From Camillea tinctor (lineage: Eukaryota > Ascomycota > Sordariomycetes > Xylariales > Xylariaceae), in the NCBI GenBank assembly GCA_022578605.1, contig MU394056.1, positions 62,001 through 126,000 of the forward strand: a stretch of DNA of 64,000 bases. Direction: 5' to 3'. Positions within the stretch are counted from its first letter, which is position 1. Each line of letters opens with the position of its first letter. Under the pieces are notes generated by a model. It was not told where the DNA came from. It worked only from the letters and a program-made list of their open reading frames with translations, and did no database searches. Both the position numbers and the translations under genes were made by a program. Shown here piece after piece: positions 1 through 64,000 of this stretch.

Positions 1-1875
1 AATCGGCCTCGGTTTCAACTGGGGCTGGGCGGAATCATCCCTCCATGAAAGAAAAAACAAAGACGGGGACCCGGATGATTTAGTGTGTGTTGGAATGCAC
101 CCTTCCGCCCTTTCAGAAATTTCTGACATGCAAAGACTATCGATCGTGGCCACCTTTAGCTCCTACATCAAGGGAGTGTGGTCCACCCTGTAACTCGGCA
201 ACAGATCCGATTCTGCATCTAGCACTGCTAGCGTTTGCGAGAAACTTCTTCGCTCCCTTGAGGTGTCATTTGACGCATTTGGTATTTTCTCTATACCCAA
301 ACTAACATGACATGGGGAGATGGACGGCAGTTGTCGCGGAATATAAGCGAATCTCCCAGATGATACAGGCTGGGGTTATTTGGTTTACTTGGTTTAACTT
401 GCTCAAATGCTTTGCATAAGATACATTAACGGACGACGCACGATACAAACAACACACGATCAATGATGCTTGTGACCTTGCCGTTACGAGAATAGAAAAA
501 AGAAATCGTGATAACCGGGAATTCGCATCTTACTAGCGAAATGAGCACACCACAATGAAAATATATGAAACCATAGCCATCGGTTTCCGTCGGTGTGCAA
601 GTTGGGACTTGACAACTAGGGAGCGAAAAAAAAAAAACCAACAACACTATCGTCAGATGGTGGAATATGGTGAAATGAACTATGGTTTGAGAAGCTCCCT
701 ACTGAAGTGTCATAGAAATTCAAGCACAGCGCATACCGATTGTTCTGGACTGTGTCTGCGCGTGCTGCTGAGCACAATGTGACCCATCTCCAGCATGTTT
801 TGCACGCTGCCACGTGGGCTTGACACAGTATGACTTGGATTCGTCCCAGCCCTGTTCCTCAGGTCTAAAGGATTCCGATCTCGGCTTAACCATGAAATGA
901 TTCGCAAATGATACACAGTCATAGATACTACCCGGAGCTGGCATGATCGTGTTCCAAGTTCGAACCACCACCACCACCATCACCCACCTTACCTTGTAGT
1001 GTATGTAAGTGCTGTACTGGAGGGCACCCACTACATATGGCCTAGCCAACTAACACCCTAGGCTTGCAAACGTGAGAATATGTGATCTCCGCGGGTGGAC
1101 CGGTCCAGTCCGATCATAAGCAAGAGTTCAAGAACATTTTTTTTTCTATCAAAATGAGGATTTACCTACTATATACCTACCCGGGTTTTCCTCTCAGCAC
1201 ATGCATCCGGAAATCCTGGCATACATCAAGTGTGAGTAGCTGTGCATGAGCCAAATATACAACATAAGTAAATCCGCTGCAGCGAAACGATCCTTTCAGA
1301 GGTTCATCACGCAAGCAAGTAGGATTCAACTTACATGTCGCAGGGTCCAAATCGCGTCTTCCAAGCTTTCTCTTGGCGTCCCGTCCCTGGCCTTGTATAG
1401 ATTAATTAGCTGAACTCGTGAGATCTGAGCAATTGGTTTTAAAACCTTCGAGTCCCGAGCATCTCGAGTAGGGTATTTTTAGCGATCGCATGGATATCCG
1501 CTCGAGCTCTGTCTAAGCGGAGCGCATGCCGTCAGGGTCAGATACTTAACTAGCGTTGTCTATCTGCGCCCTTCGGCACACCCAGACGATGACGCTGTTG
1601 ACGATCCTCCAACCTAACCACTACTAGCTCAAGTAAGCGAAAAAACTAACACATCAACACACCGCATGCGCGACCAACACCATATGAGTCAGGAGAAAGA
1701 GTCACAACGGGACGGGACGGTCTTGTTAGCTCAACAAGCTACGGTTCTTGAGCCGCAAAAAAGGTCTTTAGCTAACGCTGGTCAAGAATAAGGGGCCAAG
1801 CTTGTTTGTCGCTGGATTGTCATCTACTGCCCCCTCTCTGGACAGAAATTCCTCTACATCTAAGTACGGTATAGT
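1..1875. other. Intergenic, no supported gene
   Basis: Both strands hold only short overlapping open frames with no recognisable domain, no consistent intron joins and no conserved motif. Several homopolymer A or T runs and a CCACC microsatellite near 965-985 are visible. Nothing here can be supported as a gene. The right end contains the 3' flank of the zinc transporter, which ends at 1876. Confidence 0.6.
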
Positions 1876-3219
1876 TCAGTTCCATGAAATATACAGCATA
1901 ATACCAGCCCCAAGCGCAATAGCAGCAAACTGCATCAGCGTCTTGCGGCATTCGACTGACTTGTTGGTCCCTGTTTCGAGCAGCTCTGGAATGACTGCCA
2001 CCGTCCCAACATACAGGAAAGTACCAGCAGTGAAAGGTAACAACAAATCACCATACGTTAAGCTTGTTCCCCAGATGCCGCCGTTCATGTCGATAGAGCT
2101 TCCCTCTGCGCTACCGCCGCCGTATTCCTGAACAGCAATACCAATCAATGTTCCCAGAAGAGCACCCAGAGCAGTAATAAACTGGGCACCCATGGCAGCT
2201 CGTTTTGAGAAGCCCGATTGCACGAGGAGCGCAAAATCGCCTACCTCATGGGGGATTTCATGAAAGAACACGGCAACCGTCGTCGTCGCACCAATCGTCG
2301 GGGATGCATAGAATGATGCAGACATAGCAAGACCGTCGGTTATGTTATGGGTGAAGTCGGCAATCATGTTGAGGAGTCCTCCTAGCTTTACGCTGGGATT
2401 GACTTCCTTTTCGTCCCTTTCCTCGGCACCCTTAGGGTTGTCAGCACTTCTCTTACGATTTCTAGCCTCTTTCCCGGGAACTTCTATTCCCGAGACCTCT
2501 ACTGCGCTCGAAGTAGCCTTATCATCGGATGATTGGTCGTGAGAATGCGAATGACCGCCATGACTATGTTCATGTCCTTCGCCCCCAGTCGCAATGCGCA
2601 ATCCCTTGTCCATAGCTACGAACGTCATAAACCCGACCATGATGGCAACCCCGAGGAGCAGGTTCCGGTTCGGTTCGACGAGGACCAGCCGCACATGCTC
2701 AGGGCTGTCTTCGCCAAGGAAGATCTCGGGCAGGAGGTGGAACAATGTATCACCCAGCAGACCGCCTACGGCGAAGGCAACCATGATTGACAGGGACGAG
2801 GGGTCAATGTTTGTAGGGCATAGCGCCAGCAGGAAGTTCGGCGGGCCAGAGATATACAAGGTAGCTAGGAGAGCGTTCACCGCCGGCGTGCCGGGGAAAA
2901 GGACGGCAAACATCTTGGAGACCATTGTCGAGGCCTCGGAGGAGCCAGCAAGCTTCTCGGCATTGAGATTCCGTACGACATCGCAGGTCTTTGTGTGAAT
3001 TGCATTAGGTTAGTTGATTACGCTACAAAACCGGGCTCGTGAAGAATAATCCATGGATGGTCCTCCTAATGTTTCGAAACTTACCTGGAGCTTCTCGTCC
3101 AATTCCTCGAGACTCATGGAGATGCGGGACACATTCTTAGAGCTATCGCCGAGGTCGGATGCGAGGGTCAGACTAACAAACAGCAGGACGACCCAAAATT
3201 TCGTGCGTAACGACGCCAT
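1876..3219 (-). CDS. ZIP family zinc transporter, KE4/SLC39A7 type
   Basis: Two exons are seen: 3219-3085 and 2988-1876, joined by a GTAAGT...AAAG intron in phase 0, giving about 415 residues. The N-terminus is a signal-peptide-like hydrophobic stretch after MASLRTK. A His-rich loop (GHEHSHGGHSHSH, about residues 184-195) sits between membrane segments III and IV. The two diagnostic ZIP metal-binding helices follow: HNITDGLA (about 259-266) and HEIPHEVGDF (about 288-297). This is the LIV-1/KE4 subfamily signature. Family members move zinc out of the ER or secretory lumen into the cytosol; yeast Yke4 is the nearest well-known relative. The C-terminus ends in a hydrophobic helix, as expected. 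The ATG at 3219 is the only one that keeps the leader in frame. ER localisation and zinc specificity are inferred from the family. Confidence 0.93.
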
Positions 3220-4045
3220 TGGGTGTAAGATTGCAGAAAAGAGCCAATTTATTTATTGTAAACGAGTTCGGTTATACGACATACGTTGACTGCGAGTTCT
3301 TCAAAGCCGCCTAGCAAGGGAGAGAGGAAAAGAACTTGTAAGAGTGATCCAGTGAGCTCCTGAAAGGTGAGTAGGTAATAAGTAGTAGGTAGGACAAAGG
3401 CAAAGCTCGTGCTACCTTACCCTTCAAGTAGGTAGGTAACTAGGTTAGTTAGCTGCGAGGTCCACTACCTTAACATCCCGAATCTTAGCTAATCTTAGCT
3501 AATCCTCTTGAATCTAGTGTGCGCGCCAAGCTTTATAGATTCCCTAGAACTTCTACCTATCTGATAGTGGGGACATCGTCATCGTGGACTTGTCTTAACA
3601 TGGAATCTCTTATAAGCAGAGGTAGGTAGGATAGCATGCCAATGTCTTAATAGATCGCTACATTCGAATTATCTACCTATTATTTTGCTAATGCGAGAAA
3701 CCCAGGTGACGTTAAAACGGGTACCTATCTGTCCCGAGTAACCGGATGCCGAATAAGTAAGCCCCGGGTCGTTCTCCAACGTGACGTACAAACCTAAACC
3801 CTGCCTCTCTTTGTCTCTCCAATTCTCCTCTCTCCTTAACTCCTCCTTCTCTTGGATCGAATCTCCTTTGAGATATCATCGTGTTATATTGGCTTCTAAG
3901 TATCGCCCACCTAGCCTTTGTTCCTCTTCATCGGGGCAGTTCAGAGTCCACTTCATTGAATAATTTATCTCCATTTCCTAAGTTAAAAAAAAAAGGCCTT
4001 AATCAGCAACCAAACAGGCCTCCTTACCAAAAAAAAAAAAAGGAT
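3220..4045. other. Intergenic, shared upstream and downstream region
   Basis: This holds the promoter side of the zinc transporter (reading left) and the 3' flank of the small secreted protein. TAGGTAGGTA-type repeats (3360-3450), a duplicated CTTAGCTAAT block near 3482-3502, CT-rich tracts (3795-3850) and two poly-A runs (3985-4040) are visible. No gene is supported. Confidence 0.55.
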
Positions 4046-4789
4046 TCAACTCTGGACATATAGGCAACTCACCTGACCATCGACCTTATACCAGTACCAT
4101 ACCTGCTGCCTAGTGCAGCTGACAGGCGAGCGATCGCAGTCGTTCACGAAGAACTTAACCATCTCCTCGAACTTGGCCTTCGTGAAGGCGCGGTCGGGAA
4201 TCGCCGTAGTGCCGACGGCGAACCCGACGATCCACTACAATAATGGGAGTTAGTAACTGCCATATTGTGTAACTTTTTTACTTTCGGGGCCGTTGTCTCA
4301 GGGGCCAAAAGTCGTACAAACTCATACGCTTGGCCATGATAGGCAACTTTGACTCCCGGACCGGGCTGAGATGGATCAAAAAGGGGGGGATAAATAACTC
4401 CGAAAATTACTTACGTGGCCGCTGGTGCTGTACTCGAACTGGCCGTCCTTGGTCGTCTGCTGTGCGACGGCGTCGATCATCGACGCGACGTAGGGTTCCG
4501 GCCACCATTCGCTGATCGTGCAGGAATACCCGGGTAGGTCGAATAACGGACCGCCCATACATACTGAGCTGTATGTCAAGTGCAGCCGGACCCACCAGTA
4601 GCTGAGCTTGGTCTGGAAGACACACTCCGGAGGCACGTCGTCGAGACCAAAGCCGTGCTTCCGGTCGACAATGCCGCTAGACGTCGCAATGGCGCCGGTG
4701 GTGTTTCTACTTAGGAGCGTGGGCATGGCCAGTAGGGGTGTGGCCAGAGCGGATATAAGGCCCGTGGCCACGAGAGTGAGGATACGCAT
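4046..4789 (-). CDS. Small secreted cysteine-containing protein, unknown function
   Basis: Exon 1 runs 4789-4415 and exon 2 runs 4234-4046, joined in phase 0 across a 180 bp intron, giving about 187 residues. The start is the ATG at 4789 because it opens directly into a clean signal peptide (MRILTLVATGLISALATPLLA). The mature part has several Cys (PPEC, SVC, YSC, NDC, SC) that could pair, and it is rich in Trp and Tyr. No known domain is recognised. The last exon may instead end at a GTGAGT donor near 4073 and splice to an acceptor near 3983, which would change the final residues. The intron is an introner-like element, related to one in the gene at 45.4-48.5 kb. Size and secretion fit an effector-like or cell-surface role, but that is inference only. 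Confidence 0.7.
4235..4414 (-). mobile_element. Introner-like element acting as the intron of the secreted-protein gene
   Basis: This 180 bp intron has GTAAGT at its donor, TTACTAAC as branch site and TTGTAG at its acceptor. Along its whole length it matches the 174 bp intron at 47158-47331 (shared blocks TCTCAGCCCGG, CCGGGAGT, TCATGGC, ATGAGTT, GAGACAA, AGTTAC, ATTGTAG). The host genes are otherwise unrelated, so the similarity belongs to the intron itself. GTCTC/GAGAC-type complementary blocks inside could fold into a hairpin. Confidence 0.85.
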
Positions 4790-5726
4790 TGATAGTCGGG
4801 GAAAACAGCGACAGAATCCAAAAGTATTCACAAACTTGGTCTCAACTATAACTCAGCAGCCTCGCTCCTCCGAGAGTCGACTCTACTCAGAACGAGGAAC
4901 TTCCCATCTTCAAATAGTTCGTAGGGACAGCTCACTACGTTGGTCCATTCTAGTAGAGCACATCATCGGAAGCTGTATTATGTACTCTATCCGAATGAGG
5001 GAGGCTCAATTCTTCATTCCAATAACGCAGGAATGGAGTTGAGGTTATATGGATCCAGCTCGGTCTCACAAATGAGGTACGTTTATCGAAATGGAGACCC
5101 AGCATAACGGCCGCAATACGTTCTGTTTGCTGTTTGCCTTCTGCTGAACCAAACCTGTGGGTAATGCATCGTGGATCTCGTCGTCCGTGGTAAGGAAGAG
5201 CCTCATAACTACCTACTAGATTCAGCATGCGAGAGCGGGCCTTTGTGGCTCCTCAAGACAAAAAATGTTTACTGGATTTAGTGAGGCTATTTTATCACAG
5301 CTTATATTTCTGTCTCTCCCACCGGAATTAGAAGCTAGGATAAATCTTACCGCATCCCGGCGATCCCGGTTTCACAGATGATCTTCTTCATGATGGCTTG
5401 ACGTTTCCGCCTTTTATGATATCAGGCTTGATCTGGACTCAAAGATCATCAGCTAAAATTCAGCTGATCATGGAAGATAGCAGTAACCCGAATAGCTTGG
5501 TTCAGGGTCTGGGTACGGTACGCTTACTGGAACTCGCAATTAGCTTTTCCAACAGGGGCAATCTAACAGGGACAGCTCCGACCATTTAAGCTTATGAACG
5601 ATGGTATGTCGGAGTTTAGTGCTGGAGACGTTGCTTCAGTCTAGGCTCCGACGATGCATAGCTGCATGTAGAAAAACGAGAATGTGGTTATTTACCAGGT
5701 CTATTCGGCCCTTGCCAAGATGCGGG

Positions 5727-6142
5727 CTAGACAGCATCCTGCTTGGAAGAGGAGCCACCCCGCAAATTAAGGTGAATCCCCAAACCAATACCCCAATCTT
5801 CAGATGAAATCCCCAAGAAAAGCACGGCCGAATTACCCCACAGTCTCTCCATATTCGGCCCGTAACGAACAACTCCAAGGCCGGGGGTCCAAGGTAGACC
5901 GGTGAGGTTTCTCGTAGCGCCTTCGTTTCCAAGGTCTTCGTTAAGACCTTTAGGGTACAGCGTCGTAGTAGTACCACTATCAATAAGTGCACATGTCGAG
6001 CAGTCCACCTCGGTGGCCTGATGAGAGTGGAGATGATCGTGGATGAGCTCACGCTTATAAAACCAGCCTGGGTTCCCTTCCTGCTCGAGGACTGGACTGA
6101 GCTGGGCTGGGTTGAGTTTAAACTGATCCGTCTTATCGTCAA
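5727..6142 (-). pseudogene. Possible aspartyl-protease-like C-lobe remnant
   Basis: An open frame antisense to the glucoamylase promoter contains CALIDSGTTTTLYP, which resembles the second catalytic Asp motif of pepsin-like (A1) proteases (Asp-Ser/Thr-Gly-Thr within a hydrophobic context). Upstream, the frame runs into the antisense of the glucoamylase leader, and downstream it stops at 5727 without the usual C-terminal part of the family. If real, it is a fragment truncated on both sides. A chance match is quite possible. Confidence 0.2.
6056..6062 (+). promoter_or_regulatory. Putative TATA box of glucoamylase gene
   Basis: TATAAAA lies about 85 bp upstream of the glucoamylase start codon, a usual distance in filamentous fungi. 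This is position and sequence evidence only. Confidence 0.35.
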
Positions 6143-6144
6143 AA

Positions 6145-8337
6145 ATGACTGGACTCGTTTTCAAGGCCATCGCGAGCCTAGCCGCCGTGGCTACCGTTGG
6201 GACAGCTAGTGTTATCGACCCACGGAGCTCTCTTAATGCTTTCATCCAGAAACAGCGAGCTGTATCTCTCCAGGGGGCATTGAGCAACATTGGTCCCAAT
6301 GGTTCCCAAGTACCCGGGGCGGGAGCAGGATACATCGTAGCAAGTCCATCAACAACCAACCCCGACTGTGAGTATGATGTCCTAGGATTAGAATTCACGG
6401 CACGTCTGACTGAATCATGAATAGACTTCTATACATGGACGCGCGATGGAGCGTTGACAATGAAGATGATCGTCGACGAATTCATCCTAGGGAAGAAGGA
6501 CCTTCAGATATATATCGAAGACTACTTGCACGCACAGGCCGCACTGCAGACAATCACTAACCCCTCAGGGACATTCTTACCTTCCGGAACAGGGCTAGGT
6601 GAGCCAAAATATAAGGTGGACGGGACACGGTACAACGGAGCATGGGGAAGGCCGCAGAGAGATGGGCCAGCACTCCGTGCTATTGCTTTAATCACCTATA
6701 GCAATTGGCTCGTCGCGCATGGCCAGAAGGCGAGAGCGAAGACTGTGATATGGCCGATCATTTCGAACGATTTGTCCTACATTGGTCAATATTGGTATGA
6801 TGCTCTCATGAACTTTGCTAAGATTCTGGGAGCTGAGAACAACTTAACTAATCCTATAATCTATCGAATAGGAACTCTACCGGGTTTGACCTATGGGAGG
6901 AGGTTAATGGATCTAGCTTCTTCACGACGCAAAACCAATATCGAGCTCTTGTTGAGGGAACTCATCTGGCAACCGCTCTCGGTGTTAATTGCACGGGCTG
7001 TGACCAAGCCTCCGATGTTCAGTGCTTCCTGCAGCAAGCATATTGGAACGGAGAATATTTCGTGGCCAATATCAACATTGATACTGGACGGACCGGGAAA
7101 GATGCCAACTCTATCCTGGGCCCCATCTCAGTTTTCGACATTAATGCCAAATGCGATGATCTGAGCATTCAGCCATGCAACAGTCGTGGCCTGTCAAATT
7201 TCAAGGCCCTCATTGACTCGTTCCGCAACGCCACTCTGTACCCAATTAACAAGGACATTGCCAAAGACAAGGGAATTGCTGTCGGCAGATATACCGAAGA
7301 CGTGTACTTTGGAGGAAACCCATGGTATGCCTTGAATCCAATCCAGGAATAAAAACCCCTAGGAGACAGACACTGACAGTCGCGCAGGTACCTTATCACA
7401 GCGGCCGCAGCAGAGTACCTCTACGACGCTGTAGCGCAGTGGAAAGTTCAGGGCTCCCTCATCATTGACGAAACCTCTATCGCCTTCTTTAAGGACATAT
7501 ACCCCAGCGCCCAGGCCAAGACGTACAAACGCACAACGCCCGAGTTCTCCCGCATCCTCAGCGCCATCACCGCCTACGCCGACTCCTTCGCCGCCGTCGT
7601 TCAGCAATACACGCCGCAGAACGGCTCCCTATCCGAGCAATTCAACCGCACCGCACCGGGAGCTCCAGTCTCGGCACGCGACCTCACCTGGTCCTACGCG
7701 GCCTTCGTGACGATGGCCGAGCGCCGCGCCGGACAGTTCCCGCCCTCCTGGGTGCCGGCAGACCCGCACCACCCGCCGCGCGCGGAACAGTGCGCCCCGG
7801 CCTCGCCGCCCAAGGGCGTCTACGTCCCCGCCATCGCGGCGGGCGCACCGAACGTGACGGCCACATGCACATCGACGGTGCTGTTCCAGGTCAACGCGTC
7901 GACGTACTACGGCGAGAACGTGTACGTGGCCGGCTCCAGCACGGATCTGGGGGCCTGGGATCTGGGGAATGCGTGGCCGCTCGACGCTACAGGATACACG
8001 GCTGAGAGGCCCTTGGTGAGTAGTAGTGTTATTGAATTTCTTTATTCTTTTTCGTTCTTGAGTTAGGAGAAGTCCATGGAGAGTGTGCTAATGTTGACTT
8101 TCTTCCGGTTACTAGTGGACTGGCCGAGTAGCGATGACGGCGGGCGAGACGGTTACGTACGCGTACGCTCGCATGGAAGACTGCGATCAAGAACCCATCT
8201 GGGAGACCGTCAACCGGACACTGGTAGTACCGGCGTGCAACGAGGCGGATTCTGGAGAGATACGGCTCGAGACGGACGATCAATGGACGGGTCCTTTGGG
8301 AAGCAGTGGAGAGTGTCCCGGGTCAGGGACGGGATAA
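6145..8337 (+). CDS. Glucoamylase, GH15 with C-terminal CBM20
   Basis: Five exons are resolved: 6145-6367, 6425-6794, 6872-7324, 7388-8015 and 8116-8337, giving about 631 residues. A signal peptide (MTGLVFKAIASLAAVATVG) is followed by the GH15 catalytic domain, with TWTRDGAL, GRPQRDGPALRA, FDLWEEVNGSS and the SARDLTWSYAA block. The catalytic acid is Glu207 in WEEV. The catalytic base is Glu432 in GSLSEQF, placed by its 17-residue distance to the Trp of LTWSY, as in the Aspergillus enzyme. After a short linker comes a CBM20 starch-binding module (TYYGENVYVAGSSTDLGAWD). The enzyme releases glucose from the non-reducing ends of starch and is secreted. The linker is much shorter than in Aspergillus niger. 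All splice joins restore conserved residues (Y75, W198, W349). Regulation by carbon source is likely from the family but not shown here. Confidence 0.96.
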
Positions 8338-10120
8338 GATATTACGTAGGTTGATGTATAGGTTTCTAGCAGAGGAGGAATAAGGGATGGATATACTTGT
8401 ATGTGTGCAATGTTGAATATGAACTATGTATTCCTATTTATAGGATAGTATATATGTAGTAAGAAGTATTTAACGAGAAACATGAGAAGGGATGAATAAT
8501 AATACCTAAGGGATAGTTCAACTAAGTATTATGTAACCTAGGTTTGTTTGCTATACGGAAAGAACCATATGCAGGTGTGTATTAAGGTTTGGTGCCATGC
8601 ACCTACAACCACCTTACATCTACCTATCTATGTATCCATGCACTAAGTGTACTCATATATTGGTTGATACTTCTCCCTTATAAGGGATATGTTAATTTCT
8701 ATTTAGGTATGTATCCGAATACTTCTTACTGCATGAGCCATTTAGAGCAATAATATTCCATTGTTAGAACTAGATAAATGAACGACAACGGCAGGTAGTA
8801 GTTCAGGTGAACGAGGTTGCAGACGGCTACGTAGGTAGGTGTGTAGGTAATGTAGGTAGTTACTACTATGTAGGTAGGCTTGCTAAGTACCCATGTATGT
8901 ATGTATGTATGTATGTAATCGGAGGGATACGATGACCAGGGGGTTAAAGTTTTTAGCCACGAGGTCAAAAAGCTTAAGCCATCACTTTTTAACCATAGGG
9001 TTAAATTTTTTAACCCCCTCCTCAGCTAAGCCAACGTTAACCTTACGTTTATTAACGTATAGTTAATAAAAAGTTACAAAGCTTATATTTACTTAGGTTA
9101 GCTATATTAATATATTGAATCGGCGTAAAGTTAACGTAAAGTTAACATAAGCTTTATAACCCTACGTTAAGCCTACGTTAAGTGTTGGTTGTAATAGGCA
9201 TACTAACATTAAGCATACGTTTATAAGTATTATATACTACTATAGTTACCAACTATAACATATATACTTATATACGCTAATATCTCTAACTATATACATT
9301 AACGTTTCTAATCGTAAGGTCTTAGCATTGGCTCAACTAAGGAAAAGGTCAAAAAATTTGACCCCCCTGGTCATGTGTATACTCTATGTAATCGTAGGTA
9401 GACAGATAACTGACATGGGGGGCACCGTTGGTCAAAGCAGGTCTCCCCTTTGAGCAATTCGTGTTACCCCACCACTGGAGTACCTAGGTAGAAAGAAAGC
9501 CTAGTCAGCTAGTGTAGTTAGATATTTGAAGGTTGTCCCTCCCCCCCCCCAAAGCTCCGATTTGATAAGGCCCTGACCCTCTTTTATTTTCCCATGCCTT
9601 GCTGATCTTTAAAAACCCCACACCGGCCTACATATATACTACTCACAGGCTGTCACTTACATCCTACTTAGTACTTTATCCTCCTACTTATGGTTAGGAA
9701 GGTGTGGTTAGTTGCGTCTATATTACTTGCCTACCTTATGTAACTCTACGCTTTTGCAACCTTTAAACCTTTTCTACCAACCGAGTCTGCAAATGCACAA
9801 TATTGACCTGCTTCTTGACCTGCTTTGACCTTTGCCACCATCAGCATCTCTTCATTGTCCTGATTCATGTCTTTGTGGCTTATAACTTGCATTACCGACA
9901 ACATACATACATCCAACATAGCAATTCTTATAACTAACCTACATTGTTAACCCATTCTTATTTTCCACTCGCATCCATCCATCAATTTATTTACACATTC
10001 TGCCTTGTCTTTCTTGTTCCCTCCCTCTTCTCTCCTCCCTCTCCTTCCTCTTCTCTTTCCTCTGTTACTAGATCCCCATGCGACAGTAAAATCAAAAATA
10101 AAATAAAAACCCCAGTCACC
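8338..10120. other. Intergenic, AT-rich with inverted-repeat element
   Basis: This holds the glucoamylase 3' flank, dense TAGGTAGG/TATG simple sequence (8600-8920, including ATGT repeats at 8893-8916), the AT-rich TIR element at 8933-9373, a C10 tract near 9540, and CT-rich probable 5' leader sequence of the F-box gene at 9990-10080. No further gene is supported. Confidence 0.6.
8933..9373. mobile_element. AT-rich element with terminal inverted repeats (MITE-like or decayed transposon)
   Basis: The left end TGACCAGGGGGTTAAAG and the right end read in reverse (TGACCAGGGGGGTCAAAT) form imperfect inverted repeats about 25-30 bp long. The 441 bp between is strongly AT-rich, with repeated GTTAA/TTAAC and ACGTTAA words, and codes for nothing. 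No clear target-site duplication is seen. The AT bias fits decay by repeat-induced point mutation, but that is inference. Confidence 0.5.
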
Positions 10121-13100
10121 ATGGCCACTTCCGCTGGCATCTTCAACCTGCCTGAGGAGATCCAGAACGAGATCTGCAGTCATGTAAGTAGGAATTCCGA
10201 CTACCATCGGTATATTTGCCTACTTTCTTTCCTTCCCTAGGCTAATCCGGTTCGTACCCTCAGTGTTCGCAATGCGATCTGATCTGCCTTTCGCTTGTCT
10301 GCAACCGCTTCCGCGAGCTCGCTGCCGCTCAGCTCTATCGCAATTTCCATATCGTATTCCCTGACGAGGACGACCCTTGTTTCGACAGCCCCATTGACGG
10401 TCTCGCTGGAGGTCTCGATACCTTCGTCACGAGCGAATATAATTATGCGAAACACCTCCGAGACCTGTCTCTAGACACGCTTAGCGCTGGCGATAAGGCC
10501 GAGGTGGCTTATAAACCGTACCTGGCTAGTGTAAGCTGTGGCAAATTCATGAATACACGTAAGGTTTTCTACTATTCTTTCCTTATAACCTCCATGCTGA
10601 CTTTGCGCCCGCCTAGTGCTGCTTCTTACGTTACGGAGAGCCAAGTCACTCGATACTTTCAGGTGGAATATTCGGGTGGAATTAAGTCGGCCTGTATACA
10701 AGGCCCTTCATGCCATTCGCTCTCTCAGGAATCTCCATCTTCGACTGCAGGCTGGTCCGTCTCTGTACGAAACCCCACCACCCCTGCCTTACGTCACCGT
10801 GCCGTATCACGTAAACTCGACGACCTCTTCTTCAGCGCTACCATGGAGCCCCCCGGAAGGGTCTGTGATTTTTGGACCCCCACCTCCGTTCCTGGCACCT
10901 CTTCCGACTTATAATAAGCCCCCTCCCCGAAGCCGTCCCTCAACCAAGTCTTCTAGTCACAACGAACCGCCGACGATCTCGGGATTCAAAAATCTTGAAA
11001 ATCTTAGCGTCCTAGATATCGACAACTTAGACATAATAACCGAGATAAAGGTCTGTGTGCGGAATTCAGCGTCGACGTTGAAAAAGCTGAAGCTTTCTTT
11101 TTCCGACGCATTGGCAACACAGGCTCGAAAGCCCTGTCAAGACACGGTGGAACCCGAAGAATCAGATCCTGAAGATGATTTTCAAGTTGTGCCACTACCC
11201 AATGCGGTTAACTTTGAGGCAAGCGGTCCTGCTAAAGTCTACCGCGCCCAGGAGGAACGTAAGGCGCAAGAGGCTGTTCTAGGGCGTGTTTTTGAAATTG
11301 AACCATATCTAACCAAGACATGGAATGCTTCCAAGGAAGCACTGAAGAAGACTAAGCAAGAACTCGAAAAAGCAAACAGCCGAGGAAACATTGCTGATGT
11401 CGTCGAAAATGTGACGAAGACTCTGATGGACAAGGCGGAAAACACCGATGAGTTAAATACACTCGATCCGCAAAAGATGCTAGATATAATCATGAAGGCA
11501 GCGAGAGAACGCCTAGAATCACAAGTCCCTACGGAAACCAACGCAGCTTCGTCATCTAAAGAAGTGGTGCCGAGTGCAACTTCTGTAGACAGTTGGGACG
11601 ATAGAATCGCGACTCCTGCTACAGATGAAAACCACCCTTCAGAATGCTCAACTTACAAGCGCGAACTGAGTAATATAGCGAACAAAGATGAAATGAAACC
11701 TGAAGACATCGACATCGCAGCTCCTGAAGAACAGCTATTCATCGAGACTCAGGAGGACCAAAACAACAATGAGACTATTGCTGAGTCGTCACCCGCAAAA
11801 ACGCCAGTTATCTCTACAAAAGGGGGGAGCACACCTCTCCTCAATAATGAAGCAGATGGTGCAGCTGTGGCCAACCGGACCTCGCAACGCCATAATTTTG
11901 ACCGCCTTAACACAAAACTGCTTGATCTTGAAGAACAGGCCGAAAAGGTGGCACGGACTAGAGAACCGCTCAATATTTCCGACGAGGAGGCTGATGCCCG
12001 CCTCAGGGATGCCCAGACGCGCCTCGAATCCATTAATCGTGAAATGGTGGACATTAAGCATGAGATGAACATGATTGAAGCCGAGGCAGAAGATGCCGAC
12101 GTGCAAACTAATCAATGTCGTGGGGGCGACGAAAAAGATGAGCTTCATCGCCGCGTCAACGAATATGCTAGGGGGACGAGAGGAATCGGGCTCCGCTCCC
12201 TCAGTCTCCATCTTATACCAATCAAGGCTTCTGTCTTAGGTAGGGCCATTGATCTTCACATGCTAAGGAGGATTACTCTCTTAAATGTCGGGTCACAGGC
12301 ACCATTTTGGGTGTTAATGAGCAAAGAGAATCGGCTTAAACCATTACAGCTGCGCAAGATATTTACCGATAATGTCTCTTTGCAGTTTTTGCATTTCATC
12401 TCGGAGCTAGACTGCGTCCACGAACTCTTCATGCTGGAGCGAATGTCGAAGTACAAACCCGAGAGTCTTGCACCCAGATCGAAGACGACGACAGAGCAGA
12501 TCAGGAAGCTTGTTCTGAGGAAGCACATGCCCGGTCTGAAACGACTGATGATCAAGAACAAGGCAGACAGCTCGTGGGACGTGGATTCTAAGACGACACA
12601 ACTAATTTGCAGGCGAGGAAAGGCCCTCGAGGAGCTAGCGGTGACCATGGGAATGGATGCGGTGGTAAGTGTCGCTCATTCGTGCCGACTATATATGAAT
12701 GTAAACTAACGAGCACAGCATGTATTCATTCAAAACATAACTGGTCTGGTGAATCTTCGGGCTCTGCAACTTATTTCATTCCGACACGAAGATACTTGTC
12801 TTTCGGTGATGCGTGAGACACGTCGTTTCATAGTTGATGCAGTGTCGCATCATCCGCAGCTCAAGCTGGAATACTTGTGCATGGTGGATGACGAACGTGT
12901 CACGAGGATTACTCGCAAGCCGCGGACAAGTAGGAAGGCCAAGAAAGATAAAGGGAAGGGCAAGGGAACTGGTCAAACCGGACTCAACTACAGCTGGACT
13001 GGCAGTGGGTCTTTCCCAGTATCCGGAACTGTTGGGTGGGATACCGAAAGTGATAGTGACGAGGACGACAGTGAGCTTCCAGGAATGGAATTGGAACTGA

Positions 13101-13174
13101 ACGAGAATGTCCCATATTATGATATTTGGGGCGTTCGGATTTTCAAGAAGGAGACGGTTGCAGGACGATTGTGA
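10121..13174 (+). CDS. F-box / leucine-rich-repeat-like protein
   Basis: Four exons are resolved: 10121-10183, 10264-10558, 10617-12664 and 12719-13174, giving about 953 residues; the ATG lies in a CACCATGG context. Residues about 8-45, FNLPEEIQNEI followed by CLSLVCNRFRELAAAQLYRNF, have the shape of an F-box that binds Skp1 in SCF ubiquitin ligases. LRR-like stretches (IRSLRNLHLRL, FKNLENLSVLDI, LKKLKLSF, LRSLSLHLIP, LKRLMIK) lie on both sides of a long charged region. That region, about residues 280-560, includes a predicted coiled coil (LRDAQTRLESINREMVDIKHEM). The tail has a basic patch (KKDKGKGKG) and an acidic patch. Substrate-receptor function is inferred; the target is unknown. The large low-complexity insert inside the repeat domain is unusual. 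Confidence 0.75.
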
Positions 13175-14506
13175 GAAAAGAAGGGGGAAGGGACAGAAAA
13201 AAAAACCAAGAAAAAAAAAAAAGACAACTTCGTTGGATGAAGGAAAATTGGGCGAAGAGCTGGCTTCTTCATTTAAGCATATGGTTCATCTATACAGGCG
13301 CGTGTGTGGTCACTCGGGAATACCCTTATTCATAGTGTCTGTGTGTGGTTAGGGGGGATATGGATGGAGGTTTATGAAGTATGTAGTATGGTAGCTGGCT
13401 TGTTTGACCGGCACCCTCTAGGGTGCTGCGCTTTGATCAGCGAATGTATCAGTAATAAGCAACACCAGCGTCAGTACTTAGTTTTATGTATATAGAATAA
13501 AACTAATGCACTTGGTAGGTATGCTCAATTGTATAAAATAGATTTTGACTAGGTATTTGATCAATACCTGAATCATATACTTACTTACTTATTCTCTATA
13601 AGTACACCAAAATCTGAGTATCTCCATGTTGCCCAACTAGCGTTGTTAATTACTGCTACATTCACTAAAGCAATAAATGAATGATGATAGAGCAATTACA
13701 CTGTACTATGAAAATGATGCCAAGCTTTGTAGAGAGAGGGGACTCCCGAGATTCGATTGCATGTTAGAGGGGTGATCCTGTGGTGGAGCAGGAGGAGGGT
13801 CAATTACCTAGGTAGTTTGACGTGATACTTAATCTATGGGGGGAGGGAGAGTGGGATTGAAGCCAAGACCCCCCGCTCTTCTATAAGTAGGTACCTTGGT
13901 ATAGGTATTTAAGGCTGTGCCTGTGCCGCGCACCATTTCCCCTTCCAAAGTCCTACGCAGATATGCAACCTTAGGTTGAAGTTAGGTAAGTACCTACTCA
14001 AGTTAAGTGACTTGGTAATTAGGGACATTTAGGGGTTTAAACTACCTACTAAGTTGCAGCATGTTAGGTACTACGTTAAGTTATATACTTATACTTATAC
14101 GTAACCTACCTACATGAATTCTACATGTGATGCATGTTGTGTAGCATAGGAGAGGAGCTGATTACACTCCGCCCCTTCCCCCCCGATTATCACTGTCACC
14201 GTCACGGGTATAGTATAGTAGTACAGTACAGTATAGTACAGTACAGTATTACTTTTTTATTAGTATTTTTCTTGTTCTGTCCTGTCAAGTCAAAACCATT
14301 TCGTGACCAACTGCCATTCACTCTGTCAGGATTCTCTCATTAAACCAACAACAACATCCATCTACACTTAGTAAATCCCAATCGTTTATACATAACTATA
14401 TTGTCCTTCTCTTTTTCTTCTTCTTCTTCCTCTTTTTTCCCACTCTAATCTTTCTTCTATTTATTTATTAAATAATAATCGTGGTGTCTTGTTTTTGGTT
14501 TCAACT
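13175..14506. other. Intergenic
   Basis: This holds the F-box 3' flank and the leader of the transglutaminase-like gene. A/G-rich sequence (13190-13230), TAGGTA/TACCTA repeats with a TACCTAGGTA palindrome at 13805-13814, a CAGTA/TATAGTA repeat at about 14210-14250 and a CT-rich leader at 14403-14460 are visible. No gene is supported. Confidence 0.55.
14210..14250. repeat. CAGTA/TATAGTA microsatellite
   Basis: Alternating TATAGTA and CAGTACAGTA units run for about 40 bp just upstream of the transglutaminase-like gene leader. Confidence 0.7.
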
Positions 14507-16522
14507 ATGGCAGAGGTCGAAGAGCCCAAGTTCAACTCGCTCGCGGATCGCATCGCGGCTTTGAACCAACAGAAGAACTTCACGAGTCCGACTCCCCAAG
14601 CTCGACGCGCTCCTCCACCACCACCCCCCAGTAAGACCACAGCGCAAACCCCATCTTCTACTCCTGCGGTGCCCGCACGCCCCCCAACACAACAACGGAA
14701 TCCCCCAGCTCTCCCACAACGAACGAATACATCGGAATCCGAATCAGCCATCGAAAGCCTCGCGCCCCCAACTATACCTGCTCGCAATGCTCCGCCACCA
14801 CTCCCAGGTCGGAGGGACTCGGCCCAACCCTCGCCCGCCCTGCCTCCACGACGGCCTTCGAACCAACACCTGCGCAGAAGGGGGTCCAATGCGTCAGAGG
14901 TGTCCCAGATATCCCAGATATCCACCTTCTCCAACCTATCGTTGAATCCCGTCTCCTCGCGCACAAGTACAACATCGGTAGAGACACAGCCGACCCGAAG
15001 AGCGCTCGCTCCAGCCTTCGATCAAGCGAAACTGCCACCACTACCACCATCGAGAAGAGATCGGGAAGCCCAAGCAGCAAAGGAAGCAGCAGCAGCAACA
15101 GAGAGAGAAGCCACCGAAGTTCTGAAGGCTCCTCTAGTGTCTTCCCGATCCGCGCCGATAGTACCCCAAATCGAGTCCGGGTCGAGACCTGGCTTGCCCC
15201 CCAGGTTGCCTTCTAGACCAACCAAGTCGCCTAGTCTCGCCCAGGTAGACGAGGCCCCCTCTACAGTCCCGCGCCGTCTCCCCCCACCTCCCTCTGCCTT
15301 CGTACGCCCCAATACCACCTTTGGGTCGTTACAAAAGCCGCCACCCATCCTCAGCAACAGACCCGCTGGCAACAGGTCTCCACCACCTGTTCCCGCCAGT
15401 TCGAGGCCAACCTTTGCCCAGATCGACGCAGCTGGGACCCGCGCGGCCGCCAATCAAGCAGCCTCATGTCTTGTATGCCGAGACTTTTCAGGTCCGGATA
15501 GCGTCGCCGCCCAGTATCCTAACCATTCCCTCCCGAGACATGACCCCGTCGGCTATCTAGCCAACGTTCTTTGCGGACCTTTTTCATCTGCGACAGATAA
15601 GGCGAGGGCCATCTTCACATGGTGCCATCACAACATCGCCTACAATGTAGAAGAGTTCTTCGGCAAGTGTATCAAGGGCCGCAGTGTCGAAGACACAATA
15701 TTCTTCGGTAAAGCTGTCTGCCAGGGCTATGCCGAGGTATACCAAGCCATTGCACAACGCGCCGGCCTGCAATGCGTCGTGGTTGGCGGCCATGGCAAAG
15801 GCTATGGTTTTACCCCTCTCAAAAACGGCCAGCCTCCACCACCCCGGGACCCCTCCGGTCACGCCTGGAACGCGGTGTGCATCGACAACGGCGAGTGGAA
15901 GCTACTCGATGCCTGCTGGGGTGCCGGCTCGGTAGGCGATCAGAAGTACCACAAGCACTTCACCCCCGAGATGTTCTGCCTCAGCAACGAGCGTTTCGGC
16001 CTGAAGCACTTCCCGAAAGACGAGCGGTACTTCTTCCGCGCCGACGGCCGCATCCCCACCTGGGAGGAGTACATCGTCGGCCCGGAGCCCGGCGAGCGCG
16101 CGAACTGGTACGGCGGCGGCGCGGACGAGGGCATCTCCGAGTTCACGTTCAGCCCCGCGCAGAAGCACCTTCCGGTGTACGGCGGCGACGACGTGGTGCG
16201 CTTCCAGTTCTCCAAAGTGTGCGAGCACTGGGACCCCGAGCGCCACGGCAAAGGCAAAAGCTACCTCTTGCTGATGAAGATCCACGGCCGCGACGGCCGC
16301 AAAGAGGACCTGGTCCCCCTCGACTCGGACGGGTTCTGGTGGTGGACGGACGTCCCCGCGCGCGACCTCGGCGCCCCCGGTCAGAAGGTTTTCCTGTATG
16401 CGCTTACGGTGCTGAATAACCGCGACGCGAGGGGCTTGACGAAAGAGGAGTATTATAGGGCGAAGTCGGGCGGAGGGTATAGCATGGCGTGGGCGATTTA
16501 TGCGGAGTGGGAGCTGGTTTAG
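14507..16522 (+). CDS. Proline-rich transglutaminase-like protein, Cyk3/Kyphoscoliosis-type
   Basis: This single-exon gene encodes about 671 residues, starting at the ATG of MAEVEEPKFNSLADRIAALNQQ. Residues 1-315 are disordered and full of PxxP motifs (APPPPPPS, ALPPRRPS, LPPRLPSRP), which are typical SH3 ligands. Residues about 320-671 hold a transglutaminase-like fold with a complete Cys-His-Asp triad: Cys405 in GKAVCQGYAEVY, His452 in SGHAWNAV and Asp468 in KLLDACWG. Fungal relatives include the cytokinesis protein Cyk3, which acts at the division septum. Yeast Cyk3 carries an SH3 domain and a degenerate site, whereas here no SH3 domain is seen and the triad is intact. A role in septation or wall assembly through SH3 partners is inference. 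The 3' half is much richer in GC than the flanks. Confidence 0.85.
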   Translation: MAEVEEPKFNSLADRIAALNQQKNFTSPTPQARRAPPPPPPSKTTAQTPSSTPAVPARPPTQQRNPPALPQRTNTSESESAIESLAPPTIPARNAPPPLPGRRDSAQPSPALPPRRPSNQHLRRRGSNASEVSQISQISTFSNLSLNPVSSRTSTTSVETQPTRRALAPAFDQAKLPPLPPSRRDREAQAAKEAAAATEREATEVLKAPLVSSRSAPIVPQIESGSRPGLPPRLPSRPTKSPSLAQVDEAPSTVPRRLPPPPSAFVRPNTTFGSLQKPPPILSNRPAGNRSPPPVPASSRPTFAQIDAAGTRAAANQAASCLVCRDFSGPDSVAAQYPNHSLPRHDPVGYLANVLCGPFSSATDKARAIFTWCHHNIAYNVEEFFGKCIKGRSVEDTIFFGKAVCQGYAEVYQAIAQRAGLQCVVVGGHGKGYGFTPLKNGQPPPPRDPSGHAWNAVCIDNGEWKLLDACWGAGSVGDQKYHKHFTPEMFCLSNERFGLKHFPKDERYFFRADGRIPTWEEYIVGPEPGERANWYGGGADEGISEFTFSPAQKHLPVYGGDDVVRFQFSKVCEHWDPERHGKGKSYLLLMKIHGRDGRKEDLVPLDSDGFWWWTDVPARDLGAPGQKVFLYALTVLNNRDARGLTKEEYYRAKSGGGYSMAWAIYAEWELV

Positions 16523-17390
16523 AGAGATGGGAGGTAGAGAAATAAGGGAAAAGGGGGGAAGAGTGAAAAAAGGGGTAAAGGGGGAAAAGTAAAAGGAGGG
16601 AAAGGGGGTTGAAGATAATACATATGGATAAGGTATAGGTTATAGGGTCCAAGGATAAGTACCTGGGTATATATATATATAATATTTGTCGGATTTTGGG
16701 AGAGGAGGTTGGTCTTCAGGAGTGGTACTTCTCTGACGTGATACGAGGAGTTAATGACAAAAAATATATATTACGTCCATTGCCTCTTCTTTGGAAAGTT
16801 CAGTAATCTTTGTGGTCAGATAATACGCGTGTTTCCATCACTATCGGATCTCAACTAGCTAGGTGTTAGACTATCTTCAGCAGGTCGATGCTGAAAAGGG
16901 GGTAAATCTGACCCGCAAGGAAAAGAGCAGAGAAATGATCAATGGATAATAAATCCGTATAATCCACGTTATAATGTCAAACTGTAATATCAGATGATAT
17001 AGATATATATATAATCCAGGACAGAAAAGGGGGCGAGGGGTGGTATATTTACCAGTGTAAACCCAGCATATGATCATAGCCTGGAAGCTTTTAAGGGGGG
17101 CAGCAGCACCATGACACGAATCATCTGTCACTACAGGTATAAAAATAAGCATTCATTGACTGTTTTTTATTTAAATATATATACTGCATATAGACCGTAG
17201 GCATTCCTTTACATGCTCTCAAATATATACAAATGACCATGACCTAAGCGGCTTACCCCCTCCACCCCAACCCCTTTACATACCGAGTTGGGGCATCCTC
17301 GAGCTTTTGCGAATAGCCTCTCCCGATCTCACGTGCGATAGATACATATTGTCGTAACTGTTCGTTTACTTATTTTGTTTCATTTATTTC
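16523..17390. other. Intergenic between convergent genes
   Basis: This holds the 3' flanks of the transglutaminase-like gene and of the Zn2Cys6 gene reading toward it. Purine-rich sequence (16525-16615) and TATATA runs (16672-16680, 17000-17013) are visible. No gene is supported. Confidence 0.55.
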
Positions 17391-19413
17391 TTAATTTCCT
17401 TCTACGGACTCTCTGCCCTCATCCTTCCTCCGATCCAACGTCATAGCCTCTAGACTAGCCTCGAGGCCCCGAAGCCCTTCTGACCCAGCGAGTGCGGGCC
17501 CAATAAGATCATCTAAGAAGGGGTTTGACTCGTCGTCATCCTGCCACACGTCCCAGTATTTCTCGAAGAGTCGCACTAGCGTATTGCCACGGTACACGGT
17601 CTCATTCTTGTCGCCGAAGAAGCGCAGGACCTCAATTCCACGGCGCCTCACGCCAGGGTCTAGTGCAATAGAGAGAGCTACGTGCAAGGAGATCATGAGA
17701 CCGGTGTCGAGCATGACGTCGGGCACATTGTCGGGGTGCTCGAACAGCTTTACGACTTGTTCGCTCAGCTGTACCATGTTGAGAACCGTGCCGGCAAACC
17801 GTTCTCCTACCTCGCGCCTTGTATAATTGTGTGGTATACACTCGGCAGCTATGACAACACCGTGCGTATGTACCAAATCGACTAGTATGCTGCACGACTC
17901 GGCTTTGTTCTCCCAGCTAGGTCCGTATGGCCCCGTCATGAACTCGTGAAGCAGGCGTAAAACCCGCCGAACCTGGGCTAGCATGTGGGCATGCAGCCGT
18001 TTCTGCACCGGGTTGCTCCACCATACCACGTCGCCCTTGTAGGGGGCAGTCTCTATTATTCGTGTATATATCTGTAACATCAAATGTATTTGGAGACGGT
18101 TGGCTTCGGTTAAGCTGGTAATTTCGTTCCCAAGTGGAAGCGCATCGTCAAATGGGGAATTACAAGACCGCAGCCTAAGACTTAAGGACGGCTGCGGATC
18201 TGCTAATGCCTGGCTTAGCCCGTATGTGAGAGAGCCAAATTCGAGATTGGTGAATATATCGAGGAGTTGTCGCCACTCGGAACGTGATATGCGACTAGAG
18301 CTATAGCCGTGCGTATGAGTGGTCGAATCGTACTTGGTGGCTTCATCCCCTTCGACTTGGCTGAAATATATAAGCTCCTGCGGCAAAGTTTTGATGATTT
18401 GCAACCCGTTAGAGATGTGCGCCACCACTGCGTCTTGATTTCCCTGTGCTGTCTCTAGACATATGAAGATGAGGCAGCAAATCAGAGTTATCTCGACACT
18501 CCGAGGTGACCAAGGAGAGGCCACATGTTTTTGCAAGTGGTATATTGCTTTGTTATACTGCTGAAATGTGACAAGCTCAAGCTTCGGGGCACTATAGTTG
18601 TCGATCAGCATGTACTTGGGGTCTAGAACTTGGCCATTCGGACATGACTGCAACTTCATCGTCTGCCATGAACTTCCAAGGGCTATGAGGGCGTGCTTGA
18701 TAGCGGGATCTGAATGGCCCATCTGTGGCACTAGCCGTTTCCAGAACGATCCTAGATTCGACACATGAATGGCGAGTCCCGTCTCGGCCACGCGTCGGAA
18801 TCGATGAAAGAACATGCGCTCTTGCGTTGTTCCTTCGATATCTGCAATCAACGGTCGCAGCACCCGCGTCCTCGAAACTAATCCCGACCCCGCTTGTGCA
18901 TCGGGTTGCTGATTCTCATGCCGGATGATGTGCTTTTTGCGTGGGAGGGGGGCGCCGGCATAGCCATCGCAGACCCTCCCGGTGCTCGTACAGCGAACAC
19001 AGGCGGGCTTTTGTTCATCGCACTTCACACGTCGGATTCTATAGGCTGTAGTGAGCTCTGATCTTTGACATCTGACATGCGTATCATGTGGGACAGGTAC
19101 GAGACGCATATGTTGTAGAACGAAGGGACCGCAGGAGGACCCCTCCAGGGCATTCCAAACTTACTTGCTAAACCAGGTACGTTAGCCACAAATGCAGAGG
19201 AGCGAACAGAGGAGCAAGCAGAGTCGACGGGCTTGGGCAACTGCAACGTTGATAGACTCACCAGGTAACGCATCCTGTGCGGACTTTGGGCTTGCTTGCC
19301 CTCGTCCGCTTCGCTTCCGACGTCAAATCGCCGGTCCGGGGTGATTGCGAGTCAATGGAGCTCCCGTCGAAAGACTCGCTTGGTGGCGACGGGTACTTGT
19401 TTATGGGAACCAT
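17391..19413 (-). CDS. Zn2Cys6 fungal transcription factor with an irregular splice junction
   Basis: Exon 1, 19413-19262, starts MVPINKYPSPPSESF and ends at a GTGAGT donor inside the zinc cluster, after RTGCVTC. The main exon continues RIRRVKCDEQKPACVRC and ends at 17391, for about 600 residues in all. Together they give the canonical C-x2-C-x6-C-x6-C-x2-C-x6-C cluster (Cys48, 51, 58, 65, 68, 75). However, the join needed to keep this spacing ends the intron at CCTA, not AG; the nearby AG sites give a stop or the wrong frame. The C-terminal half resembles the fungal regulatory domain (DUF3468/MHR-like), with many helical stretches such as ERMFFHRFRRVAETGLAIH. It is a sequence-specific DNA-binding regulator by family; its targets are unknown. 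The gene may be intact through unusual splicing, or recently broken. Confidence 0.8.
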
Positions 19414-22400
19414 GGTGATGCGTGGTGGGTAGTATCTCGACGCGGCGTTTGCTGGAGCATAGGTAGCATGAAGCCGGTGATCTCTGGCAGATGCTAAGGC
19501 CTGAAGAATCCCCGGGCTCGGATTCGCTGTGTCGTATTTTGCAGCGCGAGCAGAGGCAATATCCTTATACTATGACGTGTCCCCGGTCCCAGCCCGATTG
19601 AGGCCATCTCATAATTTAACATGAACAATCCACGAATGTGGCCAAGGCCTATCTAACGAGGAAATCAGCCGTATGGAGCATGAAAAAGCCCGAGACCCAG
19701 TGGTTTATGTCTATACCTTGTAAAGGCCTTCATAGTATCGCCGCTAAGAGTCGCCTAAGCTGGTCTGGGTAAGCGACCCAGGGGCATTAAAAGGTATGAC
19801 TAAGAGAAAGAATCAGGTATGAGATCGTATCCAAACCATACCTTACCCTGGAACCCATCCCCTATTTTTTTTTCCCTCTTTCTTTATGATTGTTATTATT
19901 ATACCTAGGTATATATTGAGTGTCCTTTCTGTTTGCGCATATCAATAACGACATGATCTATTTTTATCCTTTAGATAGTTGGAGAACTTTGCGAGATCCG
20001 AGGGCTGTATATAGTATATATGTATGGAGTATAAGGTTAGGTAAGTTAGGGGGTTCCTTGTAACCTAGGTTAGTACATACTAGGCAGTGTAGATCACGAA
20101 CCAAGTCTTCTTCTTTTCACGCAATCGCCATACTATTCTCAACTATAGTACGCACAATATACATACCAACCAGGTTGATGGTCGATAGCAGTGTATGTCG
20201 CATTTGGCCATCTAGTGTAGTTCCTGCAGCGGGGTTCTCTCCTCCTCACCTGACTTGGGACAGCGCCAACACGTGTGAGACCCCCATTGTGCCATGGTCG
20301 CGCCAAGGGCATCTCTGCAGGGCTTTCTTCGTTAACGGCGTGGCTTGCAGATTTTGTTACATCGGGACTGAGCTGACTAAAGAGAGCATGGTATGGTTTT
20401 TCGAATAAACCATGCAGGCTTCGGTGCAGTAAAGCAATTGCATAATGGTCGTGTGGAAATTACTCCACTGGCTAACGAGATTGGTGATGTGAAGGTGGAG
20501 GTGGAGGTTGGAGGTGGAGGCGGTAGAGGTGGTAGAGGAAGTGGTTGATCTTTTTAGCATTTTCTTCAGGAAAAGAAAAAGAAAAACCACCTAAAAAAAC
20601 CCCTGGAAAGATGGACTAGAGTGTGCTGACAAACCTGTCCTACTAAAGAAATCTAAGAATAACAAAAAACACACCAGAGGAAAGCACTTTGTACATCTTG
20701 TAACTCTTTCCTCCGTTATTAGTTATGCAGTCATCACATAATATCTAACCTATGCATATGAGTAGTACTAACTTACACTAACTCACAGAATTGGGTATGG
20801 TCTAAATTCTATTTCCTCGGGCTCGGGCTTCCCTGCAATTCATCAACGCCCTCTAGGACTTTCTCCTCCTTACCTCCTCCCAGCGCTATGTAACCTACCA
20901 ACCCACTAGTCCTTAAGTAGTGCCAAGATAAGAAAGGCCCGCAAAAACTATCAGTTTTCCGGATCGGCACTGAGAGCAGTGATCTCTCTTGTTCCAATAC
21001 CAGGGAACCTGTCAGCTCCATATGTACTTAATCAGCACAATGGGAGGACCCTGTATAATTAGGGCACTGTCTCAGTCAAGGACCTTAGATCTCGAGAATC
21101 CGAATTCCGAAAAAGAGGGGAAAAAAAAAGAGACTCTAATAAACAGTAGTATATAACCTAGTAGTGTACATAACTGTTACGCCAAAATTATATCCTTTTT
21201 GGTGACCCATATCATAGCACAGTTACTTACGTAGATATCTAATTAATAAAAGGAGACATTGAAAGGTGAGAGATGAGAGGGTTCAGTTTAGCCCGGTCGG
21301 TATTTATTATGCTGCATACACCCGATGTCGTTGTTTATGTCTTATATGTCTAGTATCTAGTAGCTAGGTACCTACTCAGCTATACACCAAGTAGTAAATA
21401 GTTAACTTCCTACTTATACATACCTCCTATGGGTTTCCACCCACCCCCCTTGCCTGACCTTACCTAAGGTAAGCCACCTACTCTAAATATGTAGTAGTAG
21501 GTAAAACATTGAACCATCAATATACATTACCTCTTATTACCCACCCTCCACCATCTACATCGCTGCTTCTGCAATAAACGGTGGAGGTGGTGGTGGTGGT
21601 GGTAGTGGTGGTGGTGCACAAAAATGTCAAGGGTATACGTTTGATCGTTCGTTTTTCTGACCAGACCCAAGCGCCCAGACCCATCGACCCATGGACGTGG
21701 GAATCCTCACCCATACTTTCGTGCCCTACTATACACTAATGAAAAAAAAGGGAAAGCAGAGGAAACAGGAAAGAAGGAAAAGAGCTTGTTTGGCTGTGGC
21801 CGGGGTATCAAGGGTTTCGTACTCTCTACACCAATCAGACGCTGCATATCGGAGATATCGGGATATAATAGAATTCTACACTAGGTACTTAACATACATA
21901 TTAACTTACGTACCTACCTAGGTACCTAACCTAGGGTGAACTATAAAAGAAGGACTTACATGAAGGATCGCATTGTGGTGCTATATCACCACGAGGGATG
22001 CATGTACTATGTATATGTATGGTAGCGTATTACTGTCAGCAGTAAAAGCCGCATGATTCCCCGTCATCATCATCATTTGTCATCAGCCCTATTGCCGCCT
22101 ATTTCTCTCTAAAGTAGAGAGATGGGAAGGATTCTGGTACGGAAGGACTGATATTCAAAATCGACATGTCACATGTGAAAATGGACCATGGGTAAAGAAA
22201 AAGCATCGAGTCTTCTAAGTGTTGAGCTGTATTAAGAGGGTGTGGTGATGAGTGAATACCGGTAAATTCCACCTGTTTCTTGACAAACCACGGAATTCAA
22301 GTGCTCTTTTCTGAGTAGAATTTCCCATATACCTTATTAATGGTTTACGATGATGACAGCAAGGATTCCTAAAGAGGGAGAAGAAAAGTGTTTCATATAT

Positions 22401-22729
22401 TCATTTATGTGCTACAATTCTTGGTCTTTTGTACTTAGTATTATGAGTCGCGATGGCACCCTTCATCCTCCAGCAACGTCTATCTTCATCACATTCATAC
22501 AAACGTAATAAACGAGTAGAGATTCATCTCCTCGTGCCTTAAATATCCTTATTTGATATCGTTAATATATCGTTGCCCATGCCGGAACGCCAATGCCCTA
22601 TATAAACCATTATTATATCCTTGTCCCGGGAGAAAACTCCTCTTGTTCGTAACCTGGCTTCACCGAATACCCTAATGGTTTTAACAACCATCTCTACCAA
22701 TCATTAACCTTCCAGGACTGGAAGTTTTT
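19414..22729. other. Intergenic, 3.3 kb, no supported gene
   Basis: Short frames on both strands show no domain, codon pattern or intron joins. Visible are TACCTAGGTA palindromes (19902-19911, 21915-21924), a GGT microsatellite at about 21580-21615, A-rich purine tracts and scattered TAGGTA sequence. The left part is the promoter of the Zn2Cys6 gene; the right part is the 3' flank of the DHA2 transporter. Confidence 0.55.
21580..21615. repeat. GGT-rich microsatellite
   Basis: An interrupted run of GGT triplets about 35 bp long lies in non-coding DNA. Confidence 0.75.
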
Positions 22730-25278
22730 TTATTCTGATGGTCTTTTCAAGAACTCTCTTGACTGTCTCTCTTCTCGTTCCTCTCTCTCAAGCTGTGCTG
22801 ATACCCGGCGCGCGTTTTGCAATAGATCCTGAAACGTGGGTGTCCGACTGATAGATGCACGGGATAAGCCATGGTCTAGTGTCTCTAACGTATCTGTAGA
22901 CTTTTGGCCATTGCTTCCTAGGTTTGTGAGTTGTTCCAGCTGGGCTACTGCAGTGCGGGCAATAGCTGCGAGACGGGCGGCTTCTTCATAATGACTGAGG
23001 CTGATGCTATCTGTAGTAGGACTGGTCACAAGACTTTGCCGACTGAAGCGACTTGGCTGTATAGATGGAGCAAGAGTCATCGTTTTTGATAGCCGGCAAT
23101 GATCACAGTGTTCGCATCCAGGCTTGGTTGCCGTCGCTATAAGTTCCTTGGATTGACGAGGGGATTCGCTAGCTTGGGAATGTTCTGTATGTGGGTTTGA
23201 CCTGTTAAGCGAATAGTCTTGCGGCCTAGATATTTCGCTAGCTTCACCTGATGACTTGTGCGTCCCTGCAGTTCCGGTCTCCTGGACGGGCGATTTAAGT
23301 GCGTTCTTTAGCTCCTGGGTAGATTCTATGGTAATAGAACCTCCCTTAGGAGGATGACCTTTTTTAATACTCTTCCATTCCATAAACAAAGCCGCGACAA
23401 CAGCAACAAGAGCTACCCCCATTGCACACAAAAATATTTTCGAGATAGCTTGATTGTACACGTCTCTTACAGTCTCGCGATACTCCGGTGATACTTTTGC
23501 AATCAGATCTCCGGCGCCTTCGCTTGTAATCTGGCTCGCATCAATGCCTGGAATATCGTTCAAATGGGACTGTAAATAGGTGCTGAGAAGATTCTGCCCA
23601 ACCGACGTAAAAATACCACCTCCAAGTTGCTGGGCGAAAAACATAATGGCAATACCGGTGGGCACATCAGGTAAAGGCAACACGGCCTGAGCCGCAAGAT
23701 TAGACGCTTGCATGCCGGCACCTAATCCGAAGCCAGCCACAACTTGAAATCCGATCCAGTGGGATGAAACTTCGTGGACCCTGAATGTACTCATAAGACC
23801 CTGACCGACAGCCAGGAGGCTAGGTGAAATAATCATTGCCGGTACATAATACCCGACTTTTTGCGTAAAAGCACCGGACAGGATGCTCGCCACGACCAAA
23901 CTGAGAACGAACGGGAGTGTATAAATACCGGACTGTATAGCAGTGGCACCTTGTACGATTTGGACTGGAGCCCGGTGTAAGCATTCTCACATATTGATTT
24001 CAATAGAAAAGATAACTGTGTGCATTTCGAGAACTTACACCAAAGAGGTAAGAAATATATAGCCATTAGAAAAGACCCGGCAAGTGCGAACATAAATATT
24101 GCCCCTGCTAGAATACTGCGATGACCGATCACTCTTCCAGGAACCGTGGCATTAGTTGGCAACAAGGCTTGAACGGCGACAAATGCAAGAAATAAGATGC
24201 CGAAGAGAGCGAGGAGAAGTATAATGCGCCAACTACCCCACGTGTATGTAGAACCACCCCATTGCAAGGCTATTAGGAGACAAACGATACTAGGGACGAA
24301 GAAGAAAGTTCCGAGAGGGTCCAAACGGGTAATCTGCTGCCAGATTGTTGCAGGCGCTTTCTCTCGCGTTGGAGTCCGGAGAATGAGGATAAGACACGCT
24401 GCTGCGACAGCACCAATAGGAAGGTTGACGTAGAAACACCATCTTACACAAAAGCTGTCAGTCGTGAAACTTGATGGCGAGCATCTGAAATACTAACCTC
24501 CATGAAACACCATCGGTGAAGGCTCCGCCAACGAGGGGGCCCAGGACAGAGGCAAGCCCGAAAACCATACCAAAGACCCCCTGAAATACCGGTCGTTTTC
24601 GGAGAGGCACCATGGGAATCATGATAATCATGACGCCAGAAAAGATCCCAGCCGAACCAAGACCGGCGATCGCACGGCCGATGATGAAGACGATTGAGCT
24701 CGGGGCTGCACCGCATATGACCGAACCGATTTCGAAAAGGGCAACGGTGACCAAGAAGGTTCTGAGATTTGGGTGTGAGTGAGCCAGCTATCAAACGGAC
24801 AAGGTGTTTAATGAAGACAATCGGAGAGGAAGGGAGAGGAAGGGATAGAGAGATGGATCATGGCATACCGCTTGACCTCGTAAAACCTGTATATTCTACC
24901 AAATAGTAATTGTGAAGCCGCGGTCGTCAGTTGATACGACGAGCCATACCAGCCGATATCTCCTAAACTATGAAATTCCTGGGTGATCTGAGGAGTAGCG
25001 GTCCCAATGATTGTACGATCAAGGGCCACGAGAAAGAGAGCCAGGAAAATGCTGACGATGATGGACCAAAATTTCAGAGTCTTGGGTTGGAACCTCTTTT
25101 CAGCTTCATCTTCAGTCACTGCAGTCGGCGGTGGTGCTGTCTTTGTTGCTTTCTCGACATCATTGACGGCAGCTTGGGAACGGTTTTCATCTCTTGCTCG
25201 TTCGGCGTGATCCATTATTATGGCTGTCGAAGTTGGATGAACAACCGTTTCGGATGTCCCCCCTGACGACTCTGTCAT
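22730..25278 (-). CDS. DHA2-type MFS drug/toxin exporter with long C-terminal tail
   Basis: Four exons are resolved: 25278-24869, 24761-24498, 24442-24039 and 23964-22730, giving about 770 residues. The hydrophilic N-terminus is followed by a first membrane helix ending [16 protein letters not shown], the DHA2 hallmark. Motif C is seen in [30 protein letters not shown] sequence, split across exons 2 and 3. About 14 membrane helices are expected. Family members export drugs, mycotoxins or siderophores by proton antiport at the plasma membrane. After the last helix ([21 protein letters not shown]) a soluble tail of about 210 residues follows, longer than usual, with a Cys cluster (GCEHCDHC) and a Glu/Arg-rich end ([14 protein letters not shown]). 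It lies tail-out from the Zn2Cys6 gene starting at 27936, with 2.7 kb between the two start codons. The substrate is unknown. Confidence 0.92.
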
Positions 25279-27935
25279 GAATGAGAAGAAAGAGGAAGAG
25301 AGTCAAAACAGGAGAGGAAAATAAACGGAATTAGAAAAAGGGAAGTGCAAAGTAGATATTTACGGCTCAAGATTCAATAAAACCAAGACTCAAGGGCTTG
25401 TCGAACACCTTTTCTTTTTACTTATTGAGGGCTCGCGCCTCGGTAATAAGACATGGAACCAATGGAGGCGTCAAAATATTGAATCACTCGCACCAGACGA
25501 TCCCGCCGCTACAGAGAGATCGTCTCAAGATATAAAAAGAGGATGGGTAGTCCGTCTTAACTCTGAGTCCTACCTTACACAGATACAGATGCGGATGCAG
25601 AAACAGCAACACCGTTATCATCATCGGGACTGCACGGGCGACTTAGCAGATCGCATGAAAGACGTCTGGGCACATCTAGTGTCCAGCTCGCCATGTTGTG
25701 CATGCAGCCGATCTTGATCCTCAATATAGCCCGAGTGGCAGACGCCTAGTAGCCTAGTTGGTTCTTCAAGTCGGCTAAAAAGTTGGGGAAGCTCCGGATA
25801 GGGTTTCCTTTAGACACGGGAAAGGGGCAGAGTAGCAACGAGGCTTGAGAAGGATGAAGCCGGATTGGATATCTATCACCTACTTACCGTTACCTACACA
25901 TGATCTAACTAGCTTGTTGGTATTAGTGCAGTGAATTGAGGAGGACATGAGAACGATTCTAATCTGTCAATGGGGTCGGGATACATTCGACAGGGGGATT
26001 TTGTTTGTCTGTTTGTTTGTTTGTTGGTTGGTTGGTTGGTTGGAGATACCGAAGATGATACGGAATCTAGGTGTAAGTGAGTATGTAAGTATGTAAGTGA
26101 AGATGCAGCTGGCTATAGAGACCTGACCTTTTAGAGGTCGATACAGACATCATGCATGCACAACTTCCACTGTGCGTTACTGAGAGTTAGGTTACACCAA
26201 ATGACCATAAGTGCCACGTGCGTCAGCTATGTAGCAAAGTTGCGAAGCAGAGAAGGTACACATCAGCCTTGGCAGCTGGGAAAGGGACTTGAAAAAAAAG
26301 AGTGGAAACTGCATAGCTAGTGTACAACGTGGTACATTAGTAGGTAAGCATAGTAGCACTGGCAGCCTCCCTGTAGCGGGTTGTTCGGAAGTGATGAATT
26401 TCTCTTCGGTCCCGAGACTTGTCGCCCTCGCTCCCGAATAACTCGAATTCATCCATCCAACCAAGAAGAACCCCTGACAGCCCTGACCAACAAACACACA
26501 GGCAACCCCTTGATTGCCTCGACAGCCTTATACCAGGTGGGCCTTGGGGATTCCTTTTGCATCCTTCGTTTCTCTTGCTAAGCAACTTTGATCGGGAGTC
26601 GGAATTAATAGGCTCCTATGTTGAGGCAGCCTGAGGTGACACTCGCAATTAGAAGTAGGACTACATACATAGAATTAGGACAAAGGTCGGGGGATGCAAG
26701 TTGCGATGTTGCGATGTTGCGATTCTTTGCGATTCCTACATGAACAAGCCTGAGCTTCTAAGCTTCCTGCATACCTACCTAGGTAGGTACTAAACTAAAC
26801 ACGCCGAGTATACACGTACATACTCAGAATTCCAATTTCATAACCAGCGAATTACAAACATATCAGCGCATACTAACTTAACTCACCATGTGCCCGTTGG
26901 ATGTAGACCCTGGCCTTTGTGGTCTGGTATTAGCTAAGGTGTGTACAAAGACTATCAAAATACATGTCTGAAAATACAGTGTCTGCGTGTACGGAAATAA
27001 CGTAGACAGGTACCTACCTACATCCTACCGTACTGCGTACGTATGTATCTTAAAGCTTCAATTCCCGAGATTTTGAGGTAAGTGCAAATCGCGTTTTTTT
27101 TTTTTCGTCTCCTTTCTTTTTTCCCCCTTTCCTTCTTTCTTTGCTTTCTCTTCCTTCCTCAAATCTTTTTTTTACTGCTACCACTACTACTACTACACTA
27201 CTACTACTTTTGCTGCTGTATCACAACGTACATCCATTACTACTTACACACGGTAGAACTGACAGGGACAGGGAGAGGAAAAAAGGAGGTACGTACTTTT
27301 ACGTATAGATTTCTCCTTTTGGGACCTTCATCGGTCAGCTCTCTTCTATTGTTACATCCACACAATTGGAGTCCATTAGTAAGTAGAACATTGAAGGTCG
27401 GGGTCGAGGAGAGCCCGTGCTTGGGCAAATCCTCCCCTCCTCATCATTATTATCCCCCCTCCGGCAAAGGTCCAGAAAAAGGTCATTGATCCAATACTAT
27501 CATTCTTACTGCTACTTGTCACTATAACCTATACTACTGCTACTACTATTATTATCCATTATTTCTCCAGCCTTCTTCTTCTTATTCTTCTACCAAACGC
27601 GAAGTGTCGGTCCCGAAACCCCGCACCTCTTTCTCTTCATCCACCCGCGTCTTCGTTCACATCACCAATCAAAGCTATTCGTTGCCGCCTCGCGCAGCAT
27701 CTCACGGTTCACTTCATGTAAAACAAAAGGTCTTTTCTGTCTGGTAACCCAGTCGAGCTTTATCAAACCTCTATCCGCTAACTGTACGCGTGCGCTAACG
27801 GTGTACCATACCGTCACCGTCACTGTCACCGTCACTGTCCAAGAAAAAAAAAGATAATAATAATAATAAAACTTGTTTCCCCCTCCCACACACCCCCCCT
27901 TTCGATCTCTCGGGACCGACTGGGCTCTCGTTATC
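25279..27935. other. Divergent intergenic region between exporter and Zn2Cys6 gene
   Basis: The region could serve both divergent genes. It contains a TTTG/TTGG microsatellite (about 25996-26042), repeated TTGCGATG units (26700-26730), TACCTAGGTA sequence near 26775, CT-rich tracts (27098-27180) and a GTCACC/GTCACT repeat at 27810-27838. No gene is supported. Confidence 0.55.
25996..26042. repeat. TTTG/TTGG microsatellite
   Basis: About six TGTT-type and then five GGTT-type tetranucleotides run back to back. Confidence 0.8.
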
Positions 27936-30523
27936 ATGCCCGAAACCCCAGAGTCTCAATCTGGTGATGGCAACTCTGCATATAATCAGACTACGCCGAC
28001 GGGTGCCTCGTCCACTCACACGCCCCCGAACCCGGACTCCTCTTTCGTGAAGGTCACCCGCGGCCATAGCTGTGTCCTGTGCCAGCAGCGCAAAGTGCGT
28101 TGTGATAAGAAGAAGCCATGCTCCAACTGTGTCAGGGCCGGGGTCGACTGTCGTGTCGTGCCACCTCAACCGCCAAGGCGGAGGAAAAAACGGATTCCCG
28201 AACGTGATCTTGTCGACCGTTTGAGGAAGTATGAGACGTTGCTGTCTCAGAACGGGATTGAGTTTGAATCACTTGGGCCGGATATCAAGATCACCGATCC
28301 TGGCACTGTAGAAGAAGGCGACGAACTGGAGGCCGACTTTATGAGACAGCGAGTCCAGGAGTCCCCCGCCGGTGCCGATCCCGAGTTAATATCGTCTCCC
28401 GGCGAGAATCTCCACAGACCCAAGTAAGCTGATCGGCAACTATATCTCCTATCTTCTTTTCTTTTTCTCTCCTTTTTCTTCTTCTTTGTGCTTTTCCTCT
28501 TCTTCCCCCTTTCTCCTGCCAATGCCGGTGCTAACCCACGACTCACGGGGATAGAACCTTCAAGTGGTTTCCTTTCCAGAAAGAGGTTAGTCTCATATAT
28601 GCTTCTGTTTTAATATTAGACTTTGACCTTGAGTCTTCTAACATGAATCAAGTTTCGGTTGCATGAGGGCTTTATTCGGGACTCGTCTGACGAGGAAGAC
28701 GTTGGGTCTTCTATTAACAGAGCCTACGACAAGATGTTTGACAACGCAGACGGCTTCCCGTTCATGGTTGGCGGCCAGTTTGAAAGTGTCACCGACCTGC
28801 ATCCGCCTGCCATCCAAATATTCCAGTTGTGGCAAATCTACCTGGACAATGTCAACCCCCTTCTTCGACTCACTCACGTGCCCACGCTTCAGGTGCGCAT
28901 AATCGAAGCCGGGGCGAACCTGGATAAAGTGTCGAGGAGCCTCGAGGCCCTAATGTTTGCAATTTACTTTATGGCCATTACTAGTCTCACTGATGCTGAA
29001 ACCGAAGAAACCTTCAACGAACCGAGGCCAGCCTTGCTTACTAAATACTATAATGGTACACAGCAGGCATTAATGAACGCAGGCTTTATGCGCATGCCCG
29101 ACTTGACTATTTTGCAAGCCTATCTATTATACTGTGTAAGACAGCACTTAAAGCGCCGATTTCTTCCCTTAACTCACAACTTATATGTAATTATTAGCAT
29201 GGTATACGACAATACTCGGACCCCCGATCGCTGTTCTGCCTCACCGGAATAGGCGTTCGCCTAGCTCATCGGTTGGGTCTGCATCGGGACGGTGCCTCAT
29301 TTGGATTTTCCCCGTTCGAAGTAGAGCAGAGAAGAAGATTGTGGTGGACACTCGCAGGTTATGACAGACGAATAGGGGAAATGTGTGGATCGACCATTAC
29401 TGCTATCTCTAGCGGGGGAAACTGCAAACTACCATTGAACATTAATGACGCAGACCTGCACATAAACGCTAGAGACCCTCCGATCCCTCGAACCGATGCC
29501 ACGGAAATGATTTTTGCGCTCACGCGGCTCGAATTCTCCAAAGCTCCGGGAAGCGACAAGATGAGGGCCCAGCTATCACCAGCGAACCCACAGGCTGTTA
29601 CGAACTTAGCAGACCACCGTCTTTCAAGTTACCTGGAGCAATTTGCCCACTATATGGAAGAGACATACCTGAAGCACTGCAACCCGAAAATTCCGTTACA
29701 CTACATGACTCTTCTTATGACCAGGGCCAATATCTGCAAACTCAAAGTGGGTGCAGGTTTCTTTCGCGTTGCTATAACGGCTCCACAGCCTCTACCGCCA
29801 TCTGAAAGCGAAGCTTTGTTCATCGAAGCCATAAAGATGGTGGAATACGATGGCATGATACAGGCCCATGAAAGCTTGAAAGGGTTTCTTTGGTATATGG
29901 GAATGCACTTCCCATTCCCGGCATATGTATGCCTTCTCACCGAGCTGCGCACCCGTACAACGGGAGACCTCTGCGAGCGTGCTTGGGAGGCGATTTTCGA
30001 ACACGCCGAGAGGAGAAAATTGACTTCACACGTCCGTAGCCCCTTACATCTCTCATTCAGCGGCCTCTTCGTCAAAGCTTGGGACGCGCGGGAAGCGGCC
30101 GAAGCTGCGTTAGGCCGCACACTTGCCCCTCCCCGGCTAATCACCCTCATGCGTCAGCTTGAGGCTCGGCAGCCCAAGAAAGAAAAGCAGAAAACACCAG
30201 CGCCTACCCCATCGCCTAAAATCCCCGTCGTGAGCGCCTCGTTTGTGTCAGCACCACCCCAGCACTCCCCTGAGGCGTCGGCGGAAACCTCAGTGCCTCC
30301 AGGTACCATGCCAATGTATCCAGGCAATGACATGTTTCCCGGCATGCAGCCTGTGGATATCAATCGTCAATTTTCGAATGCGTTTCCCGATGTCAATTTT
30401 GGAGGAGAGATGGATTGGGAGATGCTAATGCAAGAATACAGCAATTTTATACCAATCCCCTTACCTCCCTATAGCACTTCTATACCACAACCCCAAGACC
30501 CTTCTCAAGCCTCATGGCGCTGA
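27936..30523 (+). CDS. Zn2Cys6 fungal transcription factor with MHR domain
   Basis: Four exons are resolved: 27936-28423, 28555-28585 (31 bp), 28653-29135 and 29198-30523, giving about 775 residues. The zinc cluster is complete: Cys46, 49, 56, 62, 65 and 72 (CVLCQQRKVRC and CSNCVRAGVDC). It is followed by a basic linker (PRRRKKRIPERD) and a short coiled dimerisation segment (LVDRLRKYETLLSQNG). The fungal-specific regulatory domain is clear from QYSDPRSLF, VRLAHRLGLHRDG and QRRRLWWTLAGYD. The last 150 residues are Pro/Met-rich and look like an activation region. The start at 27936 is used because the frame upstream has no ATG. The factor likely binds CGG-type sites as a dimer. It faces the divergent exporter gene, so local regulation is possible but not shown. 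Confidence 0.93.
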
Positions 30524-31817
30524 ATCGCACGGCTTCAGTATTTTTGGGGATGGCTGTACAATTTTTTCCCTCATATCATTTCTTTAACGTGGCGATGATG
30601 CTTTGGATGAATGACGATAAATATAAAAGGATTACTGGTCTGGCTTCTCGAAGATCGAAGAACATACCCGGGATTTTCCTCCTTACATGTCTTTCTAACT
30701 GTTTCTATATTTTTAACAAACCTATACCTCTACCACTTTTTCTTGGTACTTATGACGATTGAGAAATACGGTCTTTTGACTGGTCGATATATAACCTCTC
30801 ACTTGATATACAATGAAATACTCTATGGATACAAATTCCGTTCGAGGAATATAACGTATTGAAAGCAAACTTCTTAGCTGTGTTACTTTTCTGTGACCGG
30901 CCTCTTGAGCAAGACTAATTAGATAATGGAGAAGGACTTGATTGGTGCATGAAACATGGATTTTGCCCCTACCTAGGTACCTACTTAGATTTTAATATAT
31001 ACGTAGTGGCATGACGCAAGAGCATGATAGGCCAAGGCTTATACACCACCATCTAGTATGCAACTACCTTGAGTGTAAGTGAAGATCCGATTGGTCATAT
31101 CCAATCATATCATATTGTATCATATCATGCTAAGATACCTAGGTTCATTTAGAATAGGTCCGTCTAAGAGTTTATATAAAGGTGCCATTTGAAGAGTCGA
31201 CGATAAGGATACGGATGGTATTATAAAAGAAGGCAGAATGTGAAACCAAAAGAAAAAAAAGAAAGGCCCGCCTAAAAGTGATAGAAAGGGGTAGTAGTGA
31301 AGTACCTGGAAGATATCGCGTGGCACAAAGATGGGCCGAAGCCAGCTTATACACGCAACTTAGGTACCTATTGAAACCCCAGTTTCGGTAGATAGTATCG
31401 CACGTCTTGTCCCTTCTACCGTGTGGGATCATCTTGGGTTCTAGTTACATAACCTAGTTCTACGTCTCCTTTCTTCATAGTGCTCACCCTCTTAGGATAC
31501 TTGTAGCCCTTACTCCCCTCCCCTCCCCTTAACCATCTCGAACGCTATCGCGTTATGACATATGAATAACACTTCCGGAATCCGTTCACGAAGCCGGAGA
31601 GGGAGGCGTGCGCGGAGGAGGTACTTTAAGTTTCTGTGTGGAAAGAATACGCATTAGTTAGCCTATACTCATATGCAATATTCCTCCTGTTTTTTAATTT
31701 GTCAAAAAAAAAAATCGTTCTACGCATCTTCCGTCGCTATTCAGCTGCTTCCCCCTTTTTTCTCTTTTAAAATCAAGGGGAGAGTGTGTATGCAAAAGAA
31801 GAGAGGAGTAAGAAGGC
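30524..31817. other. Intergenic between convergent genes
   Basis: This holds the 3' flanks of the Zn2Cys6 gene and of the second DHA2 gene. A TACCTAGGTA palindrome lies at 30970-30979, ATCATAT repeats at 31100-31125 and a C-rich tract at 31515-31530. No gene is supported. Confidence 0.55.
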
Positions 31818-34124
31818 TTAGATGGAAAGGTTAGGAAGGATAATCATCAGAATACAACTCACAACCAGAAACCACGATAGCGCAAAGCTCAGCGCCGCTG
31901 CGGCCAGGAAGAACAGCCACACGTTGCCCATAGCGGCGGCGACGCGGGACGATACGGCTGCGCGCGCTGCAGGCCCGAGAGCCTGGTACGCGTCGCTGCT
32001 GGTCCCGGCTACAAGGTCGGTTATCATTGCTATTGCTGGTGCGGTCGTCGTCGCGGTAGTAGTGGATAGGGAGGCGGGATCCATGCTGCTGCCACTTGCG
32101 GGAGGGGGGAGGAGGATGTCGGATATGCCGGTGAGCTCCTGGACGGCAATGTTTTGGTATAGCGTTCCCGAGGCCGCGAGGAAAATCGCCATGCCGAGGG
32201 TTTGAGCTGCGGTTTGGAGGGGGAGGAAGGGATGTTAGCAAAACGTAGGGTCAGAAATAGAGATGTTGGTCAGGGGAAGGGGCTAGATAGGACAGATAAT
32301 ACGGGGGAGAAAGAACTCGGTTAATAGACGTACAAATGGCCATCGCTCCAATGGCATCTGATGTCTCCTCTGCGGGTACCATGGCCTGGATTATGGCTAC
32401 GCCGGCGACAATGTAGCAGCCCGCGCCAGCACCGATGAGGATCGTGTAGCCGTATATGTTCGGGTTTGGGGTTTCTTCATTGACAGTGCCTGGTAATACA
32501 ATAAGATTCCGAAGAACATAGAAATAAAACGTGTGGGTAGCTAGACTCAATACACTCCGAGATTGTGGGAGTATATGTAGAGCCTGAGAGAGGGGGGTGG
32601 AAAGGGGCTTATATGATTTACGGGTTAGCGTACACATTAAAGCACATCCGATCAATGAGAGGCTACTTCCAACGATATACCATGGTGAGATATATGGGAA
32701 TCGAGGCATTAGGCTTCCATTGAGCATGGAGACGACGACCATGGATATGATAAGGGGGAGCAGACGAACACCCGCAACCAATGGCCCATCACCCTAGGTT
32801 AGTGAAAATGGTATCAGCTTTGGTGTAGGATAGGAGAAGATATCGTAGGATAGGAGAAGATATCCTAGACGGGACATACACGAGTAAACTGAAAGAATAA
32901 CGGGATGTAATAAGTCATCGCCTAAAACAGCATCAGGTTAGCGAGAGGATGGGAGCATGGTTTCTGTGCTTTTCTTGCTACTACTTACTAGAATAATTCC
33001 CGAAGATAAGAACATCTGCACCTGCAGATTCACCAGGATAGGCCTCTTAAGATAGTGCGCCGGGTAGAGCCTATGCTCCCTCGCGACCCCGGGGTGGAAC
33101 TTCGTCAGCGCAATACTCGCGACCAGCAAAGCGCCCGCCACAACCCAGAGGGCGATCTCCGCGCCCGAGTCCCAAGCAAGCACCGTGCCGCCGAAGCTGA
33201 TCGCCGTGATGAGGCACGCGGAGCCGGCCAGGAACACAGCAATCATAGGCCAGTCGATCATGCGGCACTTCTGGCTCAACGTCCTGTCGGGCTGCGGGTC
33301 GATCGAGGGGAACAGGAGGATGTACGCAGGGGCGAAGAGCGCCCCGACCACAAGGTTGATGTAGAAGCCCTGGAGAAACGTCGCGCGACCCGTCAGCACG
33401 CCCCATTAGCAGCCAGGTCGCGGAACCAAAACTCACCCAGCGCCACGTCGCCGCGCTCGCCGCGAACGCGCCCCCTATCTACCAAGCATCCGCGTCAGCC
33501 CACAACCCCCCTTTTTCCCTTTTTTTTTTGCTATCGCAGCTTACTCACCACCGGCCCCACCACGCTGCCCACGCCCCAAACCGCCGTGCTGCCCGCCAGA
33601 TACGCGGGCCTCTCGCGCGGGCCCGTGAGCAGCGACACGTAGTTTAGTGTTCCCGCGTAGATGCCGCAGCCGCCGAGCCCGGCGACGGCGCGGCCGGCGA
33701 CCAGGGCCGACGTGGTAGGCGCGGCGCCGCACACCGCGCTGCCGGCCTCGAAGAGCACGATGCTGCACAGGTACACGGCGCGCGTGCCGAACACCCCGTA
33801 GCACTGCCCCCAGGCGAGGATGGCGAGCCCGCCGAGGGCGAAGCCCGTGCCGATCCAGGGGAGGAGCGAGACGTGTCCGAGGGTGTGGAGGATGGAGGGT
33901 TGGATGTCGGCGGTCTAGAGGGGAGGTTAGCCAGGGGGGGAGGTTGGTAGAGATGAGATATGGGAGAGCGGAGAGGGGAGGGGAGGGGGGGGATGGCTTA
34001 CGATGGTGTTGTCCACGGCGAAGAGAAATGTGGTTGAGAGCATCGCGCTGTAGACTATGGCCCATCGTATGCCATGGATTTGACGGGGTGGAGACTTCTG
34101 TTGGGTTTCTGGAGTTGGTGACAT
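31818..34124 (-). CDS. DHA2-type MFS exporter
   Basis: Eight exons are resolved: 34124-34002, 33914-33549, 33478-33437, 33369-32989, 32921-32880, 32793-32634, 32489-32334 and 32206-31818, giving about 552 residues with every join in phase. The first helix ends FLFAVDNTI. The cytosolic loop and motif C are seen in GRAVAGLGGCGIYAG and VGSVVGPVIGGAF, then WRWGFYINL, which is the typical DHA2 join. The last helices are LGMAIFLAASGTLYQ and VWLFFLAAAALSFAL. It probably exports small molecules by proton antiport at the plasma membrane; the substrate is unknown. Its start codon is about 600 bp downstream of the Zn2Cys6 gene's stop on the same strand, making a regulator-exporter pair. Exons 2-4 are markedly GC-rich. 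The intron at 32794-32879 contains a perfect 20 bp tandem duplication. Confidence 0.92.
32825..32864. repeat. Perfect 20 bp tandem duplication inside an intron
   Basis: Two adjacent identical 20 bp units, each starting GTAGGATAGG, occupy 32825-32844 and 32845-32864 in the fifth intron of the DHA2 gene. No exon or splice site is touched. Confidence 0.9.
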
Positions 34125-34719
34125 GATGGGGGTCGTAGCTTGGGGGCCCGGTCCAGGACCCTTTTCGACCTGGGACTCCTTGGGGGTTTCTATCGTGATA
34201 GACTAAATTATTTTATACTATGGATGTTCTGTTAGACCTGATGTGACCTACCACGGCAATTGACGTCAATACTGTTAGAATAGTTGCAGATTAGAACTAA
34301 TTTGTACCCTATTTTCTTTTATTCTCTGGCTTGGAGTCGATTAGCTCTTGGACTATCGCTGTATAATATCGAGAGAAGAGTATGTGATGGAATATATTGA
34401 CTTTTTATATGAAAACATTAAGAAACCCCGAGACGTAGGAAGAGCAGTTTGCGAGGTGTAGTCTTTTATAGACAGCGGCCCCTACCGGAGACATAAGCTA
34501 GGTAAACGAGATCTGACCCCTTAATACTGGAAAGACACCAATTAGAAGGGAAGGACTTCTAGACATATCCGGTGTTTTCTCCAGAGTGCCTTATAGATCA
34601 GTTGTGGATATCTTTATTCCGGCAAATAGACGCGGTATCATCGGCCGATATCGTGATTTCATTGGTTCCTACAAACGCTATAGACGCGGGCATATATCGT
34701 ATGCTTCTTGGCGTGGTCA
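34125..34719. other. Intergenic between Zn2Cys6 gene and its downstream exporter
   Basis: This is the promoter region of the exporter (reading left) and the 3' flank of the Zn2Cys6 gene. A TATACTATG-rich stretch near 34210 is visible. No gene is supported. Confidence 0.5.
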
Positions 34720-36987
34720 TCAGCAACCGCCAAGTGGGAATTGCATGATGCTTTCATGACTGGGGATATCTAGAAACTCGCTTAAATCCGAAATAAAGTC
34801 TCCCTCTTGTCCGTTCGGTGATCTGAAGGCTGCCCGTTGGTCCTGAGTTGCGGTATGCCAATGCCCCGTGTGATCCTCTACTAGATCTAAAGCATCGAGT
34901 AACTGGCAGATATAATCCGGGTAATCGTGATGATCTAAGCTCTCGTTACACAGTTGGTTGCTATTCCGAGCGAAGACTTTGATAGCCGTCGTCATTGGCC
35001 ACCCGAGAAAAGGGGCTTGCAAGGTGAGCATGTCGTGTTAAGTCGTGGCATTAGTAAGGATAAGACCTAGCCAGTTCTATAAAGTACTTCGTGTTATTAG
35101 AATGAAGGGAACTAACATTTGATCCAAATGTGGGCCTGACGACTTCGACAGCCCTCATTATCTTTAACGCAGATGTGGTCGCTTGTTTATTACTCTCTGC
35201 AGCGAGAGCATGAGGGAGCCCTTCTCGTTCGACTTTCTTGGCAGCTGACTCGTAGAGGACGATCTCTACCGCAGATAAGTTCATCAGAAACGAGAAACAG
35301 AGCGAATCCTCCTTTATGACCTTATCCTCAAAATGTACTCGTAAAAGGTCTTTCAACCAGTCGAAATGTTTCACGAGGGAATAGTTTTTATCCCAAAACC
35401 CAGCGGTTTGGGTGGTTGTTCCGAGGCTCCTAGCATGATCGAAGCAACGGTAGGCAACCTCTACCATTAATACAGTTGCTGAATAAGATGATATCCAGGT
35501 TGAGTTATGAATACTAGTTATCGTGGCAAGTGTAGGCATGGGTATTGGATGGAACTCTAAGTCTAGACGACCTGGGCAAGGGAGATTGATTTGAAGCTAG
35601 AAACATGATTTAAGTTTATTAGAAAATTTATTAAACTGCAAATATTAGGGGTTAGTTGACGAAACGTACATCGATATCTCCCAGTTGACATGGCATCCCG
35701 GTATGAGTGCTAGCATAACTTTCGAAGATATATAGCGCCCAAAATGTGCGTCTCCTCTCTTCTAGGACGATACGATCTTCAGTTGATGGTAAGGAAATAT
35801 GTGGCCCCGGGGATGTAACATCGTCGGTACTTGTGCTGTCATCCATCTTGTGCAAATTGAGCAGTTTTGCTAGACGAACAGTGCGACCAAGTGTCATCCA
35901 CGCTCTCCTAAATCGTCTCTGCGTGAGCTCGTGTCGAACTATGAGTATTAACGCTTGTAGTGTATTTAGACTAGCAAGATCGCTATCGTCTTCGGATGTC
36001 TCGCACGTTTCTAAATATTCTCTAGTAGCCATGTAGCATTTATGTTCCAGGTGTGAAAATCTCGGTGCGTTCATGGTTCCCATGAGAGCAACAGCGTAGC
36101 GTAGTAAGCAGAGATCCGGTGAGTAAGTACTATATGTTGACTCTTTCATAAATCGGTACCGGCTCAATATTGGGAGAGCCGCATCCCATGTGCTAAAATA
36201 AGCGTCATGACTGTACCATACAGTTAGCCTAGATAGGGAGACAAGTTATTTAACACCCACAGCATGTCAAGCTCCTCATCGGCGAGCTCGTTGGTTTTAT
36301 ATTTGGCATTGGAGAAATTGGCATTGTATGGTGGCCTGGAGAGGCAACTAGCAATATCCAAGTCAAACCCGGGGATAGTATTCATTCTGTGTGGCTGATT
36401 AGTCTTCAAGGAGCAGGGATCAACTACACTCTTTTAGTCGGCATACTCACAGGTTATTGATATTGGGACTGGGGAGGGCATGAGATTGCGATAGAGAGCA
36501 ACCATGTAATGGGTTGCCGTCAATAAATTCAGTGCCCCTATCCTTTTGTAAGGAGGCTCCTCCCGAGGACAGCACGGCTTGGGAGTGCGGTAATCCGATA
36601 TGTTCAGGAACTTGCATAGCATTATTCGGATCTACAGAATATGCTGGAACTATAGAAGTATCTAAGCGGGCCTCAGCTTGTGCTGTTGTACATTATCATC
36701 AGTAAATATAAATAATCATCAGACGCGACATAGAACGTAACAATAGGGGGGAGGACAACCACACCTAAGCGACCTCGCAACTCAACAAGTTGACGAGCCA
36801 TATTAACTCTATCCGTACTCCAAGTTGTTCTCGACTCATAGCTACACTGCAAATGGAGCCGCACACAGCGGCTGCAGCTTGGTTCCGCTCGATCACACCG
36901 AGTCTTGCTGTCTTTGCAAACGACACAAGCGAGACGACCATTTGGTGCTGCGACGCGCGTCTTCCGTCCTCGACCAGCAGCTTTCAT
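34720..36987 (-). CDS. Zn2Cys6 fungal transcription factor with MHR domain
   Basis: Exons 1-5 are resolved as 36987-36765, 36682-36451, 36386-36261, 36192-35670 and 35596 to about 35117; a last part ends at 34720. The zinc cluster is canonical: Cys21, 24, 31, 38, 41 and 48 (CVVCKDSKTRC and CSRCVRLHLQC). The MHR domain is seen in LGRTVRLAKLLNLHKMD and EERRRTFWALYIFESYAS. The frame after the last intron reads APFLGWPMTTAIKVFARN and stops after FPLGGC. The junction between 35130 and 35005 is not resolved: a GTTAGT donor at 35116 does not join in phase to any single acceptor without a 10 bp micro-exon. The gene lies upstream of the DHA2 exporter on the same strand and may regulate it; this is inferred from position only. 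Confidence 0.85.
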
Positions 36988-38866
36988 CTCGGGGGAAATA
37001 ATATACCTAATATTTGCTCAACGAGCTTCGAATATATATACATATAATTAATTCAAGTGAGAATCAATTGCAGAAATGAAGCAATTGAGTAGGAGTGACT
37101 TTAAGGGAGCATTGTCATCACCCAGTGGAACTTCCAATGGTGGACGACTTACAACTACATGGCTTTGTGGCGGTGCCATAGTGGCTGACATAAAAAGGGG
37201 CAGGCTGAGATAAGGTACATATGTACCTTAGGTAATCTTCAATTGCTTGTACCCGCACTACCTACATAGTAGGTACCTACTGTCATAGGTCATTTAAAAA
37301 CATAAAATAAGGGCCAAGGTACCTAGTATTAAGCAGAGAGAAACTATTGCTTACGGGGTACTCGGTTACCTTCCTGCTACCTAGGTACGTACCTACATAG
37401 GAGCTTGGTGGGGTTATGTACACAGAAGCATAGTCAGGGTCTCAGAGAGAGTACCTAGGTACATACTGTCGATAGTCCTGGCAACCCTTCACAACAAACT
37501 CAGGCGGGAGATTATCAACAATATTTGCAATTATTTATTTTTCACACACAAATGTCACAAGATACATTTAGTTGGGTGGTAATGAGTGGCACTTTGAGTG
37601 CATGTGTATTGGTTTGATATAGTGATGTGGTATAGTGATGAAGTCCCCTAATATCCAATTCCAATCCATTCCCTCTATCCCAGTAAATCCCATTTCCATT
37701 TATCCAAGCCCTAACTTCCAAAATACCTATTCCCATTGTTTATCCTCCAATATTGTCTTCCTAGCCTTGTCATGCGACCCTTGCTTTCTGCCTTTGATGA
37801 TATTGCTATGTGATATAGGTTGGTATATGTGTGTGTGGTAAGAGATGCATCTCATGATTGACCTCGATATTGGCTATTCTGGTAAAATAAAAAGTTAGTT
37901 GGAAGTGTAGATAAAAAAATTATATAGGAGATTTATCTACCTTTGATGAACCTCTCGAGGGTTGTTTATCCATTTTATGTGGGGGGTTTTTTTTTTGTTC
38001 AGGTACTTTGTAGTAGCTAGGTAGGCAGGGTCTAGAGGACTTGTAAATGTGAGCAAGGCCGAGTAAAAAAGTAGAAGAGAAGAGTAAACAAACCAGGCAG
38101 ATTCTATGAGCATCACGATATTCCGTAGCAGCTGACCAGTAGTAGTGACAAGCTTACCCTGCTATGTCAACAAGTCACCACAACAGCAGACACTATTACC
38201 AAAACAAACCATCCTGGGCCAGATTCCGTTCCTGAACTCCACCAAGACCGAGGTTTTCCAGACATTAAATCAAGACTGTCATGCAAATTGCTGTGCTATT
38301 GCACGCTTGACTGATAGACAGAAGTGAAGTCGCAAGCGTAGAAGAGCCATTGTGCAGCCCGAAGGACGCTGGAGTTCTCGCATGCTTGCCGTACTTCCCA
38401 ATTGGAATGGCTTCGCAGTACATAGGAAGTGTGGTCAAGGGAAGGTGATGTAGTGGAAAGTGGGCTGTGGGGGGAATGACAAGTGACATAGAGGGAAGTG
38501 TATGTGAATGTGTACCATGGGTGGGTAGATAGGTGTTCGAGCAGCGACAGCTAGAATGGCATGGTTAAGTATTTCAGAATGAGGCTGCATTGGGTATGAT
38601 GGAAGCTTACCACTGCTGGTGGGTTCAGCTGGTATGAATTCTTGTGGTAGAAATAATTTTTGTTTTGTTGTGGTTTGTTTTATGATTGTTCTGGTGTTGG
38701 TATGATGATAGTAGGTAAAGACCATGATGATGGTGGAGATGCATGATGATATATGAGTGTGGTAGTGGTAGCAGTAGATGCTAATGAATGTGGTGTGTGT
38801 GAATGTGTGTGGTGTGTGGGAGGGAAGAGGAATGGATTGAGAGGGAAGAGAGGGGGGGAGCCCTGG

Positions 38867-39321
38867 TTTTTATACCACCTGGGGGAAGAGAATTCCTGGC
38901 CCCACAATCAGTAACGGTCCAGCCATGCCTGATTTGGAATTCCGGGGTACTTGGAAAATCTGGGGTACAATGGAAAAGTACCGATTGGTTATTGGCTCAG
39001 CCCTACAGTAGAGCCGCATTTCCACCCGACAAACAAACATTTTCTGATTTTTTGATTGGCCCGCTGCTAGTAGATCACAGATCAGACCCACTTCCCAATT
39101 GTCCCCCCTCTATTGTGTAGGTACGTAGCTACGTAGACTTCCTATTGTTCCCATTGTTTCAACAATAGAAAAAAAAAATCAAAATCAGATTTCCACGGAA
39201 CCAGATCAGGTTTTCCACGGAGCTCCATACCCAAGTACCCAGGTACCCAAGCAGGGGACCACTTCGTCATTGAATGCTACAATCACTCCCAGCCCGTGGC
39301 CTCCCCTCCCCCGGTATTTAA
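38867..39321. promoter_or_regulatory. Putative bidirectional CCAAT-rich promoter
   Basis: A minus-strand TATAAAAA (38867-38874) and a plus-strand TATTTAA (39315-39321) face away from each other. Between them lie three ATTGG boxes (inverted CCAAT) at 38984-38988, 38991-38995 and 39055-39059. On each outer side the transcribed strand would be CA- or CT-rich (38860 down to 38700; 39320 to 39400), as fungal 5' leaders often are. No convincing protein lies downstream on either side. Confidence 0.35.
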
Positions 39322-41841
39322 TCCTGTGCACTACCTCCCACCCTTCCCACTTCCTCTCCTCTTCTTTTTTCTTTTCTTTCCTTTCCTCCTCAGCTCTCTT
39401 TGCCTTTTGGCTTAGATCATGTGTAGTATCTGTTCTTTTCAGTTTAATATCTGGAAGTGTCACATAGTGGCACCTTTCTTTTATTATTCCTATTTTTCTT
39501 CTTCGGATGGCTGCGTCCTCTGCACTTGTGCATGATCAGCTTTCACTGTGTCCCTGGTATTACACTGCCTCCAGGTGATGCGAATATTTACACTGCTTTC
39601 ATTACCATCGCTAGCTTGTCTAGGTTGTAAAGAAGGTATCATATATTCACCATGTGGTGTCTGGCATCTGTGTTCTAGTACAATCCTACGATAGTAATCT
39701 ATTCTAATTCAACCTGATCATAATATATATTCATGATTGATTTCATTCAGGCGCTTTTTATCTTTGGCCAGCCAAAATAACTTCGAGGGCCGTGTCGAGA
39801 TGCCCTGAACAAGGCAGTTCAGCGCTCGTAAGAGACTCGAGAATACAATGCTTTATGGGATTCTGTAGTACATATCTAAGAAGCGACAGTGATCTACGTA
39901 ATATTTTGTCAGTACGATGTTTCTAAAATGAATTCTCTCCGTGCAGCGTGCAAGTCCGTACCCCCCATCATCTCTAGAGTAGCATTCTCTCTACTAAAAA
40001 TACAGAAAATAGCGAATACATCCTACCCAACGAGCTTCGATGACTGCCCTCGTTGTCCTGGAGAAAGACACGATGTAACCGGACCCTATATAATTAAGGT
40101 AGGTGTTCCAAGCGTTGTACAAGCATAGTTTGGTCTGGCTAAGGTCCTGTCGGGAGCTTGACTGTTAATTATTCTGCTTGCTGCGTGAAGATGTTGTCAT
40201 ATGAAGATGGCTTCGCATAGAACATGTCAACCGCAAAAGGAAGCTACATCGATGGATCAATAACTACTCTTAGCATTTATGTCTAAATTCTAGATCGCGT
40301 CTTCCATGCCCTGTCGAGCGTCGACGGGAATATTGGGCTATTATTTTACTATCATGGCCTTCCCAGCTACTTCCTCGGAGAAACATTGTGCTAAACATCA
40401 ATCACTCTTCTCATTGAATAGAATGCAGTAAATCCCCTTGGAATAGGCGCTACGAGCTACAGGTGCATTTCAGCATTGACCTCTTGGATAACGAAGCCGC
40501 ACTACGCAAAAGGTTTGATAACTCTGACTGACTGTTTTTGTACCTGCTACCTAGGTAACATTCATTGTCCTCTTAGCAAGGGAGGAGTAGTGGCGTCAAT
40601 AGCGCCATCACGTTGGCAAGCCCTGGTTCCTTCATCGTCGCTACCCGTCCCATTTGACCCATTGAGGTCCATAGCCGAAGCAAGAAGCGCATCGAGCGAG
40701 CCATTATCGATGGGAACCTCCCATACCATGCTTACCTAGGCTGTCGCGGGGCGCCAAGAAGGAATGTAAGTGATCACGATGTTACCATGCAGAAGGGTAG
40801 ATATAAACAACGACCTATGAAACGATTGAATATACCCGAAATAATTTATTTATCCTCTGAAAGATTCATACTAATATATATCTTGGGTATAGTTAACTAG
40901 TCCTCCTGACGCACACCCTGGCATCTTTATAGCCGACCTTATCAATATAGAGATCTAGCTTGGCCACACCGAGACCACGAAACTCTCTCAGTCGATTCCC
41001 TAGTAACCTAATCCCCACCGGGCTCTCCGACCAGATCGATTCTCTCCAGTCCGTGACCATAGCGTTCCAAGATCCTACCATATGCCACGGCCGACAACTA
41101 AGTGTCATCAGCTAGGAGCTCCTAGTGGAAACCATAATGACCTAGAATAACTGCAGCGGCTTTGTCCTGGGTTCGTGGCACTCGGGAAGTTTCTTGTAGG
41201 AAACTAGCAAGGTCACATATTCCCCTTGAGAGCGGGCATATAAGTTTGACTGTTTCAGGTTGAATGGACATCCTATACATTCATCGATTCAATAACCGTA
41301 TTCCCACCTTCGTTAACATCCAAAGGGGATAGCACTCCTGTGTCTGTCCTCAAGAGCACCGCCCGCATGCTCCGGATAAGCAAGTCTGGAGAGGAGCGGG
41401 AGAGCTCATATTACTTCATCGGCACATCTGGATACTAGACATAACTATCCTAAGTTAATACTGTTCCAAATTATCCATGGTGACGACTTACCTACCTTAT
41501 TGCGTGCCTGATATAATACTCCTCCCCCCTTTCTTTTTTTCCAAGCTCTCGTGGTAAGCCACTACCATTGGTTCTACCACGGGCCACAGCATGTGACTGG
41601 GCCAGTGCTGTAAGTTTCTCGTGCTATAATCTCGAGTCTCTAATGCACCCCTTTTCACTACGACCCCGAGCTTCGACTCGGTTGATACTCAGTGAAGGAT
41701 AATCCCAGATTTTAATGCTTAGATCACAATGATAAAAGAGAGGATTCATAAATCTATATTTAAATCTCTATTCAATGTGTTCTATTTATATCGTGGATAG
41801 AAAAAAAAATTGAAACATGAAAATATACATGATTTGGAGTT

Positions 41842-41913
41842 CTCCGAATCAGGGAATCGAACCCTGGGCTCCGGAATGAGAATCCGGAATGTTAACCTCT
41901 ACACCAATTCGGA
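41842..41913 (-). tRNA. tRNA-Glu (anticodon CTC)
   Basis: Read on the minus strand, the 72 nt fold into a full cloverleaf: acceptor TCCGAAT/ATTCGGA, D arm containing GTGTAGAGGTTAACAT, anticodon stem CCGGA/TCCGG with loop TTCTCAT (anticodon CTC), and T stem CAGGG/CCCTG with the TTCGATT loop. The discriminator base is G. The B-box GGTTCGATTCC is intact. There is no intron. A poly-T run lies about 20 nt downstream on the minus strand (plus-strand A9 at 41801-41809), suitable as a Pol III stop. Confidence 0.95.
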
Positions 41914-43555
41914 TATGAACGTTACACTCCTCCCTGGACTTATGGCTTGACAGTTGGTAATCAGGGGATCATGGGCAAACAGGAAGGTGTAACAGTGTAG
42001 GGAAGGATCTAGCCCAGGTACTTACTTTACTGGATGTTGACAGAAGCAGCTACCCGTAGGGACATATGTACGATGTACAGTGAGTACACACTAACACCTA
42101 CATCAGGTGATTTAAGTGGTCGTACACACAACCTTGTTTGTCGATGGAGGCATTCCCTTGGGTATCTAAATCTTTAATAACATGTACCTTGAAATAATGG
42201 ATGCATATACATGTTTAGCTTTTCTGTCATATTGAAGAGAAAGAATTGGTTCATTGATATTGTACTTAGAGATACAGTGATCAGTTGACATTTATATATA
42301 TCAAATCTATGAGACAAGATCAAGGTTACATATAGTACTACCAAATAGTGACAAGACCTCAAATATCGACTAACTACTATGTAGTACAAAGTATATTATT
42401 AGTGGGTTAAAACAGAGGTGCCTAGGCATTACATAGAGTGTTTGCTGTTTACTCGTACAAGTTTCGGCGTATCACTCTTGTAGTCACCAAGAACTAATCA
42501 CTCTGAAGTTTATGTACCGACCATAAAATGATTTTATATGATAAATTGGTGCATATCTATGATATACCTGTAAGTATAACTATAGAGGTATTCGGACCCA
42601 CTCGGATAGTGCTGACCATCCGCCGCTCGCATAAGACTATCCGGGCTAACACATTACTGATCAATTGGGAGACATGGAGTCATTGTCAGAGGCTCATATT
42701 GGAATACTCATTTGGGCGAGCCATGATACTCACTTCTAGGGCAACATCATAATAGCTTCTGCTAATCACAGATATGAAAAACCACAGGTTGATGATGTGC
42801 ATTCATGGCTGATACTCCGAATTTGTAAGCCGGCCTCGCTCTTTAGACTATAGAATGGATGCGCGGTACACGAACCCCGGTATATTCATGCACTAGACAG
42901 GGATAGTATAGCTAAGTAATAATCTATTCGGGCTAGCAGAGAACTCTATAGGCTGGGGTCAATTAGTGAGGTCATCGTATAAAGTCCGGATATGTCTCGC
43001 ACGAATATAGCCTGACCGCTCAACGTCTACAGATTAGAGACACAACTAAATGGCCGAATTAGGCAATTTAGAGTGGGTGGGCATGAAGTCAGCACTCCGG
43101 GGTTTCGCGTTCGGATAAGGCGCATTGCCATCTTCAATATGCCGATCATCGTGGAGTATAGCAGCTAGCTCGCCTCGTACCAAGCGTACAGATCGGAGTA
43201 ATACCGTTGCGCGAGCACCATACTATTAGAGTTGAACGAGTTTTGTTATGGTATATCCATTGCGAGTGTGATTGTCTATTCCCAAGGCATCACAAATTCG
43301 TGCACCGTCTTCTCTTAGCTAAGGAGGTCCCGCGCTCGGAAGACCGAGCTAGCATCGTCTGTCGGTGGAGTAGAAAAAGCGAATACCTAAGATGTAGTAC
43401 ATGTATAAGCCTAGGTATATATAAATAGTCAAGACGACTTCACATGGTGTAGACTGAATTATCTATCTTAATCAGACTTCATCACATAGAATACCTAGTT
43501 ATACGATTTCAACAGACTAAAAACCTATACAAGAAAAACTAACAGCAACTCCATC

Positions 43556-44988
43556 ATGCCTAAGCCCCATGTTCTCATCGTTGGCGCCGGCCTTGGCGGC
43601 CTGACTCTTGCTCAAGTTCTGCGGAAGCAAGGTGTCTCCTTCGAGATCTTCGAACGCGATCCGTCCGAAACGTCGAGAACCCAGGGATGGTCGCTCTCTA
43701 TACATGCGTGAGTAAACATTAATACTTTATTATCAGATACCGCAGAATACCCAGTCATGTATGACTTCAGCTAATATGTCTTATCAGTGTCCTCGCAGAC
43801 TTAGTAGCATCCGTTCCAGATGATATGCCCCCATTCCGGGAGTCCGTCAGTGCTTTGCATCCAATCAAACTGGAAGATCAGGTAGTATTCTACATAGACG
43901 GGGAGCGCTTTGGGGCTACGGATAGTTCGGAGAGACCTTTCGTACGAGCAAACCGCCAACGGCTGCGGTCCTGGCTGGCGACCAACATCGACGTCCAATG
44001 GGGCAAGCATCTGAACAAGGTCGAGCAGAGCGATGACAAAGTCACCCTATTCTTCCAGGACGGGTCCAGCGCATCGGGAGACGTACTCATAGGAGCTGAC
44101 GGCACTAACAGTGTGGGTAAGTGCCAGTGTTCCCCCTTCCCCCCTTTCCTTCTTTTCACGTCAGACGTCTGCGGGCTGTTGATTCCAATACTAATAACCC
44201 TGCCAGTGAGAGAGAATATCCTTGGCAAAAGCAACAAAGACATCCTCAAATACATCCCCATCAGCACCATCACCGCCGAATCCATAATTCTTACCGGCGA
44301 GGCCTTCGCACGACAGCTCGAGGTAGCCCACAGCTTCACCTTCGTGAACATCGACGCGGACCGCATCATCGTGCAGGGGATCGTGCGCTCGCTCCCGGCG
44401 ACCAGCGAGACCGAAGCGGGCGGGGAATTCCACTGGATCCTGATGTGGCGGGACCCGCTGATGCAGCACGTAGAGCGCAGCCCCGTCGACGCGCTGTCCG
44501 CGGCGCAGCGGCTGGAAATCGCCCGCTCCATGACCAAGTCCCTGCCCGAGCCGCTGACGCACCTCCTCCGGCACACGCGCCCGGAGCACGTCCGGCCGCA
44601 CGGCTGGGCCGTGCGCGACGCCGTCATCGACGCCCTGCCCCTCTCGCGCGCCACGCTGCTCGGCGACGCCGCCCACCCCACCTCGCCCTTCCGCGGCGAG
44701 GGCGCCGTCAACGCCATCCGCGACGCCATGAACCTGGGCGCCGCGCTCGCCGACCTGAGCCGCCGCCACGAAGCGGGCACCCAGGCCGTGCGCGACGCGC
44801 TCGCGGAGTATCAGGCCGAGATGGTGCCCCGTGGCGTGAACGTCGTGTCCGGCGCGAGGGCCCAGTTCGGCTTCTTCCGCAACGAGTTCCAGAAGGTGCG
44901 CATCATGGGCCACCCGCCTGAGAAATTGCAGTGGGAGAAAGTGGAGGTTGGATCGGAGGGCGTGAAGGTCACGCCTTTGGAGGGTTAG
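43556..44988 (+). CDS. FAD-dependent monooxygenase (salicylate hydroxylase-like)
   Basis: Three exons are resolved: 43556-43707, 43788-44116 and 44207-44988, giving about 420 residues. The N-terminus holds the Rossmann dinucleotide fold HVLIVGAGLGGLTLAQ with GxGxxG at residues 10-15. The DG motif region reads GDVLIGADGTNSV. The FAD-ribityl GD motif is LLGDAAHPTSPFRGEGA, at about residues 312-328. This order defines group A flavoprotein hydroxylases, which use NAD(P)H and oxygen to hydroxylate aromatic or polyketide-like substrates. There is no membrane anchor or signal peptide, so a cytosolic place is likely. The third exon is strongly GC-rich compared with the first two. No backbone biosynthetic gene lies nearby, so a catabolic or tailoring role cannot be told apart. 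Confidence 0.93.
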
Positions 44989-45383
44989 ATGAGTCGGGGA
45001 TAAAATACGACTCTAGATATAATAGAATGCGATTCAGATTTCGGAGAAGAAAGATATTTAGGATATATGTGTCTACCAGTTCTTAGTGCAATAGATAGCA
45101 AGCGAGTCTTCGTATGCATTGGTTGTTATAGAAATCTGCATCTCATAAATTACCACCAAAGTCTTATCCGGGAGGTAGATGAAGAACAAGAGTGCTTCGT
45201 TGTCTAATGCAAATTATATGTACCTCTATCTTGCTAGTTTTGATCGTATGTTTCGTGTGCTACTAGTATTTCTCCTTATATGATTTTACATCAGAGGCTT
45301 TGAGGACCTCTTTAGCCGCAATCAAGTCAAGACAGCACTGTAAGATAATTTAACCGCCTTGTGGTGTTTGTTCCATATAAGGA
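44989..45383. other. Short intergenic region between convergent genes
   Basis: This is AT-rich 3' flanking DNA of both neighbours. Nothing is recognised in it. Confidence 0.55.
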
Positions 45384-48300
45384 TCAATTCGAATCGTCGG
45401 ACGATTCGGTATCCGACATCAATCTCTTCTGTCTCCTTCTCACTCCCACCGCGCGCCCCAGTATGTCCAGATCTAGGGCCACGGTCTTTCCGGCTTCATT
45501 ATCAGCCATAGAAAGTTTCTTCGGATCTCTCAGTCCCCTGATGTACATTTCGTCCAGCACGTCGGCAAGCTCACCAGTATGCGCTTGCGTGTATGCGAGC
45601 CAGGGGTCGTGAACCTTGGAAAACTTGGTGCGACGGATGAAGACGGTCAGAATCCCGAAGAACAGCACCAAGTGTGCTCCCATCATACTACACACTGCCA
45701 CAAGACCGTTCCAGCTAGTCGGGACCTGTACAGACTCCCAGAGAACGTAGGTCGAATTGCTGAAGGTGTTGAAGAACTGTAGGTTGTCGTAGTAATAGGA
45801 CTGGTAAACAAGAGTCCAGAAGGCCTGGAGCGCTAACGCAGGGTCGCCAGGCGAGGCAAGTATATCCGTCAATATCTTTGTATACACTGGGTGGAAGTAG
45901 GCCACACCATCTGCGTATTCCGGTATGCAGCCTTCACACAGCTTGTATGTCATATGTCTGTCGTTGAAATACCTACCCATGGGGTTCCCTCCCAACGGCC
46001 GGGTCATTAAGGTCGAGCCGATCCATAGCTGACCCTTATCGCCTTCTGTTGGCTTCCCTGGTGGGATGTCAAAAGCTAGAACGCTCCTTTCAACAAGGGA
46101 TGTTTTATTCTCAGTAGCGCCGAGCCAAAGCAAAAGGTTCGTTGAGTTTAAGGCCTTTGTATCATTGTCCGTAACCAATATCTTCTCGACGAGGGGCGCA
46201 TTAGACCAGGCGTTGATGAGTTGATATTTTGGTTCAAGTATGGTAGAACATAGAGTGATTTGCCACGCATAAGGCCAGTTCCGGTATTTGATAAGCGTCC
46301 ATGGCGGTTTGCTATTCGTATCTATAGTTATGTTGGATTTGCTATTAATCACCCACCAGTCTGTACTGTTAAGGTGCTGACTGGAAGCATTTCCACCCAG
46401 GGATAGTAAGTTGATAAACGCAAAAGCCCGTACTCCACCATAGGAGCACATGAAGCTTAAGTTTTCTATTCCTTGGTTAGACAAGGGCGGTGATAAGGGT
46501 GGCGAATAAATGGTGCATGATAGATTTGCGCCTGTTTCTCGTGAAGATTCTAGATATGGGCTGTACTGGGCACCAGTATTACTGCTATTCGAAAACCAAT
46601 CAGCAAAATATCCATAGTAATCTTGTTCTCCATTCCCTCTGTCTACTTTGTAGCTGTCAGAAGCAACCCAGGCCTCGATTACAGCGTACCCAGGATTGTC
46701 AGACGCTCGAAAAGAGAGTTGGCGAATTATTGGCCTCACACACACAGTTGATGCGTCGATCACTGTGGCGTATCCGGTAAAGTTCCGCAGAGACTGGCGT
46801 TTCGCCTGTAGGCTTAGAGGCAAGAAAGCCCTCTTTACAAGGGAAGGATCTTGTTTTGGCATAGAAATGTTCTCGGCAAAAGGAGGATATCCTACTGGTG
46901 GCGCCGCAGAATAGTCGATATTGTTTTGTTCACTCCTTTGTCCTTGTGAATCAGATGCACTATAAAACCCCAGAGGGAAAGGTTCGGTGATATTAGTGCT
47001 AGGTATATGATCAGAGCCCAGGTCTGAAAGGAGTATCGCGGAGCTAAACTGTAGGGCGGTAGACAGAGCTGTGAGGAGGCACAGTGGTATCGCCACTTTA
47101 GCAAGCTTCAAGCGCAGCGTTGGCCTCATCATGCCTATGAAAAGAGCTGGTAGATCACTACAATATTGGCAGTCAGTAATTGCTGTATTGGGTAACTTTT
47201 TACTCTTAAGGCCTTGTCTCGGGAGTCAAAACTCCTACGAACTCATCCTAGCCATGACTGGAAAGTTTAACTCCCGGGCCGGGCTGAGACAGGCCAAAGG
47301 GGGGGCATAAACGACTCCCAAGATCACTTACTACGATATTCCATTGTTGCTCCTTTGAATCAGTAAGGTAGGGATCTCCTTAATCCCAACATAATGGTTC
47401 TCCAAAACGATCGAGGCCACCATGGAGATTGCCAGTGCTGTCTGGGTAGCCGTTGCAAATCTTATTACGAGTGAGCAACTTGCGATTACAGCTGGTAGTT
47501 TATTTTCAATGATCCAAGACCGTAAAGTTTCATTGTCTGGCTGTGTCGGCGTCACCCAGAAGGCGATTAACAGTCCAAGCGATGCTACAATGAGAGGAAC
47601 GGGAAGGAATATTGACAGAAGACCGAATATTCCAAGCCGTTCTTGGTAAGATAGCACTTGGGAAGCTTCTTGGTAGATAGGCAGTTCCACGGTTTCGTCA
47701 GTAGCATCTTCTGCAACCACCTCCTTAGACTGTTGGCCATCATTAACTCTGGGCCGAGTGCGATATAACCATATAGCGGCAATTAAGAAGACAAGAAGAA
47801 GGACTCCAGACACAGACGCTACCGCAACCCACTTTTGGTTCTGCTGTGCAGACCCCTTTGTCACATGATCTGAATTCAATGCTTCTAACAAGTTTATCTT
47901 GTCTATAGGAGCGCTGTCAATATTTAATGTTGCTGTATATTCGGTTGGGGCTGTAGTGCAATACAGCTGCCTGAGTTTCAACGACCCAGATAAAAGGTAC
48001 TTGGTAGCGCAAAATTTGTGTCTAACAGTCATTAATCCCGAGACAACTGGCCCGCTGCTGCTGATTAGTATGATGTATTGAAACTCGTATAGGATGCAGC
48101 GGTGGTAAATACCAGCTAGTGACAAGCGACTCGTCTCCACAGTCTCCGTCGCAGTTGTCGCTCGTTTGTGTACCAACGTATTGAACAATACCTGAGACAT
48201 AAGGTTGACATGAGGTGTACATTGAATGGGAGAAGGCGGTGGGATTGTCTGTCATAACACATCCTGCGATGCTGAGCGTAGGGTCGTAGGCACAGACCCA

Positions 48301-48511
48301 ATGGGGACTACACTCCGTTGTTCTGTGTGATACTAGTGAATCAATATTAACAGATGCACAATGAATCAATTCAAGTCTCTAAGCAAAACTTACGATCATA
48401 ATCGATCGGGAAACCGCAAGGGTTCCTGTAATCCCCACCAGATGCCGGCGTAGGAGTTAATAGTTCTGAGCCGGTTGCTGTTCCGCTCGTAGAAGTTGGA
48501 AGCATATTCAT
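45384..48511 (-). CDS. Large polytopic membrane protein with Cys-rich N-terminal region, unknown function
   Basis: Four exons join in phase: 48511-48394, 48332-48113, 47970-47332 and 47157-45384, giving about 916 residues. The N-terminal ~130 residues are Ser/Thr-rich and then Cys-rich (NPCGFPI, TECSPHWVCAYD, SDNCDGDCGD), as in fungal surface sensors. A helix follows (VAVASVSGVLLLVFLIAAIWLY), then a Lys/Glu-rich segment. More helices come next: LGIFGLLSIFLPVPLIVASLGLL, a region with VIRFATATQTALAISMVAS, and AKVAIPLCLLTALSTAL. After a long loop with many N-glycosylation sites there is a final helix (GLVAVCSMMGAHLVLFFGILTVFI) and an acidic Ser-rich tail. No enzyme domain is recognised. No signal peptide precedes the Cys-rich part, so an upstream exon may be missing. 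The third intron (47158-47331) is an introner-like element. Confidence 0.75.
47158..47331 (-). mobile_element. Introner-like element acting as an intron of the large membrane-protein gene
   Basis: This 174 bp phase-2 intron has GTAAGT at its donor, a TTACTGAC branch site and ATTGTAG at its acceptor. It is clearly homologous end to end with the 180 bp intron at 4235-4414, in a different gene about 43 kb away, while the exons around both are unrelated. It holds complementary GTCTC...GAGAC and GGGAGT...ACTCCC blocks, so a hairpin is likely. Removing it joins SNNGIS to YDLPALFIG in frame. Confidence 0.87.
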
Positions 48512-49552
48512 TCAACTAGCTTTGCTCGATACGTTACTGTTATATCCGAAGCTGATATGGTATATTATGGAGAGTAATATAATGCCAAAACTGAATGCTA
48601 ATTGTCGAAGGACAATTAGCCCATATATAGTATGCGACAAATATTTTGGTTGTTGCAACAATGTTGGTGAACTAGGTGCTACATAGTACCACTTCGATAA
48701 CAGTCTATAACGTATGCCCAACCAAAGCCTCGTATAACTGGTGTTAAGATAATGAGGGGGCGCAATATATGATTGCAGAGGGATAATTATGATGGTAGAG
48801 CATGGTCTGTTATTATACAATTTAAATTTTAGAACTTGTTGCCTGCCTTGGAGTTATGAAGGGACGATACAACGAGGAAATGTACAGAGAATGGTTTAGA
48901 AAAACAACCCACCGTATGTTGAGTCCAAGACAGGCTTGAGGGATAAGTGATCGTCGTGTAGCCTGCCGAAGCGTAGATATATTGTATGGAGTGCACAACA
49001 AGTACCTGTAAGCTTTGTACGCCAAGTCTTCGTACACCGTTACCATTGGGAGATGGATCATGCAAAGTAACACTTTATGCATCTTACTGCTTATATTGAT
49101 GATAATATGTTGGATAGAATAATGTATATAGAAATCGAACTGCAAATCCTCCCTTGTATAGTCCCTACTTTCAAATCATATATAATAGAAGGGGGAGTTA
49201 CCCAGAGCAAGGCTGTAAGCTTGGGTACATCAATTATAAATCCATTTACTAACCACGGAGCTATGAGATAATATATCGAAAGAAGGCAACAGGCTAGGGT
49301 GCTAGGCTGTGACAAGTTACAAGGCTCTAAAAGGGGGCATCATCAAGAAGGTAGTAAAATGAAAAATGTGCTTACAAGCCCCTTTTCTTTTTAGGAGAAG
49401 GCCTCGGACTATCTACTTTACTATTGATTTCCGCTATACAAATACCCATCCATTCAAAAGCAAGCCCCATGCAGAAGGAAAGAGACCCCAAGACTAATAA
49501 TCAAAAGAAGAGAAAGGAAAAAAAGTAATAATAGTAAAGCAAACCCCGTAAC
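48512..49552. other. Intergenic, AT-rich
   Basis: This lies upstream of the large membrane-protein gene and downstream of the repeat protein gene. It has short AT-rich frames only; a possible missing first exon of the membrane protein could lie at its left side. No gene is supported. Confidence 0.5.
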
Positions 49553-50821
49553 TCATGACCTCAACTTCCTCTTATTCTTCCTCCTGCTCTTTCTCTCCCA
49601 ATCCTCCCCATCGCCCCTCTCGACCCCAAGGTCATCATACCCATCCTCTTCCCCATTACTCGGCATCATAACCAGCCACAACGACGTCGTCCCAAAATAC
49701 AGCGTTGTCCGTGCCGCCGCCTCATCCATGATCTCCAAGCGCGCAATATGCCCCTCCAGCGCACGCAGCTGCTCCGCCGCACCCGCCCCCTGCGTCCTAT
49801 CCAGCAGGTCCTCCACGGTGACCGCCCCGCGCAGTACCTCCGCAGCCAGGACCCGCGTCTCCAGGATTTTCGCCCGTAGCCCGCGCGCGCGGAACCAGTC
49901 GCGGTTCGCCACCGCGAGGTACGCGTCGGCGCGCTCGCGCGGGGAGAGCGGCTTCTTGGCAACGGCGCCGACGGCCGCGAACGGCAGCGCGGTGACGGCG
50001 CCGACGGCCCGCAGCGCCGTGGCGACCGGCACGCTGACCGCGCCCCCGAGCGCGGCGAACCCGGCCCCGATCAGGTTCCCGCTCTTGGCGTCGCGGCCGA
50101 TGGTGCGTCCCACGTCGCGCACGTGCGAGAGCGTGTCCCGCCCGAAGTGCTTCGGCACCGTGCTGAGCGAGCGCCCCACGTCCCCCGCGTGCGCGAGGGC
50201 GCGGTCCGAGACCCGCGCGCCGAGGAATGCGGAGAGGGTCTCCAGGAAGGAGGTCCAGCTCGACAGGGGGATGCCGAGCCCGAGGAGGGCGGGGTGGTAC
50301 GCGGGTAGGAAGGGGGAGGTGGGGTCGGCGCGGACTTGGGGGATGGCGATGGGGAGGGGGAGGGGGAAGGAGTGGGAGGGGGAGGAAGGGGATGTGGATG
50401 CGGAGATGCTGTGGTTGATGCTGGCTAGGGGGGAGTAGGCTGGGCAAGGGATGTCGGAAGGGAAGTTGAAGGGTGAGTCGGCGGTGGGCTTGGCTGGTTG
50501 TTGTTGTTCGGGGTCGTCTTTTATTACTCGAAACTTGTCTGCATCCCGCCCTTTGATGCCAGTCGATGGTCCTGTGCTCAGCCCTGTAACCCTACTAGAT
50601 GGCTCTGCACTCAACTCCGCGATCCCTGAAGGTGGCTCTGCGCTCAGTTCAGCGATTCTGGTAGATGGCTCCCCGCTTAACTCCGCGATTCTAGTAGGTG
50701 GCTCGGCACTTAGTTCTGCAATGAACGGCTGCGAGGACCCGTATGGCGGGGGAGCATTGACTTCGTTTCTGTGAGTCTGTCCCCTGCCGAAGGTCGCTCC
50801 TGATCCATTTCCCGAGGCCAT
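49553..50821 (-). CDS. Protein with 11-residue N-terminal repeats, unknown function
   Basis: This single-exon gene encodes 422 residues, starting MASGNGSGATFGRGQ. Residues about 33-87 hold five tandem 11-residue units of the type IAELSAEPPTR, the last one degenerate (VTGLSTGPSTG). A Pro/Ser-rich stretch follows (about 95-170). The C-terminal half is Ala/Gly-rich and amphipathic: LIGAGFAALGGAVSVPVATALRAV, then a helical segment (DAYLAVANRDWFRARGLRAKILETRVLAAEVLRG). It ends in a basic tail (RKSRRKNKRKLRS) that could act as a nuclear signal. No known domain is recognised. Codon use in 49790-50440 is extremely GC-rich, unlike the repeat part and the flanks. Conservation would have to be tested; the long frame and start context support a real gene. 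Confidence 0.7.
   Translation of the reverse strand: MASGNGSGATFGRGQTHRNEVNAPPPYGSSQPFIAELSAEPPTRIAELSGEPSTRIAELSAEPPSGIAELSAEPSSRVTGLSTGPSTGIKGRDADKFRVIKDDPEQQQPAKPTADSPFNFPSDIPCPAYSPLASINHSISASTSPSSPSHSFPLPLPIAIPQVRADPTSPFLPAYHPALLGLGIPLSSWTSFLETLSAFLGARVSDRALAHAGDVGRSLSTVPKHFGRDTLSHVRDVGRTIGRDAKSGNLIGAGFAALGGAVSVPVATALRAVGAVTALPFAAVGAVAKKPLSPRERADAYLAVANRDWFRARGLRAKILETRVLAAEVLRGAVTVEDLLDRTQGAGAAEQLRALEGHIARLEIMDEAAARTTLYFGTTSLWLVMMPSNGEEDGYDDLGVERGDGEDWERKSRRKNKRKLRS
50585..50745 (-). repeat. 33 bp minisatellite inside the coding region
   Basis: Five tandem units of 33 bp encode the 11-residue IAELSAEPPTR-type repeats of the protein at 49553-50821. The copies differ by scattered substitutions but keep length and frame. 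Confidence 0.8.
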
Positions 50822-51627
50822 AATGACCGTGGATGATGATGGCTAAATAGGGGCTACTTGGCGTACGAGTTTATGTAATCTTCAAAAGCAGTGGTTGGTA
50901 ACTCTTAGAGAGACAGTTTTATAATGTCCTTTATGTAAAAACCGGGATTCGTTATAGAAAAAGTAAACTCATGAAACTAAGACCACTGTGATGCCCGGGG
51001 GTATTGTATTTGATAACTGAAGGCAATGGATTTGGACACCTTAGAATGAAAGCACCGCGGTAGAAAGGATAATATAAAATGCTGTCATAGTTGGGAAACT
51101 TTTTGTTCCTTTGGGCGGTATGTGTGTCATTTTCTTCTTATAGTTGGAAGCCATCCAACTGTTTCAGCTCCCCCAGTTTTGTTGGACAGCCAGACTTCAC
51201 GAACTCCCTCCATTGGCCAGCAACCCCAGTATGAGGCGCAGTTAACCGGTACCGAATCCGAGCCTCTAAATTAGTCGATCCTACAACTGGGTACGTTCCT
51301 CTTCAGCCCACTGACTAGAATACGTACGTAGTTATAAGTAGTTGATGTTTTAAAATTGCCAGCGATAACTAATTCGAAATCATACACATACACGAGCATG
51401 CTGATTCGATCATACGTGTTTCGCGAGGAAAACAGGACGAAAAATTGTGTTTTAATATTAAATTTTCAGGTCGTTTTTTAACCTCTTATGTTCCCCATAA
51501 ACTTAAGTGCCCCTATAATATACAATGAACAAAAAGTTTCCAATACCCCTACCCCATCATACATACGTGCGTACGGGTTATGTAAACATATATCTAGTAA
51601 GTATCATTTATAAATCACGTCAGCTCC
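50822..51627. other. Intergenic
   Basis: This lies upstream of the 11-residue repeat protein and downstream of the His/Pro-rich membrane protein. Nothing is recognised apart from AT-rich sequence at 51440-51540. Confidence 0.5.
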
Positions 51628-53912
51628 TTACTGCTTCCGTCCCAAATGCTCGTCCAGGTCGGAGCTTGATCCAGATAATTCACTAGGGGTGTATGAGCTC
51701 CCAGGGGTATATCCAAACCCATCAGCTACATATTGCGAGTCATCCACTTCTTGATCGTACGCAGGGAGGACATCGTCCACGGAGGCGTAAGCCGGGAGTG
51801 CCATAGTAGGGCTCAGAGGTGTGGGAATGTGACTTTGCTGCATCTCACCCGGGTAAACGTAAGAGCGCCCTTCCTCGGCCGTAACCATGTCACTGACGAC
51901 ATCAGCAGCGACGCGGAACTGAGCAATCTCCTGTTCCATAGTCGTGGAAAGATTATCATCTTCCTCACCATCAGACCGATGTAGCCGTCTCATGATGGCT
52001 TCTTTCTCTTCATCCTCCATCTCCTGGCGCCGTAGGCTTTCTGTAAGCCATCGAATGAACTCGGCATACTTAGCTTTGACGGTAAGTTGCTGAGTGCTAC
52101 CCGGTCCATCTTGTGGAAATTGATGATCATTGTAGTGAACACGGCGCTGCTCTCTCTTTTTCGAAAAACATCTCGTGTATAGTGCACTCGAGAGCAAGAT
52201 CAGGACTATAACCATCACCAGGATATGGAGGACGGGGGCAGTAGCTAAGAGGTGGCGTAAATCGAACGGCTATTTCATATTAGAAAAATAAAATGGTTTG
52301 GGAGTTGAGTGTACTCACCGGACGGGCATGGGGAGGTGGTGGGGGAGGCGGGTGATGGCCCCCGTGCCACCCATGGCCTTGATGGGGAGGGGGAGGTGGC
52401 GGTGGAGGAGGAGCATCGTCTTCATCCATGGGCAACGGGCTTTCAACTTCCTCCATCGGAGGAGGGGGTGGAGGCGGCGGCGGCTATTAAGAAGAATTAG
52501 CGACAAGTGTTGAAAGGTTGATAAATAATCCAATACATACCATTCCATCGTCAAAAGGTGGTCCATGGGGAGGTTCACGATCCTCGAATTCTCCCGGAAC
52601 AAAGAACTCAGGCGGTGGGGGGCCGTGGTGAGGTCGCTTCCCATGGTCGAAGTAAGGTGGTGGCGGTCCCTCAGGAGGGGGCGGGGGCATATGGCCACCA
52701 TGATGAGGTGGAGGAGGGGGAGGAGGAGGGAATTCATCATGGGGAAATCCTTCATGGGGGAATCCCTCAAAGGGAGGCGGTGGCGGAGGAGGCGGAGGAG
52801 GTCCATGTCCGTGATGAGGCGGCGGAGGACAGTGGCAAAACGGCGGAGGCGGGTGAAAGTGCGGCGGTCTATCGTGGAAGGGTGGACGAGGAGGGAATGT
52901 GTGGTTTCCATGAGTGTGGTTGCCGTGGAATTGGGGTGGGAAGAAAGGGGGTCTGCCTCCATGCCGTCCCTTGCCATGGTGGAAAGGCCAGTGTGGTTTG
53001 CCATGGTGAGGCTCACCAAAGCTATTAGACCCGTAGAAGCCACTAGCCATGCCCTTCACCCGGTGATACACGGCTTTGACGATGCATTTCAGGCTGTCAC
53101 ATTCGCTGACAGATAGTAGTTCCTCTGGGCGCTTGAAGTCGAAGTTTTCGGCTATGTACTGAACTTTCAAGGCAATCGAATGCTCGAGAGCCCTCAGCTC
53201 ATGTTTCATCATCTCCAATTCGACGAGCTCATTCTCCAAGCCTGTCGAGAATTCATCTTGATGCGGAACCTCCTCGTTCGGAGGGCTTAGCCGTGGAGTT
53301 TGAATGATTGATTCGGCGCCGTCGATGAACAGGACCGATACTGGCGCTGTCTGCTGGAAACGAATAGAAAACCCAACATCCTCCACCTTCTTGTCATCGA
53401 CATAGACAACATCGAAGGTCATCAACTGACCCTTGAGGTCATTGCCCATGTGCATACAAGTAAACTTCCAATTGGCAATGATGATGTTGCCGTGCTCGGT
53501 GGTGATGGAACCGGAGCCGATACCAATCTCATCCTGAGCCAAGGTCTGACCATTAAGGGTGATGTTTCCATAATCACAAGGGCTCGCGGACTCGAGGACA
53601 TCGAGTTCGAGGGTCTGATAGTTGAATTTAGTGATTTGGGTCCCAGTGTTGACTTATTGAGGTTATTGATCCTCTACTAATATAGACTTACAGTTTCTTG
53701 GATAAAGCCATCTTCTGCTTTACCATTGAAATCAAGGGTGATCAAAGCATGTGGAGCCTTGTCTATAAGCAATACCCATTAGAAACCGATCTTGGCATCA
53801 AATGGATTCGAAGGACTGTTGGTTATCACTACTCACCATCCTGTTGCTTGGTTGGTAGCGCTGTTACCAGCGCCGGCGCCAGCAACAACGCGGCCTTGAG
53901 CAGGCCTCGCAT
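51628..53912 (-). CDS. Single-pass membrane protein with His/Pro-rich ectodomain
   Basis: Five exons are proposed: 53912-53837, 53762-53724, 53652-52541, 52483-52319 and 52269-51628, giving about 677 residues. A signal peptide (MRGLLKAALLLAPALVTALP) leads to a folded domain (about 40-205) with Cys pairs such as SPCDYG, FTCMHM and SECDSLKC. A long His/Pro/Gly-rich stretch follows (about 205-460), with HHGKPHWPFHHGKG and poly-Pro runs. Then comes a helix (VLHILVMVIVLILLSSALY), a basic stop-transfer (RCFSKKREQRR) and a 180-residue acidic cytosolic tail ending LDEHLGRKQ. No known domain is recognised; a surface sensor or metal-binding role is inference. The end of exon 2 is ambiguous: a GTAAGT donor at 53691 fits better by sequence but is out of phase, while GTAAAG at 53723 is in phase. 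Confidence 0.75.
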
Positions 53913-55869
53913 TGCTTCGACCAGACAGTTGACGATCGTATGGGAAGATTCACTAAATGGGGAAGAAAAAAAAACAAAGAGGAAGAGACGATTTAAAAAA
54001 AAAAAGTGACCTGAGGATACAAAAGAAGAGGGTATATATCAAGTGAGGGGTGGTTTAAGAAACAAAACCAGAAACTAGAAGAACAAAAAAAAAGGTTGCC
54101 TAGAACGAACAATAGAGAGGAATATGTACTACATATAAAACATATACATAGTCGTAAGGCGTGCTAAACTAAGCCCCGGTACTTGGTTCTTTTTGGGGGG
54201 AGTGGGGGGTTTGAGTTGACGAAGTACTCAAGTATTTCGTCCTAATCGGGCATATTCAGAGGGAATAAAGTGAGTAGGAACGAATCAGAACGAATGAAGA
54301 CCATTGAAAACGACAGAGGTGGGAAACACCTCCGCCTGGGAAATGACAAAGTTAGGTGGTCCTCGTGGGTGGCTGCGCAAGCCTGTCACCACTTCTTCAT
54401 TATTCGAACAGGGATCTTGAAGGTACTCGACCAATCGTCTTCAACTAGCTGACGAGTCCTCTAACCCAGCTGGAACTGGCCGGGATCTTCCCAACAAGGC
54501 GCGTCATATCAAGCGCATACATGTGTTATTGTACCTACCTACATACTACCTATGTACTATGTACTATGTAGTAGGTAGATAGTATACATATATATACCTA
54601 AGTGCATACATTATTGATAGTAGTAGTTGTAAGTGTGTAGTATACTAGTAGCGCAAGAGAGGAAAACGTCCAATATAGTGTACAATAATTAAGTAGTTGG
54701 GGAGGAAAACAATATGTACAAAGTAGATGGGATAAAGAAAAAGAAAAAGAACTGAATTGAGATATTGAAGTACTATAGGTTCGATCCATTAAAACTGATC
54801 GTTCCACAAGATGGCGTAAAGGGGAGACCTAGAGATAAGCAATTGCCAAGACGAATCACTGTACGGAGCTCTCCCCCAAAAGTCGACGCCGCGCCAAGAA
54901 ATACCAAGCTTATGTTAATTTGTGTCAGGAGTCAGTTCCAGCTGCATGGCAGCTGCCAGAAACTATGCACTATAAATTTTAGTGCTTATAGTTGGTAATA
55001 GCTGCTATCGATAAAAGCTTTTAGCGCACGAGCGTGTAATTATAGCGCAATAATTAGTGGGTTAATTTGAGCTTCTAGCTGCAGCTGCTTGACAGCTGTT
55101 GTCAAGATAAGTCAAGACCTTGGCATTTCTTGGCGCGGCGTCGACTTTTGGGGGAGAGCTCCGTATTGCGTACATACGGACATGGAGACTACCACTACCA
55201 GTAGTATAGGTACGTTCACCAAGTACGCCAGATGAGACCGAAATTAGTGATAACCATGCGGAACGGAGCGCGTACCGTGTCAGAACTTAAGCCCGTCGAG
55301 GCCGAGGTCCGTTCACCCAGAATAGTATGTAGTTTACCTACCTACATATACACTAAGTTAGTGTAGTTGTAATGAGAGTAGATGAAGAAAAAGGCAAAAA
55401 GAAAAGAAAAACTTTTTACTTGGAATAGTCGAGGCCTTAGGTTAGCAGCACCTATAATAGTACCTAGGTATACTACCTAGTAGCGGGTAGTCCGTAGGTC
55501 TACTCTAAATTCCAATTGAGAATTAGGTACAGTTACCGATAACCCCCTGTCGAAGAGGGTGGCTTAGATAATATAGGTAGTACCTATATGAGAGTGGCTT
55601 GTAGACCTCGTTCAGGGAGGTTAGGTAATCCGATATGCTTTCCTTTCCAATTCTTGCCCACAACCCGAAAAACCCAGGTACGTACTACCTACCTAGGTTA
55701 GGTAACATCAAAAGGCTCCACCAAAATCTCAAGCTTCCGAGCTTCTTAACCTTTTTACCCTTACTGCATCATATTCCGTCAGCCTTGTCAACCCCAACAT
55801 TGAATTGCCCTGTTCTGTCGCGAAACTTGAGTTTGCTTGCCGCATAGCCTTGCGCGGCCTCACCTAAAC
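53913..55869. other. Divergent intergenic region containing a MITE
   Basis: This is the promoter side of both the His/Pro-rich membrane protein and LSM4. It holds A-rich runs at 53960-54005 and 54085-54095, TAGTATGTA sequence at 54530-54600, the MITE at 54864-55163 and a TACCTAGGTA palindrome at 55461-55470. No gene is supported. Confidence 0.6.
54864..55163. mobile_element. 300 bp MITE with 45 bp terminal inverted repeats and TA target duplication
   Basis: The ends 54864-54908 and 55119-55163 are inverted repeats of 45 bp with one mismatch, starting CGGAGCTCTCCCCC. TA dinucleotides flank both ends (54862-54863 and 55164-55165). The inside is non-coding and has many AGCTGC words. Length, TIRs and TA duplication fit a non-autonomous Tc1/mariner-type (Fot1/pogo-like) element. 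Near-perfect TIRs suggest recent activity and little decay. Confidence 0.88.
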
Positions 55870-56483
55870 ATGGTATGTCTATGAATACCATGTCAGTATC
55901 AATATCAATATCCTCAACCGTGTACTGACGCATCTCCCCTTCCCATCCAGTTACCCCTCGGCCTTTTGAATGCCGCCCAAGGCCACCCCATGCTTGTCGA
56001 GTTGAAGAACGGAGAAACCCTCAACGGCCATCTGATACAATGCGATACCTGGATGAACCTGACCTTGAAAGAGGTAGTGCAGACGAGTCCGGTACAGTTG
56101 GCTTCACTACACCCGGAGTGTTGCAATGGCTGAATAAAGACACACAGGAAGCCGACAAATTCGTACGTCTCCCCGAAGTCTACGTCAAGGGAAATAATGT
56201 AAGTCTGAGGACCTGCCTACCACATCAATACTCTGTAGCAAGCTAGATTTCGATGCTAATCGATCGGAAATCCACATAGATCAAATATCTAAGAGTCCCC
56301 GACGAAATCATCGACCTCGCAAAAGACCAACAGCACCACGGACATGGACAGCAGGGTGGCTTTAGAGGTGGCCGCGGAAGCCATGGTCAGCAGCGGGGAG
56401 ATCATGGAGGAAGAGGAGGGGAGAGAGGTGGCCGTGGTGGACGGGGTCAGGGAAGAGGACGAGGTAGAGGTCGGGGCGCTTGA
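55870..56483 (+). CDS. LSM4: U6 snRNA-associated Sm-like protein LSm4
   Basis: Four exons are resolved: 55870-55872 (the ATG alone), 55951-56091, 56148-56198 and 56280-56483, giving about 132 residues. The Sm1 motif is seen in [22 protein letters not shown], then [18 protein letters not shown]. The Sm2 motif follows in VYVKGNNIKYLRVP. The C-terminal tail is Gly/Arg-rich ([17 protein letters not shown]), as in all LSm4 proteins. LSm4 is one subunit of the LSm2-8 ring that binds the U6 snRNA 3' end in splicing, and of the cytosolic LSm1-7 ring in mRNA decay at P-bodies. The first coding exon is only the start codon, followed directly by GTATGT, so correct translation depends entirely on splicing. 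Confidence 0.95.
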
Positions 56484-57216
56484 AAGAGTAATTATGTCTA
56501 TGGAGTTTGTTTTCTTTTCCCCGTCTCAGCGCGCAGTCGAAAGACCTGCTGATAACAGAAAAAGTGGCCGGCCCGTGATATGGGAAACCAAACTGATGAC
56601 GTACCTACGGCTCTGGCTGCTACCTCTCACAAGACATACCCCGGGTCGACTTGACACAGTCAGTATATACCTAGGTACCTTATGTAGTGTATCTACATCA
56701 TATGCACGGTAGACGCCCGGGACGAAAGGGGAAATAATGAACGTAAAGGGGAATGGTTCAAGACACCACCATCATCACCACTACAACAACAACAACAACT
56801 ACTACTACGGCTACAGAATAGATAGAATCTATTGTGTCAAATAACTCGACCAGATGGATTATAACTTATGAACAAAAAAATTTTTGAAAGAAAAGGGGGA
56901 TAATAGATATAATCATCTATGTAAAAGACTTTTATACCTCCCGATCTATACTTAGGTATCTACCTGTTATCGTACCCGCTTATGTAAGACGGTGACATAG
57001 TTACTCAGGTGCACACTGCTGCTGTGTCAGCCGATAACAGCTGTAGTCAGCTGCGTCAATCGGAAAACAAACCCCCCCCGCAAAATCAATTAATTGGAGC
57101 TTTCTTCAAGACTTTCATTATGTACTTCGTACTCCGTACCTAATCTTCTTCAAGGACTTCACCATGTAACCTCTGCAACCCCACGCCCCTCATAGTCTTG
57201 GGTTCGCTGTCCGTCA
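56484..57216. other. Intergenic
   Basis: This holds the LSM4 3' flank and the leader of the PPR gene. A CAACAA/CTACTA microsatellite (about 56760-56810), a TACCTAGGTA palindrome at 56668-56677 and a poly-A run are visible. No gene is supported. Confidence 0.55.
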
Positions 57217-59094
57217 ATGCCACCAGAGCGCATTGTCGCCGATGGGCTCTGGAGATGCCTCTGCCCTTCCGTCGATGTATCATGGCTCTCCGCGCCCACT
57301 AGCCTCTCCCATTTCACACGGCAGCGACCCGTTATCCCACATAGCGCTGCCACCTCAAGCCCCCAAGGGCAGTTCCGAAGAAGATACCGCCGCGTCGCAA
57401 CTGATTGTGGAATGAGCCATGGCCGCAACTACCACGATGCTGTCGAGGAATCACGCATTGCCTACCTGAAGCGCCTAGCAAAACGAAGTCCCTGGATCCC
57501 GAGCGCCCTCTTTGAGGGCATAGACTCCTTTAGTACCAAGCTCGAGAGGATACCAACTGACACCATATATGCTGCTCTCCTAGAGCTTCAGCGTGTCCAG
57601 GGCACCTACTTCTCTATTGTCAAGCTTGTTGAGTACTTGGTGAAAGAAAGGGGGCAGAGACCCAATGCTGCCCTCTATGAGTATCTCATCCGAGCTAATG
57701 TAGACAAGAAGTATGGCTCCGCCGAAGTAGCTGGCAAGCTTCTCAAAGAGATGGAATCCACAAACATACCCATGACGCCCCAGGTTTACCAAGCCGTATT
57801 GGAGGTAACAGCCGTCCACCCCGATTACACTCTCCGAGCTGGGGTCCTCTTCGAGATGAAGAATCGGTGGTTCAATCTTACGGCGCAGGACGAGATAAGT
57901 GTTATTCTCGGACTCCTAAGGGACAGGCAATATGAACTTGCCATAGACCGGTTGGAGGCCGCCAACCAAAATCCGGCCAATATTCCGCCCTGGCTCTTTG
58001 ATATTTTTATCTTCACCTTTGGTGCCCAGGGCTTCCAAGCCGAAGCCCTCTCTATACTTAAACACCGTATAAGAGTAGCCGGCGCGCTTAAGCAGCCATT
58101 GTCTCTTAACACTTGGGTTTTCCTTCTTGATGCATTCAGCAGAGACAGTTTTTACCCCGGCATCAAGTACATATGGGACCGTGCGGTAGCTCCTGGCTAT
58201 TTGAACCCCTCTGACTCGATCATTGTAAGCATTCTCAACACCGCATCGATGTACGGGGATGTCAATTTAGCTCTACGTGCAGCCCAGCTAGTCTCGACCC
58301 GCGGTGGAAAATTAGACGTACATCACTACGAAGCTCTAGTGCATGCTCACATCCAGCAAAACGATCTGCAGAAGGCGTTCCTCATTCTCTGCATTATGGC
58401 GAAGGCAGGCTTGTCGCCCGACCTGTCTGCCTGTCGATCGATATTTCGAGTGCTTCATGATTCACCTTCAGCCACCAGGGAAAGCTTAAAAATACTGCAT
58501 CAACTTAAGTTAAATCACCGGGTTCCAAGCGCCGCTTTCAACGTCATTTTAGAAGCCACCGAGTTCCATCACGGCTTCAAAGTTGCTCTAGACTTATACC
58601 GAACCATTCGTCAGGTGTGTGTGGGCGGTCCAGATATCGAAACCTATCACCTGTTACTGCGTCATTGCACAATGAAGAAGTCGATGAATTTCCTTTTTGC
58701 GGAAATGCAGGCCTTCTCTATCAAGCCCACTAAAGTCACTTACGATCACCTTATCCGTATATGTACACTGCAGGATGATTACGAGCCGGCGTTCAAGTAC
58801 GTCGAGATGTTGCAGTCTTTAGAGGTACCAGGTGTACCAGAAGGTGTATGGATGAGTAAGGGTTCGGCCCTGGCCCTTATCAGGAGATGCATCCTAGCAA
58901 AGGATGCTCGGGTTGGGAGCATCATCACAGAGTGTCGACGAAGAGGTATGCCTGTTGATTCACACATACAGTCATTGATTCGGGAAGCGAGGGACCTAGA
59001 ATTTATGTCGGCTGAAGGGCCGTCTATGGCAGTTTCTCCAGTCGAATCACCAGAGCCTTCTCAAGATCAAACTCTCAAGTTGATGACAGCTTAA
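57217..59094 (+). CDS. Mitochondrial pentatricopeptide repeat (PPR) protein
   Basis: This single-exon gene encodes 625 residues. The first ~65 residues are rich in Arg and Ser with few acidic residues (RQRPVIPHSAATSS, RRRYRRVATD), as in mitochondrial targeting signals. From about residue 110 onward there are degenerate 35-residue helical-hairpin repeats, for example PNAALYEYLIRANVDKKYG, LDVHHYEALVHAHIQQNDLQ and KPTKVTYDHLIRICTLQDD, at least eight in all. PPR proteins bind single-stranded RNA; fungal members act in processing, stability or translation of mitochondrial transcripts. The exact target cannot be read from the sequence. A second in-frame ATG at about residue 67 (MSHGRNYHD) would drop the targeting segment, so the upstream start is preferred. 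Confidence 0.9.
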   Translation: MPPERIVADGLWRCLCPSVDVSWLSAPTSLSHFTRQRPVIPHSAATSSPQGQFRRRYRRVATDCGMSHGRNYHDAVEESRIAYLKRLAKRSPWIPSALFEGIDSFSTKLERIPTDTIYAALLELQRVQGTYFSIVKLVEYLVKERGQRPNAALYEYLIRANVDKKYGSAEVAGKLLKEMESTNIPMTPQVYQAVLEVTAVHPDYTLRAGVLFEMKNRWFNLTAQDEISVILGLLRDRQYELAIDRLEAANQNPANIPPWLFDIFIFTFGAQGFQAEALSILKHRIRVAGALKQPLSLNTWVFLLDAFSRDSFYPGIKYIWDRAVAPGYLNPSDSIIVSILNTASMYGDVNLALRAAQLVSTRGGKLDVHHYEALVHAHIQQNDLQKAFLILCIMAKAGLSPDLSACRSIFRVLHDSPSATRESLKILHQLKLNHRVPSAAFNVILEATEFHHGFKVALDLYRTIRQVCVGGPDIETYHLLLRHCTMKKSMNFLFAEMQAFSIKPTKVTYDHLIRICTLQDDYEPAFKYVEMLQSLEVPGVPEGVWMSKGSALALIRRCILAKDARVGSIITECRRRGMPVDSHIQSLIREARDLEFMSAEGPSMAVSPVESPEPSQDQTLKLMTA

Positions 59095-60148
59095 AATAGA
59101 CTAATACGAAAAGAATACGACAATGAATATTTTGTATATACGCAATTTCACACGAAATGAACGCTCCAAGAGCTTGAGACTATGGTCATACTAAAGGGGT
59201 TCTCCTATCAGTAACCCAGTATACCCGAGTTTGGGGTTTCAGAAAGACATCTTGAATCTAGCAAAGTAACGAATGAGCCTTGCTGGCTAATCACAATGAT
59301 AGTAAATCACCGGTGGGATATGCTTCGGTTTGCAGAGTTGTCGTGGACCTGAACCTCTCAGGCAGACGACGAGCTTGAACTCGATAATCCACAAATCTAG
59401 GTGCCAGCCTGCGTAGGCGTAGATATACAGCGAGTAGTTCCAACGGGGTAGCCGTATCCGTCATCGTGCAGCGCTTCATTTTCGTCATGACAACCCTCTT
59501 CAATATACCCATGCTGCGCCGCTAGCCTGCTCACTCATAACGAGCTTTCTTCCATTCCATGTTCTCTGTTTCACAGGCCCAAGCCTGCCTACTTAGAAGG
59601 CTCAAGTTCCATTCCCTGTAGGCATCGTGAGTTTGTTGGGGCACTGAACCATTGAAGTGCGAGGCTAAGAGGTTTGAGTAAGTTGCAGTCTCGGGGGTGG
59701 TAGGTAGGCAGTATCTAGGAAGATGGAATATAGAGGGGAGAGGGGCGGCATGGAATGGGAAAAGGGGGTAAATGTAACTCAACATTAAATGTCTGCGATG
59801 TTCTAGATTCTTGAATGAGAATTAGCTAATGGTCTGGTGACTGTTTGTTTGATCGAGGCTGTTTGTGTATGTGTAGATAGATATGTTGTAAGCTTATTGA
59901 ATGGGATGAATCAACGACAAACGTCCTTGAAAAAAAATTTTATGTTTTCTGTGAATCTTATCATTCCATTGTTGCCATTCCATGATTTTTCCTGCTTCCA
60001 AGCCTTCCCCCAGAAAAGTATTTATACCCTCCTCGATCCTGTGTTCACTTCACGATTCGTCGCCTGACATGCAACGCATCAACTCCAAGCCGACAGCATC
60101 TTCTTTCTTTGTCCATCACTGCAACGCTTGTCATTCAGCATCGCCAAC
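59095..60148. other. Intergenic
   Basis: This holds the PPR 3' flank and the promoter of the 22-residue repeat protein. A CT-rich and T-rich leader is visible near 59950-60120, with a TATTTATA-type box near 60020. No gene is supported. Confidence 0.5.
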
Positions 60149-61036
60149 ATGGAGTTCACCCCCCCTAGTCGTCTAGACGATATCATCAACGCCTCTGACA
60201 ACATGCCACCCCAGCCTGCTGATATCATGTTACCCCCAATCCTTGAGTATATCCTCCAGAAGGTTGTCATTTTTGGGGAGATTATCAACAAGCTACAACT
60301 TCAGCTCGTTACGCAAATACCCCAGAAGGTTACCGTTCTTCGAGATATTATCAGCAGACTACAACTTGAGATCGTTACGCAGATACCCCAGAAGGTTACT
60401 GTTCTTCGAGAGGTTACCAACAAACTACAACTCGTCCTCGAGGATTTCGCCTCTCAGTCACCTCTGGTTTACATACTTTTTGCTATCATTGCTTCAGTTA
60501 TTCTAGGGACGCTCTTATCCTGGATATTCGGTATTGTTCTGTACACCATCCGAATCACCATCCGAATTGTCCTATTCTGTGTATCAGCAATGTCTTGGTC
60601 TTCTACGCCCTCAACTTCCCCAAAAATGGCTGAGAGCCCAGTGTCTACCAGACACGGAGATGCTCATGCTCCTACTACACCACCGACCATGCAATCTGAT
60701 GAAGTTGTTCTACCACAACCCCACGGAGACTCCAACAACCGCGGCTCTGGCCAATCCAAGAACAGCAACACCCCACTACCCGACGCTGTGGTTGTCACCC
60801 ACCACATCATCCACAAGTACCAGGACCAGAAGGACATGATGCAACGTGAGGGCGGCCGGTATCACAAGTCTACCTACAGCACTCCTGGCGGAGGTGTTCA
60901 GGTTCATCTCTTCGACCAGGCGAAGATGTATGTCTACCCTAGCGACAACAACATGAAGGATATGAAGGATATGGCATGGGTTATCATCGGTGCCGCTGTG
61001 ATGGCCATTATTATCGCGTTTCTTATCAAGGCATAA
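60149..61036 (+). CDS. Membrane protein with three 22-residue amphipathic repeats, unknown function
   Basis: This single-exon gene encodes 295 residues, starting MEFTPPSRLDDIINASDN. Residues about 34-95 contain three tandem copies of a 22-residue amphipathic helix whose core reads QKVTVLRDIISRLQLE. Two hydrophobic segments follow at about 100-145 (YILFAIIASVILGTLLSWIFGIVLY and a second one with IRIVLFCVSAM). A Pro/Ser/Thr-rich hydrophilic loop leads to a C-terminal hydrophobic anchor (MAWVIIGAAVMAIIIAFLIKA). There is no signal peptide. The repeats recall lipid-binding helices of apolipoprotein or perilipin type, and the tail anchor suggests ER or mitochondrial outer membrane; both points are inference. 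No known family is recognised. Confidence 0.72.
   Translation: MEFTPPSRLDDIINASDNMPPQPADIMLPPILEYILQKVVIFGEIINKLQLQLVTQIPQKVTVLRDIISRLQLEIVTQIPQKVTVLREVTNKLQLVLEDFASQSPLVYILFAIIASVILGTLLSWIFGIVLYTIRITIRIVLFCVSAMSWSSTPSTSPKMAESPVSTRHGDAHAPTTPPTMQSDEVVLPQPHGDSNNRGSGQSKNSNTPLPDAVVVTHHIIHKYQDQKDMMQREGGRYHKSTYSTPGGGVQVHLFDQAKMYVYPSDNNMKDMKDMAWVIIGAAVMAIIIAFLIKA
60252..60435 (+). repeat. 66 bp tandem repeat in coding sequence
   Basis: Three copies of a 66 bp unit sharing CAGAAGGTT, GTTCTTCGAGA and CTACAACT blocks lie head to tail. Copies two and three are nearly identical at the DNA level, showing a recent duplication; copy one is more diverged. Confidence 0.85.
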
Positions 61037-64000
61037 ATGATGGGATGGGAATAGGAGACGTCACCAAGGTTGAGATAGACAGTAAAGTCGTGGCGAACAG
61101 GCAAGAAGGATATTAGGAGGGATTGCACTTGTAAGATAGTACCGGCGCATCACGCATACACATCCCGTTGAGACTATGGGTTTGTTTCCTTAGCGAGAGA
61201 AAGGAAAATCAATAACATTGTTCGGCATCCTTTGTGTGATCCGGGTATGCGTCTTTTAGATGTGTTGTTGATTCGTTTACGTGATATGTGCACAGAGACC
61301 GTCGCCGTTTAACTTGAAGATGACAGGATCTGAGACAACTTCAGTCTGCCTACACAAATCTCGCTTCCATAGTTGCACCATGAGAGATAGAAAAATGCTG
61401 ATGTTGATGCTGATTGCTGGCTAAGAGTTCACTAACACGGCAGACTGCGTGAGAGATAACAGGCTTATTACTTACTTACCTCTCTCTCTCTCTCTTCCTT
61501 ATATCTTGGGATGATGCCCTTGGACATAAATTACGACAAGGCTTACGTTGCCGGCATCTATTCTGCAGACTACTTTATAAATTAGTGTTTTCTATTGGTG
61601 AATTGAGAACAGGAAAAGAAAAAAGAAAAATAAAAGAGAAAAAGAAAAAAAGATGTCGTACACGAACTTCAAAGTGGGCTCATATGCGGCTTACACGTCC
61701 CCATAGTCAAGTTTACGACAGAAGTTTTTTTTTGCCACCATCAAGTTTCTATATCGGTGCCTCGTATTCTGTAGTCTAGACCTGTTTATGCTGAATATCT
61801 ACACTACCTGGTAGTTATCTGACCTTTTTTTTTCTTTTTCGGTTTTTTTTTCTCTTCGAAGTCCTGTAAAAGCAGGCCCGTGCACGAAATAGGGAGGGTC
61901 CATTTACATAGCGGCCGGGGGAGAGAGGAGATAGACTACAAATGCAGATGCCCCCTTTTAGAAATGTCGTGGGGCGCGGAGCGGGAGAGTGATACGGAAA
62001 AGGCACTGGGTCAAGCACTGTCAATCAACTGACATGGACTTCTAAAGTTCACTATGACAGGTCGGAAAGCGGCAAGGGATATTCCGATATATGCCTCCCT
62101 CGGGTTAGTCAATTACATATGAACAAGTCCTCTTAGGTAAGTACTACTTAGCACCTGCCAGAGAGTAGCCGAAATTTAGGGGATATTCCCGTGCACAAGC
62201 GCAATTTGCTGCAGGCAAGACCATCCATTCTGCCATTTAAGGGCTTCCCCACAGGAATACCCCATTTTATTACTGGCTGAACAAGATTGTGACCACCTGC
62301 AAGAAACGCAGCAGGACGGGCACTACGTACATTTTACCTTGTTGGAGTACGATGGGATTGTCGATGCTGAGTGGTGTGTGGTGCTCAACACGAGCCTTCC
62401 ACCACCCGTTGTCCACCACCCTTCTTCTTTTCTTCCTCTTCTTCTTTTTTTTTTTCCTCCCCTTTTATTTTTGATTTTTTGATTTAAATTTCTTTACTTT
62501 ATTTTTATTTTTATATTATTTTCAATCAAATTTGCTTTCTTTTCCCTTTCTCGCTCTACATATACTGCTTATACACACATATATACTACATACACACAGT
62601 AGGGATGCATCCTTCTCGTATGCAATTAGGTTATAGAGGATCTAAACAAAATGAAGATTCTTGCTTAGGTACATACATCAATGTACACATGTACACTAGG
62701 TAATATAATATACCTACTTCCACTTGATACTACCTGATGCATACCATGAGTAATCAATCAATCGATCATCTTCATCTTCATCGAAAAGGTTGAAGGCAAG
62801 AAATATCAACACTCTGAAACCAAAGAAAAGAAAAGAAGAGAAATAAAAAAAAGAGTGTAAGTTTGTAAACCATTGTTTCATCGACGCGATACTTCATGTC
62901 TTTAATTGGCATCGCTACATGCCTGGATAGGCAAATCGAATTTAACTAACTTACCCCTGTCCCGGACATTATCACGCGAAATGCGTGCCCACGGTGGAGA
63001 CAGTCTAACCCCAAAAAGGGACCTACCCAAGTAAAGAATTCATTGAAGTTCCATCTGCTTTCCAGCTCGTACATTTTAAGTTCTCTAGTGTAGTAGTATG
63101 TAGTGTAGTGTAATAATAATAGGAGGCAAGTTAATAGCATTTATGCGAATATACCTCTTGGCGACCTAAGTAGGTACCTAAGATCCGATTTACACTAGTA
63201 GTACATTACATGTAAAGTGTCGTCAATTTTCTTGTAAGAAAAAAAGAAAGGGAAAGGAAACAACGAGATGGTGTGCATGAAAACCGTTTCAGAACGTGAT
63301 GAAGTGGTGTATAGCGTAAGGTAGGGAGATATAACCTAGCTAATGTTTCTTTAACAAAGGCTATTCTACACCATATTAACCTCTGAGGAACATGAATAAC
63401 CTACCTAAAAGAAAAGGGAAAAGAAAACATATGATGAGGTGGCAGCGAGATTGCAGCAAAATGGAGGGAGCTCGAGCCTCTTTGGAATGATTAAATCTCA
63501 TTGAATAGGAGATTACAACCAATCAGAGAGCTGGAAGTAGGAGAAGACCCCCTCCAAGGGACCCCACGCCAGTTGCTTGTTAAACCCCCGGACAAGACGT
63601 GAAAGCCTTGGCCATCGGTTGGTACAAGAGACATCCACCACCAGAATATCATTTAGATATGCAGCTAACATGGTTAGTAAAGTAGTTTAGCATTCAAGGT
63701 AATTCCACGACCCAAATTGTGTAGATCAAGTACCTACAGTACATATCCAAGTATGAAATGAAGTAACCTAGATACTTGACTGAGCTATGTGCATTATCCA
63801 TAATTAGAAAGTACTGTGTAGATAAATACATGTACATACAGTAACCTACCCTATGTACATGCATTACATAGTAGGTAGTAGGCGCCTTCCTTCCCTACAT
63901 ACATACACTACATAGTAGGTAGGTAAGTACCTGTGCTACAAGGAGAAAGGGGGTTAGGTACCTACCTACAACTAGGTAAATCCATAAAGAAAATTAAATA
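61037..64000. other. Intergenic, 3 kb to window end, no supported gene
   Basis: A CT microsatellite (about 61480-61497), A-rich purine tracts (61610-61652), pyrimidine-rich tracts (62410-62500) and dense TAGGTACCTA sequence near 63840-63980 are visible. Short frames show no domain or splice pattern. The last part may be the flank of a gene outside the window. Confidence 0.55.

Follow-up and report, generated by a model that had tools for sequence, protein, structure and literature searches.

Introns and host genes in the window

The window, meaning the whole stretch of 64,000 nucleotides analysed here (Camillea tinctor contig MU394056.1, positions 62,001 to 126,000), carries two genes on the minus strand that are interrupted by similar introns, called A and B below (Table 1). 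The N-terminus of host protein A appears secreted-like and the product of host gene B membrane-like, both as judged by eye, and neither protein has a Pfam match. The positions proposed for the two introns in the first-pass annotation proved correct. Its visual estimate of about three quarters identity along the full length is matched by the 77.2% measured by BLAST over 180 columns. The two introns find each other end to end in reciprocal searches of the window (E-values of 4.6e-24 and 4.5e-24); the next-best match in the window spans 25 bases with an E-value of 0.02. The similarity ends exactly at both intron borders, so the flanking exons are unrelated, as had been proposed. The shared signals described earlier were found in both copies, namely the donor GTAAGT, the TCTCAGCCCGG and CCGGGAGT blocks, a TTACTRAC motif at the branch site and the acceptor ATTGTAG. 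The predicted phases (0 for A, 2 for B) also agree with the earlier reading, with open frames expected across both spliced junctions. No Rfam family matches either intron at the gathering threshold.

Table 1. Positions of the two introns, their sequence elements and the flanking coding segments in the window
Feature	Position	Strand	Remarks
Introner copy A	4235..4414	-	180 nt; phase 0; exon junction CAC|TGG
Donor GTAAGT, copy A	4409..4414	-	read from sequence
Near-terminal inverted repeat, 5' arm, copy A	4398..4410	-	begins at intron position 5; placed via consensus helix 1
Inner hairpin, 5' arm, copy A (CCGGGAGTCAAAG)	4347..4359	-	consensus helix 6
Inner hairpin, 3' arm, copy A (CTTTTGGCCCCTGAGAC)	4295..4311	-	consensus helix 6
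Presumed branch site TTACTAAC, copy A	4249..4256	-	assigned by motif
Near-terminal inverted repeat, 3' arm, copy A	4237..4249	-	ends 2 nt before the 3' end; placed via consensus helix 1
First exon, host gene A	4415..4789	-	secreted-like N-terminus by eye; 187 aa spliced
Introner copy B	47158..47331	-	174 nt; phase 2; exon junction GTA|TGA (A|TG type)
Donor GTAAGT, copy B	47326..47331	-	read from sequence
Near-terminal inverted repeat, 5' arm, copy B	47315..47327	-	placed via consensus helix 1
Presumed branch site TTACTGAC, copy B	47172..47179	-	assigned by motif
Near-terminal inverted repeat, 3' arm, copy B	47160..47172	-	placed via consensus helix 1
Coding segment upstream of copy B, host gene B	47332..48200	-	true start may be further upstream
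Coding segment downstream of copy B, host gene B	45384..47157	-	whole host protein 880 aa after splicing

A family of exact intron units

The whole genome was searched with both introns as queries, which returned 34 and 40 BLAST places; after merging of all searches, at least 138 places are recognized in the 44.7 Mb genome. The many copies predicted from the two introns are therefore present, and the absence of further copies, named beforehand as an outcome against mobility, was not observed. A pattern built on the 5' end occurs at 82 places in the genome and nowhere in a reversed control, and one built on the 3' end at 121 places and 2 in the control. The family density amounts to about 0.2 per 64 kb, so the two copies of the window are above average. 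A set of 76 copies, 133-187 nt in length, could be delineated. Among the 46 long copies, the most similar pair is only 88% identical, so no very recent insertion is seen.

The repeated unit is the intron itself, from GT to AG. GT opens every one of the 76 delineated copies (GTRAGT in 73), and AG stands exactly at the end of the model in 65; both splice sites and the branch site are carried inside the element, none being co-opted from the target. After splicing in silico, at least 25 open codons lie on either side in 64 of the 76 copies, and intron retention would break the frame in every one of these 64; the open-frame test is weak when taken by itself, as shifted acceptors also pass in 63% of cases. 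The sense strand has a higher coding score than the antisense strand in 67 of the 74 copies scored, the remaining 7 not displaying this. On their sequence, the family copies are canonical GT-AG introns whose removal is predicted to restore the frame. The host genes, where they can be named, belong to unrelated protein families. A HET-domain gene, and a polyketide synthase whose best solved relatives include lovastatin nonaketide synthase, fit a filamentous ascomycete.

Hairpin and near-terminal repeats

The family consensus folds as a long hairpin with a predicted energy of -57.6 kcal/mol. The individual copies give a mean z-score of -2.5, with z below -2 in 28 of 46. The folded RNA suggested in the first-pass annotation from complementary GTCTC and GAGAC blocks is retained as far as the consensus is concerned, in which these blocks form the two sides of one helix; compensatory changes among the copies do not exceed those of shuffled alignments. 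Pairing reaches 85.0% in the copies and 85.2% in the shuffles, and RNAalifold recovers just 6 weak pairs from the same alignment. Covariation was consequently dropped as support, and any role of the hairpin is argued from the consensus only. Helix 1 corresponds to an imperfect near-terminal inverted repeat, which starts at intron position 5, and is paired in 88% of the alignment cells.

Target-site preference

The first exon base downstream of the intron (+1) is T in 65 of the 76 delineated copies (86%), and TG occupies +1 and +2 in 54. The junction A|TG, where the bar marks the intron position, is found in 35 of 76 copies against a background of 1.6%; the upstream side also favors A at -1, preceded by a pyrimidine at -2, which gives YA|TG overall. 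In held-out copies, T was found in 14 of 15, TG in 6 and TC in 7, with A|TG in 3 of the 12 copies having a 5' end; G at +2 and A|TG are thus weaker than in the 76 copies. None of the 76 junctions is of the AG|GY type, and neither GC nor GT occurs at +1 and +2. Ordinary introns from the same loci and the window, a small rule-based control (n=32), display T in 6 cases, TG in 4 and A|TG in none. Four of the 36 candidates had been removed from this control for a family-like signature, two of them being A|TG. It replaces a first set of 48 introns (TG 6, A|TG 2) in which at least two cropped family members were included. As judged from these junctions, the insertion site is non-random, T-first with YA|TG favored. 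This motif is not the proto-splice site expected from simple reverse splicing.

The phases 1/2/0 of the A|TG junctions are distributed 23/5/3, compared to 185/198/75 for background ATG (p 6e-4), and the bias persists when sites with G at -2 are left out (20/5/2 versus 128/119/63, p 0.002). Ordinary introns also lean to phase 1 in the 32-intron control (phases 1/0/2: 15/11/6; 14/18/16 in the first control), so this bias may not be special to the family. Intron columns were also examined for mutual information with the target bases: the best column exceeds all 60 permutations for +1 and +2, and no column does so for -2, -1, +3 or A|TG. An internal guide for the target was not retained, as no base-pairing logic could be seen, and the signal is provisionally read as subfamily or age effects.

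The preference could alternatively have arisen after random insertion, through survival of the accurately spliced introns. Only surviving copies are visible, and the near-terminal stem might affect splice-site use. However, the control introns from these loci and the window do not share the preference, and the exon bases positioned to lengthen the stem show weak covariation or none (p 0.19 for A-1/T+1, p 0.03 for Y-2/G+2). We consider this explanation unlikely.

Seamless insertion

Five of five junctions aligned to solved proteins have no gap at the junction residue. For the sulfatase host, all three other matches in the same genome span the site and are intronless, and the closest paralogue (52% identity) keeps an undivided ATG at this point. 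All 23 other matches of the polyketide synthase host span the intron site; many of these paralogues are 1-2 residues longer over the compared stretch, a difference which the matches do not place at a given position. The sulfotransferase host aligns without gap to two paralogues taken from four other matches. Ancient introns conserved at their positions, the other outcome that had been set against mobility, are not seen in these paralogues and distant homologues, which have no intron at the sites examined.

No target-site duplication was detected in 75 copies at the lengths and offsets tested. Direct repeats of at least 5 bases between the 15-nt flanks are slightly commoner than in random pairs (14 of 75 copies versus 11.8%). 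Two other accounts of the junction were rejected. An added codon, with A...TG brought by the element, was discarded because the alignments display no extra junction residue and two paralogues have an undivided ATG. A duplication of GTG or AGTG would imply the loss of one base and a shifted frame, and no aligned duplication was detected. Overall, the insertions show no detectable target duplication, and at the sites compared exon bases have been neither gained nor lost. The first-pass annotation mentions neither the target preference nor the near-terminal inverted repeats nor this seamless, duplication-free insertion.

A non-autonomous DNA transposon, i.e. a MITE-like introner with terminal inverted repeats which cuts into DNA and is spliceable by chance, would account for several of these features: near-terminal inverted repeats and a target motif are found in many DNA transposons, YA|TG is nearly two-fold symmetric, and the flank repeats are slightly in excess. 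The lack of an aligned duplication at the lengths and offsets tested argues against it, as do the unit ending exactly at GT and AG and the presence of both splice sites inside the element. Transposition should moreover leave antisense and intergenic copies, whereas 67 of 74 score as sense coding insertions. A DNA transposon is accordingly rated as improbable.

It is very unlikely that the copies are degenerate [D1,2] stwintrons (nested twin introns) like those of Hypoxylaceae and Xylariaceae instead of an independent canonical introner. Size and internal symmetry are similar, and a single long sister intron of the canonical type (195 nt) is described in Daldinia childiae (Fekete et al., PMC8469720). 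Against this, the internal donor lacks the G that must precede it in stwintrons (G at -1 in 14 of 74), a single GT-AG removal would suffice to restore the frame, and the Xylaria 5' element, the one end tested, has 0 exact matches, with one-mismatch matches at 20 places versus 5 in the control. Spread of an old related intron pair by gene duplication rather than intron mobility has nothing in its favor beyond the shared sequence and is already contradicted by the unrelated families of the hosts where named, the arrest of A/B similarity at the intron borders and the intronless paralogues of three host genes.

Proposed mechanism

The first-pass reading of introns A and B as introner-like elements is supported at the sequence level by the number of places, the exact intron units and the unrelated hosts. 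Very probably, A and B are members of a single introner-like family in this fungus, made up of short spliceosomal introns without coding capacity. These would insert via RNA at T-first sites, RNA-mediated insertion being the most likely route. The excised intron RNA would serve as the copying intermediate, its two ends being kept together by the long hairpin and the near-terminal stem. This RNA, or its DNA copy, would then be inserted into a transcribed gene at a T-first site, either through reverse splicing or during break repair, and the inserted copy would be fixed as a working intron. Copies would afterwards drift and some would shrink, with decay of the hairpin because splicing does not need it.

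The origin of new spliceosomal introns is an old open question, in which fungal introners are an awkward case, being said to lack transposon hallmarks. The exact ends of the family, the lack of detectable duplication and its sharp T-first preference constrain the inserting machinery and open the mechanism to tests. Should the preference lie in the insertion step, the inserting agent would have to cut or attack ahead of T, with the position between A and TG preferred. More tentatively, these spliceosomal introns could be moving by RNA and have a DNA or RNA target preference of their own (T-first, YA|TG) that differs from the proto-splice site. A sequence-selective step would then act on spliceosomal introns in a fungus, with an outcome comparable to that of group II retrohoming.

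Comparison with known systems

Mobile group II introns likewise insert in an orientation-specific, duplication-free and target-selective manner. Their ribozyme and reverse transcriptase would find no room in units of 133-187 nt.

Introners derived from DNA transposons (Gozashti et al. 2022, PMC9860276) also occur as many similar introns per genome, with inverted repeats in some families; the C. tinctor family differs from them by the absence of detected target-site duplication or splice-site co-option. The same study reports neither TIRs nor TSDs in ascomycete introner families and describes GC-rich insertion motifs in gene-enriched families.

The sister stwintrons and cropped sister introns of Hypoxylaceae and Xylariaceae (Fekete et al. 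2021, PMC8469720; 2025, PMC12403724) resemble the present family in their internal symmetry, in inverted repeats that lie close to the terminal Gs, in a seamless insertion that leaves no target duplication and in cropped short derivatives. They function on the coding strand only, and the present copies mostly score as sense insertions. They are mostly nested twins with an extra G, and their sites are seemingly random with no exon bias. The Xylaria 5' element, the sole Xylaria sequence compared, has no exact match in the C. tinctor genome.

Introner-like elements of Capnodiales and related Dothideomycetes (van der Burgt et al. 2012, as cited in PMC3443670 and PMC8469720; Collemare et al. 2015, PMC4457414) are, like the present family, canonical introns found in many unrelated genes, for which a stable RNA fold is predicted and which have no canonical transposon character. 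They are co-linear with transcription, as most of the present copies appear to be, and decay into ordinary introns, as is proposed here. An AG/GY integration preference is cited for them in PMC8469720, whereas the C. tinctor family, compared with them by description, has no AG|GY site among 76 and favors T-first YA|TG. The T-first target preference is apparently new relative to the fungal elements of the studies cited here, for which random or AG/GY sites are described.

Genome-wide distribution

Introns A and B were found at the positions given by the first-pass annotation and lie on the minus strand, and the identity of about three quarters that it had estimated by eye amounts to 77.2% over 180 columns (E 4.6e-24) in a local BLAST of the window. 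The alignment stops exactly at both intron borders, and the second-best window match to the same query reaches only E 0.02. The proposed phases, 0 for A and 2 for B, hold as well, and both frames are open after intron removal, giving a 187-aa secreted-like protein (A) and an 880-aa membrane-like protein (B), both labeled by eye. Neither protein matched Pfam, and neither intron matched an Rfam family at the gathering threshold.

The genome assembly (44,688,122 bases, 154 contigs) was searched with both introns and with patterns built on their ends. Intron A returned 34 places and intron B at least 40 (68 candidates, 40 scored). A 26-base 5'-end pattern with up to 3 mismatches was found at 82 places (reversed control, 0) and a 21-base 3'-end pattern at 121 places, 100 of them listed (control, 2). 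To judge from the controls, a few one-end matches may be due to chance. Merging by distance of the 82, 100 and 57 listed places resulted in at least 138 family places, which bears out the earlier expectation of many copies in the genome. Both end patterns are present in 50 of these, and a simple capture-recapture estimate (82 x 100 / 50) gives about 164 copies. The true number is probably higher, since the lists are incomplete and some retrieved loci contain additional copies.

Coordinates of features, as window positions or as contig and position in the assembly (G000); L numbers denote genome loci
Feature	Location	Strand	Remarks
Intron A	window 4235-4414	-	
Intron B	window 47158-47331	-	
U2 spliceosomal RNA gene	window 39390-39589	+	complete, 132 bits; shares the window with mobile introns by chance
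tRNA gene	window 41842-41913	-	
ZIP zinc transporter gene	window 1876-2925	-	
Another ZIP gene	G000:C109		hosts at least one copy; second copy about 1 kb further
Copy in sulfatase host (L071)	G000:C77:161159-161336	+	best solved relatives of host are chains named arylsulfatase
303-nt copy	G000:C78:64141-64443	-	roughly 120 nt of extra internal sequence
59-nt intron (L054)	G000:C16:486749-486774	-	at an A|TG site
Three copies within about 1 kb (L016, L050)	G000:C74:75530-76586		single gene region, judged by eye to be alpha/beta-hydrolase-like
Group of three copies (L032)	G000:C65		
Group of three copies (L041)	G000:C2		

Anatomy and divergence of the copies

A profile search of 76 merged regions (193 kb, the loci retrieved by then) produced 108 matches at E <=0.01. 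Partial, weak and opposite-strand matches were dropped and 76 copies, near full length with E <=1e-8, were kept, measuring 133-187 nt (median 174). All 76 start with GT (GTGAGT in 61, GTAAGT in 12, others in three). The acceptor of each copy was taken as the nearest AG, which lies exactly at the model's end in 65 of the 76. A scan of these loci for both ends yielded 53 pairs and also revealed copies of 303 and 215 nt, the former possibly a nested insertion. Introns of 59 and 95 nt retain both family ends and look like cropped derivatives of the family; the 59-nt intron apparently arose by internal deletion down to ordinary intron size. Among 46 aligned long copies, identity to the consensus averages 85% and transitions outnumber transversions 3 to 1. 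Given a mean pairwise identity of 76%, and of 88% for the closest pair, the copies observed are not very recent.

Reading frames and junctions

At least 25 open codons remain on both sides after intron removal in 64/76 copies, a test that is weak alone as 63% pass too with shifted acceptors; a retained intron would stop or shift the frame in all 64. Two copies lack flank; of the other 74, 67 score better for codon usage on the sense than on the antisense strand (p 2e-13). Of the 64 open-frame copies, 37 are in phase 1, 18 in phase 0 and 9 in phase 2; the lean to phase 1 may be a general trait, because 32 ordinary introns show it likewise (15/11/6).

The spliced proteins of five hosts (sulfatase, short-chain dehydrogenase, glutathione transferase, amidase and polyketide ketoreductase) were aligned to solved structures, and among the best matches listed all five junctions are gap-free at the junction residue. 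The amidase junction is the weakest: its best match shows a gap of one residue a few positions upstream, and its second match has a four-residue insertion two residues downstream. The split Met of the sulfatase aligns with Met in three arylsulfatase alignments among the matches listed. Of the sulfatase paralogues in the genome, the closest, at 52% identity, carries an undivided ATG across the site, the second an ATG and the third a CAC. Sulfotransferase has four other matches: two paralogues are gap-free across the site with Phe codons, and the remaining two stop at or before it. All 23 other same-genome matches of the ketoreductase cross the site in open frame, many being longer by one or two residues along the compared stretch. 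Set against paralogues and distant homologues, these insertions are gains. The arylsulfatase chains most like the sulfatase host are presumably bacterial, and this host is possibly a transferred gene which gained its introner later.

Target preference

The first exon base downstream (+1) is T in 65/76 copies (background 19.5%), the first two are TG in 54 (background 5.9%) and the base upstream (-1) is A in 43 (background 24%). The combined junction A|TG, the bar marking the insertion point, occurs in 35/76 copies versus 1.6% in the background, and is preceded by a pyrimidine (Y) in 28 of 35 sites versus 95 of 219 background ATG. It is stronger in long copies (29/53) than in short ones (6/23); T at +1 is high regardless of length (45/53 and 20/23). 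The 53 pairs of the two-end scan include 35 TG and 25 A|TG. In a control of 32 ordinary introns, predicted by rule in these loci and in the window, T was counted 6 times, TG 4 times and A|TG never (Fisher for TG, 3e-8). A survival bias at the level of splicing could be proposed as the source of the preference, which we consider unlikely. A held-out set of 15 copies was hand-picked from 54 unretrieved ones, knowing the intron sequence only; the acceptor of one, L114, is ambiguous. T was present in 14/15, TG in 6/15, TC in 7/15 and A|TG in 3 of the 12 copies with a recognisable 5' end. These counts confirm the T-first preference; G and A are enriched, yet less strongly than in the first set. A T-first, YA|TG preference was not found in the titles and abstract starts of the open-licence papers listed by the literature searches.

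Target-site duplication was sought with words of 2-6 and 8 bases at offsets -4 to +8. In 75 copies, no excess of identical border words over mismatched copy pairs passed the threshold of the script. Direct repeats between the 15-nt exon flanks have a mean maximum length of 3.63 versus 3.43, and repeats of at least 5 bases occur in 14/75 copies versus 11.8% for random pairs, slightly more often and with no fixed register.

Folding and symmetry

The 178-nt consensus is predicted to fold into a long hairpin (-57.6 kcal/mol), its outer helix running from intron position 5 to two bases short of the 3' end. The folded RNA suggested by the first-pass annotation stands for the consensus, while pairing across the copies does not exceed that of shuffles. 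Individual copies fold with a mean z of -2.5 (28/46 below -2), and 37/46 resemble their own reverse complement more closely than the shuffled mean. In the named structure 85% of cells are paired, versus 32-43% when it is slid; shuffles reach 85.2%, and double changes in paired cells show no excess among copies. By these values the source element was symmetric, with no sign in the pairing and double-change tests of selection on pairing across copies.

Mechanism and comparison with known systems

An excised intron would be inserted through RNA, either by reverse splicing or as RNA used in break repair, two models summarised in PMC8469720 and PMC12403724. The exact ends, the mostly sense coding location and the lack of a fixed duplication fit such an insertion; neither model alone predicts YA|TG. 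Generation of the family by a DNA transposon would account for the inverted repeats and the existence of a target motif, but neither the orientation nor the location of the copies fits and the duplication is missing, making this origin very doubtful. Ascomycete introners are described without TIRs or TSDs in PMC9860276 (Gozashti), and 288 stwintrons without exon bias in PMC12403724. PMC8469720 describes Hypoxylon sites as devoid of the AG/GY preference attributed to van der Burgt; the present family also differs from the van der Burgt elements as cited there, with AG|GY junctions in 0/76 copies. The same paper proposes that symmetry in Hypoxylaceae matters for spread and not for splicing, and the same may hold for the symmetry of this family.
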